Assembly: GCF_017368815.1 (NCBI RefSeq)
Contig: NZ_JAFNME010000004.1
Location: forward strand, 1 to 64,000
DNA length: 64,000 nucleotides
Source: Comamonas denitrificans
GTDB lineage: Bacteria; Pseudomonadota; Gammaproteobacteria; Burkholderiales; Burkholderiaceae_C
Direction of reading: 5' to 3'
Shown: piece after piece, positions 1-64,000 of the stretch
Layout of the letters: each line of letters begins with the position of its first letter
How positions within the stretch are numbered: the first letter of the stretch is position 1
Position numbers and translations under genes: made by a program
The notes under the pieces: model-generated
Told to the model about the DNA's origin: nothing
What the model saw: only the letters and a program-made list of their open reading frames with translations
The model's database searches: none

Positions 1-252
1 AGAGACGGGTACTGGCCGGGCCGGGCGCGGGCCCGCTGGTGCAGATTGCGATTGCGGCGACTGCGGCAGGCTGGGCGCAGTGCCCGCCACAGCAGGCTGT
101 GCCGTTGCGGTGTGGGGCGCAGGCTTGAGTGTTGAACGCGTGGCCTGCGCCGTTGGCACCGGGGCGGCAGGTGCCACGGCTTCGGGCACCCACAGGGTGA
201 TGCCCATGGCCTCCAGCATGGCCAGGCGGCGGGCATCCAGGGCCAGGCTCAT
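1..252 (-). CDS. N-terminal part of a probable family-4-type uracil-DNA glycosylase, cut by the window edge
   Basis: An open frame runs leftwards off the window from an ATG at 252. The visible 84 residues start MSLALDARRLAMLEAMGI and then become a Pro/Ala/Gln-rich linker; no catalytic motif lies inside the window. The ATG overlaps the rimI stop codon by four bases (ATGA), so it is translationally coupled to rimI and belongs to the tsaB-rimI transcription unit. In related Comamonadaceae the gene after rimI usually encodes a uracil-DNA glycosylase with a variable, proline-rich N-terminus. The product name therefore rests on position and the style of the N-terminus, not on a seen domain. A different, family 1 glycosylase (ung) lies elsewhere in this window. 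Confidence 0.5.
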   Translation of the reverse strand, partial: MSLALDARRLAMLEAMGITLWVPEAVAPAAPVPTAQATRSTLKPAPHTATAQPAVAGTAPSLPQSPQSQSAPAGPRPARPVPVS

Positions 253-737
253 GGTGTGCCTCCGGCCAGGTCTTTGCACAGGTCTTTGCACATCAGCACG
301 GCGGCTTCGCGCACGCCGGGGCTGACGGGGTAATAGTCTTTGCGCTGTCCAACGGCGACAAACCCGGCACCTTCGTACAGGCTGCGGGCGCGGGCATTGC
401 TGCTGCGCACTTCCAGCCACAGGGTGTGCGCGGCCACTTGCCGCGCCCACTCGTGCAGGGCGTGCAAAAGGCAGCGGCCATGGCCCAAGCCTTGGTGCTG
501 GGGGGCGACGCTGAGCGCGAGCAAGTGCACTTCATCAACGGCCTGCATGGCGACAAAAAACCCGAGCACCTCGCCATGGCGCACCAGCATGGCACCGTGG
601 TAGCCGCTGGTCAATGCGTCGGCAAATTGGCGCTGCGTCCAGGGGTGGGCCTGGGCGGCGGCATCGACGGCGGCGACGGCGGGCAGCCATTGCGCCGCCA
701 TGGGCAGCAATTGTGCGGGGGCTTGGCAGTTGAGCAT
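249..737 (-). CDS. rimI: Ribosomal protein alanine N-acetyltransferase RimI
   Basis: A 162-residue GNAT-fold protein expected to acetylate the N-terminal alanine of ribosomal protein S18 in the cytoplasm using acetyl-CoA. Seen: the acetyl-CoA loop in VAPQHQGLGHGRCLL (about residues 77-91, Q/RxxGxG/A pattern), the downstream LEVRSSNARARSLYEGAGF stretch characteristic of RimI, and a C-terminal KDYYP segment followed by a short tail. The length is normal for RimI. The start lies 3 bases beyond the tsaB stop, and the stop overlaps the start of the next gene, so tsaB, rimI and the glycosylase-like gene look like one operon. The pairing with tsaB is widespread in proteobacteria and supports the assignment. 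Confidence 0.93.
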   Translation of the reverse strand: MLNCQAPAQLLPMAAQWLPAVAAVDAAAQAHPWTQRQFADALTSGYHGAMLVRHGEVLGFFVAMQAVDEVHLLALSVAPQHQGLGHGRCLLHALHEWARQVAAHTLWLEVRSSNARARSLYEGAGFVAVGQRKDYYPVSPGVREAAVLMCKDLCKDLAGGTP

Positions 738-740
738 GCC

Positions 741-1436
741 TTAAGCGCCTGCCGCGCCTGCCGTGCGGGCGGCCAGGCGCTCAGCCGTGGTTTGGGCCAC
801 TTTGTCGCGGATGTACAAGGGCAGGGCCTGGCTAGCCGGGCGCAGCCCCCCGGCGGCGATCAAGGTGGGGGCCAGTTGCAGCAAGGCGGTGGCGCTGGGC
901 AAGGCCCGGTGGTGGGTGCTGGTGGGGGCCAAATCGGCATACACCGCCTGGGCATTGCCCACGACCACCGCCCCGCTGGGCACCTGCACTGCGCCGGGGG
1001 CGCTCAGGGCGATGCCGGACAGGGCCTGCCACTGCCCGCTGCTGCGCTGGTAGTGGTAATGGGCGCTGTATACCTCGCCCATGCGGGCATCAAGCACGGC
1101 CAGCACATTGGCGCAGCCATGCGTTTGGTAGGCGGTGTGGGCCACGGCCAGCAGGCTGCACACGGGCAAGACGGGCACTTGGCTGCCAAAGGCCAGGCCC
1201 TGGGCCACGGCGCAGGCGGTGCGCAGGCCGGTAAAAGCACCGGGGCCTTGTCCAAAAACAATAGCTGTAAGCGTTTGTGGGGTAAGCGATAAGGCCGATA
1301 AACCTTCTAATATTTTAGGGATGAGCGTGCCCGATGCTTGGGGCCCACCGCCGCCTTGCCACTGCCACAGGGCATCCCCGCGCTGCACGGCGATGGTGGT
1401 TTGGTCGGTACTGGTGTCAAAAGCAAGCAAATCCAT
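741..1436 (-). CDS. tsaB: tRNA threonylcarbamoyladenosine biosynthesis protein TsaB
   Basis: A 231-residue ASKHA-fold protein, the TsaD-binding partner in the complex that forms t6A37 on ANN-decoding tRNAs. The start was set at the ATG at 1436 (MDLLAFDTSTD, the conserved N-terminal ATP-fold strand); upstream in-frame codons would run into the divergent dacB gene. The family signature FGQGPGAFTGLRTA is present at about residues 60-73. It heads the operon with rimI. The Sua5/TsaC partner enzyme lies 2.8 kb away. The codons for about residues 40-60 (1255-1320) are markedly AT-rich compared with the rest of the gene and include a string resembling one end of the AT-rich repeats of this genome, although the reading frame is intact. 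Confidence 0.93.
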   Translation of the reverse strand: MDLLAFDTSTDQTTIAVQRGDALWQWQGGGGPQASGTLIPKILEGLSALSLTPQTLTAIVFGQGPGAFTGLRTACAVAQGLAFGSQVPVLPVCSLLAVAHTAYQTHGCANVLAVLDARMGEVYSAHYHYQRSSGQWQALSGIALSAPGAVQVPSGAVVVGNAQAVYADLAPTSTHHRALPSATALLQLAPTLIAAGGLRPASQALPLYIRDKVAQTTAERLAARTAGAAGA

Positions 1437-1472
1437 AGGGCAGCGATTATCGGTCAGGCACTTGGCCCGTTC

Positions 1473-1485
1473 TACACTTGCGGCC
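1473..1485 (+). promoter_or_regulatory. Possible -10 box for dacB, giving a nearly leaderless transcript
   Basis: TACACT at 1473-1478 lies only seven bases before the dacB ATG at 1486, and no Shine-Dalgarno sequence precedes that ATG. The divergent tsaB/dacB spacer is just 49 bp. A convincing -35 box is not visible. The same TACACT-to-ATG arrangement occurs before the small ORF upstream of trpE (41007-41021). Inference only. Confidence 0.35.
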
Positions 1486-2910
1486 ATGTTGAAAAAAATT
1501 GTCTCCTGCGCCGCTTTGGCGCTGACGGTGTGGGTGGCCCCGGTGCAGGCCCAGGATGCGCTCTCGACCCTGCCCCGCACGGTGCAAGCGGCGCTTAAAC
1601 GCGCACAGATTCCGGCCGATGCGCTCTCTGTGTTTGTCGCCCCGGCCCCGCCGGGCCAAGCCCCGCGCCTGGACTGGCAAAGCACCGCGCCGCGCAATCC
1701 GGCCTCGGTGATGAAGCTGGTGACCACCTATGCGGCCCTGGACCAATTGGGGCCGGCGTTTGTGTGGCGCACCCCCTTGTACTTGGATGGGGTGATCGAC
1801 AACGGCGCGTTTCGTGGCACGGTGTACATCCGGGGGGCGGGCGACCCCAAGCTGGTGTCGGAGCGGTTGTGGTTGCTGCTGGGGCGCTTGTCGGGCCTGG
1901 GGGTGCGCGTCATCGTCGGCGACATCGTGCTCGATCGCACAGCGTTTGCCCTGGCACCGCACGATCCGGGCGCTTTTGATGGCGAACCCTTTCGCCCTTA
2001 CAACGTGGGCCCCGATGCGCTCTTGATCAACTACAACAGCCAGGTGCTGGGCTTTCTCCCCGACCCTGGGGCGGGGGTGGCCCGCATCCATTACGAGCTG
2101 CCCCTGGCCGGGGTGGCGCTGCCCAGCACCGTGCCGTTGGCCCCGGCGGGCAGCGCCTGTGGCGACTGGCGTGCGCAATTGCAAGCCAATTGGAGCCAGC
2201 CCCAACAGGTGCAGCTTGCCGGCACCTACCCCGCCAGCTGCGGCGATAAAAATTGGCCCGTGGCCCTGCCCGAGCCCGAGCGCTTTGCCGCCAAAGCCAT
2301 TGAAGGCATGTGGCGCGCCCTGGGCGGCCAGCTGACCGGCACGGTGCGCGATGGCCAAGTGCCCCCGGGCCTAAAACCAGCCTGGGAAAACCAATCGCCC
2401 GCCCTGGCCGAAGTGGTGCGCGATATCAATAAATACAGCAACAACGTCATGACCCAGCAATTGCTGCTCACGCTGGCCAAAGAGCGCACGGGCCAGGGCA
2501 GCTTTGAGTCCGCCCGTTTTCTGCTCACCCAATGGTGGCAACAGCGCTGGCCCAGCGCCCCCGTCCCCGAGGTGGATAACGGGGCCGGCTTAAGCCGCGC
2601 CGCGCAGGTGACCGCCGCAGGCCTGGGGCAGATGCTGCAAAGCGTGTGGGCCTCGCCGGTGATGTCGGAATTTATGGCCTCGCTGCCCATCGCTGGCACC
2701 GATGGCACGCTGCGCCGCAGCCAAGCCAATGCCAGTGCCCACCTTAAAACCGGCAGTCTGCGCGATGCCCGGGCCCTGGCCGGATTTGTCGATGGCCGCA
2801 GCGGCCAGCGCTATGTGCTGGTGGCCTTTATCAACCATGCCAATGCCGACAATGGCCGTCCGGTCATGGATGCTTTGGTCGATTGGGTTGCCCAAGATCA
2901 AGGGCGTTAG
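1486..2910 (+). CDS. dacB: D-alanyl-D-alanine carboxypeptidase/endopeptidase, PBP4 type
   Basis: A 474-residue periplasmic serine peptidase of family S13 that trims pentapeptides and cuts peptide cross-links in peptidoglycan. Seen: a Sec signal peptide (MLKKIVSCAALALTVWVAPVQA, cleavage near residue 22 to 24), the SxxK motif as SVMK with the nucleophilic serine, the SxN motif as SNN (in KYSNNVMTQ) and the KTGS triad motif near the C-terminus. The length matches PBP4. The large insert between the first two motifs, usual for this family, is present. The start is the ATG at 1486, where the signal peptide begins. The TAG stop is formed by the end of a palindromic repeat that begins there. Confidence 0.93.
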   Translation: MLKKIVSCAALALTVWVAPVQAQDALSTLPRTVQAALKRAQIPADALSVFVAPAPPGQAPRLDWQSTAPRNPASVMKLVTTYAALDQLGPAFVWRTPLYLDGVIDNGAFRGTVYIRGAGDPKLVSERLWLLLGRLSGLGVRVIVGDIVLDRTAFALAPHDPGAFDGEPFRPYNVGPDALLINYNSQVLGFLPDPGAGVARIHYELPLAGVALPSTVPLAPAGSACGDWRAQLQANWSQPQQVQLAGTYPASCGDKNWPVALPEPERFAAKAIEGMWRALGGQLTGTVRDGQVPPGLKPAWENQSPALAEVVRDINKYSNNVMTQQLLLTLAKERTGQGSFESARFLLTQWWQQRWPSAPVPEVDNGAGLSRAAQVTAAGLGQMLQSVWASPVMSEFMASLPIAGTDGTLRRSQANASAHLKTGSLRDARALAGFVDGRSGQRYVLVAFINHANADNGRPVMDALVDWVAQDQGR

Positions 2911-2929
2911 ATCGTGAACACGTTCTGAG
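2906..2929 (-). repeat. 24-bp near-palindromic repeat at the dacB stop codon
   Basis: GTTAG-ATCGTGAACACGTT-CTGAG. This is the reverse orientation of the unit CTRAG-AACGTGTTCACGAT-CTRAG that recurs at 4183, 24448, 31742, 36644, 49603 and 60880. The TAG stop of dacB (2908-2910) is the first half of the unit. Together with the copy at 4183 it brackets the following binding-protein gene with inverted ends. Confidence 0.85.
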
Positions 2930-3031
2930 GGCGCAATCAAGGGTTTTCCCGGAAATTCGGCGGAATCAAAAAAACCCTCCGAGAGGCACAATCAAACGCT
3001 TCTCATCTGCTGTCCTTTGGAGGGTTTTGTT

Positions 3032-4186
3032 ATGCAGCGACGTCGCTTTGTTTCCCTGGCTTGCCAAACTGCCATCGTGGGGGCCTGGCCGGCATGGGCG
3101 CTGCAGGCATCGGCCCAAGAGGGCACGACCCCAGGGCTCACCGACCAAGCCATCCACATTGCCAGCAGTGTGCCGCTGACGGGCACCTTGGTCGGTTTTG
3201 GTCAGGCTGTGCAAAAAGGCGCTGGCGCTGCCTTTGCCGAGATCAATGCCCAGGGCGGTATTTATGGCCGCCAAATTCGCCTCCACCTGGTGGACGATGG
3301 CTACGACCCCGAGCGCTCGGTGGCCAACATCAAAAACATCCTTCAAGAGCGCAAAGCCCTGGCCTTGCTCTCGTGCGTGGGCACGCCCAACAACACGGCC
3401 ATCACCCCGCTGATTGAAGCGGCCGGCATTCCCCACGTGGCCCCGATTACCGGGGCGGCCTCGCTGCGCAAAGCCCAGCAATCGGTGTTTCACGTTCGCG
3501 CCGGTTACAGCGAAGAGGTGATCAGCTTGGTGCAGCGCTTGGTGGGCATGGGCCTCAAAGGCATTGCCGTGGTGTACCTGGACAACGGCTATGGCCGTGA
3601 GCTGCAAGGGGTGGCCGCCGCCGAATTGCAGCGCCTGGAGGCCACGCCCGCGGCCGAGCTGGCGCTGGAGGTGAAAGGGGACAACGCCAACGCAGTCCTG
3701 CAAGCGCTCAAGCAAGCCCGCCCTTCGGCGGTGTTGCTGCTCACGGCCGGCACGTCCTCGCTGGGCATGATTCAAGGCATCAAGCAACAGCTGCCGGGGG
3801 TGCTGATGGCGGGCTTGAGCTCCACCATCCAGGGGCTCAAGCTGGACGATGCCGCCAGCGGCATGGCTGTGACCACCATCGTGCCCGACCCGAACCGGGG
3901 CAAAAACGGCGTGGTGCGCAGCTACCAAGCGGCCATGAAGGCGCTAGGGGAGCAAGAGTTTTCGCAGGGCTCTTTGGAGGCCTACATCAACGCCCACGTG
4001 CTGGCCTACGGCCTGCGCTTGGCGGGCAAAGAACCCACCCCTGCACGCGTGCGCGCGGCCTTGTCCAGCATTCGCAACTTTGATCTGGGCGGGTTTGTCG
4101 TCAGCTACGGGGCCACGCCCCCCTTCATTGGTTCGCGCTTTATTGAGCTGGGCATCATTGGCCGCAACGGACGCTTTGTGGGTTAA
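3032..4186 (+). CDS. ABC transporter periplasmic substrate-binding protein, branched-chain amino acid (type 1) family
   Basis: A 384-residue secreted binding protein. Seen: an N-terminal targeting sequence MQRRRFVSLACQ with an RRRF core compatible with Tat export, cut after about residue 29 (ASAQ). The mature part has the LivJ-like pattern: IHIASSVPLTGTLVGFGQ, an early glycine-rich lobe, LVDDGYDPERSVANIK, and GIAVVYLDNGYGRE in the second lobe. The start is the ATG at 3032 after GGAGG at 3019-3023; an in-frame TTG at 3017 would overlap that ribosome binding site. No permease or ATPase gene is adjacent, so the partner and ligand are unknown; such orphan proteins may feed another transporter or a sensor. 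The gene is bracketed by inverted copies of the 24-bp repeat, and its TAA stop is part of the right copy. Confidence 0.88.
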   Translation: MQRRRFVSLACQTAIVGAWPAWALQASAQEGTTPGLTDQAIHIASSVPLTGTLVGFGQAVQKGAGAAFAEINAQGGIYGRQIRLHLVDDGYDPERSVANIKNILQERKALALLSCVGTPNNTAITPLIEAAGIPHVAPITGAASLRKAQQSVFHVRAGYSEEVISLVQRLVGMGLKGIAVVYLDNGYGRELQGVAAAELQRLEATPAAELALEVKGDNANAVLQALKQARPSAVLLLTAGTSSLGMIQGIKQQLPGVLMAGLSSTIQGLKLDDAASGMAVTTIVPDPNRGKNGVVRSYQAAMKALGEQEFSQGSLEAYINAHVLAYGLRLAGKEPTPARVRAALSSIRNFDLGGFVVSYGATPPFIGSRFIELGIIGRNGRFVG

Positions 4187-4206
4187 GAACGTGTTCACGA
4201 TCTAAG
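4183..4206 (+). repeat. 24-bp near-palindromic repeat at the stop of the binding-protein gene
   Basis: TTAAG-AACGTGTTCACGAT-CTAAG. The stop codon TAA at 4184-4186 lies in the first pentamer. The unit is inverted with respect to the copy at 2906, so the two form the ends of a 1.3 kb segment carrying one gene. Confidence 0.88.
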
Positions 4207-4251
4207 CCCATACTTGCCAAGCGCGGCTGCACGCGGCTTTACAACCGCGCC

Positions 4252-5274
4252 TTAGCCTGCGGCAGCGGCCCGCTCCAGCCGGTCACGCACGCCTTCCCAG
4301 TCGGCGCTCTCGGGCGGGGCTTCCACCCAAATCAAGGGCACGCCCAGGGCGTCCAAATCGCGCAAATCGCTGAATAACTGTTGGGCGGCGGCCAAGGCGT
4401 TGTGCGGCATGGCCCGCAGTGCAATGCCGGGCCCGGGGCGGGTCAGGGGGCTGCGGTGGTACACCGCCAAGGCCGGGGCCTCGCGCCCCAGCAGCTGCAG
4501 GGCGCTGCGCAGTTGCTCGGTGCCCATCAAGCGCACTTTGGCATTCGGGGCATAGTGGGCCAAAAGAGTTCCAGAGGCGCGTGGGGTATGCGCAGACAGC
4601 TCTTCTTTCGATAGTGGTCGTTGGCCGCACACCCGCGCAATATCGTCGCGCGTAATCGCCCCGGGGCGCAGCAGCACGGGCACGCCCCGGGTGCAGTCGA
4701 TGATGGTCGATTCAATGCCAACCGCACAGGCACCGCCGTCCAGCACCAATAAATCAGCGCCAAATTCGCTGGCCACATGCGCCGCCGTGGTGGGGCTGAT
4801 GCGGCCAAACTTGTTCGCGCTGGGCGCGGCCAGGCCCCAAATGGGCGGCTGGCGCTGCAGGCAGGCCTGCAGCAAAGCCTGGGCCACCGGGTGCGCCGGG
4901 CAGCGCAGGCCAATGGTGGCTTGCCCGCCTGTGGCGGCCTGGGCGATGCCCGGTCGGCAGGGCAGGATGAGGGTCAAAGGCCCGGGCCAGAAGGCCTCGA
5001 TCAGCTGCTGGGCAAACACCGGGACGGCTTGGGCGTAGTGGGCCATGGCGGCGCTGGGGCCCTGGGGGTGCCCTTGGGCATCGGCCACATGCACGATCAG
5101 CGGGTGGTCGGCCGGGCGGCCCTTGGCCGCAAAAATCTGAGCCACGGCGTTGGGGTTGTCCGCATCGGCGGCCAAGCCGTACACGGTTTCGGTCGGCAAA
5201 CCGATCAATTGGCCCTGGGCCAGCGCGTCGGCCGCGCGGGCAATGGTGTCGGGGTGGTGGCCGTCCAAAACCAT
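4252..5274 (-). CDS. L-threonylcarbamoyladenylate synthase, Sua5/YwlC type
   Basis: A 340-residue enzyme making threonylcarbamoyl-AMP from threonine, bicarbonate and ATP for t6A tRNA modification. Seen: the conserved IGLPTETVYGLAADA near residues 23-37, the KGRP substrate motif, AFWPGPLTLIL, and SANKFGRISPTTAAHV. The C-terminal Sua5 domain (from GTLLAHYAPNA to the end) makes this the long Sua5 form rather than the short TsaC form. The start is the ATG at 5274; earlier in-frame codons lie inside purK. It follows purK with 2 bases between the stop of one and the start of the other, so it is the last gene of purE-purK-sua5. tsaB, whose product acts in the same pathway, is 2.8 kb away. Confidence 0.92.
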   Translation of the reverse strand: MVLDGHHPDTIARAADALAQGQLIGLPTETVYGLAADADNPNAVAQIFAAKGRPADHPLIVHVADAQGHPQGPSAAMAHYAQAVPVFAQQLIEAFWPGPLTLILPCRPGIAQAATGGQATIGLRCPAHPVAQALLQACLQRQPPIWGLAAPSANKFGRISPTTAAHVASEFGADLLVLDGGACAVGIESTIIDCTRGVPVLLRPGAITRDDIARVCGQRPLSKEELSAHTPRASGTLLAHYAPNAKVRLMGTEQLRSALQLLGREAPALAVYHRSPLTRPGPGIALRAMPHNALAAAQQLFSDLRDLDALGVPLIWVEAPPESADWEGVRDRLERAAAAG

Positions 5275-5276
5275 GC

Positions 5277-6449
5277 TTAAAACGCCTCGATGCCCACAAT
5301 GGCAGCCGCTTGCAGCGCGGTGGCGCGGGCCGCCTCGGCCGTGGTGGCCGTGATGTTGAGGTGGCCCATCTTGCGGCCGCGTTGGGCCTGGGCCTTGCCG
5401 TACAGGTGCAGGTGGCAGCCGGGCAGCGCCAAGACTTGATCCCAGGCGGGGGTCTGGGCCGTGTCGCCATGCGCGAACCACAAATCGCCCAGCAGGTTGA
5501 GCATGATGCTCGCGCTGTGCAGGCGCGGCTGCACCAGCGGCAGGCCGGTCATGCAGCGCACTTGCAGCTCAAACTGCGACACATCGCAGCCGTTTTGGCT
5601 GTAATGGCCGCTGTTGTGCGGGCGCGGGGCGATTTCATTGACCACGAGGCTGCCGTCTTGCAGCACAAAGAACTCGACGCACAGCACACCCACATACTGC
5701 AAGCCTTCTGCTACCGATTTAGCAGCTGCCAGCGCTTGCTGGGCTTGGGCTAAAGGCAGATTTCCTTCATACACCTCGGTCACGGCCAAAATGCCATCGC
5801 GGTGCAGGTTGCGCTGCACCGGCAGGTGCACGATCTGGCCATTGCGGCCACGGGCGACGATGACGGAGCACTCGTGCGCCAGCGGCAGCATTTTTTCCAG
5901 CACGCAGGCCACGCGGCCCAGATCGTCCCAGGCCTGGGCCAGTTCTTCCAGGGTCTTGACGCGCACCTGGCCCTTGCCGTCGTAGCCCATGCGGGCCGTT
6001 TTCAGAATGCCGGGCAGCAGGTCGGCGGGCACCGCTGCCAGTTGCTCGGGCGTTTCGATCACGGCGTGCGGCGCTACGGGCACGCCGCAGCGCACAAAGT
6101 GGGCCTTTTCGGCAGCGCGGTCTTGGGCAATGGCCACCGCCGACCCGGCGGGTGCGACCGGCAGGGTCTGCGCCAGCTGGTTCAGGCTGGCAGCGGGCAC
6201 GTTTTCAAACTCGGTGGTGACGGCGGCGCAGACGCGGGCCAGCTCGGCCAAGCCTTGGGCATCGCTGTAGCCGCTGCGGATGTGCTGGTGGCTGATGCGC
6301 CCGGCGGGGCTGGTGGCATCGGGGTCGAGCACGGCGGTGAAGTAGCCCATGGCCTGCGCCGCGTGGGCAAACATGCGGCCCAGCTGGCCGCCCCCCAGTA
6401 CGCCCAGCGTCGCGCCGGGCAGGATTACGGGCGTGGCATGGGCGCTCAT
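5277..6449 (-). CDS. purK: N5-carboxyaminoimidazole ribonucleotide synthase PurK
   Basis: A 390-residue ATP-grasp enzyme converting AIR, ATP and bicarbonate to N5-CAIR in de novo purine synthesis. Seen: the N-terminal [16 protein letters not shown] nucleotide-fold motif (about residues 10-25), [13 protein letters not shown] in the ATP-grasp region, ECSVIVARG, and near the C-terminal third [14 protein letters not shown], the metal/ATP-binding signature. The length is normal. Its start overlaps the purE stop by four bases (ATGA), so both enzymes of the two-step carboxylation are translationally coupled. Confidence 0.96.
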
Positions 6450-6943
6450 GCGTTCACCGGCAAAGTCATGGCGCGCGCCGTTTCGGTCTGCTCGGCGCGG
6501 AAGGCATTGAGCTGGGCGCGCAGGGCCGGGTCTTCGTTGGCCAGCAGCGCCACGGCAAACAGCGCGGCATTGGCCGCCCCGGCCTGGCCAATGGCAAACG
6601 TGGCCACAGGCACGCCCTTGGGCATTTGCACGATGCTGTGCAGCGAATCCACGCCCTGCAGGTGGCGGCTGGCCACGGGCACGCCCAGCACGGGCACGGG
6701 GGTTTTGGCGGCGATCATGCCCGGCAGATGGGCTGCGCCGCCCGCGCCCGCAATGATGGCCTTGAGGCCGCGCTCGGCGGCCGCTTCGGCGTAGCGGAAC
6801 ATGTCGTCGGGCATGCGGTGGGCCGAGACCACCTGCGCCTCAAACGCGATACCGAATTGCTGGAGGATGGCAACGGCGTGCTGCATGGTGTCCCAGTCAC
6901 TGCTGGAGCCCATGACCACACCAACTTGGATGGCTGCTTGCAT
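6446..6943 (-). CDS. purE: N5-carboxyaminoimidazole ribonucleotide mutase PurE
   Basis: A 165-residue class I PurE moving the carboxyl group of N5-CAIR to give CAIR. Seen: [14 protein letters not shown] at the N-terminus (phosphate-binding SxSD), VVSAHRMPD with the catalytic histidine, [14 protein letters not shown], and [10 protein letters not shown]. The start is the ATG at 6943 (MQAAIQVG), which fits the family; an upstream in-frame ATG at 7024 would translate through a terminator-like hairpin. purC, the next pathway gene, is not adjacent here but lies about 17 kb away at 23.5 kb. Confidence 0.96.
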
Positions 6944-6954
6944 AGTGTGAAAGT

Positions 6955-6994
6955 AAAAAAGCGCGCCCAGGGCATCTAACGACGCTGAGCGCGC
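6955..6994 (-). terminator. Intrinsic terminator between the ABC transporter genes and purE
   Basis: Read on the minus strand, GCGCGCTCAG (6994-6985) pairs with CTGGGCGCGC (6970-6961) around a 14-nt loop, followed by six T residues (6960-6955). It ends only about 11 bases before the purE ATG. It could close the upstream ABC transporter unit or work as an attenuator in the purE leader; the sequence does not decide. Confidence 0.75.
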
Positions 6995-7043
6995 GTGCTG
7001 GCGCAGGGGAAGAACAACCGCCAAAGCGGCAAAGCCGCAGATT

Positions 7044-8408
7044 TTACGGCGCGATCGTCTTTTGCGGGGTCATGTGCTGGGACAGCCCACGACCGTTCTG
7101 GGACGAGCGTGCCGCCCACCCCACCCACAGGCAGGCCAGCGCCAGCTGTGCGCCCAGGGCCATCCAGGCCCAGGGGCGCGGCAAGGTGCCCGGTGGGGCC
7201 ACATCGCCGACCAGCACCGCCAGGGGTTGCAGCGCTGCGGCGGCGGTGTTGCCCGCGGTGCCCAATACCAGCAGGGGCAGCACCAGGTTGATGACCAGCC
7301 AGGTCACGGTAAAGACGGCCACGGGCGATTTCCAGCGCTGGGCCTGCAGGGCAAAGCCGGTCAGGATCAGCCCCTCGCGCAGCAGTTGTGCGCAGGCCAG
7401 CAGCAGCCACCAGCCCACCGTGGTGGTGCTGGACTGGCTCCAGGCGATGGCCGAGGCCAGCAGCGCCAGCAGCCAGCTGATGGGCCACAGGGGCAGTGCC
7501 TGCCAAGCGCTGCGCCAGCGCCGCTGCTGCAGCCCCCACTGCACCTGATGCCAGGCGCGGGCATGGCCCGCCATGTGTTGCAGGCCGATGAAGGCGGTGG
7601 CCACCAAGGCCCAGCCCGCCAGGTGCGGCCACAGCGCGGCAGCCTGCGTGTGCCAGACCCCGGCGCTGGCCACCCCGGCCACCACCAGCCCCACGGGCCA
7701 GGCCCAGGGCAGGGTGGGCACATCCAGGCGCTCGCACAGCTGGCGCCACAGGGCCAGCAGGCCCAGTCCGCAGGCGGCAAGGCCCAGCACGTACGCCAAG
7801 CCCCAGTCGCCCAAGTCCCAGCCCCACCAGGGGTGGTGTTCGGGCGAGGGCAGGGCGCGCACCAGCCCCAGCACCAGGGGCAAGCCGATCAGCGCCAGCA
7901 GCCACAGGCTGCGCTGCTGCCACGGCCCGGCGTGCCAGCGCACCAGCACCGCATTCATGGCCCAGGCCTGGGCGGCCAAGCCCCACAGCACGGCCAGCAT
8001 CAGCAGGTGCCAGGCGCGGTGCGCGCCCCACAGCAGCTCCCACACCGAGGCGGCCACGACGCTGGTCACGCCAAACAAGGCGGCGTACAGCCAGGCGGGC
8101 ACCGTGGCACCCAGCAGCTTGCCCCAGGCCATTTGCCAGGGGGTGAGGGCCGACAGGCGCTGCCAGTCCCAGGTGTGCTGGCGCACTTCCTCGCTCAGGC
8201 TGCGCGCGGCCAGCACGCTGGCGTACCCCGTGGTGCTGGCCCACAGGCCAAAGACTGCCGTCAGGCCCAGGCTGGCCAGGCGTTCATGGGCATCGGACAA
8301 AACCAAGGGCAGCGCCAGGATCAGGCTGCACAGCAGCAGCGTCCACAGCGCCAGGCTGGGCCGCCAGTTAAGCCAGAGCTGGCGTTGAAATTCTGGATTG
8401 TTAAGCAT
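7044..8408 (-). CDS. ABC transporter permease-like membrane protein of unknown substrate
   Basis: A 454-residue polytopic membrane protein with about 12 hydrophobic segments, the first at about residues 18-38. The N-terminal half has the ABC-2 permease look: a cytoplasmic N-terminus, then an [25 protein letters not shown]-type cytosolic stretch after the second membrane segment, as seen in the coupling region of this class. I do not recognise a specific family. Its start overlaps the end of the ATPase gene by eight bases, so the two form a transporter unit. Trp is unusually frequent. An exporter of lipid or hydrophobic substrate is possible but not shown. Confidence 0.75.
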
Positions 8409-9336
8409 GCGCGGACGGCCCTTCTACGGTGCGCTGGTAGCGCTGCTGCAAACTTTCGCGCTGGGGCACCAAGCTGGCCAGCGGCACGCCTTGCTGCACC
8501 CAGTGCGCCACCAGGGCGGCGCGTTGTTCTGCGGCCGTTGGCAGCCACAACAGCACCGGGGCATGGGGCGGCTGGCTTTGGATTTCCAGCCCTTGCAGGC
8601 AATCGAGCCACTGTGCGGTCAGCGGGGCGGCCAGCTCCAGCGCAAACAATTGCTGCTCGTCGGCCTCTGGATGGGCCCGGGTGGTGTGCAGCGGCCCGTG
8701 GTTTTCGATGCGGCCAGCGCGCAGCGCCAGAATGTGGGTGCAGTACTCGTCCAGCTCGCTCAGGATGTGGCTGGAGACGATCAGCGTCATGCCCTGGGCC
8801 TGCAGCTGGCGCATCAGCTGCGCCAAGCTGGCGCGGGCCTCGGGGTCGAGGCCGCTGGCTGGCTCGTCCAGCAGCAGCACGGCGGGTTGGTGAACGATGG
8901 CCTGCCCGATGGCCAAGCGCTGGCGCTGGCCGCGCGACAGTTGGCTGGGCAGGCGCTGCAGCAAGGCCTGCAAGTCCAGCTGCTGCGCCACCTGGGCCAC
9001 CCGCGTCTGTGCCACGTGGGGGGCCAGGCCCATGGCGCGGGCGGCATATTCCAGGCCTTGGGCCACTGTCAGCCGTTCGTACAGGCCAAAAAAATCGGAC
9101 AGATAGCCCACATGCCGATGCACTTCGCGGGGGGCTTGCAGCACATCGACACCATGCACCACGATCTGGCCCGCAGCCGGGTGCTCCAGCCCGGCCAGGC
9201 AGCGCAGCAGGGTTGATTTGCCCGCCCCGTTGGGCCCGACCAGGGCGGTCACGCTGCCAGCGGCCATGTGCAGGTCAATACCGTCCAAGGCGCGGTGGCC
9301 GGGGTATTCAAAAATCAAACCCGCTACGTCGATCAT
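8401..9336 (-). CDS. ABC transporter ATP-binding protein
   Basis: A 311-residue nucleotide-binding subunit. Seen: Walker A GPNGAGKST at about residues 37-45, a Q-loop region at the YLSDFFGLYERLTV stretch, the signature LSRGQRQRLAIGQA (LSxGQ), Walker B VLLLDEPASGLDP and the switch histidine in LIVSSHIL. The C-terminal 80 residues form the accessory domain common in CcmA/NatA-like ATPases of ABC-2 exporters. It is the first gene of a two-gene unit with the permease. Substrate and direction are unknown, though the domain type suggests export. Confidence 0.9.
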   Translation of the reverse strand: MIDVAGLIFEYPGHRALDGIDLHMAAGSVTALVGPNGAGKSTLLRCLAGLEHPAAGQIVVHGVDVLQAPREVHRHVGYLSDFFGLYERLTVAQGLEYAARAMGLAPHVAQTRVAQVAQQLDLQALLQRLPSQLSRGQRQRLAIGQAIVHQPAVLLLDEPASGLDPEARASLAQLMRQLQAQGMTLIVSSHILSELDEYCTHILALRAGRIENHGPLHTTRAHPEADEQQLFALELAAPLTAQWLDCLQGLEIQSQPPHAPVLLWLPTAAEQRAALVAHWVQQGVPLASLVPQRESLQQRYQRTVEGPSAHA

Positions 9337-9356
9337 GGCTGGGCTCTTTGCAATAC

Positions 9357-9446
9357 AAAAGAGAGCTTCTTGCGCTCGTATTTATTAGGTTTCACAGTGA
9401 AAACACCTTAAAAATAACTATTTACAAGCGAAAGCAGCTTTTTTAT
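9357..9446. repeat. AT-rich inverted-repeat element (copy 1)
   Basis: About 90 bp, strongly AT-rich against its surroundings. The left end holds GAGCTTCTTGCGCTCG (9363-9378) and the right end CAAGCGAAAGCAGCTT (9425-9440), imperfect inverted repeats around an AT-rich centre. The TAA stop of the neighbouring minus-strand gene sits at 9447-9449, exactly at its right edge. Same family as copies at 18297, 24501, 40136, 43665, 48770 and 60929. Confidence 0.8.
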
Positions 9447-10646
9447 TTATAACGTGAGCAGGCGATCCATGGCCACACTCACCCGCACTTCCTTGTGCGG
9501 TACGGCACCGGTGATTTTGTTGGTGGCCAAGGCGGTGTTGCGGGTCATGGGGTCGCATGGCATGCCGTCGCGGTTGAGAAACACGGCCACGATGGGGGTG
9601 GCGGCGTGGTCGCTGCGCCGAATCACTACGCCCGATTCCCCGCTGGCCAGATGCACCCAGGCCCCTGGGGGGTAAATTCCCAGGGTTTTGACCAGTGCTG
9701 CGCCGGTTTCATCGACGGCCTTGGTTTCGTCGTAGTAGCAGGCCTTCATGGCCGAGGTGACGGACATCGGTTCGCGCCCGACGCGCGGGGCAATGCGCGC
9801 ACCGAACAAGTCGGCCCGCTGGATGAGCCGCGCCATTTGGCGGCCTGGGCTTTTTTGCGCCAATCGGCCGGGGTCGCGGTAGTGGTGAAATTTCACCGCC
9901 TCCAGCCACAAGGCATCCTGCACCCCCAAGCTCTTGAGCTTGAGCACAGATTGCTCGGAATGGTGGTCAATCGCCTTGGCTTGTTCGGCGCTCAAGGGGG
10001 TGCGCTGCAGGGCCAAATCGTCTTGCAATTGGGCCATGGCAATGTTCATGCTGAGCGCTGCTTTGCCCAGGGATTGCACTTGGGCCTCGGGCCAGGTGAG
10101 CGTTTCACGCGCCACCAGCATGGTGATGACGGCCACCAGCATGCCGTGGGTGGCGCTGTAAAAGCGCACCTCTTCGGCCGAGAGCTGCACCAGGGCCAGC
10201 AGGGCCGAGTCGGCATTGTTGGCGCTGTAATTGGCCAGGGCCGAAAACATGCGGTGAAAGCGCGGCAGAAAGGTTTCTGGATCGGGGTTGCGCATCAGCT
10301 GCGTCCAGTGCAGTTGCCAATCTTTCCAGCGCGGGTGGCGGGAGTTTTCTTCTTCGTTGTCGTCGTTTTTGGCCGTGGCCTGCAGCGTGGTCTCGGCAAT
10401 GTCGCCCAGCTTTTTATCGCTGTGCAGCAAGGCCTGCAACTGGGCCAAATAGGCGCGGTAGGCATCTTCTGATTCGTCGGTATCTACGTACAGGGTGTGG
10501 CCGCGCAAAATGAGTTTTTTCAGATCTTCTTGCGAATGGATCACAAATCCTTTGCCCGCCAAGAGGGTACCGCCCGTGCCGCGCAGGGCAAAGGGAATCG
10601 GTTGGCCAAAAGGAATACTGGACAGGTCCAGTTCAATGAGTTTCAT
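9447..10646 (-). CDS. Degenerate HD-GYP-like signalling protein
   Basis: A 399-residue cytoplasmic protein. Residues about 150-345 follow the layout of an HD-GYP phosphodiesterase, as seen by comparison with the intact HD-GYP protein at 52125-53369, including the shared C-terminal run LGIYPPGAWVHLASGESGVV. The key residues are lost: the metal-binding HD pair (LHDIGK in the intact protein) reads SMNIAM at residues 199-204, and HHExxDGxGYP is reduced to HHYRDPG at 254-260. Catalysis on c-di-GMP is therefore unlikely; a binding or regulatory role is possible. The start is the ATG at 10646 (MKLIELDLSS), which overlaps the glnE stop by four bases, so it is probably co-translated with glnE. A link to nitrogen control is inference from position only. 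Confidence 0.75.
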   Translation of the reverse strand: MKLIELDLSSIPFGQPIPFALRGTGGTLLAGKGFVIHSQEDLKKLILRGHTLYVDTDESEDAYRAYLAQLQALLHSDKKLGDIAETTLQATAKNDDNEEENSRHPRWKDWQLHWTQLMRNPDPETFLPRFHRMFSALANYSANNADSALLALVQLSAEEVRFYSATHGMLVAVITMLVARETLTWPEAQVQSLGKAALSMNIAMAQLQDDLALQRTPLSAEQAKAIDHHSEQSVLKLKSLGVQDALWLEAVKFHHYRDPGRLAQKSPGRQMARLIQRADLFGARIAPRVGREPMSVTSAMKACYYDETKAVDETGAALVKTLGIYPPGAWVHLASGESGVVIRRSDHAATPIVAVFLNRDGMPCDPMTRNTALATNKITGAVPHKEVRVSVAMDRLLTL

Positions 10647-13408
10647 AACACACAGGGGGGAAAGACAGCGGCCCACAATGCAAGGATGGCATCACGGTGG
10701 GGCGCAATACTAATGGCATCGAGCACGCCATTGCTGGCATTGAGGCGCGAAATATGCTGCAGGCGGCGCAATTGCCGGTAGGCATCGGCGGCCGCCTGCC
10801 CGGTGCCTGGGGGCACCAGCCCGGCCGCATCGGCGTAGTGCAGCAAGGCGATGTTGCCGGCATTGGCCACCAGGGCCGGGTGCGCGGCGGCATGGGCCAG
10901 CACCAAAAACTGCACGGCAAACTCGCCATCGAGCATGCCGCCAGGGCTGTACTTGAGGTCAAAGCGCTCGGCGGGCACCGGGTGGGCTTGGCGCAAGCGC
11001 TCGCGCATGTGCACGATTTCTTGGCGCAGTGCGTCGATGTCGCGCGGGGCGGTGAGGACGGCTTGGCGCACCGCCTCAAACCGGGCGGGCAAATCGCCAT
11101 TGCCCACGATGCAGCGGGCACGGGTAATGGCCTGGTGCTCCCAGGTCCAGGCGGTATTGCTGCCACGCTGTTGCTGGTAAGCAGAAAAAGCGGCAAAACT
11201 GCTCACCAACAGGCCCGAGTTGCCATTGGGGCGCAGCTGGGTGTCGATTTCAAACAAATCGCCTTCGCTGGTTTTGACCGTGAGCCAGGTGATGAGCTTG
11301 CGCACAAAGGCGGCGTAAATTTGCGGGGCCTGTTCATCGTCGTCGTCAAAGACAAAGACGATGTCCAAATCGCTGCCATAGCCCAGCTCTTTGCCCCCCA
11401 GCTTGCCGTAGCCCAGGATGGCAAAGTGCGGTTGCTCGCAGTGGCGTTGCTTCAGGCGCTGCCAGCACCATTGGCTGGTGATGTGCAAGATGGCATCGGC
11501 CAAGGCGCTTAAATCATCGGCCACCTGCTCCACGGTGATCGCCCCTTCCACATCGCGCACCAGGGTGCGAAAGACTTCGGCATGGTGGGCGCGGCGCAGC
11601 AGGTTGAGCAGGTTTTCATCATCGTCTTCGCCGGTGCGCTGCAGGGCCGCGCGGCGCGCTTGCAGCTCTTGCAAAAACACCTGGGGGTTGAAGCGCTCAT
11701 GCACCAAGGATTCGTTGGCCAGCTCGTCAATCACCCCCGGGTGCTGGCGCAAATACTGCACCGGCCAGGCGGCGGTGCCCAGCATGTGCAGCAGCCGTTC
11801 ATGCACCAGGGGGCGCTCGATCAGCAGGGCCAGATAGCTTTCGCGGCGCAGCAAGGGTTCGAGCCACTGCAAGAAGGCCAAAACAGCGGCCAAATTGGTC
11901 TTTTGCGCTTGTAACCATTGCGCTGTCAGCTCTAAAAGTTGAAGCAGGCGCGTTTGGGTGGAGGGGCGCAGGCTTGGCACTTTGTGGGTGTCACACCAGG
12001 CTTTCAAGCGCTCGGCCAAGGGCGCGGGGGTGACGGCCAGCAAAGCCTGCACTTCGGGTGGGTTTTGTGGCCCCCCAGGGCGCTTCGGGGGCTGGCACAG
12101 GCCGCCGGCGCAGCCGGTGGCTGGGCCGCCCAGCAGGGCATCAAACTCTTGGGCAACCAGTTCGCGCCAATGGTGCAGCTGGTCGAAAAAATCGGCGGTT
12201 GTGGCGCAGCCCATGGTGCGGGCAATCCAATCGAGATCGCCGTCCTCGGTGGGCAGAACATGGGTTTGCAGGTCGTCCAAATACTGGATGCGGTGCTCCA
12301 CTTGGCGCAAAAAGCGGTAGGCCTGGGCCAGTTGCTGGGCCGTGGCGGGGGGCATGAGTTCGGCTTTGGCCAGCCGCTCCAGGGCCTGCAAGGTAGGGCG
12401 GCAGCGCAATTCGGGGAACTGCCCGCCGCGCACCACCTGCAACAGCTGCACGGTGAATTCAATTTCGCGAATGCCGCCGGGCGAGAGTTTTACGTCGTTG
12501 CTGCGGCCAGGCTGGCCATTGCTGCGGCGGCTGGCGTGTTCGCGAATTTGCCGGTGCAAATCGCGCAGCGCATCAAAGACGCTGTAGTCCAAATACTTGC
12601 GAAACACAAACGGCAGCACCACATGGCGCAGCGTTTTGACTTGCGCACTGGCAATGCAGGCCCGTGGTGCCACGACGCGGCTTTTGAGCCAGGCAAAACG
12701 TTCCCACTCGCGCCCATGGGTTTGCAAATAGGTTTGCAGCGCCGGCAGACAGATCACCGTCGGGCCAGAATTGCCGTGCGGGCGCAGCGCCAAATCGACC
12801 CGAAAGACAAAGCCGTGCTCGGTGACTTCGCCAATCAGTTGAAAAATCATGCGCACCACGCGGGTGAAATATTCATGGTTGCTCAAGCTGCCTTTGCCCA
12901 GGGCATCGCGCCCGGTGGTTTCGCCCTCGTGCCCATAGACGTAAATCAGGTCAATGTCGCTGGAGACGTTCAGCTCGCGCGCCCCCAGTTTGCCCATGCC
13001 CACAATCCACAGCGGCACCACCTGGCCATGGGGGCCCTGCGGCTGGCCGTGGCGCTGGCTGAGGACGGTTTGGGCCTGGGTGCAGGCGGCATCCAAGGCC
13101 AGCTCGGCCAGGGCCGTCATGCTGGCGGTCACCTCGGCCAGGCTGGCCTGCCCAGCGCAATCGCGCTCCAGCACGCGGGCCACCACCAGCTGGCGCAGGA
13201 TGCGCAGGGCCGTGCCCAGTTCTTGCCCCTGCGCCAGCAGTTGCGCCAAGGCCTGGGACATGGTGCTGGCGGTGGGTTGGCCAGGGGGCAGCAGGGCGGC
13301 TGCATCGGCGTAGCGGCGCTGCACCCGCTGCCAAAAACGCGAAGTGCTCGCCCATGCAGGGGATGGGCCACCGGCTGGGGAGGGGGGAGAGGCAATCTCA
13401 GAAGACAT
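10643..13408 (-). CDS. glnE: Bifunctional glutamine synthetase adenylyltransferase/adenylyl-removing enzyme
   Basis: A 921-residue enzyme that adenylylates and deadenylylates glutamine synthetase under PII control. Two nucleotidyltransferase domains are visible: the N-terminal removase with NVSSDIDLIYVYG (near residue 150) and the C-terminal transferase with GYGSDLDIVFVFDDDD (near 685), each supplying the paired aspartates. The linker helices, including FVRKLITWL and LKYSPGGMLDGEF towards the end, agree with the family, and the length is normal (about 900-950). The start is at 13408 (MSSEIASPPS). It is divergent from yhdP, and its stop overlaps the start of the degenerate HD-GYP-like gene. 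Confidence 0.96.
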   Translation of the reverse strand: MSSEIASPPSPAGGPSPAWASTSRFWQRVQRRYADAAALLPPGQPTASTMSQALAQLLAQGQELGTALRILRQLVVARVLERDCAGQASLAEVTASMTALAELALDAACTQAQTVLSQRHGQPQGPHGQVVPLWIVGMGKLGARELNVSSDIDLIYVYGHEGETTGRDALGKGSLSNHEYFTRVVRMIFQLIGEVTEHGFVFRVDLALRPHGNSGPTVICLPALQTYLQTHGREWERFAWLKSRVVAPRACIASAQVKTLRHVVLPFVFRKYLDYSVFDALRDLHRQIREHASRRSNGQPGRSNDVKLSPGGIREIEFTVQLLQVVRGGQFPELRCRPTLQALERLAKAELMPPATAQQLAQAYRFLRQVEHRIQYLDDLQTHVLPTEDGDLDWIARTMGCATTADFFDQLHHWRELVAQEFDALLGGPATGCAGGLCQPPKRPGGPQNPPEVQALLAVTPAPLAERLKAWCDTHKVPSLRPSTQTRLLQLLELTAQWLQAQKTNLAAVLAFLQWLEPLLRRESYLALLIERPLVHERLLHMLGTAAWPVQYLRQHPGVIDELANESLVHERFNPQVFLQELQARRAALQRTGEDDDENLLNLLRRAHHAEVFRTLVRDVEGAITVEQVADDLSALADAILHITSQWCWQRLKQRHCEQPHFAILGYGKLGGKELGYGSDLDIVFVFDDDDEQAPQIYAAFVRKLITWLTVKTSEGDLFEIDTQLRPNGNSGLLVSSFAAFSAYQQQRGSNTAWTWEHQAITRARCIVGNGDLPARFEAVRQAVLTAPRDIDALRQEIVHMRERLRQAHPVPAERFDLKYSPGGMLDGEFAVQFLVLAHAAAHPALVANAGNIALLHYADAAGLVPPGTGQAAADAYRQLRRLQHISRLNASNGVLDAISIAPHRDAILALWAAVFPPCVL

Positions 13409-13475
13409 TCATCAACACATAAAAGAGAGGGTACAGCCGCCGGGCGATAATTTGCGGTTGCTTGCACCTGATCGA

Positions 13476-16400
13476 ATGAACCATAGCGCCCCGCTTCCCT
13501 CCCAACGCTTGCACTGGCTGGCCTGGCTGGCCCGTTGGGTGTTACGCGCCACACTGGCCGCTTGGGCGGTTTTCTTGCTCGCTTGGGGCGGATTGCACTT
13601 GGTGATTGTGCCGCGAATCCCCCAATGGAGTGCCCATGTGGAGCGCTGGGCCAGTCACGCCATAGGGGCTCCGGTGCGCATTGGCCAATTGCAAACCCAG
13701 GCCAATGGCTTGTTTCCGACCTTGCTGCTGCAAGACATTCATATTTTGGATGCCCAGCACCGGCCCGCTTTGCAGCTGCCCAAGGTGGTGCTGACGATTT
13801 CCCCCCGCTCCATCTTGCGCGGCGGCTTAGAGCAGTTGTTTATTGAGGCCCCCCATCTGCAAGTGCGCCATCTGGCCGATGGCCGCTGGCAAATTGCCGG
13901 GCTGGTGTTGGACCCCGCCGGGCCGGGCCAGTCCTCGCAGGGTCTGGAGTGGCTGTTAGAGCAGCCCGAACTGGCCGTGGCCGGAGGGCAGATTCAATTT
14001 ACCGACGAAACCGGCCAAACCCCCCCCATGCATTTGCAAGATGTGCGCCTGGTGCTGCGTGGCAGCCCCTGGCACCATGCGCTGCGCTTGGATGCCCAGG
14101 ATGACCAAGGCCAGCAGCTGCATGCCGCCGGGCGCTTTCGCCGCCCCCTGCTGCCCAGTCGCGCACCGATTTGGCAGCGCTGGAGCGGCCAATGGTTTGC
14201 CCAGTTGCAGCTGCGCCAGTTGCCCACCATTGCCTGGCCCCAGGAGTGGGGCATTGCCCAGGCCCAGGGCCAAGGGCAGGCCCGCATCTGGGCGGATGTG
14301 GTGGATGGCCAATGGGTGGGTGCCAGCACCGACATGGCCTTGCAAGCGGCCCGTGTGCAGTGGCGCGACCCGGCCCGGCCCGCGCTGGCCTTGGCCGACG
14401 TGCAGGGCCGCGTGTCTGCGCAATGGCAAACCCAGGCCGCCCGCGCATCGTGGGCCATTCAGGCGCAGCGCTGGGGCTTTACCTGGCAGCCGCCGCTGGG
14501 CCCGGCCCAGCGCTGGCCGGCCAGCGATTGGTCGGTGCAGAACACGACCACCGGGGCCGAGCAGCATGTGCGCCTGCACATTGCCCAGGCCGATGTGGGC
14601 TTGGCCCGGCAGCTGGTGGCCGAGCTTCCCGTGCCCGCCGCCATCCAAGCGCCGCTGGCCCGCCTGGCCCCGGCTGGGCAGCTCAACGAGCTGCACGTGC
14701 GCTGGAGCCAAGGCGGCACAACCCCCCGCTACCAAGCCAGTGGCCAGATTGCGCAGCTGCACCTGCAAAGCCAGCCCGCGCCCAGCGGGGTGGGAACGCC
14801 GGGGGTGTCGGGGCTGAACCTGCGGTTTGAGCTGGATGAGCAAGGCGGCAGCGCCCAACTGCACACCCGCCAAGGGGCGCTGGATTTTCCCGGTGTCTTT
14901 GAAGAGCCCACCATCCCCTTGGATGACTTGCGCGCCCAACTGCGCTGGAAGCAGGTGCAGGGCCGTTGGCAGCTGACCGTCTCGGAGGCGCACTTTGCCA
15001 ATGCCGATGCGGCCGGCAGCCTGCAAGCCCAGTGGCGCATGGGCGATGACCCCGACCACCCCTTGCCCGGCATTTTGGATTTAAGCGGGCAACTGAGCCG
15101 CGCCGACGGCACCCGCGTCCACCGCTACCTGCCTTTGGAAATCCCCGCCAGTGCCCGCCACTACGTGCGCGACAGCGTGCTGGCCGGGGGCAGCCGCGAT
15201 GTGCGCTTTGCCGTGCAAGGGGACTTGCGGCACATGCCGTTCAGTGACCCCGCCCATGGCGGGCGCTTTTACATTGCCGCGCAGATTGCCGATGCCACCT
15301 ACGACTACGTGCCCAGCCGCCTGCGCCCCGCCAGCCAAGCGCCCTGGCCGCTCTTGCAAAAATTGTCGGGATGGCTGATTTTTGAAGGGGCTGGCATGCA
15401 AGTGCGCGATGCCCGCACCGGCTTTGCCGGGCCCAAAGGGCCGATGGCCCCGCTGCAGCTGGCGCACATTCAGGCCGATATTGCCGACCTCACCCACCCC
15501 GTCGTGCAAGTGCAGGCCAAAGACACCGCCCCCCTGGCGGCCCTGCTGCAAACCGTGCAGGGCACGGCCATTGAGCAGCTGACCAACGGGGCCTTGGCCC
15601 AGGCCCAGGCCCAGGGCTTGGCCCAACTGCAGTTGCAGCTGCAACTGCCCATTGCCGAGATTGAAAAAAGCCAGGTGCAAGGTCAGCTGCAGCTGCAGCG
15701 CAACCAGATTCGCCTCACGCCCGACACCCCGGTGCTGCGCCAGGCCCAAGGGCGCATTGATTTTTCTGACACCGGCTTTGCCCTGCACCAAGTGCAAGCC
15801 CAGGCCTTGGGCGGCAGCGTGCGCATCAGCGGCGGCATGAGCGACCCCCAAACCGGCGTGAAAGTGCAAGCCCAAGGGCAGGCGAGCGCTGCCGGCCTGC
15901 AAGCCGAGGCCCCACTGGCCCTGGTGCGCCAACTGGCCCACTACGCCCAGGGTAGCAGCCCCTACCAAGTGGACGTGACCGCACGCGGCGGGGCCCCTGA
16001 AGTGCTGGTGCGCAGCGACTTGCAGGGGCTGGCCCTGCAACTGCCCGCCCCGCTGGACAAAGACAGCGCCCAGCGCCTGCCCCTGATGGTGCGCTCCACC
16101 CCCCAAGGGGGCGGCACCAGCCAGCTCGACATCGTGGTGCAAGGGCGCGGGCAGCTGCGCTACCAGCTGGGCAGCGATGGCCAGGCCCAAGGGGGCGCGA
16201 TTGCCCTGGGCACGGATGTCCCACTGCCACCGCCCAGCGCCAATGCAGCCCCCACCGTGGCCGCCGTGGTGCGCTTGCCCGCGTTGGACATTGATGCCTG
16301 GAGCCAGGTGCTCGATACCCTTGAAGGCAGCCATGACACCAGCGCCAGCTACCTGCCCCAGCGGGTGCAGCTGGACGTGGGCAGCCTGCGCGTGGCCCAG

Positions 16401-17471
16401 CGCCAGCTGGGCCCCAGCAGCGCCCAGCTGGCATACAGCCACAACCGCTGGCACGGCCAACTGCAGGCCGAGCAGTTTGCCGGGGATGTGGAATACCACC
16501 GCCCCAGTGAGCAACATCCGGCGGGCTTGGTGTTTGCCCGTTTGGAGCGCTTAGAAATCCCCGCCTCTGATGTTGAAAAACTAGAGCTGGAACCGCAGGC
16601 AGCACCTACCAATTCTGGCAATTGGCCGGCATTGGATATCCGGGTGGAAAACTTCACCCTGGCCGATAAACGCTTGGGGCAACTGAGCTTGCTGGCCCGC
16701 CAGCGCCAGCCCGGCAGCTGGAGCCTGGAGCGCTTGCAACTGACCACGCCCGAGACCCGCTGGCAAGCCCACGGCACCTGGGCCAAAGAAGATGCCGACC
16801 CCACCCGTGCCCAAGCCCGGCGCACCCGTATTGACTTCACCTTAGACACCCAAAACGCTGGCCAATTGCTCGACCGCCTGGGCATGCCCGGCGTGGTGCG
16901 CGATGGCCGTGGTCAATTGAGTGGGCAACTGAGCTGGCAAGGCAGCCCCGCCGCGCCCCACTGGCCCAGCATGGCCGGCAGCGTGCGCCTGGGCATGGAC
17001 AAGGGCCAGTTTCTCAAGGCCGACCCCGGCATGGCGCGGCTGCTCAGTGTGCTCAGCCTGCAATCCATCAGCCGGCGCTTGAGCCTGGATTTTCGGGATG
17101 TCTTTAGCGCCGGTTTTGCCTTTGACTTTGTGCGCGGCGATATCGACATCGCCCAGGGCATCGCCCGCACCAACAACCTGCAAATGAAGGGCCTGAACGC
17201 CGCCGTGCTCATGGAAGGGCAGGCCAGCTTGCAAGACGAAACCCAGCAGCTGCGCCTGGTGGTCGTGCCCGAGATCAACGCCATGACCGCCTCCTTGGTG
17301 GCCACCGCCATCAACCCCGTCATTGGCCTGGGCAGCTTTGTTGCCCAAGCCCTGCTGCGTGGCCCGGCCATTGCGGCCGCAACGCGCAGCTTTGATGTCT
17401 CGGGCACGTGGGACAACCCCGTGGTCACCCCCGTGACCGAGGCCCCCAGCCCCGCCAAAAAAGAGGAATAA
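13476..17471 (+). CDS. YhdP family protein (AsmA-like, outer-membrane lipid homeostasis)
   Basis: A very long 1331-residue protein anchored in the inner membrane by one N-terminal segment (about residues 18-42, RWVLRATLAAWAVFLLAWGG) with the rest in the periplasm. The composition is Gln/Ala/Leu-rich with repeated amphipathic beta-like stretches. The N-terminal DUF3971-like part starts after VPRIPQWSAHVERWASHAIG, and the C-terminal AsmA-like end contains MKGLNAAVLMEGQASLQDETQQLR followed by VVPEINAMTASLVATAINPVIGLGSF, the family hallmark. E. coli YhdP bridges the envelope and affects phospholipid transport to the outer membrane; the same role is inferred here. The start is the ATG at 13476. 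The nitrilase-family gene follows three bases later. Confidence 0.9.
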   Translation: MNHSAPLPSQRLHWLAWLARWVLRATLAAWAVFLLAWGGLHLVIVPRIPQWSAHVERWASHAIGAPVRIGQLQTQANGLFPTLLLQDIHILDAQHRPALQLPKVVLTISPRSILRGGLEQLFIEAPHLQVRHLADGRWQIAGLVLDPAGPGQSSQGLEWLLEQPELAVAGGQIQFTDETGQTPPMHLQDVRLVLRGSPWHHALRLDAQDDQGQQLHAAGRFRRPLLPSRAPIWQRWSGQWFAQLQLRQLPTIAWPQEWGIAQAQGQGQARIWADVVDGQWVGASTDMALQAARVQWRDPARPALALADVQGRVSAQWQTQAARASWAIQAQRWGFTWQPPLGPAQRWPASDWSVQNTTTGAEQHVRLHIAQADVGLARQLVAELPVPAAIQAPLARLAPAGQLNELHVRWSQGGTTPRYQASGQIAQLHLQSQPAPSGVGTPGVSGLNLRFELDEQGGSAQLHTRQGALDFPGVFEEPTIPLDDLRAQLRWKQVQGRWQLTVSEAHFANADAAGSLQAQWRMGDDPDHPLPGILDLSGQLSRADGTRVHRYLPLEIPASARHYVRDSVLAGGSRDVRFAVQGDLRHMPFSDPAHGGRFYIAAQIADATYDYVPSRLRPASQAPWPLLQKLSGWLIFEGAGMQVRDARTGFAGPKGPMAPLQLAHIQADIADLTHPVVQVQAKDTAPLAALLQTVQGTAIEQLTNGALAQAQAQGLAQLQLQLQLPIAEIEKSQVQGQLQLQRNQIRLTPDTPVLRQAQGRIDFSDTGFALHQVQAQALGGSVRISGGMSDPQTGVKVQAQGQASAAGLQAEAPLALVRQLAHYAQGSSPYQVDVTARGGAPEVLVRSDLQGLALQLPAPLDKDSAQRLPLMVRSTPQGGGTSQLDIVVQGRGQLRYQLGSDGQAQGGAIALGTDVPLPPPSANAAPTVAAVVRLPALDIDAWSQVLDTLEGSHDTSASYLPQRVQLDVGSLRVAQRQLGPSSAQLAYSHNRWHGQLQAEQFAGDVEYHRPSEQHPAGLVFARLERLEIPASDVEKLELEPQAAPTNSGNWPALDIRVENFTLADKRLGQLSLLARQRQPGSWSLERLQLTTPETRWQAHGTWAKEDADPTRAQARRTRIDFTLDTQNAGQLLDRLGMPGVVRDGRGQLSGQLSWQGSPAAPHWPSMAGSVRLGMDKGQFLKADPGMARLLSVLSLQSISRRLSLDFRDVFSAGFAFDFVRGDIDIAQGIARTNNLQMKGLNAAVLMEGQASLQDETQQLRLVVVPEINAMTASLVATAINPVIGLGSFVAQALLRGPAIAAATRSFDVSGTWDNPVVTPVTEAPSPAKKEE

Positions 17472-17474
17472 GCC

Positions 17475-18296
17475 ATGCAAACCGCCACCGTGCAAATGTG
17501 CAGCAGCCCCGATGTGGCCGCCAACCTGGCCAGCGCCCACGCCCTGCTCACCCAGGCCGCAGCCCAAGGGGCCGAGCTGGCCGTGTTGCCCGAATACTTC
17601 TGCGGCATGGGCCGGCACGAGCACGACAAACTGGCCTGGGCCGAAGACTTTGGCAGCGGCCCCATCCAAGAGGCCCTCGCCCGCTGGGCCCAGGAATTGG
17701 GGCTGTGGATTGTGGCGGGCACTATGCCCCTGCGCTCGCCTGCGCCGCAGCGGGTGTTCAACACCAGCCTGGTCTTTAACCCGCAAGGCCAATGCTGCGC
17801 CCGCTACGACAAAATTCACCTGTTTCGCTTTGGCAACGAGCGCGAGCAGTACGACGAAGCGGCCGCCATCACCCCCGGCACCCGCCCGGTCGTGGCCGAA
17901 GTCACCGACCGCAGCGGCCACCGCTGGCGCGTGGGCCTGAGCGTGTGCTACGACCTGCGCTTTCCCGAGCTGTACCGCCACCACGCCCAGGCGGGGGCCG
18001 ACATCATGGTCGTGCCCAGCGCCTTCACCTGCACCACCGGCCAAGCGCACTGGGAGGTGCTGCTGCGGGCGCGGGCCATTGAGAACCAATGCTTTGTGCT
18101 GGCCGCGGCGCAAGGCGGGCAACACGACAACGGGCGGCGCACCTGGGGCCACAGCATGGCCATCAACGCCTGGGGCGAAGTCTTGGGACAGCGCACGCAG
18201 GCCGGCGCAGGCGTGGTGCTGGCCACGCTGGAGCCAGCGCATTTGCAGCGGGTGCGCCAGCAACTGCCCGCGCTGGAGCACCGCACCCTTTCATAA
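17475..18296 (+). CDS. Carbon-nitrogen hydrolase, probable deaminated glutathione amidase (Nit1/YbeM type)
   Basis: A 273-residue nitrilase-superfamily amidase. The catalytic triad is visible: Glu in LPEYFCGMG (about residue 41), Lys in YDKIHLFRF (about 113) and Cys in LSVCYDLRFPELYR (about 158). The Nit1-like motif ERxxYxxA (EREQYDEAAAITPG) and the late SAFTCTTGQAHWEVLLRARAIENQ segment place it in the Nit/omega-amidase branch, whose members hydrolyse deaminated glutathione as metabolite repair. It follows yhdP with three intervening bases, an arrangement common in Burkholderiales, so it is likely co-transcribed. The TAA stop touches an AT-rich repeat, and a terminator follows 100 bases downstream. 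Confidence 0.88.
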   Translation: MQTATVQMCSSPDVAANLASAHALLTQAAAQGAELAVLPEYFCGMGRHEHDKLAWAEDFGSGPIQEALARWAQELGLWIVAGTMPLRSPAPQRVFNTSLVFNPQGQCCARYDKIHLFRFGNEREQYDEAAAITPGTRPVVAEVTDRSGHRWRVGLSVCYDLRFPELYRHHAQAGADIMVVPSAFTCTTGQAHWEVLLRARAIENQCFVLAAAQGGQHDNGRRTWGHSMAINAWGEVLGQRTQAGAGVVLATLEPAHLQRVRQQLPALEHRTLS

Positions 18297-18385
18297 AAAA
18301 AGAGCTGCTCCCGCTGATAAATCAACGTTTTCAAGATAAAAATCTTGAAAAACCCTTTATTTATCAGCGAAAACAGCTTCTTTAA
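18297..18385. repeat. AT-rich inverted-repeat element (copy 2)
   Basis: Begins directly after the TAA at 18294-18296. The left end AGAGCTGCTCCCGCTGATAAAT is mirrored by ATTTATCAGCGAAAACAGCTTCT at the right end, with a central inverted pair TTTTCAAGAT/ATCTTGAAAA. The whole can fold as one long hairpin. Confidence 0.85.
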
Positions 18386-18395
18386 AAACAACAAA

Positions 18396-18430
18396 GCCCT
18401 GCAAGGCACACCTTGCAGGGCTTTTGTTTT
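18396..18430 (+). terminator. Bidirectional intrinsic terminator
   Basis: An 11-bp perfect stem GCCCTGCAAGG (18396-18406) / CCTTGCAGGGC (18411-18421) with loop CACA is followed by TTTTGTTTT on the plus strand. On the minus strand the preceding AACAACAAA gives a T-rich tail too, so it can serve both the nitrilase-family gene and sucD. Confidence 0.92.
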
Positions 18431-18472
18431 GATAGCTATTAGCGCTTACTGAACAAGCGCTAACGCCTATTT
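18431..18472. repeat. Short AT-rich hairpin repeat downstream of sucD
   Basis: A 9-bp perfect stem TTAGCGCTT (18439-18447) / AAGCGCTAA (18455-18463) with a 7-nt loop, flanked by GATAGCTA. The string AAGCGCTAATAGCTATCAAAA on the minus strand matches the right end of the element at 48770-48852, so this looks like a compact member of the same family. It abuts the sucD stop codon. Confidence 0.7.
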
Positions 18473-19375
18473 TTATGCTTTTTTCAGCAGGCCTTGCAGC
18501 AGGCGGCCCATTTCAGAAGGGTTGCGGGTGATGGTGAAACCGCACTCTTCCATGATGGCCAGCTTGGCGTCCGCCGTGTCGGCACCGCCCGAGATCAGCG
18601 CACCGGCGTGGCCCATGCGCTTACCAGCGGGGGCGGTCACACCAGCGATAAAGCCGACGATGGGCTTTTTCATGTTGGCCTTGCACCACTGGGCAGCTTC
18701 GGCCTCGTCGGGGCCACCGATCTCACCGATCATGATCACGGCATCGGTATCGGGGTCGTCGTTGAAGGCGCGCATCACGTCGATGTGCTTCAGACCGTTG
18801 ATGGGGTCACCACCAATGCCCACGGCGCTCGACTGGCCAATGCCCAGCTCAGACAGCTGCGCCACGGCTTCGTAGGTCAGCGTGCCGGAGCGGCTGACCA
18901 CGCCCACGCGGCCTTTGCGGTGGATGTGGCCGGGCATGATGCCGATTTTGATTTCATCGGGCGTAATCAGGCCGGGGCAGTTGGGGCCCAGCAGCAGGGT
19001 TTCCTTGCCGCCAGCGGCCACTTTGGCGCGCATTTTGTTGCGCACTTCCAGCATGTCGCGCACGGGAATGCCTTCGGTGATGCAAATCGCCAGGTCCAGG
19101 TCGGCCTCAACGGCTTCCCAGATGGCAGCGGCGGCACCTGCGGGCGGCACGTAGATCACGGAGACGGTGGCACCGGTCTCTTTGGCAGCGTCTTTGACCG
19201 AACCAAAAATGGGGATGTCAAAAATGCGCTCGCCCGCTTTTTTGGGGTTCACACCGGCGACAAAGCAATTTTTGCCGTTGGCGTACTCTTGGCATTTTTC
19301 CGTGTGGAACTGGCCGGTTTTACCGGTGATGCCCTGGGTGATGACTTTGGTGTCTTTATTAATAAAGATAGACAT
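18473..19375 (-). CDS. sucD: Succinyl-CoA ligase (ADP-forming) subunit alpha
   Basis: A 300-residue TCA-cycle subunit that carries the phosphohistidine and binds CoA. Seen: the CoA-binding Rossmann start IFINKDTKVITQGITGKTG, FHTEKCQEYA, the LLGPNCPGLITPDEIKIGIMPG segment and the active-site histidine in KRMGHAGALISGG near residue 250. The length is that of the family. It lies 26 bases downstream of sucC in the order sucC-sucD, as is usual, and the pair forms the heterodimer or heterotetramer. A hairpin repeat and a strong bidirectional terminator follow. Confidence 0.97.
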   Translation of the reverse strand: MSIFINKDTKVITQGITGKTGQFHTEKCQEYANGKNCFVAGVNPKKAGERIFDIPIFGSVKDAAKETGATVSVIYVPPAGAAAAIWEAVEADLDLAICITEGIPVRDMLEVRNKMRAKVAAGGKETLLLGPNCPGLITPDEIKIGIMPGHIHRKGRVGVVSRSGTLTYEAVAQLSELGIGQSSAVGIGGDPINGLKHIDVMRAFNDDPDTDAVIMIGEIGGPDEAEAAQWCKANMKKPIVGFIAGVTAPAGKRMGHAGALISGGADTADAKLAIMEECGFTITRNPSEMGRLLQGLLKKA

Positions 19376-19401
19376 GGTCTTGTTTCTCTTTCCTGGGCGG
19401 G

Positions 19402-20562
19402 TTACTTAACGGCGGCCACGATTTTGGTGGCAGCTTCGGCCATGGTGTCGGCCGCGATGATGGGCAGGCCCGAATCTTTCAGGATTTGTTTGCCCAGCTC
19501 TTCGTTGGTGCCCTTCATGCGCACCACCAGCGGCACCGACAGGTTCACGGCCTTGCAGGCGGTGACCACGCCGGTGGCGATGGTGTCGCAGCGCATGATG
19601 CCGCCGAAGATATTGACCAAAATGCCCTTGACTTCGGGGTTTTTGAGCATGATCTTGAAGGCTTCGGTCACTTTTTCTGCCGTGGCGCCGCCGCCCACGT
19701 CCAAGAAGTTGGCCGGTTCGCCGCCAAACAGCTTGATGGTGTCCATGGTGGCCATGGCCAGACCGGCACCGTTCACCAGGCAGCCGATGTTGCCGTCCAG
19801 GCTGATGTAGGCCAGGTCGAACTTGGAGGCTTCGATCTCGGCCGGATCTTCTTCGTCCAGATCGCGGAAGGCCACGATTTCGGGATGGCGGAACAGCGCG
19901 TTGGCATCAAAGTTGAACTTGGCATCCAGCGCCATCAGGTCGCCCTTGCTGTCGCAGTTGAGCGGGTTGATTTCCACCAGCGATGCGTCGGTGTCCATGT
20001 AGCACTTGTAGATTTTGGCGAAGATATCGACGGCTTGGTCGATGGACTTGCCTTCTAGCCCAATGGCAGCTGCCACCTTGCGCGATTGCGCTTCGGTGAT
20101 GCCGGTCAGGGGATCGATCATCTCGGTGATGATTTTCTCGGGCGTGGCTTCGGCCACGGCTTCGATGTCCATGCCGCCTTCGCTCGAAGCGATCAGCGCC
20201 ACTTTTTGCGTCGCGCGGTCGGTCACCAGCGAGACATACAGCTCGTTCTTGATGTCGGCGCCGTCTTCGATGTACAGGCGGCGCACTTTTTGGCCTTCGG
20301 GGCCGGTTTGGTGCGTGACCAGTTGCATGCCCAGGATTTGTTCGGCCAGGGCTTTCACATCGTCAATGGTCTTGGCCACTTTCACGCCGCCGCCTTTGCC
20401 ACGGCCACCGGCGTGAATTTGGGCTTTCACCACCCAAACGGGGCCACCCAGTTTTTGGGCAGCTTCTACGGCTTCTTGAACGGTGAAAGCGGCAATGCCA
20501 CGGGGTACGGGCACGCCGAACTGACGCAAGATTTCCTTGCCTTGGTATTCATGAATTTTCAT
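19402..20562 (-). CDS. sucC: Succinyl-CoA ligase (ADP-forming) subunit beta
   Basis: A 386-residue ATP-grasp subunit that binds nucleotide and succinate. Seen: the N-terminal [22 protein letters not shown], the nucleotide lid [37 protein letters not shown], and the [31 protein letters not shown] run typical of SucC. The start is the ATG at 20562, 4 to 10 bases after a purine-rich stretch. It heads sucCD. The 286-bp spacer to divergent argC should hold both promoters. Confidence 0.97.
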
Positions 20563-20623
20563 GCGTGTGAGTCTCTCAGTAACGGAGGGGGAAATGCCCG
20601 CTGTTGGGCCCTTGGCTGGGCAC

Positions 20624-20641
20624 GGTAACCCAGTGGTAACC
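20624..20641. promoter_or_regulatory. Direct repeat GGTAACC in the sucC/argC intergenic region
   Basis: Two identical GGTAACC heptamers (20624-20630 and 20635-20641) are spaced 11 bp apart, one helical turn, about 62 bp upstream of the sucC start. The spacing is what a dimeric regulator could use. No known operator is recognised. The rest of the 286-bp spacer shows no gene that I can support. Confidence 0.3.
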
Positions 20642-20848
20642 AGCAATCCCAAGGGTGCAAGGCATGGCAGCCGCGAAATGTACCACGCAGGTCTAACACA
20701 GCCTTACACACTAGGTTTTCCGCCAGAAACGGTCCTGCGCCACACAATGCCGCTTTTGCACACGTTCAGGCGCCAACACCTTGCGCCTGCAGGACAATGC
20801 AGGCCTTGCGCAGACTGCGCCACCTGGCCCATGGAGGATTTTTCACGC

Positions 20849-21781
20849 ATGTTTAAGATTTTTATTGATGGCGAAGCCGGCACCACCGGCCTGCAAATTC
20901 GCGAGCGCTTGGCCGACATGGCCGGCATCGCACTGGTCAGCATTGACCCTGCCCTGCGCAAAGACCCGGCCGCCAAACGCGCCCTGATCGCCACGGTGGA
21001 TGTGGTTATCTTGTGCCTGCACGACGATGCCGCGCGCGAAACCACCGCCATGGTGGATGCCATCACGGCCGAGACGGGCAAGCTCATCAAAATCATTGAT
21101 GCCTCCACCGCCCACCGCGTGGCCCCCGATTGGGTCTATGGCTTTGCCGAACTGGCCCCCGGCCAGCTGGATGCCATCCGCAATGCCAGCCGTGTGAGCA
21201 ACCCCGGCTGCTACGCCACCGGCGCGATTGCCTTGCTGCGCCCCTTGGTGGATGCGGGCCTGGTGCCGCCGGACTACCCGCTGGCGCTGCCCTCCATCTC
21301 GGGTTACTCCGGCGGGGGCCGTCCCATGATCGAGGCCTACGAGGCCGGCACCGCCGCCCCGCACGAAGCCTATGCGCTGGGCCTGGCGCACAAGCACATT
21401 CCAGAAATTCTGCGTTACACGGGCCTCTCCCGTCGCCCCATCTTTATTCCTGCGGTGGGCAATTTCCGCCAGGGCATGCTGGTGGAATTGCCGCTGCACC
21501 TGGACACCCTGCCGGGCCAGCCGAAGGTGGCGGACATTCACCATGCGCTGGCGCAGCACTACGCACAGGCCAATACGCCTGAGCAATGGGTCAGCGTGCT
21601 GCCCGCCACCGACGATGGCAAGCTGGCCGCCGACACCCTGGCCGATACCAACCACCTGGAGCTGCGCGTGTTTGGCAACGATGCCTACCACCAGGCCGTG
21701 CTCATCGCCCGCCTGGACAACCTAGGCAAAGGGGCCAGCGGCGCGGCGGTGCAAAACCTGAAAATTATGCTGGGCTTGTGA
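20849..21781 (+). CDS. argC: N-acetyl-gamma-glutamyl-phosphate reductase, short type
   Basis: A 310-residue NADPH-dependent arginine-pathway enzyme of the short (type 2) class. Seen: [20 protein letters not shown] at the N-terminus (dinucleotide fold), DASTAHRV, the catalytic Cys in [19 protein letters not shown], and [17 protein letters not shown]. The start was set at the ATG at 20849, with GGAGGA at 20833-20838 ten bases upstream; an ATG at 20831 would add six residues but overlap that site. It converges with hprK. No other arginine genes are adjacent. Confidence 0.94.
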
Positions 21782-21791
21782 GGCTGGTGAT

Positions 21792-22754
21792 TTAGTCGCT
21801 GCTGCCCATGTCGCGCTCCATGGCGCGGCGGTGGCGCTCGACAAATTCTTCGTAGGTGTTGATGCCGCGCAGCTGCAAGATGGTGTTGCGCACGGCGGCC
21901 TCGACCAGCACGGCGATGTTGCGCCCCGCCACCACGGGCAGCACCACTTTGCGCACGCCCACGCCCAGCACGTCTTCTTTGAGCGGCTCTTGCGGCAGGC
22001 GCTCGTAATCGCGTTCCATGGTTTCTTTGCGCACCAGGTGGACGATGAGGGTCAGGCGCATTTTGCGGCGCACGGCCGTTTCGCCAAAGATGGCGCGAAT
22101 GTCCAGCAGGCCAATGCCGCGCACCTCCAGCAGATTGCTCAAAAGCTCGGGGCAGCGGCCAATCACCACGGCTTGGTTGATGCGGTACAAATCGACCGCA
22201 TCGTCGGCCACCAAGCCGTGGCCCCGGGTGATCAGCTCCAGCCCCAACTCGCTTTTGCCCAGGCCCGACTCGCCGGTGATCAGCACCCCCAAGCCCAAAA
22301 TGTCCATGAACACGCCGTGCACCGTGGTGCGGTCGGCAAAGTGTTTGGACAAATAGGCCCGCAGCACCTCAATCACAAACGCGGCGGGCTCGTCCGTGGC
22401 GAACAAGGGGATGTGGTCGCGCTCGCACATGGCCAGCAATTGCGGCGGGGCGGTTTGCCCATCGGCCAACACCAGAACCGGGGGCTCCAGATTGGTGATG
22501 CGCTGCACGCGCCGTTCGCAGTCGGCGGGGGTGGCGTTGGTCAGGTAGGCAATTTCGCGCTCCCCCAACACCTGCAGGCGGTAGGGGTGGATGTAATTGA
22601 GGTAGCCCACCAAATCGGCCCCCGACGTGGCCGAGCGCACGGCCATTTCATCAAAACGCCGTTCGGGGTTGCCGTGGCCCGCTTCCCAGTGCCAACCCAG
22701 GGTTTGGCGAAAGGCAGCAAACAGCTTGTCAGCATTGATCGCTTTATGGCGCAT
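21792..22754 (-). CDS. hprK: HPr kinase/phosphorylase
   Basis: A 320-residue enzyme phosphorylating and dephosphorylating the seryl side chain of HPr-like PTS proteins. Seen: Walker A GESGLGKS at residues 161-168, the preceding [15 protein letters not shown], the family signature [16 protein letters not shown] and the C-terminal [21 protein letters not shown]. The length is normal. It follows ptsN with 55 bases between, and the two form the incomplete PTS regulatory set typical of betaproteobacteria, which lacks sugar permeases and is tied to nitrogen and carbon control. The rapZ gene that often follows hprK is not next door; argC is. Confidence 0.96.
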
Positions 22755-22809
22755 GGCAAAGGCTTTCTAAAAAACGCAGCGCATGGTCGCTGGCGGTGCG
22801 GCCGGTGCG

Positions 22810-23277
22810 TCAGTCGCTGGTGGTGGCCTGCCAGTTGGCAATGATGGCGTGCAACTGCGCGGCATCCTGGGTGGTTTTCAGGGCTTCGCGCAAGGGGCTG
22901 TTGCTTAGCAGCTCGGCAATTTCTGAGAGCACTTCCAGGTGTTGCTGGGTGGCCGCTTCGGGCACCAGCAAGAAGATGAGCAGGCTGACCGGTTGTTCAT
23001 CCGGCGCATCAAAGCCTATGGGGCCGGCGAGTTGAAACACCGCCGCCATGGGGGCTTTCAAGCCTTTGATGCGGCCATGGGGAATGGCTACGCCGTGGCC
23101 CAGGCCCGTGGAGCCCAGGCGCTCGCGGGCGAACAGGCTGTCGGTAATCAGGGCGCGAGAGAGGCCATGCAAACCCTCAAACAGCAGTCCAGCTTCTTCA
23201 AACGCGCGTTTTTTGCTGGTGGCGTCCACCCCAACGAGGACTTGGGTGGCAGGCAGGATGGAGGCTAAACGATTCAT
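22810..23277 (-). CDS. ptsN: PTS IIA-like nitrogen regulatory protein PtsN
   Basis: A 155-residue EIIA-Ntr protein that accepts phosphate from NPr and modulates potassium and nitrogen-linked regulators. Seen: MNRLASILPATQVLVGVDATSKKRAF at the N-terminus and the phosphorylation site GLGHGVAIPHGRI, with the acceptor His at residue 67, followed by QPVSLLIFLLVPE. The start at 23277 fits the family; an ATG at 23289 would add four residues and cannot be excluded because neither has a strong ribosome binding site. It is the gene before hprK. Confidence 0.93.
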   Translation of the reverse strand: MNRLASILPATQVLVGVDATSKKRAFEEAGLLFEGLHGLSRALITDSLFARERLGSTGLGHGVAIPHGRIKGLKAPMAAVFQLAGPIGFDAPDEQPVSLLIFLLVPEAATQQHLEVLSEIAELLSNSPLREALKTTQDAAQLHAIIANWQATTSD

Positions 23278-23530
23278 GGATTCCGTCATTGGTGCGGCAC
23301 GCAGAGAAAACGATGGGCCACCGCACTGCACAAAAGCGCAAGGTGACCCAAGGGCTAAGGATGTACCCATTTGTGCTTTTTTGCAACTGCAAGAGGGATT
23401 TTCCCCAGGATCCTCCTTGGGTGTGTGGTTTCTATGCCGCCTCATTGGCCCGTCTGGTTTGCCTGGGGAGATTTAGAATGCCCGGTTGGCTCCTTTCGTG
23501 GGCTCTTTCATTGTTTAACGTTTGCGCACT

Positions 23531-24451
23531 ATGACTACGCCTAGCACCTCTGCCTTGCACACTTCCAATATTGCTTCTTTGCCCCTCTTGGCGCGTGGCA
23601 AGGTGCGTGACAACTACGCGGTGGGCGATGACCGCATTTTGATGGTGGCCAGCGATCGCCTGTCGGCCTTTGACGTGATCATGGGCGAACCCATTCCGGG
23701 CAAGGGCGAGCTGCTGACCCAGATGGCGCTGTTTTGGTTTGCCAAATTGGGCCATATTTGCCCCAACCACCTGACCGGCGAAGCACCGGAGAGCGTGGTC
23801 ACGCCTGAAGAAATTCCCCAAGTCAAAAACCGCGCCATGCTGGTGCAGCGCCTGCAGCCGATCATGATTGAGGCCGTGGTGCGCGGCTATTTGGCGGGCA
23901 GCGGCTGGAAGGAATACCAAGACAGCCAGGCCGTTTGCGGCGTGCCCCTGCCTGCGGGGCTGACGAATGCGGCCAAGCTGCCCGCACCGATCTACACCCC
24001 GGCGGCCAAGGCCGAGATGGGCGACCACGACGAAAACATCACCTACGAGCGCACGGTGGAGATGGTGGGCGAAAAGCTGGCCGCGCAAATTCGCGACACC
24101 GCGATCCGCCTGTACCAAGAGGCGGCCGAAATCGCCCTGCAAAAAGGCATGATCATTGCCGATACCAAGTTTGAATTTGGCCTGACGCAAGACGGTACCC
24201 TGGTGCTGATGGACGAGGTGCTCACGCCCGACAGCTCGCGCTACTGGCCCGTGGAGGGCTACGCAGAAGCCCTGGCCAAAGGCGACAACCCGCCCAGCTA
24301 CGACAAGCAGTTTGTGCGCGACTGGCTGGAGCAGGCCAAGGTCAATGGCAAGCTGTGGGACAAAAAAGCCCCGGCCCCGCGCCTGCCGCACGAGGTGATT
24401 GAGAAAACCGCCGCCAAGTACCGCGAGGCCTTGCAGCGTTTGACGGCCTGA
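23531..24451 (+). CDS. purC: Phosphoribosylaminoimidazole-succinocarboxamide synthase (SAICAR synthase)
   Basis: A 306-residue enzyme joining CAIR and aspartate with ATP in purine synthesis. Seen: [15 protein letters not shown] (nucleotide binding), [31 protein letters not shown]-like segment, [11 protein letters not shown] and [15 protein letters not shown]. The longer form (about 300 residues) resembles yeast-type SAICAR synthases common in betaproteobacteria. The start is the ATG at 23531; a TTG at 23522 is in frame but less likely. It stands apart from purEK. The stop TGA is part of the 24-bp repeat. Confidence 0.96.
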
Positions 24452-24471
24452 GAACGTGTTCACGATCTGAG
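24448..24471 (+). repeat. 24-bp near-palindromic repeat at the purC stop codon
   Basis: CTGAG-AACGTGTTCACGAT-CTGAG, with identical direct pentamers on both sides. The purC stop TGA (24449-24451) lies in the first pentamer. An AT-rich element of the other family begins 30 bases further on. Confidence 0.88.
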
Positions 24472-24500
24472 CACCGGCCTCTCCCAACTTATTTAAAAAC

Positions 24501-24590
24501 AAGAGCTGTTTGCGCTTGATTTGTAAAGTTTTTAGGTTGTTTTAACCATGAAAACCTTGTATTTCAAGCGGATGCAGCTCTTTTTTATTA
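24501..24590. repeat. AT-rich inverted-repeat element (copy 3)
   Basis: The left end AAGAGCTGTTTGCGCTTG (24501-24518) is mirrored by CAAGCGGATGCAGCTCTT (24565-24582) around a 46-bp AT-rich core, with a T/A run at the right edge. It fills the gap between convergent purC and holA and may also act as a terminator-like hairpin. Confidence 0.85.
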
Positions 24591-24630
24591 GGCTGTGGAA
24601 GGGGTGGTTTATGGCGTGCTGGGCCGGGGC

Positions 24631-25689
24631 TTAGCGGGCGCTTTGCACGGCCTGCACCATGTCAAACGCCAGCCGGTGCAAGGCTTGCCAGCCGTGGGCG
24701 GGCCAACCGGGCAGCGCCAGGCCCTTGACGATGCCATCGACCTGGTGGGCCGCCAGCAGCAGCTTGGCCAGGCGCGCCGGGCGCAGGCGCGGCAGCAGTT
24801 GGGCAAAGAGCTGCTCTTTCTTGCCCCAGATGCGCAGTTGGCGCAGCACCAGGGGCAGGGGCTCGCCCGCATCCAAAGCCGCGCGGGCGCGTTGCAGGTT
24901 GCGGATGTCTTCGGCCAGCGTCCAGTGCACCAGCACCTCGGCCACGCCTTCGGCCTGCAGGCCGTCGAGCATGCGGGTGGTGCGCTCCAGGTTGCCGCTG
25001 AGCACCGCTTCGGAGAGTTTGAATACGTCGTAGCGTGCCACATTGGCCACGGCTTGGGCGATGTGCTCGGGCGTTAATTCGCCGGGCGGGTAGAGCAGGC
25101 CGAGTTTTTGAATTTCTTGGTGCGCGGCCAGCAGGTTGCCTTCGACCTGGTCGGCAAAAAACGCCAGGCTGCGCTGCCCCGCCTGCCCGCTGGCCACCTG
25201 CTGGCCCTGGGCCTGGAGGCGCTGGGCAATCCAGCCGGGCAGTTGTTCGCGCTCAATTGGCTGGATGGGGATGTGGATGCCGTGCGCATCCAGCGCGGTG
25301 AACCAGGCGGTTTTTTTGCTGGCCGCGTCCAGGCGCGGCAGGTGCACCAGGGTGAGCACCTCCTGCGCCTGGGCGGCCTGCTGGGCCAGCTGCGCCAGGG
25401 CGGCGGCCCCTTCTTTGCCACCGGGTTTGCCGCTGGGGATGCGCAGCTCAATGATTTGCTTGTCGGCAAACAAACTGAGCGCACTGCCCGCCGCCAACAC
25501 CGCACTCCAGTCAAAGTGGGCCCCCTGCACGGTGAACACGCTGCGCTCGGTAAAACCGGCGGCGCGGGCCGCAGCGCGGATGGCATCGGCGGCCTCTTGC
25601 AGCTGCAGCGGCTCATCGCCGTGCAGGGTGTAGAGCGGGCGCAGGCCTTTGGCCAGATGGCCAGGCAGTTGGTTCAGGGCCAGTTGCAT
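24631..25689 (-). CDS. holA: DNA polymerase III subunit delta
   Basis: A 352-residue clamp-loader subunit that opens the sliding clamp. Seen: PLYTLHGDEPLQLQEAADAIR near residues 17-37, the conserved start of the AAA-like delta fold, then the FADKQIIELRIPSGKPG region, SLAFFADQVEGNLLAAHQEIQKL and the helical C-terminal collar with YDVFKLSEAVLSGN. The start is the ATG at 25689 (MQLALNQLPGHL). The order leuS-lptE-holA on one strand is conserved in proteobacteria and confirms the call. Confidence 0.94.
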   Translation of the reverse strand: MQLALNQLPGHLAKGLRPLYTLHGDEPLQLQEAADAIRAAARAAGFTERSVFTVQGAHFDWSAVLAAGSALSLFADKQIIELRIPSGKPGGKEGAAALAQLAQQAAQAQEVLTLVHLPRLDAASKKTAWFTALDAHGIHIPIQPIEREQLPGWIAQRLQAQGQQVASGQAGQRSLAFFADQVEGNLLAAHQEIQKLGLLYPPGELTPEHIAQAVANVARYDVFKLSEAVLSGNLERTTRMLDGLQAEGVAEVLVHWTLAEDIRNLQRARAALDAGEPLPLVLRQLRIWGKKEQLFAQLLPRLRPARLAKLLLAAHQVDGIVKGLALPGWPAHGWQALHRLAFDMVQAVQSAR

Positions 25690-25717
25690 TGCGATCGGGG
25701 GGGGCGGGCGCGCGGGC

Positions 25718-26254
25718 TTACGCGCCCACGGGGGGCTGCACCAGCGCCAGGCGGCGCAGCAGTTGCTGGGCAACGTCTTGGCGCATGTCGCGCACCAGCT
25801 CCATTTCTTCCTCATCCTTGGCCAGGGTGAGGGTTTCGCTGTAGGTCATGTCGCGGGTTTGTTCGATTTCGCCCTCTTCAATCCACACGCGGCCATCTTT
25901 GCCGATCAGGCTAAAGCGCACGTACAGGCGCAGTTGCAGCTCGCGCACCTGGCCGGCTACGGTTTTGGCCAGCACCACGCGCTGGTGGCGTTCGCCCAGC
26001 AGGTGCAAGGTGACATCGGCATCGGCGCTGGTTTGCGGGGGTAGCAGCAGCTGCAGGTCGTGGCTGGAGGCGGCCAGCTGGCGCAGCAGGCTGCGCCCCA
26101 GCTCGGAGCCCTCGGGCGCTTGCAAGTACAGGGATTGGAAGGCGTACTGTGCCCGCCCGCGCAGGGCAAAACCGCAGCCGCCCAGGCCCAGCGTTGCGCC
26201 TAATAAAGGGGCGCTGGCCAGCAGCGCGAGAAGGTGGCGTTTGGAGGCTTGCAT
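25718..26254 (-). CDS. lptE: LPS-assembly lipoprotein LptE
   Basis: A 178-residue outer-membrane lipoprotein that plugs LptD during lipopolysaccharide insertion. Seen: a lipoprotein signal peptide with the lipobox LGLGGC (Cys27), followed directly by GFALRG, the conserved start of mature LptE. The rest is the expected alpha/beta domain with ELQLRLYVRFSLIGKDGRV and a tail that includes RQDVAQQLLRRL. The start is the ATG at 26254. It sits 13 bases after leuS and 28 bases before holA, in the conserved order. Confidence 0.94.
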   Translation of the reverse strand: MQASKRHLLALLASAPLLGATLGLGGCGFALRGRAQYAFQSLYLQAPEGSELGRSLLRQLAASSHDLQLLLPPQTSADADVTLHLLGERHQRVVLAKTVAGQVRELQLRLYVRFSLIGKDGRVWIEEGEIEQTRDMTYSETLTLAKDEEEMELVRDMRQDVAQQLLRRLALVQPPVGA

Positions 26255-26267
26255 GGGGATTGAGTTG

Positions 26268-28973
26268 TTACACCACGATATTGACCAGGCGGCCCGGTAC
26301 GACCACGATTTTTTTCGGGGTGGCCCCTTCGATGTGCTTTTGCGCATCTTCGCAGGCCAGGGCCAGGCGTTCGATCTCGGCCTTGTCGGCGCTGGCGGGT
26401 ACGCGCACTTTGCCGCGCAGTTTGCCGTTGATTTGCAGCATCAGCTCCAACTCGTCTTGCACCAGGGCGCTGGGGTCGGGCTGGGGCCAGGCGGCATCGA
26501 GCAAATCGCCTTGCTTGTTGGCATAGCCCAGCTCGCTCCACAGCACATGGGTCAGGTGCGGGGTGGCGGGGTAGAGCACGCGCAGCAAAATGCCAAAGCT
26601 TTCGATGGCGGCGATTTGGCCCTCGGCGCTGTCCAGGCCTTTGAAGTCTTCCAGGGCGTTGAGCATTTTCATTGCGCCCGACACCACGGTGTTGTACTGC
26701 ATGCGCTGGTAGTCGTAATCGACCTGCTTGAGCACGGTGTGGATCTCCAGGCGCAGGGCTTTGGAGACCGGGTCAAAGGCAATCTCGGCCAGGTTTTTGC
26801 GCTCGCCCACCAGGTCAATGGCCGCGCCGTAATCCACCCCCAGCAGGCGCTGGGCGTAGTTGTACACGCGGCGCAAAAAGCGGTAGCTGCCTTCCACGGC
26901 CGCGTCGTTCCACTCCAGCGTCAGCTCGGGCGGGGAGGTGAACATGGTGTACAGGCGCGCGGTGTCGGCCCCGTATTTTTCAATCAGGTGCTGGGGATCG
27001 ACACCGTTGTTTTTCGACTTGGACATGGTGCCCACGCCTTCGTAGGTGATCTCGGTGCCCACGGGCAAGAGGCCATCGCTGCTGTCGGCGGCGTTTTTCA
27101 GCTTGGCACCGATCACTTTGCCGCCCTCGTCCAGCACATGCTCGATGTCGTGCGGCCAGAAGTAGTCTTTGGCGCCCTTGGCGCTCTTGCGGCTGTAGAT
27201 GTGGTTCAGCACCATGCCTTGCGTGAGCAGTTTGGTAAACGGCTCATCCACTTTGACCAGGCCCAAATCGCGCATCACCTTGGTCCAAAAACGTGCGTAC
27301 AGCAGGTGCAAGATGGCGTGCTCGATGCCGCCGATGTACTGGTCCATCGGCATCCAGTAATCGGCGCCTTCGGCCACCATGTTGTCGCTGTTGTGCGCAT
27401 CGCAATAGCGCATGAAGTACCAGGACGAATCGACAAAGGTGTCCATGGTGTCGGTTTCGCGCCGTGCAGGTTTTTGGCAGCAAGGGCACACCACGCCTGC
27501 GTGGAATGCTTCACTTTTAATGAGCGGGTTGCCGCTGCCATCGGGCACCAGGTCTTGCGGCAGCACCACGGGCAAATCCTTCTCGGGCACGGGCTGGGGG
27601 CCGCAGTCGGCGCAGTGGATGATGGGGATGGGCGTGCCCCAGTAGCGCTGGCGGCTCACGCCCCAGTCGCGCAGGCGCCAGGTGGTTTTTTTCTCGCCCA
27701 GGCCTTTTTCGGCCAGCAGTTGGGCCACTTTGTCCACCGCTTCGGCATGGCCTAGGCCGTCCAATACGCCGGAGTTCACGCAGACGCATTTTTGTTTGTC
27801 GGCGTAGTGCTCTTGCCAGGCGGTGGCACTGAAGCTGGCCCCTTCCACCGCCGTAACTTGGGCGATGGGCAGGCTGTATTTCAGGGCAAAGGCAAAGTCG
27901 CGCTCGTCGTGCGCGGGTACGCCCATCACCGCGCCGTCGCCGTAGCCCATCAGCACGTAGTTGCCAACCCACACTTCGACCTGTTTGCCGGTCAGCGGGT
28001 GGGTGACGAACAGACCGGTGGGCTGGCCTTCTTTTTCCTTCAGCGCCAGCTCGGCCTCGGTGGTGCCGCCTTGTTTGCATTCTTCGATGAAGGCGGCCAG
28101 TGCCGGGTTGCTGGCCGCAGCGTGCTGGGCCAGCGGGTGCTCGGGGGCCACGGCGCAAAAGGTCACGCCCATGATGGTGTCAGCGCGGGTGGTAAAGACG
28201 TACATCTTGCCGTCTTGGATCAGCTCGCCTGCGGCATTTTTAATGTCGTGCGTAAAGGCAAAGCGCACGCCGCTGGATTTGCCAATCCAGTTTTCTTGCA
28301 TCAGGCGCACTTTGTCGGGCCAGCCGGTCAAGGTGGCTTTATCGCCCCCCACCTGCACATGGTCGAGCAGCTCTTGCGCGTAGTCGGTGATCTTCAGGTA
28401 GTAGCCGGGGATTTCGCGCTTTTCCACCAAGGCACCGGTGCGCCAGCCGCGCCCGTCAATCACCTGCTCATTGGCCAGCACGGTTTGATCGACCGGGTCC
28501 CAGTTCACCACCTGGGTTTTGCGGTAGGCAATGCCTTTTTCCAGCATTTTCAAAAACAGCCACTGGTTCCATTTGTAGTATTCGGGGTCGCAGGTGGCAA
28601 ATTCGCGGCTCCAGTCGATGGCCAGGCCCATGGCCTGCATCTGCTTTTTCATGTACGCGATGTTGTCGTAGGTCCACTGCGCGGGCGGCACTTTGTTTTT
28701 GAGTGCGGCGTTTTCAGCGGGCAGGCCAAAGGCATCCCAGCCCATGGGCATCAGCACATTCCAGCCCTGCATGCGCAGTTGGCGCGTGAGCATGTCGTTG
28801 ATGGTGTAGTTGCGCACATGGCCCATGTGCAGCTTGCCGCTGGGGTAGGGCAGCATGGAGCAGGCGTAGAACTTTTTCTTCTCTTGGTCTTCCGTTACAC
28901 GGTAGGCATCGCGCATTTGCCAGTGCGCTTGCGCGGCGGATTCAACTTCCTGGGGGCTGTATTTGTCTTGCAT
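26268..28973 (-). CDS. leuS: Leucyl-tRNA synthetase
   Basis: A 901-residue class I synthetase charging tRNA-Leu. Seen: the HIGH-type motif HMGH in [15 protein letters not shown] (near residue 45), the [12 protein letters not shown] segment, the editing domain including [12 protein letters not shown] and a conserved [18 protein letters not shown], and the KMSKS-type loop MSKSKNNG near residue 648. The start is the ATG at 28973 ([10 protein letters not shown]), giving the family's usual length. It is first in leuS-lptE-holA, divergent from a mechanosensitive channel gene. Confidence 0.97.
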
Positions 28974-29126
28974 GATGAAAAAAGCGCCTGCGAAAGCGCA
29001 ATTCGCTTGAAAAGCGTGAAAAAGAAGGGCAGCGAGCCTGCTGCCAAAGCTTGGCATTTTAGGTGCCCCTATTGCCTGGGGCAGATTGACAACGTTTTTC
29101 CCAACAATTTCAGAGCAGGAGAGAGT

Positions 29127-30350
29127 GTGGATTTTTTGAATACTGCATTGAGTGGCGTATTTGCTGGCGAATTTGCCAGCTTGCAACCCTGGGCCAAGGC
29201 CAGCATTGGCCTGGCCCTGGTGGCCCTGGTGGCCGTTGTGGCGGGCATTGTGGCCCGCATCGTGTTATTGAAGGTGGTGCGCCGTGGGCGTGAGCAATGG
29301 GGCAGTGGCTGGTGGCACATTGCGCTGCACGATACGGTGCTGCGCCGTGTGGCCAAGGTGGTGCCCTCCATCGTCATGCAGCAAGCGGTGTATGGCGTGC
29401 CGCACTTGCAAGCCCCGCTGGCCAACCTGTTGCACAACTTGGCCGCGGCCTTTACCACCTACCACCTGGCGCGGGCGGTGATGGCGCTGCTCGATGCCCT
29501 GAACCACGCGCACGACAACTACGACGGCCCGCGTGCCTCGCAAACGCGCACCATCAAAAGCTATGTGCAGCTGGGCAAGCTGACCGTGGGCATTGTGGCC
29601 CTGCTGCTGATCGTGGCCACGGTGCTGGACCGCTCGCCCTTGCTGCTGCTCTCGGGCCTGGGAGCCATGTCGGCGGTGCTGATGCTGGTGTTCAAAGACA
29701 CGATCTTGTCGTTTGTGGCGGGCGTGCAATTGGCCAGCAACGACATGCTGCGCGTGGACGACTGGATTGAGATGCCCAGTGAGAACGCCGATGGGGCGGT
29801 GATTGAAATCAATCTGCACACCGTCAAAGTGCAAAACTGGGACAAAACCGTCACCAGCATCCCCACCTGGAAGCTGATGAGCGCCAGTTTCAAAAACTGG
29901 CGCAGCATGTTTGCCGGGGGCGGGCGGCGCATCATGCGGGCGCTGCCGATTGATGCGGCCACCGTCGGCCCGCTGACCCCCGCCCAGCACGCGCACTGGG
30001 CGAAATCGCCGCTGATGGAAAGTTTTTTTCAGACAGCGCCGCCGGTCTATACCAATTTGGCCGCCTTTCGCGCCTATGCCCTGGCGTATTTGCAGGCCCA
30101 CCCCGGCATTCATCAACCGCCCGCCATGATCTTGATGGTGCGGGTGCAGGAGCCGACGGCTTTTGGCATCCCGCTGCAGGTGTATGCGTTTACCGTGGCC
30201 ACCGCCTGGGTCGATTACGAGGCTACGCAAGGCGAAATCATCGACCACTTAATCGCCATGCTGCCGCAGTTTGGCCTGGCGCTGTACCAGCGCTCGTCCG
30301 ATTACAGCAGCCGCCAAAAAGACGCTGCGCCCAGCCTAGCGCCAGTGTGA
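29127..30350 (+). CDS. MscS-family mechanosensitive channel, YbdG-like
   Basis: A 407-residue inner-membrane channel protein. Membrane segments are visible at about residues 20-45, near 80-115 and at 150-200, where the last pair ([35 protein letters not shown]) leads into the MscS pore helix and beta-domain: [38 protein letters not shown], then [23 protein letters not shown]. The loop NADGAVIEI and the long C-terminal domain match the YbdG branch, linked to mild hypo-osmotic stress. The start is taken as GTG at 29127, with AGGAG at 29117-29121; a much longer upstream frame overlaps leuS antisense and is not plausible. Confidence 0.88.
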
Positions 30351-30392
30351 GGGGGCCCCGCCGGGGGGAAGCCGCCCCCTCTGCGGCGGTCG

Positions 30393-31592
30393 CTACATCC
30401 GCGCGGCCTCCATGCCCTGGGCTTGCAGGGCCTGGAGCACCTGCTCCACATGCGCCTGGTTGCGTGTTTGCAGGACAAATTCAATCTCCACGTTTTGCGC
30501 GGCCAGCAAGGTAAACGCGCGTTGGTGGTGTACCTCTTCGATGTTGGCCCCGGCCTCGGCCACGGTGGCGGTGATTTTGGCCAGCACGCCCGGAACATCG
30601 CGGGCGCTGACCTTGATGCGTGCCAGACGACCGGAGCGGGCCATGCCGCGCTCGATGATCGAGGCCAGCAGCAGCGGGTCGATATTGCCGCCCGACAAAA
30701 TCAGCCCCACTTTTTGCCCCTTGAACTGCTCGCCGTGGCGCACCAGGGCGGCCAGACCGGCTGCACCGGCCCCTTCGACCAAGGTTTTTTCAATCTCTAA
30801 CAGCATCAGCACCGCTTGCTCGACATCGCCCTCATCGACCAGCAGCAGCGTATCGACATAGTTGCGCACCACCTGGCGGGTGAAGGCCCCGGCCGTGGCC
30901 ACGGCAATGCCCTCGGCAATGGTCGATTGGCCAATCGGCAAATCCAGCCCCTGCACGGCATTGACCATGGAAGGGAAACGCCGTGTTTGCACGCCCACCA
31001 CGCGGATGCTGGGCTTTAAGGTTTTGGCAGCGGTGGCCACTCCGGCAATCAGCCCGCCGCCACCAACCGAGACGATCAGCGTGTCCAGATCGGGCTGCTC
31101 GGCCAGCATCTCCAGCGCCAGCGTGCCTTGGCCTGCGGCCACGGCGGGATCGTCAAAGGGGTGAATGAAGGTCAGCTGCTCCTGCTCGGCCAGGGCGTAG
31201 GCGTGCAGGCGCGCAGCTTCGAGGGTGTCGCCATGCAGCACCACTTCAGCGCCAAAGCTGCGCGTGCGCTCAACCTTTACGCCGGGGGTAAAGCGCGGCA
31301 TGACGATCACGGCACGCAGCCCCATGCGTTGCGCGTGGTAGGCCACCCCCTGGGCGTGGTTGCCCGCGCTCATGGCCACCACGCCCCGGGTTTTTTCTTC
31401 GGCGGTGAGCAGCTGCAGGCGGTTGCACGCGCCGCGCTCTTTGAACGAGGCGGTAAATTGCAGGTTTTCAAACTTTAAAAACACCTGGGCACCCGTGATG
31501 TCCGAAAGGGTCTGGGAGGCCACGCACGGGGTTTGCAGAATGTGATCGCCCAGGCGATCGGCGGCGGCGCGGATATCGGGGTAGGTCAGCAT
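30393..31592 (-). CDS. ilvA: Threonine ammonia-lyase (threonine deaminase)
   Basis: A 399-residue PLP enzyme converting threonine to 2-oxobutanoate. Seen: the PLP lysine in FTASFKERGACNRL (near residue 54), the glycine loop VSVGGGGLIAG (about 177-187), and a C-terminal ACT-type domain beginning near residue 325 (LARIKVSARDVPGVLAKI). The single ACT domain and length are those of the shorter, TdcB/IlvA-like class; the anabolic or catabolic role cannot be told from sequence. It is convergent with the channel gene. Upstream lie a decayed AT-rich repeat and the 24-bp palindrome. Confidence 0.92.
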   Translation of the reverse strand: MLTYPDIRAAADRLGDHILQTPCVASQTLSDITGAQVFLKFENLQFTASFKERGACNRLQLLTAEEKTRGVVAMSAGNHAQGVAYHAQRMGLRAVIVMPRFTPGVKVERTRSFGAEVVLHGDTLEAARLHAYALAEQEQLTFIHPFDDPAVAAGQGTLALEMLAEQPDLDTLIVSVGGGGLIAGVATAAKTLKPSIRVVGVQTRRFPSMVNAVQGLDLPIGQSTIAEGIAVATAGAFTRQVVRNYVDTLLLVDEGDVEQAVLMLLEIEKTLVEGAGAAGLAALVRHGEQFKGQKVGLILSGGNIDPLLLASIIERGMARSGRLARIKVSARDVPGVLAKITATVAEAGANIEEVHHQRAFTLLAAQNVEIEFVLQTRNQAHVEQVLQALQAQGMEAARM

Positions 31593-31630
31593 AGGAAAAA
31601 GGCAGAAAAGGGCAGAAGGGGAGTTCAGAA

Positions 31631-31711
31631 ATTAGGAGCTGTGCGCACTTGTCTAGTAAGTGATTGCGGCGGATTTGGTTTATATCTGATAAATAAAACT
31701 TGTATTTTTCG
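31631..31711. repeat. Decayed AT-rich repeat (one end only)
   Basis: TAGGAGCTGTGCGCACTTGTCTAGTAAGTG near the left resembles the left end of the AT-rich elements, and the AT-rich tail follows, but the mirrored CAAGCG...AGCAGCT right end is not seen. It lies in the spacer between ilvA and the nitronate monooxygenase gene. Confidence 0.5.
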
Positions 31712-31741
31712 GGTGTACACAGCGGCGGCACAATCCCTGGC

Positions 31742-31765
31742 CTGAGAACGTGAACACGTTCTTAG
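31742..31765. repeat. 24-bp palindromic repeat, symmetric form
   Basis: CTGAG-AACGTGAACACGTT-CTTAG. The core AGAACGTGAACACGTTCT has identical outer arms, unlike the asymmetric copies. It is in a divergent intergenic region, the only copy that does not provide a stop codon. Confidence 0.85.
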
Positions 31766-31836
31766 CCTGTGCCCGGATGCCTTGCTGCGCAGCGTGTGGG
31801 CCTGCCTGTTAATTTTTCTCTGCAAAAGGACTTGCC

Positions 31837-32916
31837 ATGACCCACACCACTTTGGCCCCATGGATGCAGCGCCTGGGCCTGCGCCACCCCATTATTCAAG
31901 CGCCCATGACGGGCACCGCCACCCCGCAATTGGCCGCCGCCGTGAGCAATGCGGGCGCGTTGGGTTCGATTGGCCTGGGTGCGTACAGCCTGGAAAAGTC
32001 GAAAACCGACATCGAGCACACCCACAGCCTGACCAGCGGGCCTTTCAACGTCAATCTGTTCTACCACCAGCACCCGCAGGCCGATGCCCCGCGTGAACAG
32101 GCCTGGCTGGAGTATCTGGCTCCGGAATTTGCCCGTTTTGGTGCCACCGCACCCGCCAGCTTGCAGGCGGTATACCCCTCGGCCCTGGGCAATACGGCGC
32201 TGCAGCAGCTGATCTTGGCGCAGCGCCCGGCGGTGGTGAGTTTTCATTTCGGCCTGCCCGAGCCAGATTTTTTGGCGGCGCTCAAAGCCTATGGCTGCAT
32301 CACCCTGGCCTGCGCCACCGATTTGGACGAGGCCCTGGCCATTGAGCAGGCGGGCATCGACGTGGTGATTGCCCAGGGCGTGGAGGCGGGCGGCCACCGG
32401 GGCGTGTTCGACCCCGCCCGCGACCAGATGCTGGGCACCTTGGCCCTGGTGCAGCTCTTGGTGCAGCGCACCCGCCTGCCTGTGGTGGCCGCCGGCGGCA
32501 TCATGGATGGGGCCGGGATTGCGGCCGTGCTACAACTTGGCGCATGTGCTGCGCAGATGGGGACAGCGTTTGTGCCTTGTCCTGAGTCCAATGCCAATGC
32601 TGCTTATCGCCAAGCGCTTTTAAATAAAGAGCACGCCCGCACGGCCGTGACCAGCGCCATCTCGGGCCGACCGGCGCGCGGCCTGGTCAATCGCCTGCAC
32701 GCCCTGGGCGCGGCCTACCCCGGCAGCTTGCCCGCTTACCCCCAGGTGTACGACGCGGGCAAGGCCTTGCACCAAGCAGCCAGTGCCCAGGGCTGCACGG
32801 ACTTTGCCCCGTTTTGGGCCGGCCAAGGCGTGGCACTGGCGCGGGCCTTGCCAGCGGCGCAGCTGGTGCAGGTGTTGGCCGCTGAGCTGGCCCAGGCACA
32901 GCTGCGCGGGGGCTGA
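31837..32916 (+). CDS. Nitronate monooxygenase (2-nitropropane dioxygenase family)
   Basis: A 359-residue FMN-dependent TIM-barrel enzyme that oxidises nitronates such as propionate 3-nitronate. Seen: RHPIIQAPMTGTATPQLAAAVSNAGALGSIG at the N-terminus, the FMN phosphate region GVEAGGHRG (residues about 183-191), PVVAAGGIMDGAGIAAVLQLGACAAQMGTAFV and a late TSAISGRPARGLVNR. These are the class I signatures. The start is the ATG at 31837, eight bases after AAAGGA. Codons around 32595-32635 are AT-rich relative to the rest. It stands alone. Confidence 0.92.
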   Translation: MTHTTLAPWMQRLGLRHPIIQAPMTGTATPQLAAAVSNAGALGSIGLGAYSLEKSKTDIEHTHSLTSGPFNVNLFYHQHPQADAPREQAWLEYLAPEFARFGATAPASLQAVYPSALGNTALQQLILAQRPAVVSFHFGLPEPDFLAALKAYGCITLACATDLDEALAIEQAGIDVVIAQGVEAGGHRGVFDPARDQMLGTLALVQLLVQRTRLPVVAAGGIMDGAGIAAVLQLGACAAQMGTAFVPCPESNANAAYRQALLNKEHARTAVTSAISGRPARGLVNRLHALGAAYPGSLPAYPQVYDAGKALHQAASAQGCTDFAPFWAGQGVALARALPAAQLVQVLAAELAQAQLRGG

Positions 32917-32946
32917 AATAGCGGAGTAAATGGGGGTAAATCGGGG

Positions 32947-32974
32947 GGCAAATGGCGGTGCCACGTCATTTGCC
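32947..32974. terminator. Hairpin downstream of the nitronate monooxygenase gene
   Basis: A perfect 8-bp stem GGCAAATG (32947-32954) / CATTTGCC (32967-32974) with a 12-nt loop lies 30 bases after the stop. No T-run follows, so it may be an RNA-end stabiliser or an operator for the next gene instead of an intrinsic terminator. Confidence 0.4.
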
Positions 32975-33133
32975 ATATCACTAATCTGTATCAAGAGATA
33001 AGCAGACAATCCCCCATTTTGGGCGAAATTCACGCACAATCGCAGCCCTGTGGCCCGGGGCGGCGGCTTGCCCATCCTCACTTGGCCGGGCCCCACCGAG
33101 TGGGTTTGTTATTGATTTTTTGCTGCATTGTTT

Positions 33134-33907
33134 ATGAGTGCTTTTCACGAAGAACGTGTTTTGTCGGTGCACCACTGGACCGATCGGTTGTTCTCTTTCA
33201 CCACCACCCGCGATCCTGGGCTGCGCTTTTCCAATGGCCACTTCACCATGATTGGCCTCAAAGTCGATAACAAGCCCCTGCTGCGGGCCTATTCCATCGT
33301 CAGCCCCAACTGGGAAGAGCATCTGGAGTTTTTCTCGATCAAAGTGCCCAACGGCCCACTGACTTCGCGCCTGCAAAACATCCAGGTGGGCGACACCATC
33401 ATTGTGGGCAAAAAGCCCACCGGCACCCTGGTCACCGATTACCTGCTGCCAGGAAAAAACTTGTACTTGATTGGCACGGGCACGGGCCTTGCGCCGTGGT
33501 TGTCCATCATCCGCGACCCGGATACCTATGAGCGCTACGAAAAAGTCATCGTCGTGCACGGCGTGCGCCATGTGGCCGACCTGGCCTACCAAGAGATGCT
33601 GGAAAAAGACCTGTTCGAGCACGAAATCCTGGGCGACATCATCAAAGACAAGCTCATCTACTACCCCACCGTAACGCGCGAACCCTTTCGCAACCAGGGG
33701 CGCATTTCGGACCAAATTGAAAACGGCACGTTCCCGCAAAACATCGGCCTGCCCTCGCTCAACCGCGAAACCGACCGGGTCATGCTGTGCGGCAGCCCCG
33801 AGATGCTGGACACCCTCAAGCACATGTTTGAGGCGCGCGGCTTCAACGAAGGCAACACCACCACCCCGGGCGATTTCGTCATCGAACGCGCCTTTGTTGA
33901 GAAATAA
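33134..33907 (+). CDS. fpr: Ferredoxin-NADP reductase
   Basis: A 257-residue FAD enzyme moving electrons between NADPH and ferredoxin or flavodoxin. Seen: the FAD-binding RAYSIVSP (RxYS motif, about residues 55-62), then the isoalloxazine-supporting FFSIKVPNGPLTSRLQ, the NADPH site IGTGTGLAPWLSIIRDP (about 116-132), and MLCGSPEMLDTLKHMFEARGFNEGN at the C-terminus. It is the bacterial type ending in the acidic-Lys tail ERAFVEK. The start is the ATG at 33134; an ATG at 33128 is also in frame. A terminator follows immediately. Confidence 0.95.
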   Translation: MSAFHEERVLSVHHWTDRLFSFTTTRDPGLRFSNGHFTMIGLKVDNKPLLRAYSIVSPNWEEHLEFFSIKVPNGPLTSRLQNIQVGDTIIVGKKPTGTLVTDYLLPGKNLYLIGTGTGLAPWLSIIRDPDTYERYEKVIVVHGVRHVADLAYQEMLEKDLFEHEILGDIIKDKLIYYPTVTREPFRNQGRISDQIENGTFPQNIGLPSLNRETDRVMLCGSPEMLDTLKHMFEARGFNEGNTTTPGDFVIERAFVEK

Positions 33908-33934
33908 ACGCCGCCCCAGGCATTAAGCTAGCCA

Positions 33935-33968
33935 GCCCGCAGCACCTTGGTCGCTGTGGGCTTTTTTT
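33935..33968 (+). terminator. Intrinsic terminator of fpr
   Basis: Stem GCCCGCAGC (33935-33943) / GCTGTGGGC (33953-33961), one G-U pair, 9-nt loop, followed by seven T residues (33962-33968). It ends 17 bases before the ampG-like start. Confidence 0.9.
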
Positions 33969-33985
33969 ATGGCATCGATGGCTTT

Positions 33986-35293
33986 ATGACTTCCTTTCGC
34001 GCTTGGCTTTGCACTTTGAAGGTTTACACGCAACCGGCCAGTTGGCGCATGTTGGCCTTGGGCTTTTCCGCCGGTTTACCCTTGCTGCTGGTGCTGGGAA
34101 CGCTCTCATTTTGGTTGCGTGAAGCGGGCATTGACCGCACCACCATTGGCTATTTATCGTGGGTCGGGCTGGCCTATGCGTTCAAGTGGGTCTGGGCCCC
34201 GCTGGTCGATCGCTTGCCGCTGCCTGGGCTCACGCGCCGCCTGGGGCGGCGGCGCAGTTGGTTGCTGCTGTCGCAGCTGTTGATTGCCGCGGGCTTGCTG
34301 GGCATGGCCAGCCAAAACCCGCAGCTGGCCTTGACCCCCATGGTGTGGAGCGCCCTGGTGGTGGCCTTTGGCTCGGCCACGCAAGACATTGCCCTGGATG
34401 CCTACCGCATTGAATCGGCCAGCATGCAAGAACAGGCCGCTTTGGCCGCCACCTACCAAACAGGCTACCGCCTGGCCATGATCTGGGCCGGTGCCGGGGT
34501 GCTGTGGGTGGCCACCTTGGCCCAAGGCGAGCAATTGGGCTATGCCGTGCGGGCCTGGCAGGTGGCCTACAGCGTAATGGCCGCCTGCATGGTGGTGGGC
34601 ATCGTCACCGTTTTGCTCTCGCCAGAGCCCCAGCCGCGCCCCCTGCCGCCCAGCCGCTCGGTGCAGGAGTGGCTGCACAGCGCTTTGGTAGCACCGTTTG
34701 CCGACTTTATCGCGCGTTACCGCTGGCAAGCGGCCCTGGTGCTGGGCCTGATTGCGGTGTACCGCATCAGCGATGTGGTGATGGGCATCATGGCCAACCC
34801 GTTTTATGTGGACATGGGCTACACCAAGGCCCAGGTGGCCGCAGTCACCAAAATTTACGGTGTGCTCATGACCCTGCTGGGGGCCTTTGTGGGCGGGGCC
34901 ATGGCCATGCGCTGGGGCGTGATGCGGGTGCTGATGCTAGGGGCGCTGCTCTCGGCCAGCAGCAATTTGCTGTTTGCTTGGCTGGCCGCGCAAGCACCGA
35001 CCACGGTGGGTTTGACCCTGGTGGTCAGCGCCGACAACTTGGCTGGAGGCATTGCCTCGGCAGCGTTTATTGCCTACTTGTCCAGCCTGACCAATGTGCA
35101 GTACTCGGCCACGCAGTACGCGCTGTTCAGCTCCATGATGCTGCTGGCCCCGAAGTGGCTGGCCGGGTTTTCGGGGCAGTTTGTGGATGCTTATGGCTAT
35201 AGCCCATTTTTTATCAGCACGGCGGCCCTGGGACTGCCGGTGCTGGTGCTGGTCGCCCTGGCTGCACGGGTGCCAACCGTGCCAGCAGAATAG
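33986..35293 (+). CDS. AmpG-like MFS transporter (muropeptide permease family)
   Basis: A 435-residue major facilitator with about 12 hydrophobic segments. The AmpG pattern is clear: FSAGLPLLLVLGTLSFWLREAGI in helix 1, TIGYLSWVGLAYAFKWVWAPLVDRLPLP, then LGRRRSWLLLSQLLIAAGL and GSATQDIALDAYRIE. AmpG imports GlcNAc-anhydroMurNAc peptides for wall recycling. The start was put at the ATG at 33986 (MTSFRAW), since earlier in-frame codons run into the fpr terminator. It is monocistronic. dacB and mltA, whose products release such muropeptides, are elsewhere in this window. Confidence 0.85.
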   Translation: MTSFRAWLCTLKVYTQPASWRMLALGFSAGLPLLLVLGTLSFWLREAGIDRTTIGYLSWVGLAYAFKWVWAPLVDRLPLPGLTRRLGRRRSWLLLSQLLIAAGLLGMASQNPQLALTPMVWSALVVAFGSATQDIALDAYRIESASMQEQAALAATYQTGYRLAMIWAGAGVLWVATLAQGEQLGYAVRAWQVAYSVMAACMVVGIVTVLLSPEPQPRPLPPSRSVQEWLHSALVAPFADFIARYRWQAALVLGLIAVYRISDVVMGIMANPFYVDMGYTKAQVAAVTKIYGVLMTLLGAFVGGAMAMRWGVMRVLMLGALLSASSNLLFAWLAAQAPTTVGLTLVVSADNLAGGIASAAFIAYLSSLTNVQYSATQYALFSSMMLLAPKWLAGFSGQFVDAYGYSPFFISTAALGLPVLVLVALAARVPTVPAE

Positions 35294-35321
35294 GCGGGCA
35301 GCAGGTATTGAATATTATTTT

Positions 35322-35675
35322 TTAATCTAGCTCAGCAGAAACTTCATTGGTTTTGCGGTTGTATTTGAGCGTGATTTTGTCCACTTCGCACAAGTTAATA
35401 TCTTCCCAGACGACTTCGGATTCGTCATCGGTAAAGGTCACTTTAATATCTTGCTCGCAGTGCTTGGTGTCGCCGAATTTAAATTTTTTGGAATCGCCGT
35501 TCAGAAACTGATACTCGCCCAGGCGGTCATTGCCCCAGTTATTTTTTTGGGAGGGCGAGATATACACCTCATTAATGGCATAGCCCGTTTTATTGACCAG
35601 GGTGAAATCTGCATTGCCTGCCAATGCGCCGGTGCTGATTAATGCCAAAGCAGCCGCCACGGTAATTTGTTTCAT
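35322..35675 (-). CDS. Small secreted protein of unknown function
   Basis: A 117-residue protein with a clear Sec signal peptide (MKQITVAAALALISTGALAG, cleavage at about residue 19 or 20). The mature part, NADFTLVNKTGYAINEVYISPS at its start, has a two-cysteine pattern (Cys73 and Cys97) and looks like the small beta-rich periplasmic family often found in Comamonadaceae and related bacteria, where it is frequently misnamed. The codon use and the higher AT content differ from the neighbours, which suggests transfer or lower expression constraint. The function is unknown. It converges with the ampG-like gene. Confidence 0.82.
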   Translation of the reverse strand: MKQITVAAALALISTGALAGNADFTLVNKTGYAINEVYISPSQKNNWGNDRLGEYQFLNGDSKKFKFGDTKHCEQDIKVTFTDDESEVVWEDINLCEVDKITLKYNRKTNEVSAELD

Positions 35676-35820
35676 AGGTAAGAGTCCTAGATAAAGGGTG
35701 TTTTCTATCGTGAAAGCAGATAGTCTTTCGATTCTAAAAATATTTTTTCATGGCGCTGCATGGGGAAAACCCACTTAAAGCGAGGTTTTTCTTTGCTCGG
35801 CCGCCGCCGCCCGCTGGGTA

Positions 35821-35857
35821 CCATGGCCGTTTTTCGGGCCCATTCTTTGGGCCATGG
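35821..35857. other. Inverted repeat in the spacer before gph
   Basis: CCATGGCC (35821-35828) and GGCCATGG (35850-35857) form a perfect 8-bp pair; inside it GGCCCA and TGGGCC add a second stem. The 270-bp divergent spacer (35676-35945) otherwise shows AT-rich stretches near both genes and no supportable ORF. Confidence 0.4.
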
Positions 35858-35945
35858 ATCGCAGGATTTTTCAGAAACATTTTGGCCTTCAACACTTGCT
35901 GCTAACTTGCTGGTAAAGCGTTGAAAGCTATGAAATTAAACAGTT

Positions 35946-36647
35946 ATGCAATTGCACTTGGAAGGCAGCAGCATCGCCCTGGATGCGGTGATGCTGGATT
36001 TGGATGGCACCTTGGTGAACACCTTGGGCGATTTTTCAGCGGCGCTCAACGGCATGTTGGCCGATTTGCAGTTGCCCGCGATAGCCCCCGAAGTGATTGA
36101 GCACTTGGTGGGCAAGGGCACCGAGCATTTGTTGCGCTCTGTCTTGGCCCATGGGGGGCTGGATGCCGCCCAGGTGCAGGCCCAGTATGCGCAGGCGTGG
36201 CAGCGCTATGAGCACCATTATTTGCGCATCAATGGCCAGTTTGCCCAGGTGTATCCGGGGGTGGAGGAGGGCTTGCACACCTTGGCCGCGGCGGGCTTGC
36301 CGCTGGCGTGTTTGACCAACAAGCCGCTGGCGTTTGCCCAGCCGTTATTGCGTGCCAAAGGTTTGGAAAAATATTTTCAGTGCGTGTTTGGCGGTGATTC
36401 GTTTGCCCGCAAAAAGCCCGATCCGCTGCCGCTGCTGGAAACCTGCAAGGCCTTGGGCACCCAGCCAGGGCGCACCTTGATGGTGGGCGATTCGAGCAAC
36501 GATGCGCAAGCGGCGCGGGCGGCCGGTTGCCCGGTGGTGCTGATGACCTATGGTTTTAACCACGGCGAGCCGATTGCTGCAGTGCCCGCGCTGGCGCATT
36601 GGGATGCGCTGGCGCAGGTGCAGGGGCGTTTGAGTCCGCAGCGCTAA
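35946..36647 (+). CDS. gph: Phosphoglycolate phosphatase
   Basis: A 233-residue HAD-family hydrolase. Motif I DLDGTLVNT (residues 18-26) carries the nucleophilic Asp; motif II is the Thr in CLTNKPL; the lysine of motif III is in FARKKPDPLPLLE and motif IV is VGDSSNDAQAARAAG. The cap domain is the helical C1 type. Gph removes 2-phosphoglycolate made during repair of 3'-phosphoglycolate DNA ends. In many relatives gph lies just before trpE; here the chemoreceptor, speDE and the chalcone-isomerase-like gene intervene. The stop TAA is the first part of a hairpin repeat. Confidence 0.92.
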   Translation: MQLHLEGSSIALDAVMLDLDGTLVNTLGDFSAALNGMLADLQLPAIAPEVIEHLVGKGTEHLLRSVLAHGGLDAAQVQAQYAQAWQRYEHHYLRINGQFAQVYPGVEEGLHTLAAAGLPLACLTNKPLAFAQPLLRAKGLEKYFQCVFGGDSFARKKPDPLPLLETCKALGTQPGRTLMVGDSSNDAQAARAAGCPVVLMTYGFNHGEPIAAVPALAHWDALAQVQGRLSPQR

Positions 36648-36811
36648 GAACGTGTTCACGATCTCCTCATGGGTGTGCGGGCGCGGCTTCGGGCGGTCTG
36701 CGTCGTTGCAAATCCTCGCAATAGCCAAGCTATTGCTGTGGTTTGCGCCTCGCAACCCATCCCGAACCGCATCCCCCACACCTTCATTCGAGATCATGAA
36801 CACGTTCTAAG
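36644..36811. mobile_element. 168-bp MITE-like hairpin element bounded by the palindromic repeat
   Basis: The left end is CTAAG-AACGTGTTCACGATCT and the right end is AGATCATGAACACGTT-CTAAG, inverted except for the direct pentamers CTAAG, which could be target duplications. The interior is an imperfect long palindrome with its tip near 36706-36745 (GCAATAGC / GCTATTGC). It has no coding capacity. It provides the gph stop codon (36645-36647) and ends 19 bases from the chemoreceptor gene's stop. Confidence 0.75.
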
Positions 36812-36830
36812 GCTTTTTGGGGGGGAGGCT

Positions 36831-38642
36831 TTAGAAAGTCTCCCAATCGTCCTCGTTGCTGGTCGCTGGCTTGGAGGGCGCTTTGGCGGCCGGCTTGGGC
36901 TTGGGCGCGGTCAAGGCGGTGGCTGGGGCAGGCGTGGGCGCAGTAGGCGCTGCTTTTTTAGGTGCTGTTGGCGCAGTAGTTTTAGGGCTATTTGCAAGCT
37001 TTTTCTCTACTTTGCCGCTTTTGATTGCGGGGGCTGCTATAGGTTTTGCAGATGGCCTGGGCGCAGCTTGGGCAGCGGCAGGGCCGGGGCGTGCGGTGCC
37101 GCCCTCGTTCACCTGGAAAAAGGCCATGGCTTGCACCAGCTGCACGGCTTGGCTGCGCAGGTTGTCGGCAGCGGCGGCGCTTTCTTCGACCAGGGCGGCG
37201 TTTTGCTGGGTGGTGCGGTCCATTTGCGTGATGGCCTCGCCCACCTGGCTTACGCCCGAGCTTTGCTCGCGGCTGGCGGCGCTGATCTCGGCCATGATGT
37301 CGGTGACGCGGCCAATGGCGTTGATCATTTCCTGCATCGAGTGGCCCGCTTGGTCGGCCAGCTGGGTGCCGTGGCCCACGCGCTGCACGCTGGTGTCGAT
37401 CAGGGTCTTGATTTCTTTGGCGGCCTCGGCGCTGCGTCCGGCCAGGGCGCGCACCTCGCTGGCCACCACAGCAAAACCGCGGCCTTGCTCACCGGCGCGG
37501 GCTGCTTCGACAGCGGCGTTCAGCGCCAGGATGTTGGTTTGAAAAGCGATGCTGTCGATCACGCCGATGATCGCCGCGATGCGCTGGCCGCTGTCCTCAA
37601 TCTCGCGCATGGTGCTGACCATTTGCTCGACCACGCCGCCGCTTTGGTTGGCCACCTCGTTGGCATTCATGGCCAGTTGGTTGGCCTGGGCCGCGTTGTC
37701 GGCGTTTTGGCGCACGGTCGCGCCCAGCTGCTCCATCGAGGCGGCGGTTTGCTCCAAAGCGCTGGCTTGTTGCTCGGTGCGGGCCGACAGGTCGTTGTTG
37801 CCCTGGGCAATTTCGGCGCTGGCATTGGCCACGCTGTCGGCGTTTTGGCGCACGCCGGCGACGATGCTGGCCAGTTTGGCCTGCATTTCGTGCAGGCTGG
37901 TGAGCAAGGTGGCGGTTTCATCGCGGCCGCTGATGGTGAAGCTTTGCGTCAGGTTGCCGTGGGCAATTTCGTCGGCAATGCCCACGGCCTGGTGCAGGGG
38001 CCGGGTGATGGAGCGCCCCAGTGCCCAGGCTCCCCAGATGCCCAGCAGCAAGGTGATGCCGGCGACGCTGGCCAGCATGATTTGGCTTTGGTGCACTTGG
38101 GCCAAGGCGGTTTCGCGCGTTTCGGTATAGACCTTGAGCTGGTAGTCGGCAAACTGCCCCAGGGCTTGGTCGTAGGCATCGGCCAGGGGTTTGAGCTCGG
38201 ATTCGACCCGGTCTGCCACGTGGTCGCCGTTGGCGCTTTGCTGAATCAGCGCCGTGCGCAGGTTGCGGTAGGCGGCGCGGTGGCTGTCTAGGCCTTTGAA
38301 CAGCCGGATGCCCTCTTCGAAGCGCAGCAGGCTTTCGATTTTTTTCTGGCCCTCGCTGATCGCGGCCGAGGTGGCGGCAATTTCTGGCTCCCAAATCGCG
38401 TTGAATTGCGGATCGGCGTTGAGTAGCATGGCGCGGGTGCGAATCCAGTTTTTCTCCCTGTTTTCGCGCCAGCGCATGGTCTCTTGCAGGCGCAGGTTGT
38501 CTTGCTGGGTCATGGTCACCATGACATCGCTGATGACCTGCATGCGCCAAATGCCGATGGCCGTGAGCGCGAGCATGATGAGCAAAATGGCACCGAACCC
38601 CAGACTCAAGCGGGTGCTGACTTTGACGTTACTCATTGACAT
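36831..38642 (-). CDS. Methyl-accepting chemotaxis protein
   Basis: A 603-residue chemoreceptor. Seen: TM1 at about residues 12-33, a periplasmic four-helix-type sensor domain, TM2 at about 190-212, a HAMP domain (ALGRSITRPLHQAVGIADEIAHGNL), methylation helices and the highly conserved hairpin tip SIAFQTNILALNAAVEAARAGEQGRGFAVVASEVRALAGRSAEAAKEIK. A Pro/Ala/Lys-rich linker of about 70 residues follows and ends in DDWETF, close to the NWETF tail that tethers CheR and CheB in E. coli. It is the only chemotaxis gene here. The linker DNA is AT-rich. Confidence 0.95.
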   Translation of the reverse strand: MSMSNVKVSTRLSLGFGAILLIMLALTAIGIWRMQVISDVMVTMTQQDNLRLQETMRWRENREKNWIRTRAMLLNADPQFNAIWEPEIAATSAAISEGQKKIESLLRFEEGIRLFKGLDSHRAAYRNLRTALIQQSANGDHVADRVESELKPLADAYDQALGQFADYQLKVYTETRETALAQVHQSQIMLASVAGITLLLGIWGAWALGRSITRPLHQAVGIADEIAHGNLTQSFTISGRDETATLLTSLHEMQAKLASIVAGVRQNADSVANASAEIAQGNNDLSARTEQQASALEQTAASMEQLGATVRQNADNAAQANQLAMNANEVANQSGGVVEQMVSTMREIEDSGQRIAAIIGVIDSIAFQTNILALNAAVEAARAGEQGRGFAVVASEVRALAGRSAEAAKEIKTLIDTSVQRVGHGTQLADQAGHSMQEMINAIGRVTDIMAEISAASREQSSGVSQVGEAITQMDRTTQQNAALVEESAAAADNLRSQAVQLVQAMAFFQVNEGGTARPGPAAAQAAPRPSAKPIAAPAIKSGKVEKKLANSPKTTAPTAPKKAAPTAPTPAPATALTAPKPKPAAKAPSKPATSNEDDWETF

Positions 38643-38896
38643 GGGAAACCTTTACAGAAAGATGAAACTGATTGTAGAGCGCAGATCGCAAGCGTTCGTT
38701 GTTGTGGCGCCATAGCATCAAATGGTGGTCGGCGTGTTGTAGTGTGTTGTAAAGCAGGGTGTATGGACTTGCCATGTGGGCAGGGGTGTTTTGCGTAAAA
38801 CTTACCTAAAATGCTGGGTTTCCCCAAAAATGCACGCTTTTTTGTTCCGGTAAGACGCGTTTTACCCCGGATGGAACCCCAGGAGGACTCCCCACT

Positions 38897-40135
38897 ATGC
38901 AAGGTTTGCACCTGACTGCCGATTTGTACCAATGTTCTTGCGATAGCGCACTCATGATTTGTGCCGACACCATTGCGCAGTTGTGCCGAAGTCAGACCGA
39001 TGCCTCCGGGCTCACGCTGGTGGAGGACAAATGGGTCAAATTCCCTGAATGGCAGGGCCAGCCTGGCGGGGTCACCGGGGCGGTGCTGCTGGCCGAATCG
39101 CATTTGGCCATCCACACCTGGCCCGAGACGGGCAACGTCACCATCGACGTGTATGTGTGCAATTTTTCGGGCGACAACTCGGCCAAGGCCCAGGCGCTGA
39201 TGGATGGCGTGGTGGCCGCTTACGCCCCGCAGGAGGCCGTGCGCCAGCAGCTGTGGCGCGGCGACATTGCCACCAATGGCGTGGGCCAGTACCCCTGGGT
39301 GATGGAGCAGCTCACGGAAAACGCGGCCTTTGGGTTTCGGGCGCACAACGTGCAGCGCCAGCACACTCCGTTCCAGACGCTGGAGATGCTGGACACCCCC
39401 AGCTTTGGCCGCGTGATGCGCCTGGACGATCACTTCATGACCAGCGAGGGGGAAGAATTTTTCTACCACGAGTGCATGGCCCACCCGGCGGCCATGGCCC
39501 ACCCCGATCCGCAGCAGGTGCTGGTGATTGGCGGCGGCGATGGCGGCTTGGCCGAAGAGCTGCTCAAACACAACACCGTGCAGCGCCTGGTGCTGGCCGA
39601 GCTGGACGAGGCCGTCATCGAGGTGAGCAAGGCCCAGCTGCAGCGCGTACACAACGGGGTGTGGGACGACCCGCGCCTGCAGCTGCAAATTGGCGATGGC
39701 ATGGCCTATGTGGACAGCACCACCGACCGCTTTGATTTGATCTTGCTCGATTTGACCGATCCGCACACCCCCGCCGGCTCGCTCTACAGCCCTGAGGCCT
39801 TAGAGCGCATGCGCCGGGTGCTCAACCCCGGTGGGGCGCTGGTGCTGCACCTGGGCAGCCCGGTGTTTCATGCCGAGCAGGTGCGCGCGCTCAGCCAAAC
39901 GCTCAAGGCCACCTTTGCCCAGGTGGCTTGCTACGGCACCTATGTGCCGCTGTATGGCGCGTACTGGGGCATGGCGGTGTGCTCAGACAGTTTGCAGCCC
40001 ACCACCGTGAGCGCCGCGCAGATCGATGAGCGCCTGGCCGCCCGGGGCGTGACCGACTTGCAGTACTACAACGCCGACATCCACGGTGCTTTGTTTGCCC
40101 TGCCCAACTACTACCGCAAGCTGGTGCTTGCATAA
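38897..40135 (+). CDS. Fused S-adenosylmethionine decarboxylase - spermidine synthase
   Basis: A 412-residue two-domain protein. Residues 1 to about 128 match the bacterial pyruvoyl-dependent AdoMet decarboxylase: [12 protein letters not shown], then the self-cleavage site [12 protein letters not shown] (Ser68 as pyruvoyl precursor, His73) and Cys88 in VYVCNF. Residues about 135-412 form a spermidine synthase, with [14 protein letters not shown] (212-225) binding the decarboxylated AdoMet and the LLDLTDP motif near the active site. The fusion would couple formation and use of decarboxylated AdoMet in one polypeptide, likely giving spermidine from putrescine. The start is the ATG at 38897; the spacer to the chemoreceptor gene is 254 bp. 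A decarboxylase acting on another substrate cannot be excluded. Confidence 0.92.
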
Positions 40136-40216
40136 GCAGAGCGGCTACCGCTGATAAACATTCATTTTCAGAGCTAAAACACTGAAATTTGTTTATCTAT
40201 CAGCGCAAAATGCTAT
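40136..40216. repeat. AT-rich inverted-repeat element (copy 4)
   Basis: Begins right after the TAA of speD-speE and ends at the stop of the convergent gene. CCGCTGATAAAC near the left mirrors GTTTATCTATCAGCGC on the right; the centre carries TTTTCAGAG / CACTGAAA. Probably folds as one hairpin between two convergent transcripts. Confidence 0.82.
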
Positions 40217-40831
40217 TCAATTTGCATCCAGGGGCGGCGTTTGCAGCCCCAGCAGCGCCTGCTTGAGGGGGCTGTCGGCCGGCTGCTCGCCCAGCCAAAT
40301 GCTGAGCAAGGCATTGAAAAATAGCGGGTCGGCAAACTGCGGCTGGCGCGCTTGGCCGTTGATCGAGATGGTCAGCCCGGCCTCGGGCACCCAGTCCAGG
40401 GCAAAACTATCGCCCTTGCGCAGGCGCTTTTCGTGGGCAAACAGCGCCCCCATTTGCACCACGCTGGGCAGCACCTGGCCCAGGTGCTGGCGGGGGGTGT
40501 TGTGCTCGATGCCCTTGGTAAACAGCTTGCCCAGCTCGTTGGCATCAATATCGCGCAGCATGTGAATTTCCAGGCGCTTGGCACCGGGCATCTGGGCGAT
40601 TTGCGCGTAGCTTTGCGCCTTGTGCGGCAGGTACAAATGGGCGTTATAGACCTTGAACACCGCTTTGTGGCGCGTGCCGCTGCCGTTCAGAACCAGCGTC
40701 TGGCCCGCCAGGGTGAACGATTCGGCAGGCTCGGGCGGCGGCGCGGCGTGCGCACGCACGGCGCTGGTCAGCACGGCCACCAGGGCCAAGGCGGGCAGGA
40801 AAACGCGGAAACAGTGCACGGCATGCAGCAT
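40217..40831 (-). CDS. Chalcone isomerase-like periplasmic protein
   Basis: A 204-residue protein with a signal peptide (about residues 1-31, ending AVRAHA), then the chalcone isomerase-like fold start AESFTLAGQTLVLNGSGTRHKAVFKVYNAHLYLP, typical of the bacterial family with this name. Bacterial members have no shown chalcone isomerase activity; a lipid or small-molecule binding role is a guess. The start is the ATG at 40831. A perfect palindrome lies 22 bases upstream. Confidence 0.82.
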   Translation of the reverse strand: MLHAVHCFRVFLPALALVAVLTSAVRAHAAPPPEPAESFTLAGQTLVLNGSGTRHKAVFKVYNAHLYLPHKAQSYAQIAQMPGAKRLEIHMLRDIDANELGKLFTKGIEHNTPRQHLGQVLPSVVQMGALFAHEKRLRKGDSFALDWVPEAGLTISINGQARQPQFADPLFFNALLSIWLGEQPADSPLKQALLGLQTPPLDAN

Positions 40832-40852
40832 ACAAACCCCTTGAAAACAAAT

Positions 40853-40868
40853 AAGAACGATCGTTCTT
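40853..40868. promoter_or_regulatory. Perfect 16-bp palindrome, candidate operator
   Basis: AAGAACGATCGTTCTT is a perfect dyad just upstream of the chalcone-isomerase-like gene (start 40831). The form GAACGATCGTTC resembles operators of TetR-family repressors. No TetR gene is in the window. Confidence 0.5.
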
Positions 40869-41020
40869 TTGAAGAGGCTGATTCTGAAAGCCTTACTTTT
40901 TCCTGACAAGCGCTAAAGCGCGAATCCGGCACGAATCCAGGGTAAATGCTGAGTGGGCGGCCCGCTGGCCTGGCCCCCGCGTTTCGGCGGCCCGCCTGCC
41001 ATCGGCTACACTTGCCGCCC

Positions 41021-41104
41021 ATGTTCATTCACTACGCGTTGATTGCAGGTTGTGCCGACCGGGGAGCCTGGCCCTGGCGTAAGCCTGCTGCTGTAACCGC
41101 TTAA
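41021..41104 (+). CDS. Possible Trp-containing leader peptide before trpE
   Basis: A 27-codon ORF (MFIHYALIAGCADRGAWPWR in its first 20 residues) has two Trp codons separated by one Pro at positions 17 and 19, and ends at 41104, 103 bases before trpE. TACACT at 41007-41012 would place transcription start at or beside the ATG. Downstream, GGTGGTGGC (about 41121-41130) can pair with GCCACCGCC, but there is no T-run after it, so a classic attenuator is not proved. Trp codons are not rare by chance in GC-rich DNA. Confidence 0.35.
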   Translation: MFIHYALIAGCADRGAWPWRKPAAVTA

Positions 41105-41207
41105 AGCGCCCCGGCGCACTGGGGTGGTGGCTGCCTGGGCCACCGCCGTTGAATGAACCGCAGCACCGCAACGCCTGCTGCCCCTTGTTGCAAGGAAACC
41201 TCCCACC

Positions 41208-42707
41208 GTGATTACCGAGCTGGAATTTCAAAGCCTGGCGCGTGCCGGCTACCACCGCATCCCCCTGGTGACCGAAGCGTTTGCCGATCTGGAAACCCCC
41301 CTGTCGCTGTACCTCAAACTGGCGCACGCCCATGGCGACGGCACGAACAGCTTTTTGCTGGAATCGGTCGAAGGCGGCGAGCGCTTTGGCCGCTACAGCT
41401 TTATTGGCCTGCCCGCGCGCACTTTGCTGCGTGCCAGCGGCTTTGGGGCCGAGGCGACAACCGAAGTCGTCACCGACGGCCAAGTGGTGGAGACGCACCA
41501 CGGCAACCCGCTGGACTTTATTGCCGCTTACCAGCAGCGCCTGAAAGTGGCGCTGGTGCCCGGCCTGCCGCGTTTTTGCGGTGGGCTGGCGGGCTACTTT
41601 GGCTACGACGCAGTGCGCTACATCGAGCCCAAGCTGGAAAAAACCTGCCCGCCTGATGGCCTGGATTGCCCGGATATTTTGCTGCTGCAGTGCGAAGAGC
41701 TGGCGGTGATCGACAACCTCTCGGGCAAGCTGTACTTCATCGTGTATGCCGACCCCAGCCGGGCCGAAAGCTACAGCCGCGCCAAAAAGCGCATGCGCGA
41801 GCTCAAAGAGCTGCTGCGCTATTCGGTGAGCGTGCCGCAGATCAAGGGCGGCGACAGCCACCCGGCGCAGCGCAGCTTTGCCAAGGCCGACTATCTGGCG
41901 GCGGTGCAAAAAGCCAAGGATTTGATTGCGGCGGGCGATTTTATGCAGGTGCAGGTCGGCCAGCGCATTCACAAGCGCTACACCGAATCGCCCCTGTCGC
42001 TGTACCGGGCGCTGCGCTCGCTCAACCCCTCGCCGTACATGTATTTCTACAACTTCGGCAGCTTTCAGGTGGTGGGCTCCAGCCCCGAGATTTTGGTGCG
42101 CCAGGACAAGGTGGCGGACGGCGAGAAAATCACCATCCGCCCGCTGGCCGGCACCCGCCCGCGCGGTGCCACGCCCGAGGCCGACCTGGCCACCGAGCAC
42201 GAACTGCTGGCCGATCCCAAGGAGCGCGCCGAGCATGTGATGCTGATTGACCTGGCGCGCAACGACATTGGCCGCATCGCCCAGACCGGCAGCGTCAAAG
42301 TGACCGAAGCCTTTGTCGTGGAGCGCTACAGCCACGTGATGCACATCGTCAGCAACGTGGAAGGGTTGCTCAAACCCGGCCTGTCCAGCATGGACGTGCT
42401 CAAGGCCAGCTTTCCGGCGGGCACGCTCTCGGGCGCACCCAAGGTGCACGCCATGGAGTTGATCGACCAGTTGGAGCCGACCAAGCGCGGCATCTACGGC
42501 GGCGCGGTGGGCTATTTGAGCTTTGCCGGGCACATGGACATGGCGATTGCCATTCGCACCGGCGTGATCCAGAACGGCACGCTGTACGTGCAGGCCGCCG
42601 CCGGGGTGGTGGCCGACTCCGTGCCCGAGCTGGAATGGCAAGAAACTGAACACAAAGCCCGCGCCCTGCTGCGCGCGGCGGAATTGGTAGAAGAAGGATT
42701 GGAATGA
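41208..42707 (+). CDS. trpE: Anthranilate synthase component I
   Basis: A 499-residue chorismate-using subunit. Seen: the Trp feedback site LLESVEGGERFGRYSFIG (residues 45-62), and in the catalytic half FMQVQVGQRI, the IRPLAGTRPRGATPEAD-like segment, LIDLARNDIGRIA, HIVSNVEG and the AGTLSGAPKVHAMELID motif. The start is GTG at 41208 after AAGGAAA at 41192. The stop overlaps the chorismate mutase start by four bases (ATGA). It is the first structural gene of the trp cluster. Confidence 0.97.
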   Translation: MITELEFQSLARAGYHRIPLVTEAFADLETPLSLYLKLAHAHGDGTNSFLLESVEGGERFGRYSFIGLPARTLLRASGFGAEATTEVVTDGQVVETHHGNPLDFIAAYQQRLKVALVPGLPRFCGGLAGYFGYDAVRYIEPKLEKTCPPDGLDCPDILLLQCEELAVIDNLSGKLYFIVYADPSRAESYSRAKKRMRELKELLRYSVSVPQIKGGDSHPAQRSFAKADYLAAVQKAKDLIAAGDFMQVQVGQRIHKRYTESPLSLYRALRSLNPSPYMYFYNFGSFQVVGSSPEILVRQDKVADGEKITIRPLAGTRPRGATPEADLATEHELLADPKERAEHVMLIDLARNDIGRIAQTGSVKVTEAFVVERYSHVMHIVSNVEGLLKPGLSSMDVLKASFPAGTLSGAPKVHAMELIDQLEPTKRGIYGGAVGYLSFAGHMDMAIAIRTGVIQNGTLYVQAAAGVVADSVPELEWQETEHKARALLRAAELVEEGLE

Positions 42708-43048
42708 CGTTGGCCATCGACAAAGTGCCGCACTGCACCAGCATGACCGAGGTGCGGGCGGGCGTGAATGCCCTGGACGATGTGCTGGTGCCCCTGCTGG
42801 TGCAGCGCAGCGGCTATATGACCCAGGCCGCGCGGGTGAAGAACGACGAAGGTCTGGTGCGCGATGAAGAGCGCATTGAAACCATCGTGCAGCGCGTGCG
42901 CACCCTGGCGCAGGCGCAGGGCGGCAACCCCGACCTGATCGAGCGCATCTACCGCGCCATGATGGAGTGCTACATCGCCTACGAACACGATGAGCTGGCC
43001 CGGCTGCGCGCCGCCGGTCTGCCGCCGAAGCAAGAGGAGTCGGTATGA
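42704..43048 (+). CDS. Chorismate mutase, AroQ class
   Basis: A 114-residue all-helical protein between trpE and trpG. Seen: [34 protein letters not shown], matching the AroQ helix 1 with its Arg and the Lys pair, and a later [18 protein letters not shown] helix. It is a PchB-like single-domain chorismate mutase (chorismate to prephenate). It overlaps trpE by four bases upstream and trpG by four bases downstream, so it is translated with both enzymes that use the same branch-point substrate. This placement is common in Comamonadaceae. Isochorismate-pyruvate lyase activity is an alternative. Confidence 0.85.
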
Positions 43049-43626
43049 AAGTCTTGATGCTGGACAACTACGACAGCTTTACCTACAACATCGTGCAGTA
43101 CCTGGGCGAGCTGGGCGCAGACGTGACCGTGGTGCGCAACGACGAAATGCCGCTGGAGCAACTCGTCGCGCTGGTGGCGGCGCAGGGCATTGAGCGCATC
43201 GTTATCTCGCCCGGCCCGTGCTCCCCGGCCGAGGCCGGCATTGCCGTGGCAACGATTCAGCACTTTGCCGGCCAGCTGCCGGTGCTGGGGGTGTGCCTGG
43301 GCCACCAGGCGATTGGCGCGGCCTTTGGCGGCGACATCGTCCGCGCCGGGCAGCAGATGCACGGCAAGACCAGCGTGATTACCACCGACCAAAAAGGCGT
43401 GTTTGCCGGGCTGCCCCAACAGTTCACGGTGAACCGCTACCACTCGTTGGTGATTGACAAGGCCACGCTGCCCGCGTGCCTGACCGTCACCGCCACCAGC
43501 GAGGATGGCGAAATCCAAGGCGTGCGCCACACCACGCTGGCCGTGGAAGGGGTGCAGTTCCACCCCGAGAGCATCCTGACCGAGCATGGCCATGCGATGC
43601 TGAAAAACTTTTTGCAAGCGGCGTAA
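43045..43626 (+). CDS. trpG: Anthranilate synthase component II (glutamine amidotransferase)
   Basis: A 193-residue class I amidotransferase supplying ammonia to TrpE. The nucleophilic Cys is in [18 protein letters not shown] (residue about 83) and the His-Glu pair in [14 protein letters not shown]. The N-terminus [22 protein letters not shown] and the SPGPCSP oxyanion region are clear. It overlaps the chorismate mutase gene by four bases. A terminator follows, so trpE-aroQ-trpG is probably one transcript separate from trpD. It may also serve p-aminobenzoate synthesis. Confidence 0.96.
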
Positions 43627-43637
43627 TGCCCGCCCCA

Positions 43638-43664
43638 GGCCATCCTTGCGGTGGCCTTTGTTTT
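43638..43664 (+). terminator. Intrinsic terminator after trpG
   Basis: GGCCA (43638-43642) pairs with TGGCC (43652-43656), possibly extended by neighbouring wobble pairs, around a TCCTTGCGG-type loop; TTTGTTTT follows. Confidence 0.7.
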
Positions 43665-43750
43665 AAGAGCTGCTTGCGCTGGTAAACCAATGGTTTCAGC
43701 GTTTAATTGATTTGAAAGCATGAATAAATAAGCGGATGCAGCTCACAAAT
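43665..43750. repeat. AT-rich inverted-repeat element (copy 5)
   Basis: AAGAGCTGCTTGCGCTGGT at the left and AAGCGGATGCAGCTCAC at the right flank an AT-rich core, between trpG and trpD. It interrupts what is elsewhere often a tight trpG-trpD junction. Confidence 0.82.
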
Positions 43751-43768
43751 TAATCACAGGACACCCCC

Positions 43769-44815
43769 ATGACCCCCGTAGCCCAGCATCTGGCCATCAC
43801 CCCGCAGGAAGCGCTGCAGCGCACCATCGAGCACCGCGAAATCTTCCACGACGAAATGCTGCACCTGATGCGCATGATCATGCGCGGCGAACTCTCGCCG
43901 GTGCTGTGCGCGGCCATCCTCACCGGGCTGCGCGTGAAGAAAGAGACGATTGGCGAAATCTCGGCCGCCGCGCAGGTGATGCGCGAGTTTTCCAACAAGG
44001 TGCCGGTGCGCGACAAAACGCACCTGGTCGATATCGTCGGCACCGGCGGCGATGGGGCGCACACCTTCAACATCTCCACCTGCGCCATGTTTGTCATTGC
44101 CGCCGCCGGGGCCAAGGTCAGCAAGCACGGCGGGCGCAGCGTGAGCAGCAAATCGGGCAGCGCCGACGCGATGGAGGCGCTGGGCGTGAACATCAACCTG
44201 ACCCCGGCGCAGATTGCCGATTGCATTGCCGAAGTGGGCGTGGGCTTTATGTTTGCCCCCAACCACCACCCGGCGATGAAAAACGTCGCCCCAGTGCGCA
44301 AAGAGCTGGGCGTGCGCACCCTTTTCAACATCCTGGGGCCGCTGACCAACCCGGCCGATGCGCCCAACATTTTGATGGGCGTGTTCCACGAAGACCTGGT
44401 GGGCATCCAGGTGCGCGCCCTGCAGCGCCTGGGGGCGGAGCATGCCGTCGTGGTCTATGGTCGCGATGGGCTGGACGAGATCAGCCTGGGCGCGGGCACG
44501 CTGGTGGGCGAGCTCAAAGACGGCGTGGTGCGTGAGTACGAAATCCACCCCGAAGACTTTGGCCTGCGCATGGTGGGCACCCGCGCTTTCAAGGTGGAGA
44601 ACGCGCAGGAGTCGATTGCCATGCTGCGCGGTGTGCTGGCGGGGGACGCGGGCCCGGCGCACGATATTGTGTGTTTGAACGCCGGGGCGGCGCTGTATGC
44701 GGCCAATGTGGCCAGCAGCATTGAGGATGGGCTGCGGCGGGCGCGGGAGGCGATCAATACCGGCGCGGCGCTGCAAAAGCTGCAGCAGCTGGTGGTTTAT
44801 ACCGGGCGGATGTGA
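43769..44815 (+). CDS. trpD: Anthranilate phosphoribosyltransferase
   Basis: A 348-residue enzyme transferring phosphoribose to anthranilate. Seen: the PRPP loop [17 protein letters not shown] (near residues 87-103), the [21 protein letters not shown] run, [35 protein letters not shown] and [10 protein letters not shown]. The length is normal. The start is the ATG at 43769, preceded by CAGGACA. trpC follows after a 343-bp repeat-filled gap. Confidence 0.97.
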
Positions 44816-44874
44816 GGGCTGATTCGGCTGCAATGCAATGATGGCTTGCGGTAGTTGCTTTCTTTTTTGATTTT

Positions 44875-45120
44875 TTAGTTTTGCTGGCCGGGACTCGCCC
44901 CGGCGGGCGACTAACTTTCTTGCGCGCGCAAGAAAGTCAGCAAAGAAGGCGTGCTGGCGCAGCTTTGGCACCGCAGAACTCACTACGCGCCCTGCGGGCG
45001 CTGCGTTCGGACAACTGCGGTGAGTCAGACGGGATGTGCCTTGGTTGTTCTTGCGGCTGCGCCCTGACGGATACGTTGTTATGGAATGGCTGGCTCGCTT
45101 GCTGCGCAGCTTCGCGGGGT
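44875..45120. repeat. Palindrome-rich repeat in the trpD-trpC gap
   Basis: The 343-bp gap (44816-45158) carries a perfect 24-bp palindrome at 44914-44937 (ACTTTCTTGCGC and its complement), preceded by CCGGGACTCGCCCCGG and followed by CCGCAG...CTGCGG and GCGCCCTGCGGGCGC arms. The ACTTTCTTG / CAAGAAAGT style is seen in dispersed intergenic repeats of many beta- and gammaproteobacteria. No gene is supportable in it. Confidence 0.65.
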
Positions 45121-45158
45121 GGGCTGGGGTGGTGGTGGTGGAGTTTTTGGAGAGAACG

Positions 45159-45962
45159 ATGAGTGATATTTTGGAAAAAATCTGCGCCGTCAAGCGCGAG
45201 GAAATTGCGGCTGCGCAGCGGCGCATGCCGTTGGCGGAGATGCGCCGCGATGCGGAAAGCCGGGTGCTGACGCGCGATTTTGTCGGGGCCATGCGCGCCA
45301 AATTGGCCCAAAACCAGGCGGCGGTGATTGCCGAGATCAAAAAAGCCAGCCCCAGCAAGGGCGTGATCCGCAAGGGCGAGTTCATCCCGGCGGACATTGC
45401 GCAAAGCTATGCCCAGGGCGATGGCAAGGTCAGCGCTGCCTGCCTGTCGGTGCTGACCGACAGGCAGTTCTTCCAGGGCCAGCCCGACTATTTGAAGCAG
45501 GCCCGCGCCAGTTGCCCGCTGCCGGTGCTGCGCAAGGACTTCATGGTCGATGCCTACCAAATCTACGAATCGCGCGCCATGGGGGCCGATTGCGTGCTCT
45601 TGATCGCCGCCTGCCTAGACGATGGCCTGATGGCCGAGCTGGAGCAGATCGCCCTGAGTCTGGACATGGCCGTGCTGGTGGAAGTGCACGATGGCCGCGA
45701 GCTGGAGCGGGCCTTGCAGTTGAAAACCCCGCTGGTGGGCATCAACAACCGCAACCTGCGCACCTTTGAGGTGGACATCCAGACCACGCTGCAGCTGCAA
45801 AAAGAGGTGCCGCCCGAGCGCATCTTGGTCACCGAATCGGGCATTCTTGGCCCGGCGGACGTGCGGGCCATGCGCGATGCGGGCATTCACAGCTTTTTGG
45901 TGGGCGAGGCCTTCATGCGGGCCGACGACCCCGGGCTGGCGCTGGCGCAGCTGTTTGCCTAA
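45159..45962 (+). CDS. trpC: Indole-3-glycerol phosphate synthase
   Basis: A 267-residue TIM-barrel enzyme. Seen: the [15 protein letters not shown] start, [19 protein letters not shown] (catalytic lysine region, near residues 52-70), [43 protein letters not shown] and [15 protein letters not shown]. The start is the ATG at 45159, right after GGAGAGAAC (45149-45157). It is single-function, not fused to TrpF. Its own promoter probably lies in the preceding gap. Confidence 0.96.
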
Positions 45963-46102
45963 CAGGGCACCCCGGCCCAGGTGCTGGCCAGGTGCTGCCA
46001 GCGGCAAAGTACGCGTTTACCCTAGGTACAAGCCCTGGAGAATGGGACACAAACTGGCGCTTTGCTCTTTAAAATTTGTGACCTTTTGTAAAGTGATTGC
46101 TC

Positions 46103-48775
46103 GTGCTGCGCTCCCTCTTGCTTCCCCCCCGTGACCGTTACCGCCGAGAGTGGTGGTGGTTGCTGTGGGTGGGTGTGGCGCTGGGGGTGTTGCTGGTGGC
46201 GGTCTTGGCGTGGGAGCGGGACACCCTGGTCGCCAGCGAGCGTGAGCGCCTGACCCAGCAAGCCAGCGTGATTCATGACAACTTGGCGCGCCAGCTGCAA
46301 TCGATTGACAAGGGGCTGGCCAGCATTCTTGATGCCATTGCCCAAACCCGTGCCTTGGGGCTGGACCCGAATCGGGCGCAAGAGCGCATTCAGACCCTGG
46401 CCGATGCCATGGTGGGGGTGGGCGGCATTTTGTGGCTCGATGGCCAAGGCCGGGTGCAGGCCAGCAACCATTTGGAGTTGATTGGCCGCGATTTGAGCAG
46501 CCGGGCCTACTTTCAAACGGCCAAAAGCAGCATCGTGCTCAACACCTTGATTGTGGGCGAGCCGTTTGCACCAGAGCCTGCCATGTGGGTGCTGCCCATT
46601 GTTCGGCCCGTGGTCAATGCCGAAGGGGGGCTTGACGGGGTGGTGGTGATGGAGCTCTACCCCGAAGATTTGTCTACCCTGCTGCGCTCAGTGCTCTATG
46701 CCCTGGACATGTACGCCACGGTGATTCACCCCCTGGGGCGGCGCTTTGTCTGGCAAAACCAGCAGGGCTCAGATACGCAAGCACCGCAGTATGGGCCCAC
46801 GCCCATGCTGCGGCAGTTCCAGGCCAGTGGTGCCCGGCAAGCGGTGTTGCAAGGGGTGCTGCGCCCGGATGAGCCTGAGCGGATGGTGGCCATCACCACG
46901 GTGCAACCGGCGGGCCTGCCCATGAACCATGTGCTGGTGGTGGCCGTGGGGCGCACACTGCCGGCGATTTTTGCCTCGTGGCGCACGACGGTGTGGGTGA
47001 CCCTGGCGTTTTATCTGCTGGTGGGCATGGTGGTGGTGTTTGGCTTGCGCGTGATGCAACAGAATTTGCGCAGCCAAGAGCAGTCCCTGCTCGACAAAGA
47101 CCAGGCGCTGAGCAATTTGTGGCACGCCGTGCTGATCGCCACTGGCCAGGGCGTGTGGGATGCCAATTTGCAGACCGAGCAGGTGTATTTTTCCTCGGCC
47201 TGGAAAGCCCAATTGGGCTACGAGGATGCGCAGATTGGCAACACCTTTGCCGAATGGACGATGCGCATCCACCCCGACGATGTGGGGCGCACCAAAGCGG
47301 CCTGGGCGGAGTGTGAAAACGGGCGGGACGATTACGACTGCGTGTACCGCCTGCGCTGCCAAGACGGCAGCTACCGCTGGGTGCAGGGCAAGGGGCGGGT
47401 GCTGTCGCGCGATGCGCAGGGGCGCATTGTGCGCATCGTCGGCACGAACACCGATGTCTCCGAAGAGCGGCGCCTGCGCGAGCGCTTTGAGCATTTGACG
47501 CAAAACGTGCCCGGCATGATTTACCAGTTTCAGCTGGAGAGCGATGGCACCAGCCACTTTCCCTACGTCAGCAAAGGCGGGGAAGATATTTATGGCTTTA
47601 GCGCCAATCTCAAGCTGCCGCCCACCGGGCGCAAAGCCAGCAGCGTGATTCACCCGGACGATGCGCTGCGCGTGGCCAAAACCATTGTCGAATCGGCCCA
47701 ACAGCTCACCCTGTGGCGCCAGGAATACCGGGTGTGCCTGCCCGAGCGGGGCGAGCGCTGGGTCAGCGGTGTGGCCCGGCCCCAGCCACTGGAGAGCGGG
47801 GCCGTGCTCTGGCATGGCTATATCCAGGACATTACCGAGCAAAAACACCAGGCCATGGAGCTGGAAGAGGCGCAGCGCATGCTCCAGCACCTCCTGCACG
47901 CCATGCCGGTGGCGCTGTGCATGGTGGATGAATCACGCCATATTTACTTTCGCAATCAGCGCTTTTTGGATTACTTTGGCTACACCGAAAGCCAGGTGCC
48001 CAGCATGGATGAGTGGGCCGTTTTCGCCTACCCCGATCCCGCCTACCGCAGCCAGGTGGGCTACGAGTGGCGCCAAGCGCTGGCCTATGCCGCCACGCAC
48101 GATGGCTACATCCCCAGCCAGGAGTACCGCATCACCGCCGCCAGCGGCAGCGTGCTGACCATGGCCATCGGCGGTGTGCAGTTTGGCAGCAGCCTGCTGG
48201 TGACCTTTGTCGATCGCACGGCCGAGCAAGCGCACAGCGAAGCACTGGAGAAAATGGCCTTTATTGATGCCCTGACCGGCCTGCCCAATCGCCGCCAGTT
48301 TGACCAGGCGCTGCAGGCCGAATGGCAGCGTGGCGTGCGCAGCGGCCAGCCCTTGGCGCTGCTGCTGATGGATATTGATTTCTTCAAACAGTACAACGAC
48401 TTGTATGGCCACCCCGAAGGCGATGCCTGCCTGCAAGCCGTGGCCAAGGTGCTGCCCAGCGGCTTGAACCGGTCGTACGACTTGATCGCCCGCTATGGCG
48501 GTGAAGAATTTGTTTGCCTGTTGCCCGAATGCAGCTTGGAGGGCGCACGCGCCAAGGCCCAAGCCTTGTGCGCGGCAGTGCGGGCGCTGCAGCGGCCCCA
48601 TGCCGGCTCACAAGTGGCCGCGCATGTGACCATCAGCATTGGGGTGGCCGCCGTTGTGCCCAGTGCCGATGCCCGCCCGGAGCAATTGCTGGCCCAGGCC
48701 GATGCCCATTTGTACGCGGCCAAGCAAGCTGGGCGCAATCAGGTACACGCTGGAAATCATGAAAAGGTGAGCTGA
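46103..48775 (+). CDS. Membrane diguanylate cyclase with periplasmic sensor and PAS domains
   Basis: An 890-residue c-di-GMP synthase. Seen: TM1 at about residues 18-38, a periplasmic dCache/CHASE-like region to about 290, TM2 at about 293-315, two PAS/PAC repeats (around 335-450 with YRWVQGKGRVLSRDAQGRIV, and 460-580), a third PAS near 590-705, and a GGDEF domain with LIARYGGEEF (GGEEF at 799-803) and RSYD at 790-793, a potential inhibitory site. No EAL domain is present. No ATG is available; GTG at 46103 is chosen over TTG at 46097. The stop TGA lies within the start of an AT-rich repeat. Confidence 0.9.
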   Translation: MLRSLLLPPRDRYRREWWWLLWVGVALGVLLVAVLAWERDTLVASERERLTQQASVIHDNLARQLQSIDKGLASILDAIAQTRALGLDPNRAQERIQTLADAMVGVGGILWLDGQGRVQASNHLELIGRDLSSRAYFQTAKSSIVLNTLIVGEPFAPEPAMWVLPIVRPVVNAEGGLDGVVVMELYPEDLSTLLRSVLYALDMYATVIHPLGRRFVWQNQQGSDTQAPQYGPTPMLRQFQASGARQAVLQGVLRPDEPERMVAITTVQPAGLPMNHVLVVAVGRTLPAIFASWRTTVWVTLAFYLLVGMVVVFGLRVMQQNLRSQEQSLLDKDQALSNLWHAVLIATGQGVWDANLQTEQVYFSSAWKAQLGYEDAQIGNTFAEWTMRIHPDDVGRTKAAWAECENGRDDYDCVYRLRCQDGSYRWVQGKGRVLSRDAQGRIVRIVGTNTDVSEERRLRERFEHLTQNVPGMIYQFQLESDGTSHFPYVSKGGEDIYGFSANLKLPPTGRKASSVIHPDDALRVAKTIVESAQQLTLWRQEYRVCLPERGERWVSGVARPQPLESGAVLWHGYIQDITEQKHQAMELEEAQRMLQHLLHAMPVALCMVDESRHIYFRNQRFLDYFGYTESQVPSMDEWAVFAYPDPAYRSQVGYEWRQALAYAATHDGYIPSQEYRITAASGSVLTMAIGGVQFGSSLLVTFVDRTAEQAHSEALEKMAFIDALTGLPNRRQFDQALQAEWQRGVRSGQPLALLLMDIDFFKQYNDLYGHPEGDACLQAVAKVLPSGLNRSYDLIARYGGEEFVCLLPECSLEGARAKAQALCAAVRALQRPHAGSQVAAHVTISIGVAAVVPSADARPEQLLAQADAHLYAAKQAGRNQVHAGNHEKVS

Positions 48776-48852
48776 TACCGCTATTAATATCAAGATATCA
48801 GCAATCAATTGCTTGAAAAATGTTGAAATACAAGCGGTAAAAGCTATCAAAA
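48770..48852. repeat. AT-rich inverted-repeat element (copy 6)
   Basis: AGCTGATACCGCT (48770-48782) at the left is mirrored by AGCGGTAAAAGCT (48833-48845). The last codon and TGA stop of the diguanylate cyclase gene (48770-48775) are inside the element. The ung start lies eight bases past its right edge. Confidence 0.82.
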
Positions 48853-48859
48853 TTGATCT

Positions 48860-49585
48860 ATGACTTCTTCCCTGTTACCCCCTTGCGCTGCCGATCAACT
48901 CCTGCACGCCGACCCCGCGCAATGGCCTGTCGCCCCTGGATGGCAGCCCTTGGTGGCCGAGTTTTTTGCCAGTGCTGCGGGGCAAGCACTGCAAACATTT
49001 TTGCAGCAGCGCCAAGCGGCGGGCGCGGTCATCTTTCCCCCTGAGCCCCTGCGCGCGCTGGCGCTGACCGATGCGCCCGCCGTGCGCGTGGTCATCCTGG
49101 GGCAAGACCCCTACCACGGGCGCGGCCAGGCCGAGGGGTTGGCGTTTTCGGTAGCGCCAGGGGTGCGTTTGCCGCCCTCGCTGCGCAATATTTTCAAAGA
49201 GTTGCAGCGTGATTTGGGCCAGCCCTTGCCGGCCTTTCCCCAGCCTGGCGGCAGTTTGGTGCGCTGGGCGCAAAACGGTGTGCTGCTGCTCAACACCTGC
49301 CTGACCGTGGAAGAGGGCCAGCCCGCCAGCCACGCCGGCAAAGGCTGGGAGGTGCTCACCGATGCCATCATCCGCCAGGTGGCCGAGCAGGGGCAGCCCA
49401 CCGTATTTATGCTGTGGGGCAGCCATGCGCAAGCCAAGCAGCGCCTGATTCCTGCGGACCGGGGGCACCTGGTGCTGACCAGCAACCACCCCTCGCCCCT
49501 GTCGGCCCTGCGCCCGCCGCAGCCCTTTATTGGCAATGGCCACTTCAGCGCGGCCCGGGCCTTTCGCCAGCAGCACGGCTATTGA
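48860..49585 (+). CDS. ung: Uracil-DNA glycosylase, family 1
   Basis: A 241-residue base-excision repair enzyme removing uracil from DNA. Seen: the catalytic water-activating motif VVILGQDPYHGRGQAEGLAFSV with Asp in GQDPYH (about residue 80), NTCLTVEEGQPASHAGKGWE, and the leucine-loop motif TSNHPSPLSALR near the C-terminus. The length is normal. The start is the ATG at 48860; there is no obvious Shine-Dalgarno sequence because an AT-rich repeat precedes it. It converges with queA. Confidence 0.96.
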   Translation: MTSSLLPPCAADQLLHADPAQWPVAPGWQPLVAEFFASAAGQALQTFLQQRQAAGAVIFPPEPLRALALTDAPAVRVVILGQDPYHGRGQAEGLAFSVAPGVRLPPSLRNIFKELQRDLGQPLPAFPQPGGSLVRWAQNGVLLLNTCLTVEEGQPASHAGKGWEVLTDAIIRQVAEQGQPTVFMLWGSHAQAKQRLIPADRGHLVLTSNHPSPLSALRPPQPFIGNGHFSAARAFRQQHGY

Positions 49586-49602
49586 TATTGAGCCGGGGGC
49601 GG

Positions 49603-49626
49603 CTTAGATCATGAACACGTTCTTAC
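49603..49626 (-). repeat. 24-bp near-palindromic repeat at the queA stop codon
   Basis: CTTAG-ATCATGAACACGTT-CTTAC; on the minus strand it reads TAAG-AACGTGTTCATGAT-CTAAG, whose first TAA is the queA stop (49625-49623). The copy shares the CAT variant with the right end of the 168-bp element at 36644. Confidence 0.85.
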
Positions 49627-50705
49627 TGGCGCTGCAGCAGCATCGCATCGCCGTAGCTGAAAAAGCGGTACTGCTGCCCAATGGCGTGCTGGTACAGCGC
49701 CTGAATGTGCTCGTACCCGGCAAAGGCGCTGACCAGCATCATCAGCGTGCTTTTGGGCAGGTGAAAGTTGGTCAGCAGCAAATCCACCACCTGAAATTGA
49801 AAGCCCGGGGTGATAAAGATGTTGGTATCGCCCGTGGTGTTGCCGCTGGCGGCCCACGACTCCAGCGTGCGCACGCTGGTGGTGCCCACCGCCAGCACCC
49901 GGCCCCCGCGCTGGCGGCAGCGCTCCAGGGCGGCCAGGGTGGACAGTGGGATGTCGTACCACTCGCTGTGCATCTGGTGCTGGCTTAAATCTTCGGTTTT
50001 CACGGGCTGAAAGGTGCCTGCGCCCACGTGCAGGGTGACGCTGGCCGTCTCCACCCCTTTGGACTGGAGGGCGGCCAGCACGCCCGCATCAAAGTGCAAG
50101 GCGGCGGTGGGCGCGGCCACGGCGCCGGGCTGGCGGGCAAAAACGGTTTGGTAGCGCTCGCCATCTTCGGCCGCATCGGGGTCGTGGCCGCTGGCTTGCT
50201 GGCGCTCAATGTAGGGCGGCAGCGGCAGGTGGCCGTGCTGCTCCATCAATTGCCAGGCAGTGGCCTCTTGTGGGCCGTGCAGCGCCAGGTGAAACAGGGG
50301 GCCATCGGCATCGGGCCAGCGGCCCAGCAGCGTGGCATCAAAGCCGCCGTGTTGCAGGCCGCCGCACAGATGCAGGCGGGCTCCGGGCAGGGGTTTTTTG
50401 CTCACTTTCATGTGGGCCACCACCTCGTGGCCGCCGGGCAGCACACGTTCAATCAACAGCTCTAATTTGCCGCCGCTGGCTTTTTCGCCAAACACCCGGG
50501 CCTTGACCACTTGGGTGTCGTTAAACACCAGCAAATCGCCGCTGTGCAGCAGGTCGGGCAGTTGGTGAAAGATGCGATCGACCAGGGGCTGGCTGCGGCC
50601 ATCGAGCAGGCGCGAGGCGCTGCGCTGGGCGCAGGGGTGCTGGGCGATGAGCTGCGCGGGCAACTCGAAATCAAAATCACGCAGGGTAAAGCGTTGGGCA
50701 GGCAT
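49623..50705 (-). CDS. queA: S-adenosylmethionine:tRNA ribosyltransferase-isomerase
   Basis: A 360-residue enzyme making epoxyqueuosine from preQ1 in tRNA. Seen: [29 protein letters not shown] at the N-terminus (the LIAQxP and RxxSRLL motifs), [29 protein letters not shown] and the C-terminal [22 protein letters not shown]. The start is the ATG at 50705. It is divergent from the hemerythrin-GGDEF gene. tgt, often next door, is not seen here. Confidence 0.96.
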
Positions 50706-50926
50706 AAAGCAAAAAAGGCTTGAGGGCGGAACAACGCCCGTACCAAGAAACAATAAGGCGGCGATTGTCGCAAAACCTGCAGATGCTTTTTGTGACTAGG
50801 GTTTGCCCATGAAAGTAAAAAAATTGCCACCCGGGTGCTTGATGGATATCAGGAAACTTGTCACTATGGGTTCTACACTGGCGGGCTCAAAAAGCGTGTG
50901 TAAAAAAGGGAGGCAAGGTGGTGACC

Positions 50927-52057
50927 ATGGACAACGCATTCATTTGGGATGACAGCTTTATCACAGGGTTTGACCATGTCGATCAGCAACACCATGTGCT
51001 GGTGGATTTGTTCAATGAACTGAACCAGGCGGTGCTGGATCCCAGCGGCGACAGCGATGGTCTGCTGGCCGATGTGTATGGCCGCCTCTTGGCCTACACC
51101 GAATACCACTTCCGCGAAGAAGAAGAGCTGATGGCCCAGTACGCCGTGGACACCCGCCATGTGGAAAACCACCGCAATATGCACCAGCAGTTTATTGAGC
51201 AAGTGCAAGTTTTGTGGGCGCAGCGCAGCGCCATGGGGGACCCCAGCGCTACCTTGGTGGGGTTTTTAACCTCGTGGCTGGGCCTGCATATTTTGGGTAT
51301 TGACCAATCCATGGCGCGGCAAATTGCGGCGATTCATGAAGGCATCAGCCCGGCCGATGCCTATGAGTTTGAAACCAAGTTTCATGACAATGGCACCCAG
51401 GCGCTGCTGCGCTTGATTGGCAAGCTGTACACGGCCGTATCCACACAAAACATGCAGCTGGCCCAGGCCAATCAAACCCTTGAAGACCGGGTGGTGCAGC
51501 GCACCCAGGAGTTGGAGGCGGCCATGGCCCGCCTGCGCGCCATGGCCCGCACCGATGGCTTGCTGGGCATTGCCAACCGGGCCCATTTTCATGAGCGCCT
51601 GGAGCAGGTGTGCGCCCTGGCCCTGCGCGGCGAGCGCCCCGTGGGGGTGCTGATGGTGGATGTGGATTTTTTTAAAGCCTTTAACGACCATTACGGCCAT
51701 TTGCATGGCGATGCCTGCCTGCAAAAAATTGCCAAAGCCCTGACCGGTTGCCTGCACCGCACTTCGGATTTGGTGGCCCGCTATGGTGGCGAAGAGCTGG
51801 TGGTGCTGCTGCCCGATACCAATCTGGCAGGGGCCCAGCAGGTGGCTCAGCGCATGGTGGAGGCCGTGGCCCAGCTGGGCATTGCCCACCAGGCCTCGAC
51901 GGCAGCACCGGTAGTCACCATCAGCGTGGGCGTGTGCGCACAAATTCCCTATGCCGGCCCGGACAACGCCAGCGGTTCTGCCGCCCTGCTGGCCTGTGCC
52001 GATGCGGCGCTGTACCGTGCGAAAAATCAGGGGCGCAATCGCTGGGTGGCGGGATAG
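50927..52057 (+). CDS. Diguanylate cyclase with N-terminal bacteriohemerythrin domain
   Basis: A 376-residue soluble protein. The hemerythrin domain (about residues 8-135) carries all iron ligands: His22, His61, Glu65, His82, His86, His121 and Asp126. A coiled-coil-like linker (about 165-210, NMQLAQANQTLEDRVVQRTQELEAAMARLRAMART) joins a GGDEF domain whose active site reads GGEEL (287-291) with RTSD (278-281) as likely inhibitory site. Such proteins are expected to couple oxygen or redox state to c-di-GMP synthesis. The start could be GTG at 50921, which is better spaced from GGGAGG (50908-50913), instead of the ATG at 50927. Confidence 0.92.
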   Translation: MDNAFIWDDSFITGFDHVDQQHHVLVDLFNELNQAVLDPSGDSDGLLADVYGRLLAYTEYHFREEEELMAQYAVDTRHVENHRNMHQQFIEQVQVLWAQRSAMGDPSATLVGFLTSWLGLHILGIDQSMARQIAAIHEGISPADAYEFETKFHDNGTQALLRLIGKLYTAVSTQNMQLAQANQTLEDRVVQRTQELEAAMARLRAMARTDGLLGIANRAHFHERLEQVCALALRGERPVGVLMVDVDFFKAFNDHYGHLHGDACLQKIAKALTGCLHRTSDLVARYGGEELVVLLPDTNLAGAQQVAQRMVEAVAQLGIAHQASTAAPVVTISVGVCAQIPYAGPDNASGSAALLACADAALYRAKNQGRNRWVAG

Positions 52058-52084
52058 CGCGGTAGCTGGGGAAAGCCCGAATGC

Positions 52085-52127
52085 AAAGCGCTCCGTGCGG
52101 CAGGCAGGGAGCGCTTTTGCGTTTTTA
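52085..52127. terminator. Bidirectional terminator between two c-di-GMP genes
   Basis: A perfect 10-bp stem AAAGCGCTCC (52085-52094) / GGAGCGCTTT (52108-52117), with TTTTGCGTTTTT beyond it on the plus strand and an A/T-poor start on the other side. It separates the convergent hemerythrin-GGDEF and HD-GYP genes, whose ends lie 67 bp apart. Confidence 0.88.
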
Positions 52128-53369
52128 TTCCAAGACGGGGCAGGCCGTGGTTTCTTGCGCTGCGGCGGCTTGCCAGATTTTGTCCAGGTCGGGGAAGGAC
52201 CAGTGGTCGGGGTCTTCGCGCTGCAAAATCCGCAGATGGGCGACGCAGGATAAATCGGTCGCCTTGGGCGGGCAGAGAAACTGGTTGCGCGTGGTGTCGT
52301 AAAAGCGCACCACTTTGGGGGTCAAAAGATTGCTTGCGCACGGCGCATACACCACCGCCAGCTCGCCATTGTTCAGGCGCACCAAGCTGCCAATGGGGTA
52401 CACCCCCAGGGCTTTGACAAAGGCGCTGAACAGGCGATTGTCCAAATGTCCATGGCACCACTGGGCCATGCGCTGCAGCGCCACAGCGGGGGACCAGCCA
52501 TGTTTGTAGGGGCGGTTGGAGGTAATGGCATCGTACACATCGCAGATGGCATTCATGCGGGCCAGCTCTGAGACCGCATCGCCCTGCAAGCGGTGCGGGT
52601 AGCCCCGGCCATCAATGCGCTCATGGTGGTGCAGGCAGGCATCGAGCACGGCCTGGTCGGCAATGGTGTGCTTGAGCAGCTCGTAACCGGCCTCGGGGTG
52701 GCGCTTCATGTGGGCGAACTCGTCGTCGGTCAGCGCCCCGGGTTTGTTCAGAATGTGCAGGTTCGCTTGCGCTTTGCCAATGTCGTGCAGCAGACCGGCC
52801 ATGGCGGCTTGGTGGATTTTGGCTTCATCAAACCCCAGTTGCTTGGCCAGGGCCACCATCAGGGCGCTGACGGCCACCGAGTGCATATAGGTGTAGTTGT
52901 CGGCGGTTTTCAGGCGGGCAACGCTGATCAAGGCATCGGGGTTGCGCAGCACCGAGTTGGTGATTTCTTGCACCAGAATGGAATTTTTCTCCATGTTCAC
53001 GGTGCGGCCCATGCGCGCTTCGCTGAACATGGCCATCACGGCATCGTGGGCCTGGGCGCACAGGGCGCGGGCCTGGGCAATTTCTTGGCCCAGCGGCGTG
53101 GGCTCGGTGCCCAGCAGGTCAGGGGCGGTGATGTCGGGCGGGGTGGTTTCAATGGGGTGCACGGGGGACTGGCGATCGTCCAGCACGTCCAGCCCTTTGC
53201 TCAGATCAATCCATACTTCGGGGACGGCGCTCGCTTGCAGTTGCTGCAGGTCTTGGGCATTGTCCAAGACGAAGGTGCTGCGCCAAAAGGGATGGTGAAT
53301 CCACGCGCCCCCCAGAGCGTGGATATACATCCCTAAACGCAGTTGCTGAACGGTGATTTTCTTAAACAC
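52125..53369 (-). CDS. HD-GYP domain c-di-GMP phosphodiesterase
   Basis: A 414-residue protein with an N-terminal DUF3391-type region (VQQLRLGMYIHALGGAWIHHPFW) and a complete HD-GYP domain: HD pair in LLHDIGKAQ (His195, Asp196), HHHERIDGRGYP at 247-258, and the DVYDAITSNRPYK segment. All metal ligands appear to be kept, so c-di-GMP hydrolysis is expected. It converges with the hemerythrin-GGDEF gene, which makes the opposite reaction, and is divergent from recG. A degenerate relative lies at 9447-10646. Confidence 0.94.
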   Translation of the reverse strand: MFKKITVQQLRLGMYIHALGGAWIHHPFWRSTFVLDNAQDLQQLQASAVPEVWIDLSKGLDVLDDRQSPVHPIETTPPDITAPDLLGTEPTPLGQEIAQARALCAQAHDAVMAMFSEARMGRTVNMEKNSILVQEITNSVLRNPDALISVARLKTADNYTYMHSVAVSALMVALAKQLGFDEAKIHQAAMAGLLHDIGKAQANLHILNKPGALTDDEFAHMKRHPEAGYELLKHTIADQAVLDACLHHHERIDGRGYPHRLQGDAVSELARMNAICDVYDAITSNRPYKHGWSPAVALQRMAQWCHGHLDNRLFSAFVKALGVYPIGSLVRLNNGELAVVYAPCASNLLTPKVVRFYDTTRNQFLCPPKATDLSCVAHLRILQREDPDHWSFPDLDKIWQAAAAQETTACPVLE

Positions 53370-53455
53370 GTGCTAAATGCCCACAATCGAGAAAATGTTA
53401 CTTCGCATATTAGCCCGTAAAAAGGCTTAAAAATCATCGTAACTGTTAAGAATGT

Positions 53456-55588
<2,133 letters not shown>

Positions 55589-55678
55589 ACCGTGGCAAGG
55601 GCCCCAAAGCCCCACCTTGCCGCGCCATTGCATTGGAATGCGTGATACAAACCGTTTCTTTGATAGCAAAAAATAGTT

Positions 55679-56641
55679 ATGACGCTCACCGAACTCAAAT
55701 ACATCGTCGCCGTGGCCCGGGAGCGGCACTTTGGCCGTGCCGCCGAAGCTTGTTTTGTCTCGCAACCGACGCTGTCGGTGGCCGTCAAAAAACTCGAAGA
55801 AGAGCTGGATGTCAAAATCTTTGAGCGCAGCTCCAACGAGGTGACCATCACCGCCCTGGGTGAAGACATCGTGCGCCAGGCGCAAAGCGTGCTGGACCAG
55901 GCGGCTGAAATCAAAGAAATCGCCAAGCGCGGCAAAGACCCCCTGGCCGGGGTGCTCACCCTGGGCGTGATTTACACCATCGGCCCGTATTTGCTGCCCG
56001 ATTTGGTGCGCCAGTCCATTGCCCGCACGCCGCAAATGCCGCTCATGCTGCAGGAGAACTTCACCGTCAAACTGCTGGAAATGCTGCGCACCGGCGAGAT
56101 CGACTGCGCCATCTTGGCTGAGCCCTTTCCTGATACGGGCCTGGCCATCGCCCCGCTGTATGACGAGCCGTTTTTGGCCGCCGTGCCCAGCACCCATCCC
56201 CTGGCCCAGCAAGAATCCATCAGCACCCAACAGCTGAAAAATGAAACCATGTTGCTGCTGGGCGCGGGCCACTGCTTTCGCGACCACGTGCTGGAGGTAT
56301 GCCCCGAATTTGCCCGCTACGCCAGCAACGCCGAAGGCATTCGCCGCAGCTTTGAAGGCTCTTCACTCGAAACCATCAAACACATGGTCGCTGCCGGCAT
56401 GGGCGTGACCCTGGTGCCGCGCCTGTCGGTGGCCAACGATGCGCTGCAAAGCCCGCGCCGTCGCCGCTCGGACGAGCCCTACATCCGCTACCTGCCGATT
56501 GTGGAGCCCGACGGCAGCGCCCCGCCCAAGCGCCGCGTCAGCCTGGTGTGGCGGCGCAGCTTTACCCGTTACGAGGCCATCGCCGCCCTGCGCAACGCCA
56601 TCCATGCCTGCAAGCTGCTGGGGGTGGAGCGCTTGAATTAA
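55679..56641 (+). CDS. oxyR: Hydrogen peroxide-inducible regulator OxyR (LysR family)
   Basis: A 320-residue LysR-type regulator. The N-terminal helix-turn-helix is TLTELKYIVAVARERHFGRAAEACFVSQPTLS. The peroxide-sensing cysteines are both present at residues 199 and 208 (GHCFRDHVLEVC), the same positions as in E. coli OxyR, which distinguishes it from other LysR proteins. The C-terminal effector domain is complete. It lies downstream of recG, as in Burkholderia, and may be read from the recG promoter or its own in the 90-bp gap. Confidence 0.95.
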   Translation: MTLTELKYIVAVARERHFGRAAEACFVSQPTLSVAVKKLEEELDVKIFERSSNEVTITALGEDIVRQAQSVLDQAAEIKEIAKRGKDPLAGVLTLGVIYTIGPYLLPDLVRQSIARTPQMPLMLQENFTVKLLEMLRTGEIDCAILAEPFPDTGLAIAPLYDEPFLAAVPSTHPLAQQESISTQQLKNETMLLLGAGHCFRDHVLEVCPEFARYASNAEGIRRSFEGSSLETIKHMVAAGMGVTLVPRLSVANDALQSPRRRRSDEPYIRYLPIVEPDGSAPPKRRVSLVWRRSFTRYEAIAALRNAIHACKLLGVERLN

Positions 56642-56650
56642 GCACCTTGC

Positions 56651-57316
56651 CTAGCGCTGCTGGGGTGCCACTTCACCCATGTAGATTTCGACGCGGCGGT
56701 TTTGGGCGCGGCCTTCGATGGTGGCGTTGCTGGCCACCGGCTCGCGCGAGCCACGCCCTTCGGTGTAGATGCGCGAGCCATCCGCACCGCGATTGATCAA
56801 GTAATTGCGTGTGGCATTGGCGCGGTTGATCGACAGCGGGTTGTTCACCGCATCGCTGCCGGTGCTGTCGGTGTGGCCAATGATGTCCACCGTGTAATTC
56901 GGCGTACTGCGCAGGCCATCGGCAAAGCGGTTCAAGATGGGGGCGAAATTGCTCTTGATGTCGTAGCGGCCGGTGTCAAAAGAAACATCGCTGGGGATGT
57001 CCAGCTTCAAGCGGTTGTCTGCCGTTTGGCTCACGCCAATGCCCGTGCCTTGGGTGGCCTCCTGCATTTCGCGCTTGCGCTTTTCCATATTGGCCGACCA
57101 GATATAGGTGCCAATGCCGCCAATGGCTGCGCCGGCCACCGCACCCACCCCCGCTTTGCCGCCCGTGGCCGAGGCAATCACCGCGCCGGCCACCGCACCC
57201 ACGCCCGTGCCAATGGCCGTGCGGCGCTGGGTATCGGACATGCCGGTATCGGCGCAGCCGCTTACCGTTAAAACTGCCACCAAGGCGGTGGCCGTCATGG
57301 TCATCATTTTGCGCAT
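56651..57316 (-). CDS. OmpA-family lipoprotein with glycine zipper (YiaD-like)
   Basis: A 221-residue lipoprotein. Seen: a lipobox VLTVSGC (Cys21), a glycine-zipper region IGTGVGAVAGAVIASATGG and GVGAVAGAAIGGIG (about 35-70) expected to insert in or lie on a membrane, and a C-terminal OmpA-like peptidoglycan-binding domain from about 105: VDIIGHTDSTGS and RANATRNYLINRGADGSRI, with the NRRVEI ending. It probably links the outer membrane to the wall. The start MRKMM is taken at 57316. It is divergent from mltA. Confidence 0.92.
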   Translation of the reverse strand: MRKMMTMTATALVAVLTVSGCADTGMSDTQRRTAIGTGVGAVAGAVIASATGGKAGVGAVAGAAIGGIGTYIWSANMEKRKREMQEATQGTGIGVSQTADNRLKLDIPSDVSFDTGRYDIKSNFAPILNRFADGLRSTPNYTVDIIGHTDSTGSDAVNNPLSINRANATRNYLINRGADGSRIYTEGRGSREPVASNATIEGRAQNRRVEIYMGEVAPQQR

Positions 57317-57414
57317 ACAAAAGTCCTTTCCTCGGGCCAGCAGGGCCGGTACACACGATCAAAGCAATACAGATTGCCAATGGACAAGGCGCAGATTGGC
57401 GCAAAATCGGCCCC

Positions 57415-58584
57415 ATGACCGCATCCTTTTTTCCCCGCGCCTTGCTGCTGCTCATTGTAGGTAGTTTGATTGCCTGCTCCACGCCGCGCAAAGGCGATAT
57501 CCCTATGGCTGACAAAGTGCCCCCGCTGCCCACGGGCATGGTGCCCGATACAGCGCCGCTGCCCCCGCCCATTGCCCGCCCAGGCAGCCGCTGGGTGCCG
57601 GTGCGCTGGGCCGAACTGCCCGGCCTGGCCGAGGACGATGTGCACCAAGCCCTGCAAGCCTGGCAGCACAGCTGCACCGCGCCGCCGGCCGCGCTGGCCC
57701 GTTTGTGCCCAGACATTCGCCGCCTGGGCCTGGCCAATACCGCCCAAATTTGGCACTGGCTGCAAACGCATATGCAGCCCTACCGGGTGGAAGACCACAG
57801 CGGCAACAGCAACGGCATGCTGACGGCGTATTACGAGCCATTTTTTAATGCGCAGCGCCAGCCCGACCCCGTGTTTCGCTACCCCTTGTACGCCGCCCCC
57901 GTGGGGGTGGAGGGCTTTGGCAAGCGCAAGCCCTGGCTGTCGCGCCAGCAAATTGAATCGTCCCCCAGCGTGCAGGCGGCCTTGGCCGGGCATGAGATTG
58001 CTTGGCTGGACGACCCGGTCAAAGTGCTCGTCCTGCACATCCAAGGTTCTGGCCGTTTGAACATGACCGAGCCCGATGGCCGCCAGCGCCAAGTGCGTGC
58101 CGCTTTTGCCGCCACCAACGACCACCCCTACCGCAGCGTAGGCAAATGGCTGTTGGAGCGGGGCCTGGTGCGCGATGCCACGTGGCCAGGCATCACCGCC
58201 TGGACGCAGGCCAACCCCAGCCGCGTGCAAGAGATGCTGTGGAGCAACCCACGCTATGTGTTCTTTCGGGAAGAGGCGCTGGATGAAGTCAGCAGCAACT
58301 TTGGCCCCAAAGGGGCGCAGGGCGTGCCGCTGACCGCCGAACGCTCGATTGCCGTAGACCGGCGCAGCATTCCGTATGGCACGCCCGTGTGGCTCTCCAG
58401 CAGCGGTCCCACACAGGCCTTGAACCGTTTGGTGCTGGCCCAAGACACGGGCAGCGCCATTGTGGGGGCCGTGCGGGCCGATTACTTCATGGGTTCGGGT
58501 GAGATTGCGGGCGACATTGCGGGCCGCACCAAGCAGGATTTGCGCCTGTGGGTGCTGTGGCCCAAGGGGGCCCCGGCCCCCTAG
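57415..58584 (+). CDS. mltA: Membrane-bound lytic murein transglycosylase A
   Basis: A 389-residue outer-membrane lipoprotein cutting glycan strands into 1,6-anhydro products. Seen: the lipobox LIAC (Cys21) in a short signal peptide, the MltA double-psi barrel, with GNSNGMLTAYYEP and FGKRKPWLSRQQIE, the HIQGSGRLNMTEPDG region, and the catalytic Asp in VLAQDTGSAIVGAVRADYF near residue 344. The start is the ATG at 57415. It converges with recX, nine bases apart, without a visible terminator. Confidence 0.94.
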   Translation: MTASFFPRALLLLIVGSLIACSTPRKGDIPMADKVPPLPTGMVPDTAPLPPPIARPGSRWVPVRWAELPGLAEDDVHQALQAWQHSCTAPPAALARLCPDIRRLGLANTAQIWHWLQTHMQPYRVEDHSGNSNGMLTAYYEPFFNAQRQPDPVFRYPLYAAPVGVEGFGKRKPWLSRQQIESSPSVQAALAGHEIAWLDDPVKVLVLHIQGSGRLNMTEPDGRQRQVRAAFAATNDHPYRSVGKWLLERGLVRDATWPGITAWTQANPSRVQEMLWSNPRYVFFREEALDEVSSNFGPKGAQGVPLTAERSIAVDRRSIPYGTPVWLSSSGPTQALNRLVLAQDTGSAIVGAVRADYFMGSGEIAGDIAGRTKQDLRLWVLWPKGAPAP

Positions 58585-58593
58585 CGCCGGCGC

Positions 58594-59154
58594 TTAATCT
58601 TCGGCCGCATCCTCGTGCGGTGCCTGCCCGCGCACCACTTTGCCAATCACCTCCATCGCAAAGCCCCGGCTGGCCAAAAAGCGCATCTGCCGGGCGCGCT
58701 CCTGGGGCGTGCTGGCCACCTCCCCAAATTTGCGTTGCCACACCGCCCAGCAGCGTGGGTGCTCGGTGTCGCGCAAGGTATCGGCGGCTTGGCGCACGAT
58801 GGCTTCATCCAAGCCTTTTTGCCGCAACTCTTGCAGCACCCGCTGGCTGCCCAGCTTGGGGGCGCGGCGGTAAAGCACGGATTGGGCCACGCGCTCAGGC
58901 TGGATAAAGCCTTTGGCTTCGAGCTTGTCCAGCACGGCGGCCAACTCTTCTGCGGTTGGCATGGGTGCGGCCCCATCGGCATGGGCCGGGCGCTGGCTGG
59001 GCGCAGTTTCTGCCGCGCCTTCCTCTGCTGCCGATTGCTCTGCCGCCGGTTGCACAAAGCGCTGCAGCTTGCGCTGCAGCTCCAGGCGCGAATGCTCGCG
59101 CTGGGCGAGCAGGCGCAGCGCCCGGGCCGTCAGGCTCAACGGCGCGGCGGCCAT
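58594..59154 (-). CDS. recX: RecA regulatory protein RecX
   Basis: A 186-residue inhibitor of RecA filament activity. The tandem three-helix repeats can be read from LTARALRLLAQREHSRLELQRKL through RVAQSVLYRRAPKLGSQRVLQEL to the KFGEVASTPQERARQMRFLASRGF segment. An Ala/Glu/Gln-rich insert of about 30 residues (after FVQPAAEQSAAEE) lengthens the protein beyond the usual 150-160. The start overlaps the recA stop by one base (TAATG), so it is coupled to recA. Confidence 0.93.
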   Translation of the reverse strand: MAAAPLSLTARALRLLAQREHSRLELQRKLQRFVQPAAEQSAAEEGAAETAPSQRPAHADGAAPMPTAEELAAVLDKLEAKGFIQPERVAQSVLYRRAPKLGSQRVLQELRQKGLDEAIVRQAADTLRDTEHPRCWAVWQRKFGEVASTPQERARQMRFLASRGFAMEVIGKVVRGQAPHEDAAED

Positions 59155-60281
59155 TACAGGATGACACCGTCCTCATCGACTTCGCCTTTTTTGGCCTTGG
59201 TCGGTTTGGCGGGTTTTTCGGCGGCATCGGCGGCGGCTGGGGCCGCACCAGCGGCCGGGGCCACGCCCAGGTGTGCGCGCACTTTGTTTTCGATTTCGGC
59301 GGCCAGGGCCGGGTTTTCTTTCAAAAATTCGCGGGTGTTGTCGCGGCCTTGGCCAATTTTTTCGCCGTTGTAGGCGTACCAAGCGCCCGATTTATCCAAA
59401 ATTTTCGCCTCCACCCCCATGTCGATGATCTCGCCCATGCGGCTGATGCCCTCGCCAAACAAAATGTCGAACGCGGCGGTTTTGAACGGCGGCGAGACTT
59501 TGTTCTTCACCACTTTGACCTTGGTTTCGTTGCCGATGACGTTGTCGCCCTTTTTGATGCTGCCGGTGCGGCGGATGTCCAGGCGCACCGAGGCGTAAAA
59601 CTTCAGCGCGTTGCCGCCGGTGGTGGTTTCGGGGCTACCAAACATCACGCCAATCTTCATGCGGATTTGGTTGATGAAGATGACGGTGCAATTGGTCTTT
59701 TTGATGGTGGCGGTCAGTTTGCGCAGCGCCTGGCTCATCAAGCGCGCTTGCAGGCCAGGCAGGCTGTCGCCCATCTCGCCCTCGATTTCGGCTTTGGGCA
59801 CCAGGGCCGCGACCGAGTCAATCACAATCAAATCGACCGCGCCCGAGCGCACCAGGCTATCGACAATCTCCAGCGCCTGCTCGCCGGTGTCGGGCTGGCT
59901 AATCAGCACCTCATTCAAGTTCACGCCCAGTTTTTGCGCGTAGCTGGTGTCCAGCGCGTGCTCGGCATCGATGAAGGCGCAGGTGCCCCCGATTTTTTGC
60001 ATCTCGGCAATCACTTGCAAGGTCAGTGTGGTCTTGCCGGACGATTCCGGGCCGTAAATTTCAATCACCCGGCCGCGCGGCAGGCCGCCCACGCCCAGGG
60101 CCACGTCCAGCCCCAGCGAACCGGTGGAGACGACTTGGATGTCTTCCACCACCTCGCCTTCGCCCAGTTTCATGATGGTGCCTTTGCCAAATTGCTTTTC
60201 AATTTGGGCCAGGGCGGCGGCCAGGGCTTTGGCTTTTTCTTCCGAGGGGGCGGCGGCAGGGGTGCGGGCGGTGGCGTTCAT
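59154..60281 (-). CDS. recA: Recombinase RecA
   Basis: A 375-residue strand-exchange protein and SOS coprotease. Seen: Walker A GPESSGKT (77-84), [29 protein letters not shown]-type segment, [20 protein letters not shown], loop 2 in [26 protein letters not shown], and an Ala/Lys-rich acidic C-terminal tail. The start is the ATG at 60281, preceded by AAACAGGAG. A CTG-N10-CAG sequence at 60311-60326 is the likely LexA site. It is divergent from a MarR-type gene. Confidence 0.97.
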
Positions 60282-60310
60282 GGTGAAACTCCTGTTTAAA
60301 AATACAGTGA

Positions 60311-60326
60311 CTGGACGAATGAACAG
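60311..60326. promoter_or_regulatory. Likely LexA (SOS) box of recA
   Basis: CTGGACGAATGAACAG, that is CTG-N10-CAG, lies about 30 bases upstream of the recA start. The form fits the beta/gammaproteobacterial LexA consensus in its conserved triplets, with weaker matches in the central bases. Confidence 0.6.
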
Positions 60327-60356
60327 TAATGTAAAACAACAGATGGCTATAATTTA

Positions 60357-60387
60357 GTCAGTTTGTTTGATTTTTAGGAAAACTGAC
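60357..60387. promoter_or_regulatory. Inverted repeat before the MarR-type gene
   Basis: GTCAGTTT (60357-60364) and AAACTGAC (60380-60387) are perfect inverted octamers, 15 bp apart, ending one base before the ATG at 60389. A TATAAT -10 box lies just upstream at 60348-60353. The site could be an autoregulatory operator or, in RNA, a hairpin over the ribosome binding site (AGGA, 60376-60379). Confidence 0.55.
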
Positions 60388-60388
60388 C

Positions 60389-60883
60389 ATGCTGCAAAAT
60401 AACCCGCACGCAGATGCTTGGCGCCAAACCCATTTGGGCCAGTTGTTGGGCCATGCCCTGCGCCAGTTTGACCAGCGCGTGCGCACGCTGATGGTGCAGG
60501 ATGCGGCGGTGCCGCTGGCGCTATCGAACTTGGCCGAGCGCGACAAGGTCAGCGCCGCCCACCTGCACATCACCCGGCATTTAAGCCCGCAGGGCGACCG
60601 CTTGACCGATTTGGCCGACCGCGCGGGCATGAGCAAGCAGGCCATGGCCGATTTGATTGACCAGTGCGAGGCCTGGGGCCTGGTCGAGCGCCGCCCCGAC
60701 CCGCTGGACCGCCGCGCCAAGCGGGTGTGCTACACCGCCAGCGGCCTGCAGTGGTACCAGGGCTTTGCCCGCGCCACGGCCCAGGCCGAGGCCGAATTTA
60801 CCGCCGCCGTGGGCGAGGAAGTGGCCACCGTGGTGCGCATTGCCCTGGAGATGTACGGGGCCGATGCGGGGCGGCTGGCCTAA
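60389..60883 (+). CDS. MarR-family transcriptional regulator
   Basis: A 164-residue winged-helix regulator. The DNA-binding core reads LTDLADRAGMSKQAMADLIDQCEAWGLVERRPDPLDRRAKRVCYT, with the family's D-x-R-D/R wing motif as DPLDRRAKRV. The flanking helices should form the dimer interface. The ligand is not predictable. The start is the ATG at 60389. It is divergent from recA, and its TAA stop is in a copy of the 24-bp repeat. Position next to recA has no clear functional meaning. Confidence 0.9.
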   Translation: MLQNNPHADAWRQTHLGQLLGHALRQFDQRVRTLMVQDAAVPLALSNLAERDKVSAAHLHITRHLSPQGDRLTDLADRAGMSKQAMADLIDQCEAWGLVERRPDPLDRRAKRVCYTASGLQWYQGFARATAQAEAEFTAAVGEEVATVVRIALEMYGADAGRLA

Positions 60884-60903
60884 GAACGTGAACACGTTCT
60901 AAG
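60880..60903. repeat. 24-bp palindromic repeat, symmetric form, at the MarR-gene stop
   Basis: CTAAG-AACGTGAACACGTT-CTAAG. TAA at 60881-60883 is the stop codon of the MarR-type gene. Direct CTAAG pentamers flank the core, as in the 168-bp element at 36644. Confidence 0.88.
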
Positions 60904-60928
60904 CGCAGGGGCAGGATGGGTTGTATGC

Positions 60929-61018
60929 ATAGCTGTTTGCGCTGATTTTTATTGTCTTTCAAAGCGTTTTGTCTTTGAAATTGTTTATTTACCAGCGCAA
61001 GCAGCTCTTTTTATTTAA
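60929..61018. repeat. AT-rich inverted-repeat element (copy 7)
   Basis: TAGCTGTTTGCGCTGATTTTT at the left mirrors CCAGCGCAAGCAGCTC at the right, with an AT-rich core holding CTTTCAAAG / CTTTGAAA. Its right edge overlaps the metW stop TAA (minus strand, 61017-61015). The sequence TAAATAAAAAG at that edge is nearly the same as at 9447. Confidence 0.85.
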
Positions 61019-61599
61019 GCGTGTTCAAAGTGGAACACCGCCCGGCTGGCGCACAGGTTGGGCAGGCGGCGCACGATCTGGCCGTTGTCCAGACCAAAGG
61101 CATCCAGGATGCGCAGGCGGTTTTTCGTGGCCAGCACCTCAAAGTCTTTGAACGTGCCGACGCGGATGTTGGGCGTGTCGTACCACTGGTAGGGCAGGTG
61201 GCGCGTGACCGGCATGCGCCCGCGCAGCACCGAGAGGCGGTTGGGCCAGTGGGCAAAGTTGGGGAAGGCGACGATGCCGCTGCGCCCGATGCGGGCGGTT
61301 TCCTGCAGCATGGTTTCGGCGTTGCGCAGGTGCTGCAGGGTGTCGATCTGCAGCACCACGTCAAAGCTGTTGTCCTCGAACATGGCCAGGCCGTCTTCCA
61401 GGTTGAGCTGCAGCACGTTCACGCCCCGGCGCACGCAGGCCAGCACGTTGGCATCGTCCAGCTCCACACCGTAGCCGGTGCAGCCACGCTGGCGTTGCAG
61501 AAAATCGAGCATGGCCCCTTCGCCGCAGCCCAGGTCCAGCACCCGCGCTCCGGCGGGAATCAGGGCCGCAATGGCCTGCATGGTGGCGGTATCGCTCAT
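61015..61599 (-). CDS. metW: Methionine biosynthesis protein MetW
   Basis: A 194-residue class I SAM-dependent methyltransferase-like protein, required with MetX for homoserine acylation in several proteobacteria. Seen: the SAM motif [15 protein letters not shown] (about residues 20-34), [29 protein letters not shown], and the conserved [38 protein letters not shown] run that marks MetW. It overlaps metX by four bases (ATGA). The product is expected to support MetX activity; methyl transfer is not established. Confidence 0.95.
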
Positions 61600-62735
61600 A
61601 CGCCCTCCTTGGTCAATTCGGTGGCAATGTTCTCAAAATAGGAGCGCATCACGCCCATGTAGCGTGGGTCGTCCAGCAAAAAGGCATCGTGGCCGTGCGG
61701 CGCGTCGATCTCGGCATAGCTGACCTGGCGGCCGTTGTCGAGCAGGGCTTTGACGATCTCGCGCGAGCGCTCGGGCGCAAAACGCCAGTCCGTAGAAAAA
61801 CTGATCAGCAAAAACTTGGCCTGGGCGCGGGCGTAGGCCTGGGCCAATTGGCCGCCAAAGCTGCGGGCAGGATCAAAATAATCGAGCGCCCGGGTAATGA
61901 GCAGATAGGTGTTGGCATCGAAATACGTGCTGAACTTGTCGCCCTGGTGGCGCAGATAGCTCTCAATTTGGAACTCAATGTCTTGCGTGCTGTATTTCAA
62001 ATCCAGCCCCTCGCGCAGCTGGCGGCCAAATTTTTGGTTCATCACATCGTTGCTCAGGTAGGTGATGTGGCCAATCATGCGGGCAATGCGCAGCCCCCGC
62101 GCCGGCACCACGCCATGCTGGTAGAAGTGGCCGCCGTGAAAATCCGGGTCGGTGACGATGGCCCGGCGCGCCACCTCGTTGAAGGCGATGTTCTCGGCCG
62201 TCAGATTGGGCGCACTGGCCACCACCACGGCGTGGCGCATGCGCTCGGGGTACTGCAGCGTCCACGACTGCGCCTGCATGCCGCCCAGGCTGCCGCCCAG
62301 CACCGCGGCCAGTTGCCCGATGCCCAGGCGGTCAAGCAGCCGGGCCTGGGCATTGACCCAGTCTTCTACCGTTACCACCGGAAAATCGGCACCGTACACC
62401 GTGCCGGTGTCGGGGTTGATGTCTTTGGGCCCGGTGGAGCCAAAGCACGAGCCCAGGTTGTTCACACCAATAACGAAAAATTTGTTCGTATCCACGCTCT
62501 TGCCCGGGCCGATCATGTTGTCCCACCAGCCCTCGCTTTTCTCCTCATTGGGGTACACCCCGGCAACGTGGTGCGAGGCGTTCAGGGCGTGGCAGACCAG
62601 CACGGCATTGGATTTGTCCGCGTTGAGCTGGCCGTAGGTTTCGTACACCAACTGGTAATCCCGAATGCTGGCCCCGCTTTGCAGCGGCAGCACCTCGGGG
62701 AAGTGCATGGTTTGGGGGGTGGCGATCAAAGACAT
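61596..62735 (-). CDS. metX: Homoserine O-acyltransferase MetX (probably succinyltransferase)
   Basis: A 379-residue alpha/beta hydrolase acylating homoserine for methionine synthesis. Seen: [54 protein letters not shown], the nucleophile in [13 protein letters not shown] and the catalytic His in [12 protein letters not shown]. MetX enzymes encoded with MetW in betaproteobacteria are often succinyl- rather than acetyltransferases; the substrate is inferred, not seen. The start is the ATG at 62735, right after the terminator T-run; ATG at 62750 is an in-frame alternative inside the hairpin. The leader has a SAM-II riboswitch. Confidence 0.93.
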
Positions 62736-62769
62736 AAAAAAACCCGGCATCGCTAAAAACGAGGCCGGG
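62736..62769 (-). terminator. Intrinsic terminator in the metX leader
   Basis: On the minus strand CCCGGC (62769-62764) pairs with GCCGGG (62748-62743), with inner TCG/CGA pairs, then seven T residues end directly at the metX ATG (62735). It lies downstream of the SAM-II riboswitch and so can be its expression platform. Confidence 0.85.
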
Positions 62770-62796
62770 GCGAAGGAAAAGAAAACATCGCGTCGG

Positions 62797-62852
62797 ACGG
62801 GTCTTTAGCGGAATTTATAAAGCGCCCGCAAGCTGGTGCAAATCGGCGCGAC
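62797..62852 (-). promoter_or_regulatory. SAM-II riboswitch before metX-metW
   Basis: On the minus strand the conserved SAM-II blocks appear in order: CGCGCCGATTT, CTTGCGGGCGC, TATAAAT and GCTAAAG, with the P1 pairing GCGC/GCGC and the room for the pseudoknot. It is a H-type SAM-binding aptamer, best known from alphaproteobacteria and upstream of methionine genes such as metX. Binding of S-adenosylmethionine should lower metX-metW expression. The 27 bases after it lead to the terminator. Confidence 0.9.
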
Positions 62853-62877
62853 TAGCTAGTAAAAACTAGGCGGGCCA

Positions 62878-63450
62878 TCATACTCCAAGCACCGGCGCCA
62901 GCAAGGCCAGCGCCCCTAACACGGCAAAAATCGCGGCCGAGATGCCATGCACCAGCCGCAGCGGCACCCGGCGCACCAGCTTGTGGCCCAGCCACACCAC
63001 CGGCGCATTGGCCAGCAGCATGCCCAGCGTGGTGCCGATGACGACCCACACAAAGGCTTGGTACTGCGCAGCCAGCATGACGGTGGCCACCTGGGTTTTA
63101 TCGCCCATCTCGGCCAGGAAAAACGCCACCGTGGTGGTCAGCAGCACGCCCCAGCCGGGGTGCTCTTTGATGCCCGCATCGTCCAGTTTGTCGGGCACCA
63201 GCATCCATAGCGCCATGGCGATGAACGACAGGCCCAGCACCCAGCGCAGCATGTCTGGCCCCAGCCATTGCGTTATCCATACGCCCACGGCCCCGGCCAG
63301 GGCGTGGTTGGCCACGGTGGCGATCAAAATCCCCGCCACGATGGGCCACGGTTTTTGAAAGCGCGCGGCCAGCACCAGCGCCAGCAGCTGGGTTTTATCG
63401 CCCATCTCGGCCAGCGCCACAATCATTGTTGAAATAAGCAAAGCATCCAT
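62878..63450 (-). CDS. TMEM165/GDT1 family cation (Mn2+/Ca2+) transporter
   Basis: A 190-residue membrane protein with six helices and the family's two inverted motifs ExGDKT: ALAEMGDKTQLLALVLAARF near residue 13 and FLAEMGDKTQVATVMLAAQY near 113. Members of this UPF0016 family export Mn2+ in bacteria such as Vibrio (MneA) and move Ca2+/Mn2+ in eukaryotes. The start is the ATG at 63450; ATG at 63465 would add five residues. The stop lies 25 bases before the SAM-II aptamer. No yybP-ykoY type leader could be made out. Confidence 0.9.
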   Translation of the reverse strand: MDALLISTMIVALAEMGDKTQLLALVLAARFQKPWPIVAGILIATVANHALAGAVGVWITQWLGPDMLRWVLGLSFIAMALWMLVPDKLDDAGIKEHPGWGVLLTTTVAFFLAEMGDKTQVATVMLAAQYQAFVWVVIGTTLGMLLANAPVVWLGHKLVRRVPLRLVHGISAAIFAVLGALALLAPVLGV

Positions 63451-63702
63451 AAGGGCGCGCATTGTGCTTGCAGAAGCTGCAGCCTTGCTGGAAAGCACCC
63501 CAGACGCGCAAAAACACCTCCTAAAAAGCCTGCCTATCACCCAACGCCGCCGCCGGGCTAAACACAGGTGTTGTATAGAGCACGAATTACCCGAAAAAAC
63601 CTGCAGCAGCCTTGTGGATATCCTCGATAATGGCCGCGCTCTCGGCGTGCACGGGCACAAGAGCGAGTGCGTTTGCGTCTCTTGTCTTAGTGTGATTCTG
63701 GT

Positions 63703-63743
63703 CAGGACTCCATCGCGTTTCTTTTTTTCTTTCAGGAGTCCTG
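63703..63743 (+). promoter_or_regulatory. Stem burying the ribosome binding site of the RRM gene
   Basis: CAGGACTCC (63703-63711) and GGAGTCCTG (63735-63743) are perfectly complementary over nine bases with a 23-nt pyrimidine-rich loop. The right arm contains the GGAG of the ribosome binding site, seven bases before the ATG. The 295-bp spacer before it (63451-63745) shows no other feature I can support. Confidence 0.65.
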
Positions 63744-63745
63744 TC

Positions 63746-64000
63746 ATGGGCAACAAACTTTACGTAGGCAACCTGCCCTACTCTTTCCGCGATCAAGATC
63801 TGGAACAGACCTTCAGCGCATTCGGTGCGGTGCAAAGCGCCAAAGTCATGATGGAGCGCGACACCGGCCGCTCCAAAGGTTTTGGCTTTGTGGAAATGGG
63901 CAGCGAAGCTGAAGCCCAAGCCGCCATCGAAGGCACCCACGGCCAAAACATGGGTGGCCGCGATCTGGTGGTGAACATCGCTCGCCCGATGGAGCCCCGT
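63746..64000 (+). CDS. RNA-binding protein with an RRM domain, cut by the window end
   Basis: The first 85 residues are visible and the frame is open at the right edge. They form one RNA recognition motif: RNP2 LYVGNLPY (residues 5-12) and RNP1 KGFGFVEM (about 45-52), with the usual spacing. Bacterial single-RRM proteins of this type are often cold-inducible and followed by a short glycine-rich tail; the tail would lie outside this window. The start ATG at 63746 follows AGGAG at 63734-63738. The ribosome binding site is inside a stable hairpin. Confidence 0.93.
   Translation, partial: MGNKLYVGNLPYSFRDQDLEQTFSAFGAVQSAKVMMERDTGRSKGFGFVEMGSEAEAQAAIEGTHGQNMGGRDLVVNIARPMEPR

What the first reader, a model, noticed from the sequence alone, without database searches (positions are those of the whole stretch)
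2906..60903. A 24-bp near-palindrome sits on stop codons all over the window
Seen: CTRAG-AACGTG-TTCACGAT-CTRAG or its close forms at 2906, 4183, 24448, 31742, 49603 and 60880, plus both ends of the element at 36644. At dacB, the binding-protein gene, purC, gph, queA and the MarR-type gene, the unit's own TAG/TAA/TGA is the gene's stop codon. Only 31742 is purely intergenic. Either the element inserts at CTRAG sites that happen to be stops, or it has repeatedly replaced gene ends and supplied a new stop. It may also be a terminator or protein-binding site chosen for gene ends. I know of no described system with this exact unit.
Basis: partly seen in the sequence, partly recalled or inferred. 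Interest (0 to 1): 0.8.

Follow-up and report, generated by a model that had tools for sequence, protein, structure and literature searches.

The report
Transposon scars duplicated onto stop codons
The repeated 24-letter palindrome is most likely what remains after a small hitch-hiking transposon inserts into a gene's stop codon, copies that stop to both sides and then loses its middle, so that many insertions can sit at gene ends without changing the proteins.

Summary
The unit is C-TNA-[16 bp GAACGTGNNCACGWTC]-TNA-G: TNA is a 3-bp target duplication and CTNAG the insertion target of an IS5-family element. The genome holds 30 solo 16-mers, at least 40 copies of a 160-bp MITE with the same ends (one at 36648-36807), deletion derivatives, and one 842-bp IS5-family IS with near-identical ends. 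TAA and TGA are TNA words, so insertion there duplicates the stop and leaves the protein unchanged: relatives lacking the unit stop at the same codon in 14 of 19 comparable cases. In this genome 51 of 71 counted copies sit on stops, against 11.6% of non-coding TNA sites, a 7- to 12-fold excess over tandem intergenic sites after allowing for motif and composition. Occupied stops avoid operon-internal positions, so selection explains at least part. The solos look like nearly precise excision scars: the MITE's near-palindromic ends also match as direct repeats (12-13 of 17), and slippage between them predicts the 16-mer types seen. Two shared sites show lineage-specific shrinkage, but no orthologous 160-versus-16 pair was found. 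It is neither a terminator nor stop replacement. New variant of a known kind.

The parts
2907..2928 (-). solo 16-mer (2910-2925) between TTA and TGA, at the TAG stop of the dacB-type gene; flanks differ
4184..4205 (+). solo 16-mer between TAA and TAA; the first TAA is the stop of the binding-protein gene
24449..24470 (+). solo 16-mer between TGA and TGA; the first TGA is the purC stop
31743..31764 (-). intergenic solo 16-mer, perfect-palindrome type, flanks TGA and TTA
36645..36810 (+). 160-bp MITE (36648-36807) between TAA and TAA; the first TAA is the gph stop
49604..49625 (-). solo 16-mer, right-end type (CATGATC), between TAA and TAA at the queA stop
60881..60902 (+). solo 16-mer, perfect-palindrome type, between TAA and TAA at the stop of the MarR-type gene

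Best explanation
A MITE family (160-162 bp in this genome) is moved in trans by an IS5-family DDE transposase. It inserts at CTNAG, preferably CTWAG in GC-rich context, and duplicates the central TNA. TAA and TGA are TNA words, and a TTAG stop keeps its TAG because the element begins with G, so insertion at a stop leaves the protein unchanged while insertion inside genes is lost. The MITE ends are near-palindromes, so the left end (GAACGTGTTCACGATCT) and the right end (GATC[GA]TGAACACGTTCT) also align as direct repeats at the foot of a long hairpin. Shown: TNA duplications, target motif, retention of the stop, stop enrichment, an IS with near-identical ends, deletion derivatives. Inferred: mobilisation in trans, slippage as the mechanism, selection as the main cause of the stop bias.
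For: At least 40 MITE copies (only 40 of 91 candidates were scored). An 842-bp IS (L021:1666-2507) with ends GAACGTGTTCAAAGTCTC in a tandem TAA-MITE-TAA-IS-TAA-solo-TAA; DUF4096 and DDE_Tnp_1, IS5-family models. Related ISs in Tistrella (TGA), Aromatoleum (TTA) and Xanthomonas (TAA) have TNA duplications within CTNAG. 51 of 71 own copies at stops against 350 of 3016 non-coding or stop TNA sites; Poisson model 11.7x over tandem intergenic, p=1.9e-16; logistic model with local GC about 7x, p=3e-7. Other species: 53 of 74 intact-duplication solos at stops, odds ratio 17 against TNA, 5.2 against CTNAG. Relatives lacking the unit stop at the same codon in 14 of 19. Scar model: GATC at both ends in 0 of 299 genomes; AA centre with a GATC end 0 of 31 own, 1 of 107 others; a predicted hybrid for another TIR in G335; 10-bp versus 16+10-bp scars at one shared site and 160-bp MITE versus 56-bp derivative at another; the MITE folds end to end, z=-9.
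Against: No orthologous site with a full MITE in one genome and a 16-mer in another was found. Perfect-palindrome solos could also arise from a pure-end solo by one A-to-T change, and the AA/GATC exclusion is also expected if a solo were simply a copied single end. TNA flanks differ in 6 of 31 own and 33 of 107 other matches. Selection does not obviously explain 18 of about 1282 A/T-type non-CTWAG stops hit against 0 of about 1301 comparable convergent sites (scaled estimates), while for CTWAG the convergent class is too thin (1 of about 6). MITE and IS ends agree at 15 of 18 positions, not all, and the IS transposase is single-copy.
Confidence: 0.76

Rival explanations
1. The 16-mer is itself a transposable unit: its two ends are GAACGTG and CACGWTC, and the transposase moves the 16 bp directly into CTNAG.
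For: Exact TNA duplications around 16 bp in 25 of 31 own matches; solos occur in genomes of several genera; at C30 one solo is present here and absent from G313.
Against: 10-bp scars and 49- to 115-bp derivatives show a range of sizes; centre and GATC end are linked as in one parental end; two ends overlapping in 16 bp could hardly be paired by a transposase (inference).
Confidence: 0.08
2. The palindrome is a host signal (terminator, mRNA stabiliser or protein site) kept at gene ends by selection.
For: Strong location at gene ends; three of six 24-mers fold better than shuffles with z below -3; the MITE core hairpin at 36718-36736 is itself in the terminator-like list.
Against: No U tract and none of the six in the terminator-like lists; direct TNA repeats rather than palindromic flanks; empty orthologous sites in relatives; no Rfam match.
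Confidence: 0.06
3. Insertion and scar as proposed, but the transposase actively targets gene ends (transcription or translation termination), rather than selection removing other insertions.
For: Stop excess of 7 to 12 times after motif and composition; same pattern in other species.
Against: Occupied stops avoid operon-internal places (3 of 50 against 110 of 395) and favour tight convergent ends (13 of 50 against 28 of 395), as selection predicts.
Confidence: 0.1

Closest known systems
IS5-family insertion sequences and their MITEs
   Same: 842 bp, DUF4096 and DDE transposase in two overlapping frames, short TIRs, target duplication. IS427-group elements of 832-865 bp are tabulated in PMC3281130 (passages seen).
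   Different: That table gives mostly 2-bp duplications for the IS427 group; here it is TNA in CTNAG, with heavy stop-codon occupancy. That the IS1031 group duplicates TNA is recalled, not from a call, and the subgroup was not settled.
Nearly precise excision of Tn10
   Same: Excision through short direct repeats inside inverted ends, leaving a remnant (Foster et al. 1981 seen only as a reference and one sentence in PMC5991714; copy-choice work as described in PMC12524634, passages).
   Different: Here the near-palindromic MITE ends are themselves the direct repeats and only 16 or 10 bp remain. Mechanism not tested by experiment.
REP singlets and REPINs
   Same: Short palindromes read as defunct remnants of a hairpin-forming doublet (PMC3116915, passages).
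   Different: TNA duplications and DDE-type IS ends; no RAYT was looked for.
Other bacterial MITEs (Correia/NEMIS, RUP, QMITE)
   Same: Non-autonomous, TIRs, target duplication (PMC2229807, passages). One MITE at a gene's 3' end is reported to change the protein's C-terminus (PMC5896051, passages).
   Different: The passages read describe no preference for the stop codon itself and no family of 16-bp scars.

Membership tests
IS5 family (the 842-bp IS) | IS5-family transposase with DDE domain | tested here: met
   DUF4096 and DDE_Tnp_1 above Pfam cut-offs; NCBIfam transpos_IS5_3: ORFB 144.8 against cut-off 110, ORFA 97.4, below it
IS5 family (the 842-bp IS) | terminal inverted repeats and target duplication | tested here: met
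   GAACGTGTTCAAAGTCTC at both ends, TAA on both sides; relatives TGA, TTA, TAA; a fourth (Acidovorax DW039) could not be delimited
IS5 family (the 842-bp IS) | active transposition | not testable with these tools
   single transposase copy; frameshift between the two ORFs not tested
MITE | short, TIRs, target duplication, multicopy | tested here: met
   160-162 bp, at least 40 copies, TNA duplications
MITE | mobilised by an IS sharing its TIRs | tested here: inconclusive
   15 of 18 end positions shared with the IS (read); movement not shown
Tn10-type nearly precise excision scar | short direct repeats within the inverted ends | tested here: met
   12-13 of 17 direct identity for the MITE ends, 9 of 17 for the IS
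Tn10-type nearly precise excision scar | scar at a site that held the full element | tested here: inconclusive
   160 versus 56 bp and 10 versus 16+10 bp at shared sites; no 160-versus-16 pair
Tn10-type nearly precise excision scar | independent of transposase and RecA | not testable with these tools
   needs genetics; defining feature recalled
REP/REPIN | associated RAYT tyrosine transposase | not tested
   no RAYT search made
Intrinsic terminator (24-mers) | G+C-rich hairpin followed by a run of T | tested here: not met
   none of the six solos in the lists

The most novel reading that the evidence does not exclude
An IS5-family system recognises gene ends as such, so that stop codons are its preferred landing sites beyond the CTWAG motif, and its MITEs routinely collapse to 10-16 bp scars, some of the small forms still being mobile.
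Probability: 0.1. Interest if true: 0.8.

Novelty: new variant of a known kind. Interest (0 to 1): 0.52.

Why it matters
It gives a simple, testable rule for how a mobile element can reach high copy number in a compact genome without harm: a target duplication (TNA) that is itself a stop codon. It shows that short palindromes at gene ends can be transposon scars rather than signals, and supplies dozens of natural scars whose sequence classes test the slippage model. The stop excess left after motif and composition makes it a concrete question whether target choice, selection or both decide where such elements are found. Seven searches of the held open-access library bore on a stop-codon MITE, IS5-type target rules or excision scars; their listings, and the passages read from a few of the listed papers, showed no such family. 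Most subscription papers are not held, so this is not proof of novelty.

Tried and rejected
Terminator reading of the 24-mers: no support, though three of six fold better than shuffles and the MITE core hairpin is terminator-like. Known RNA family: none. Phage records: no match. Plasmid records: 6 matches, covering 29-52% of the query, core only. The core alone is widespread: 22 of 60 family genomes, this one included, match the 160-bp query (14 candidates scored per genome). End pairs of 788, 1007, 1056, 1108, 1355 and 3308 bp are neighbouring elements paired by the script; only the 842-bp span holds transposase. The search for queA ends recognised 6 of 30 loci; the other 24 were not read.

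Rows left out of the 71 own copies: two composite rows of 179 bp, one of 216 bp and the 842-bp IS row; four of the 40 scored MITE copies and two remnants that my end pattern did not match. Looked at afterwards, by gene end against element edge, four of these six abut a stop (C67, C23, C2, C34) and two do not (C32, C56). The MITE end at C56:112011 was counted as an intergenic solo, which lowers the stop fraction. In the other species three matches are intragenic (L125 Schlesneria, L128 Paracidovorax, L178 Helicobacter). A supposed solo-versus-MITE pair at L072/G335 was rejected because the G335 insertion lies about 9 bp away. The gene caller was my own (codon model trained on the window), also used on other species.
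Full report
Observation. Genome-wide, TNA-GAACGTGNNCAYGWTC-TNA occurs at 31 places; one is a MITE end, leaving 30 solos. The genome is 3.0 Mb in 74 contigs. Of 299 family genomes 11 have the solo pattern, this one most.

What it belongs to. The element at 36648-36807 is 160 bp with the same 16-bp ends. At least 40 copies exist (40 of 91 candidates were scored), besides derivatives of 56, 65 and 115 bp. At L021 (contig C14) a tandem reads TAA-MITE-TAA-842 bp-TAA-solo-TAA. The 842-bp piece encodes an IS5-family transposase in two overlapping frames, has ends GAACGTGTTCAAAGTCTC (15 of 18 positions as in the MITE), and is the only copy found of that transposase. Related ISs on plasmids of Tistrella, Aromatoleum and Xanthomonas show the same kind of ends and TNA duplications within CTNAG; a fourth could not be delimited.

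Target and stop codons. TNA is identical on both sides in 25 of 31 own and 74 of 107 other pattern matches. The outer bases are C and G together in 37 of 71 own copies. Of 71 own copies (31 solo-pattern places, 36 MITEs of 159-162 bp, four derivatives), 51 lie on stops: 37 in phase (TAA or TGA) and 14 at TAG stops made of TA from the target and G from the element. None of the 71 is intragenic. Background from 464 kb (the window and 20 fixed blocks, 422 genes by my own caller): 350 of 3016 non-coding or stop TNA sites are stops, and 24 of 111 CTNAG sites. For the 57 copies with intact duplication, 42 at stops, a Poisson model with motif gives 11.7-fold over tandem intergenic sites (p=1.9e-16) and a logistic model with local GC about 7-fold (p=3e-7). 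CTWAG stops: 22 occupied, about 91 free (scaled). In other species 53 of 74 intact solos are on stops, 19 intergenic, 2 intragenic. Occupied stops avoid places where the next gene follows within 40 bp on the same strand (3 of 50 against 110 of 395) and favour convergent ends closer than 40 bp (13 of 50 against 28 of 395). Selection therefore shapes the pattern; whether it is the whole cause is open.

Proteins are unchanged. Of 29 fetched purC orthologues (of 52 other genomes matched), 25 keep the last residues RLTA. For 21 stop-solos, 19 had a G313 or G335 relative lined up, and in 14 the relative stops at the same codon without the unit. In the other five the relative's end differs or the alignment stops early; at dacB G335 seems to carry a related GAACCTG-type element at the stop. 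Of 12 TAG rows with intact duplication, the base after the second copy shows that the old stop was TAG in 9 and TAA in 2; in one (L001) it was a Tyr codon, so there the element made the stop.

How solos arise. Left end GAACGTGTTCACGATCT and right end GATC[GA]TGAACACGTTCT match at 12-13 of 17 in direct orientation, and the MITE folds end to end (z=-9). One crossover between them gives a pure end or the perfect palindrome, and forbids GATC at both ends and AA with a GATC end. Observed: GATC at both ends in 0 of 299 genomes; AA with GATC 0 of 31 own and 1 of 107 others (the one in a Schlesneria record, intragenic). G335, where most ends listed are GAACCTGTTCACGATC, has the hybrid GAACGTGAACAGGTTC. 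At contig C30 this genome has TAA-16-TAA-10-TAA where G313 has TAA-10-TAA in 98% identical flanks, the neighbouring 16-mer being shared. At a gene end on C2, G335 holds the full MITE and this genome the 56-bp derivative. Two full MITEs are shared with relatives, one with G335 and one with G328. Paracidovorax wautersii (L159) and an uncultured Acidovorax (L163) carry two different 16-mers at one orthologous stop, which one substitution would also explain. The 65-bp derivative has, read by eye, the same CTTC-repeat junction at three sites, so it either recurred or moved; the copies are not identical. Element families with less direct identity (11 of 17) have few solos: three in G313 and G335 against 23 paired elements in the loci held. 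Gap: no orthologous 160-versus-16 pair was found.

Known relatives and verdict. The parts are known kinds: an IS5-family IS, a MITE, and scars like nearly precise excision of Tn10. The combination, a duplication word that equals the stop codon, stop occupancy beyond motif, and 16-bp scars that look like a regulatory palindrome, was not met in the searches made. Novelty: new variant of a known kind.

Noticed in passing
18297-18378, 24495-24590, 40138-40187, 43665-43743, 60931-61012: A second, AT-rich intergenic hairpin repeat (AGAGCTGCTTGCGCT type), with similar sequence downstream of several orthologous genes in G313 and G335; possibly a terminator-like repeat family.
   Followed up: no
36686-36771: The MITE core (about element positions 37-124) is shared at 73-97% with stretches in 21 other genera of the family and with Cupriavidus, Comamonas and Mitsuaria plasmids, mostly without the ends matching: one hairpin core with many ends.
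   Followed up: partly
L012:1449-1519, L029:1498-1568, L442:1075-1139: A 65-bp deletion derivative with the same CTTC junction at three separate sites, one beside an IS-like end; it may itself be mobile.
   Followed up: partly
L082, L085, L087 and others (NZ_CACSJA records): Records titled Pantoea sp. 18069 carry many of these units otherwise seen mostly in Comamonadaceae; the title may be wrong or the assembly mixed.
   Followed up: no
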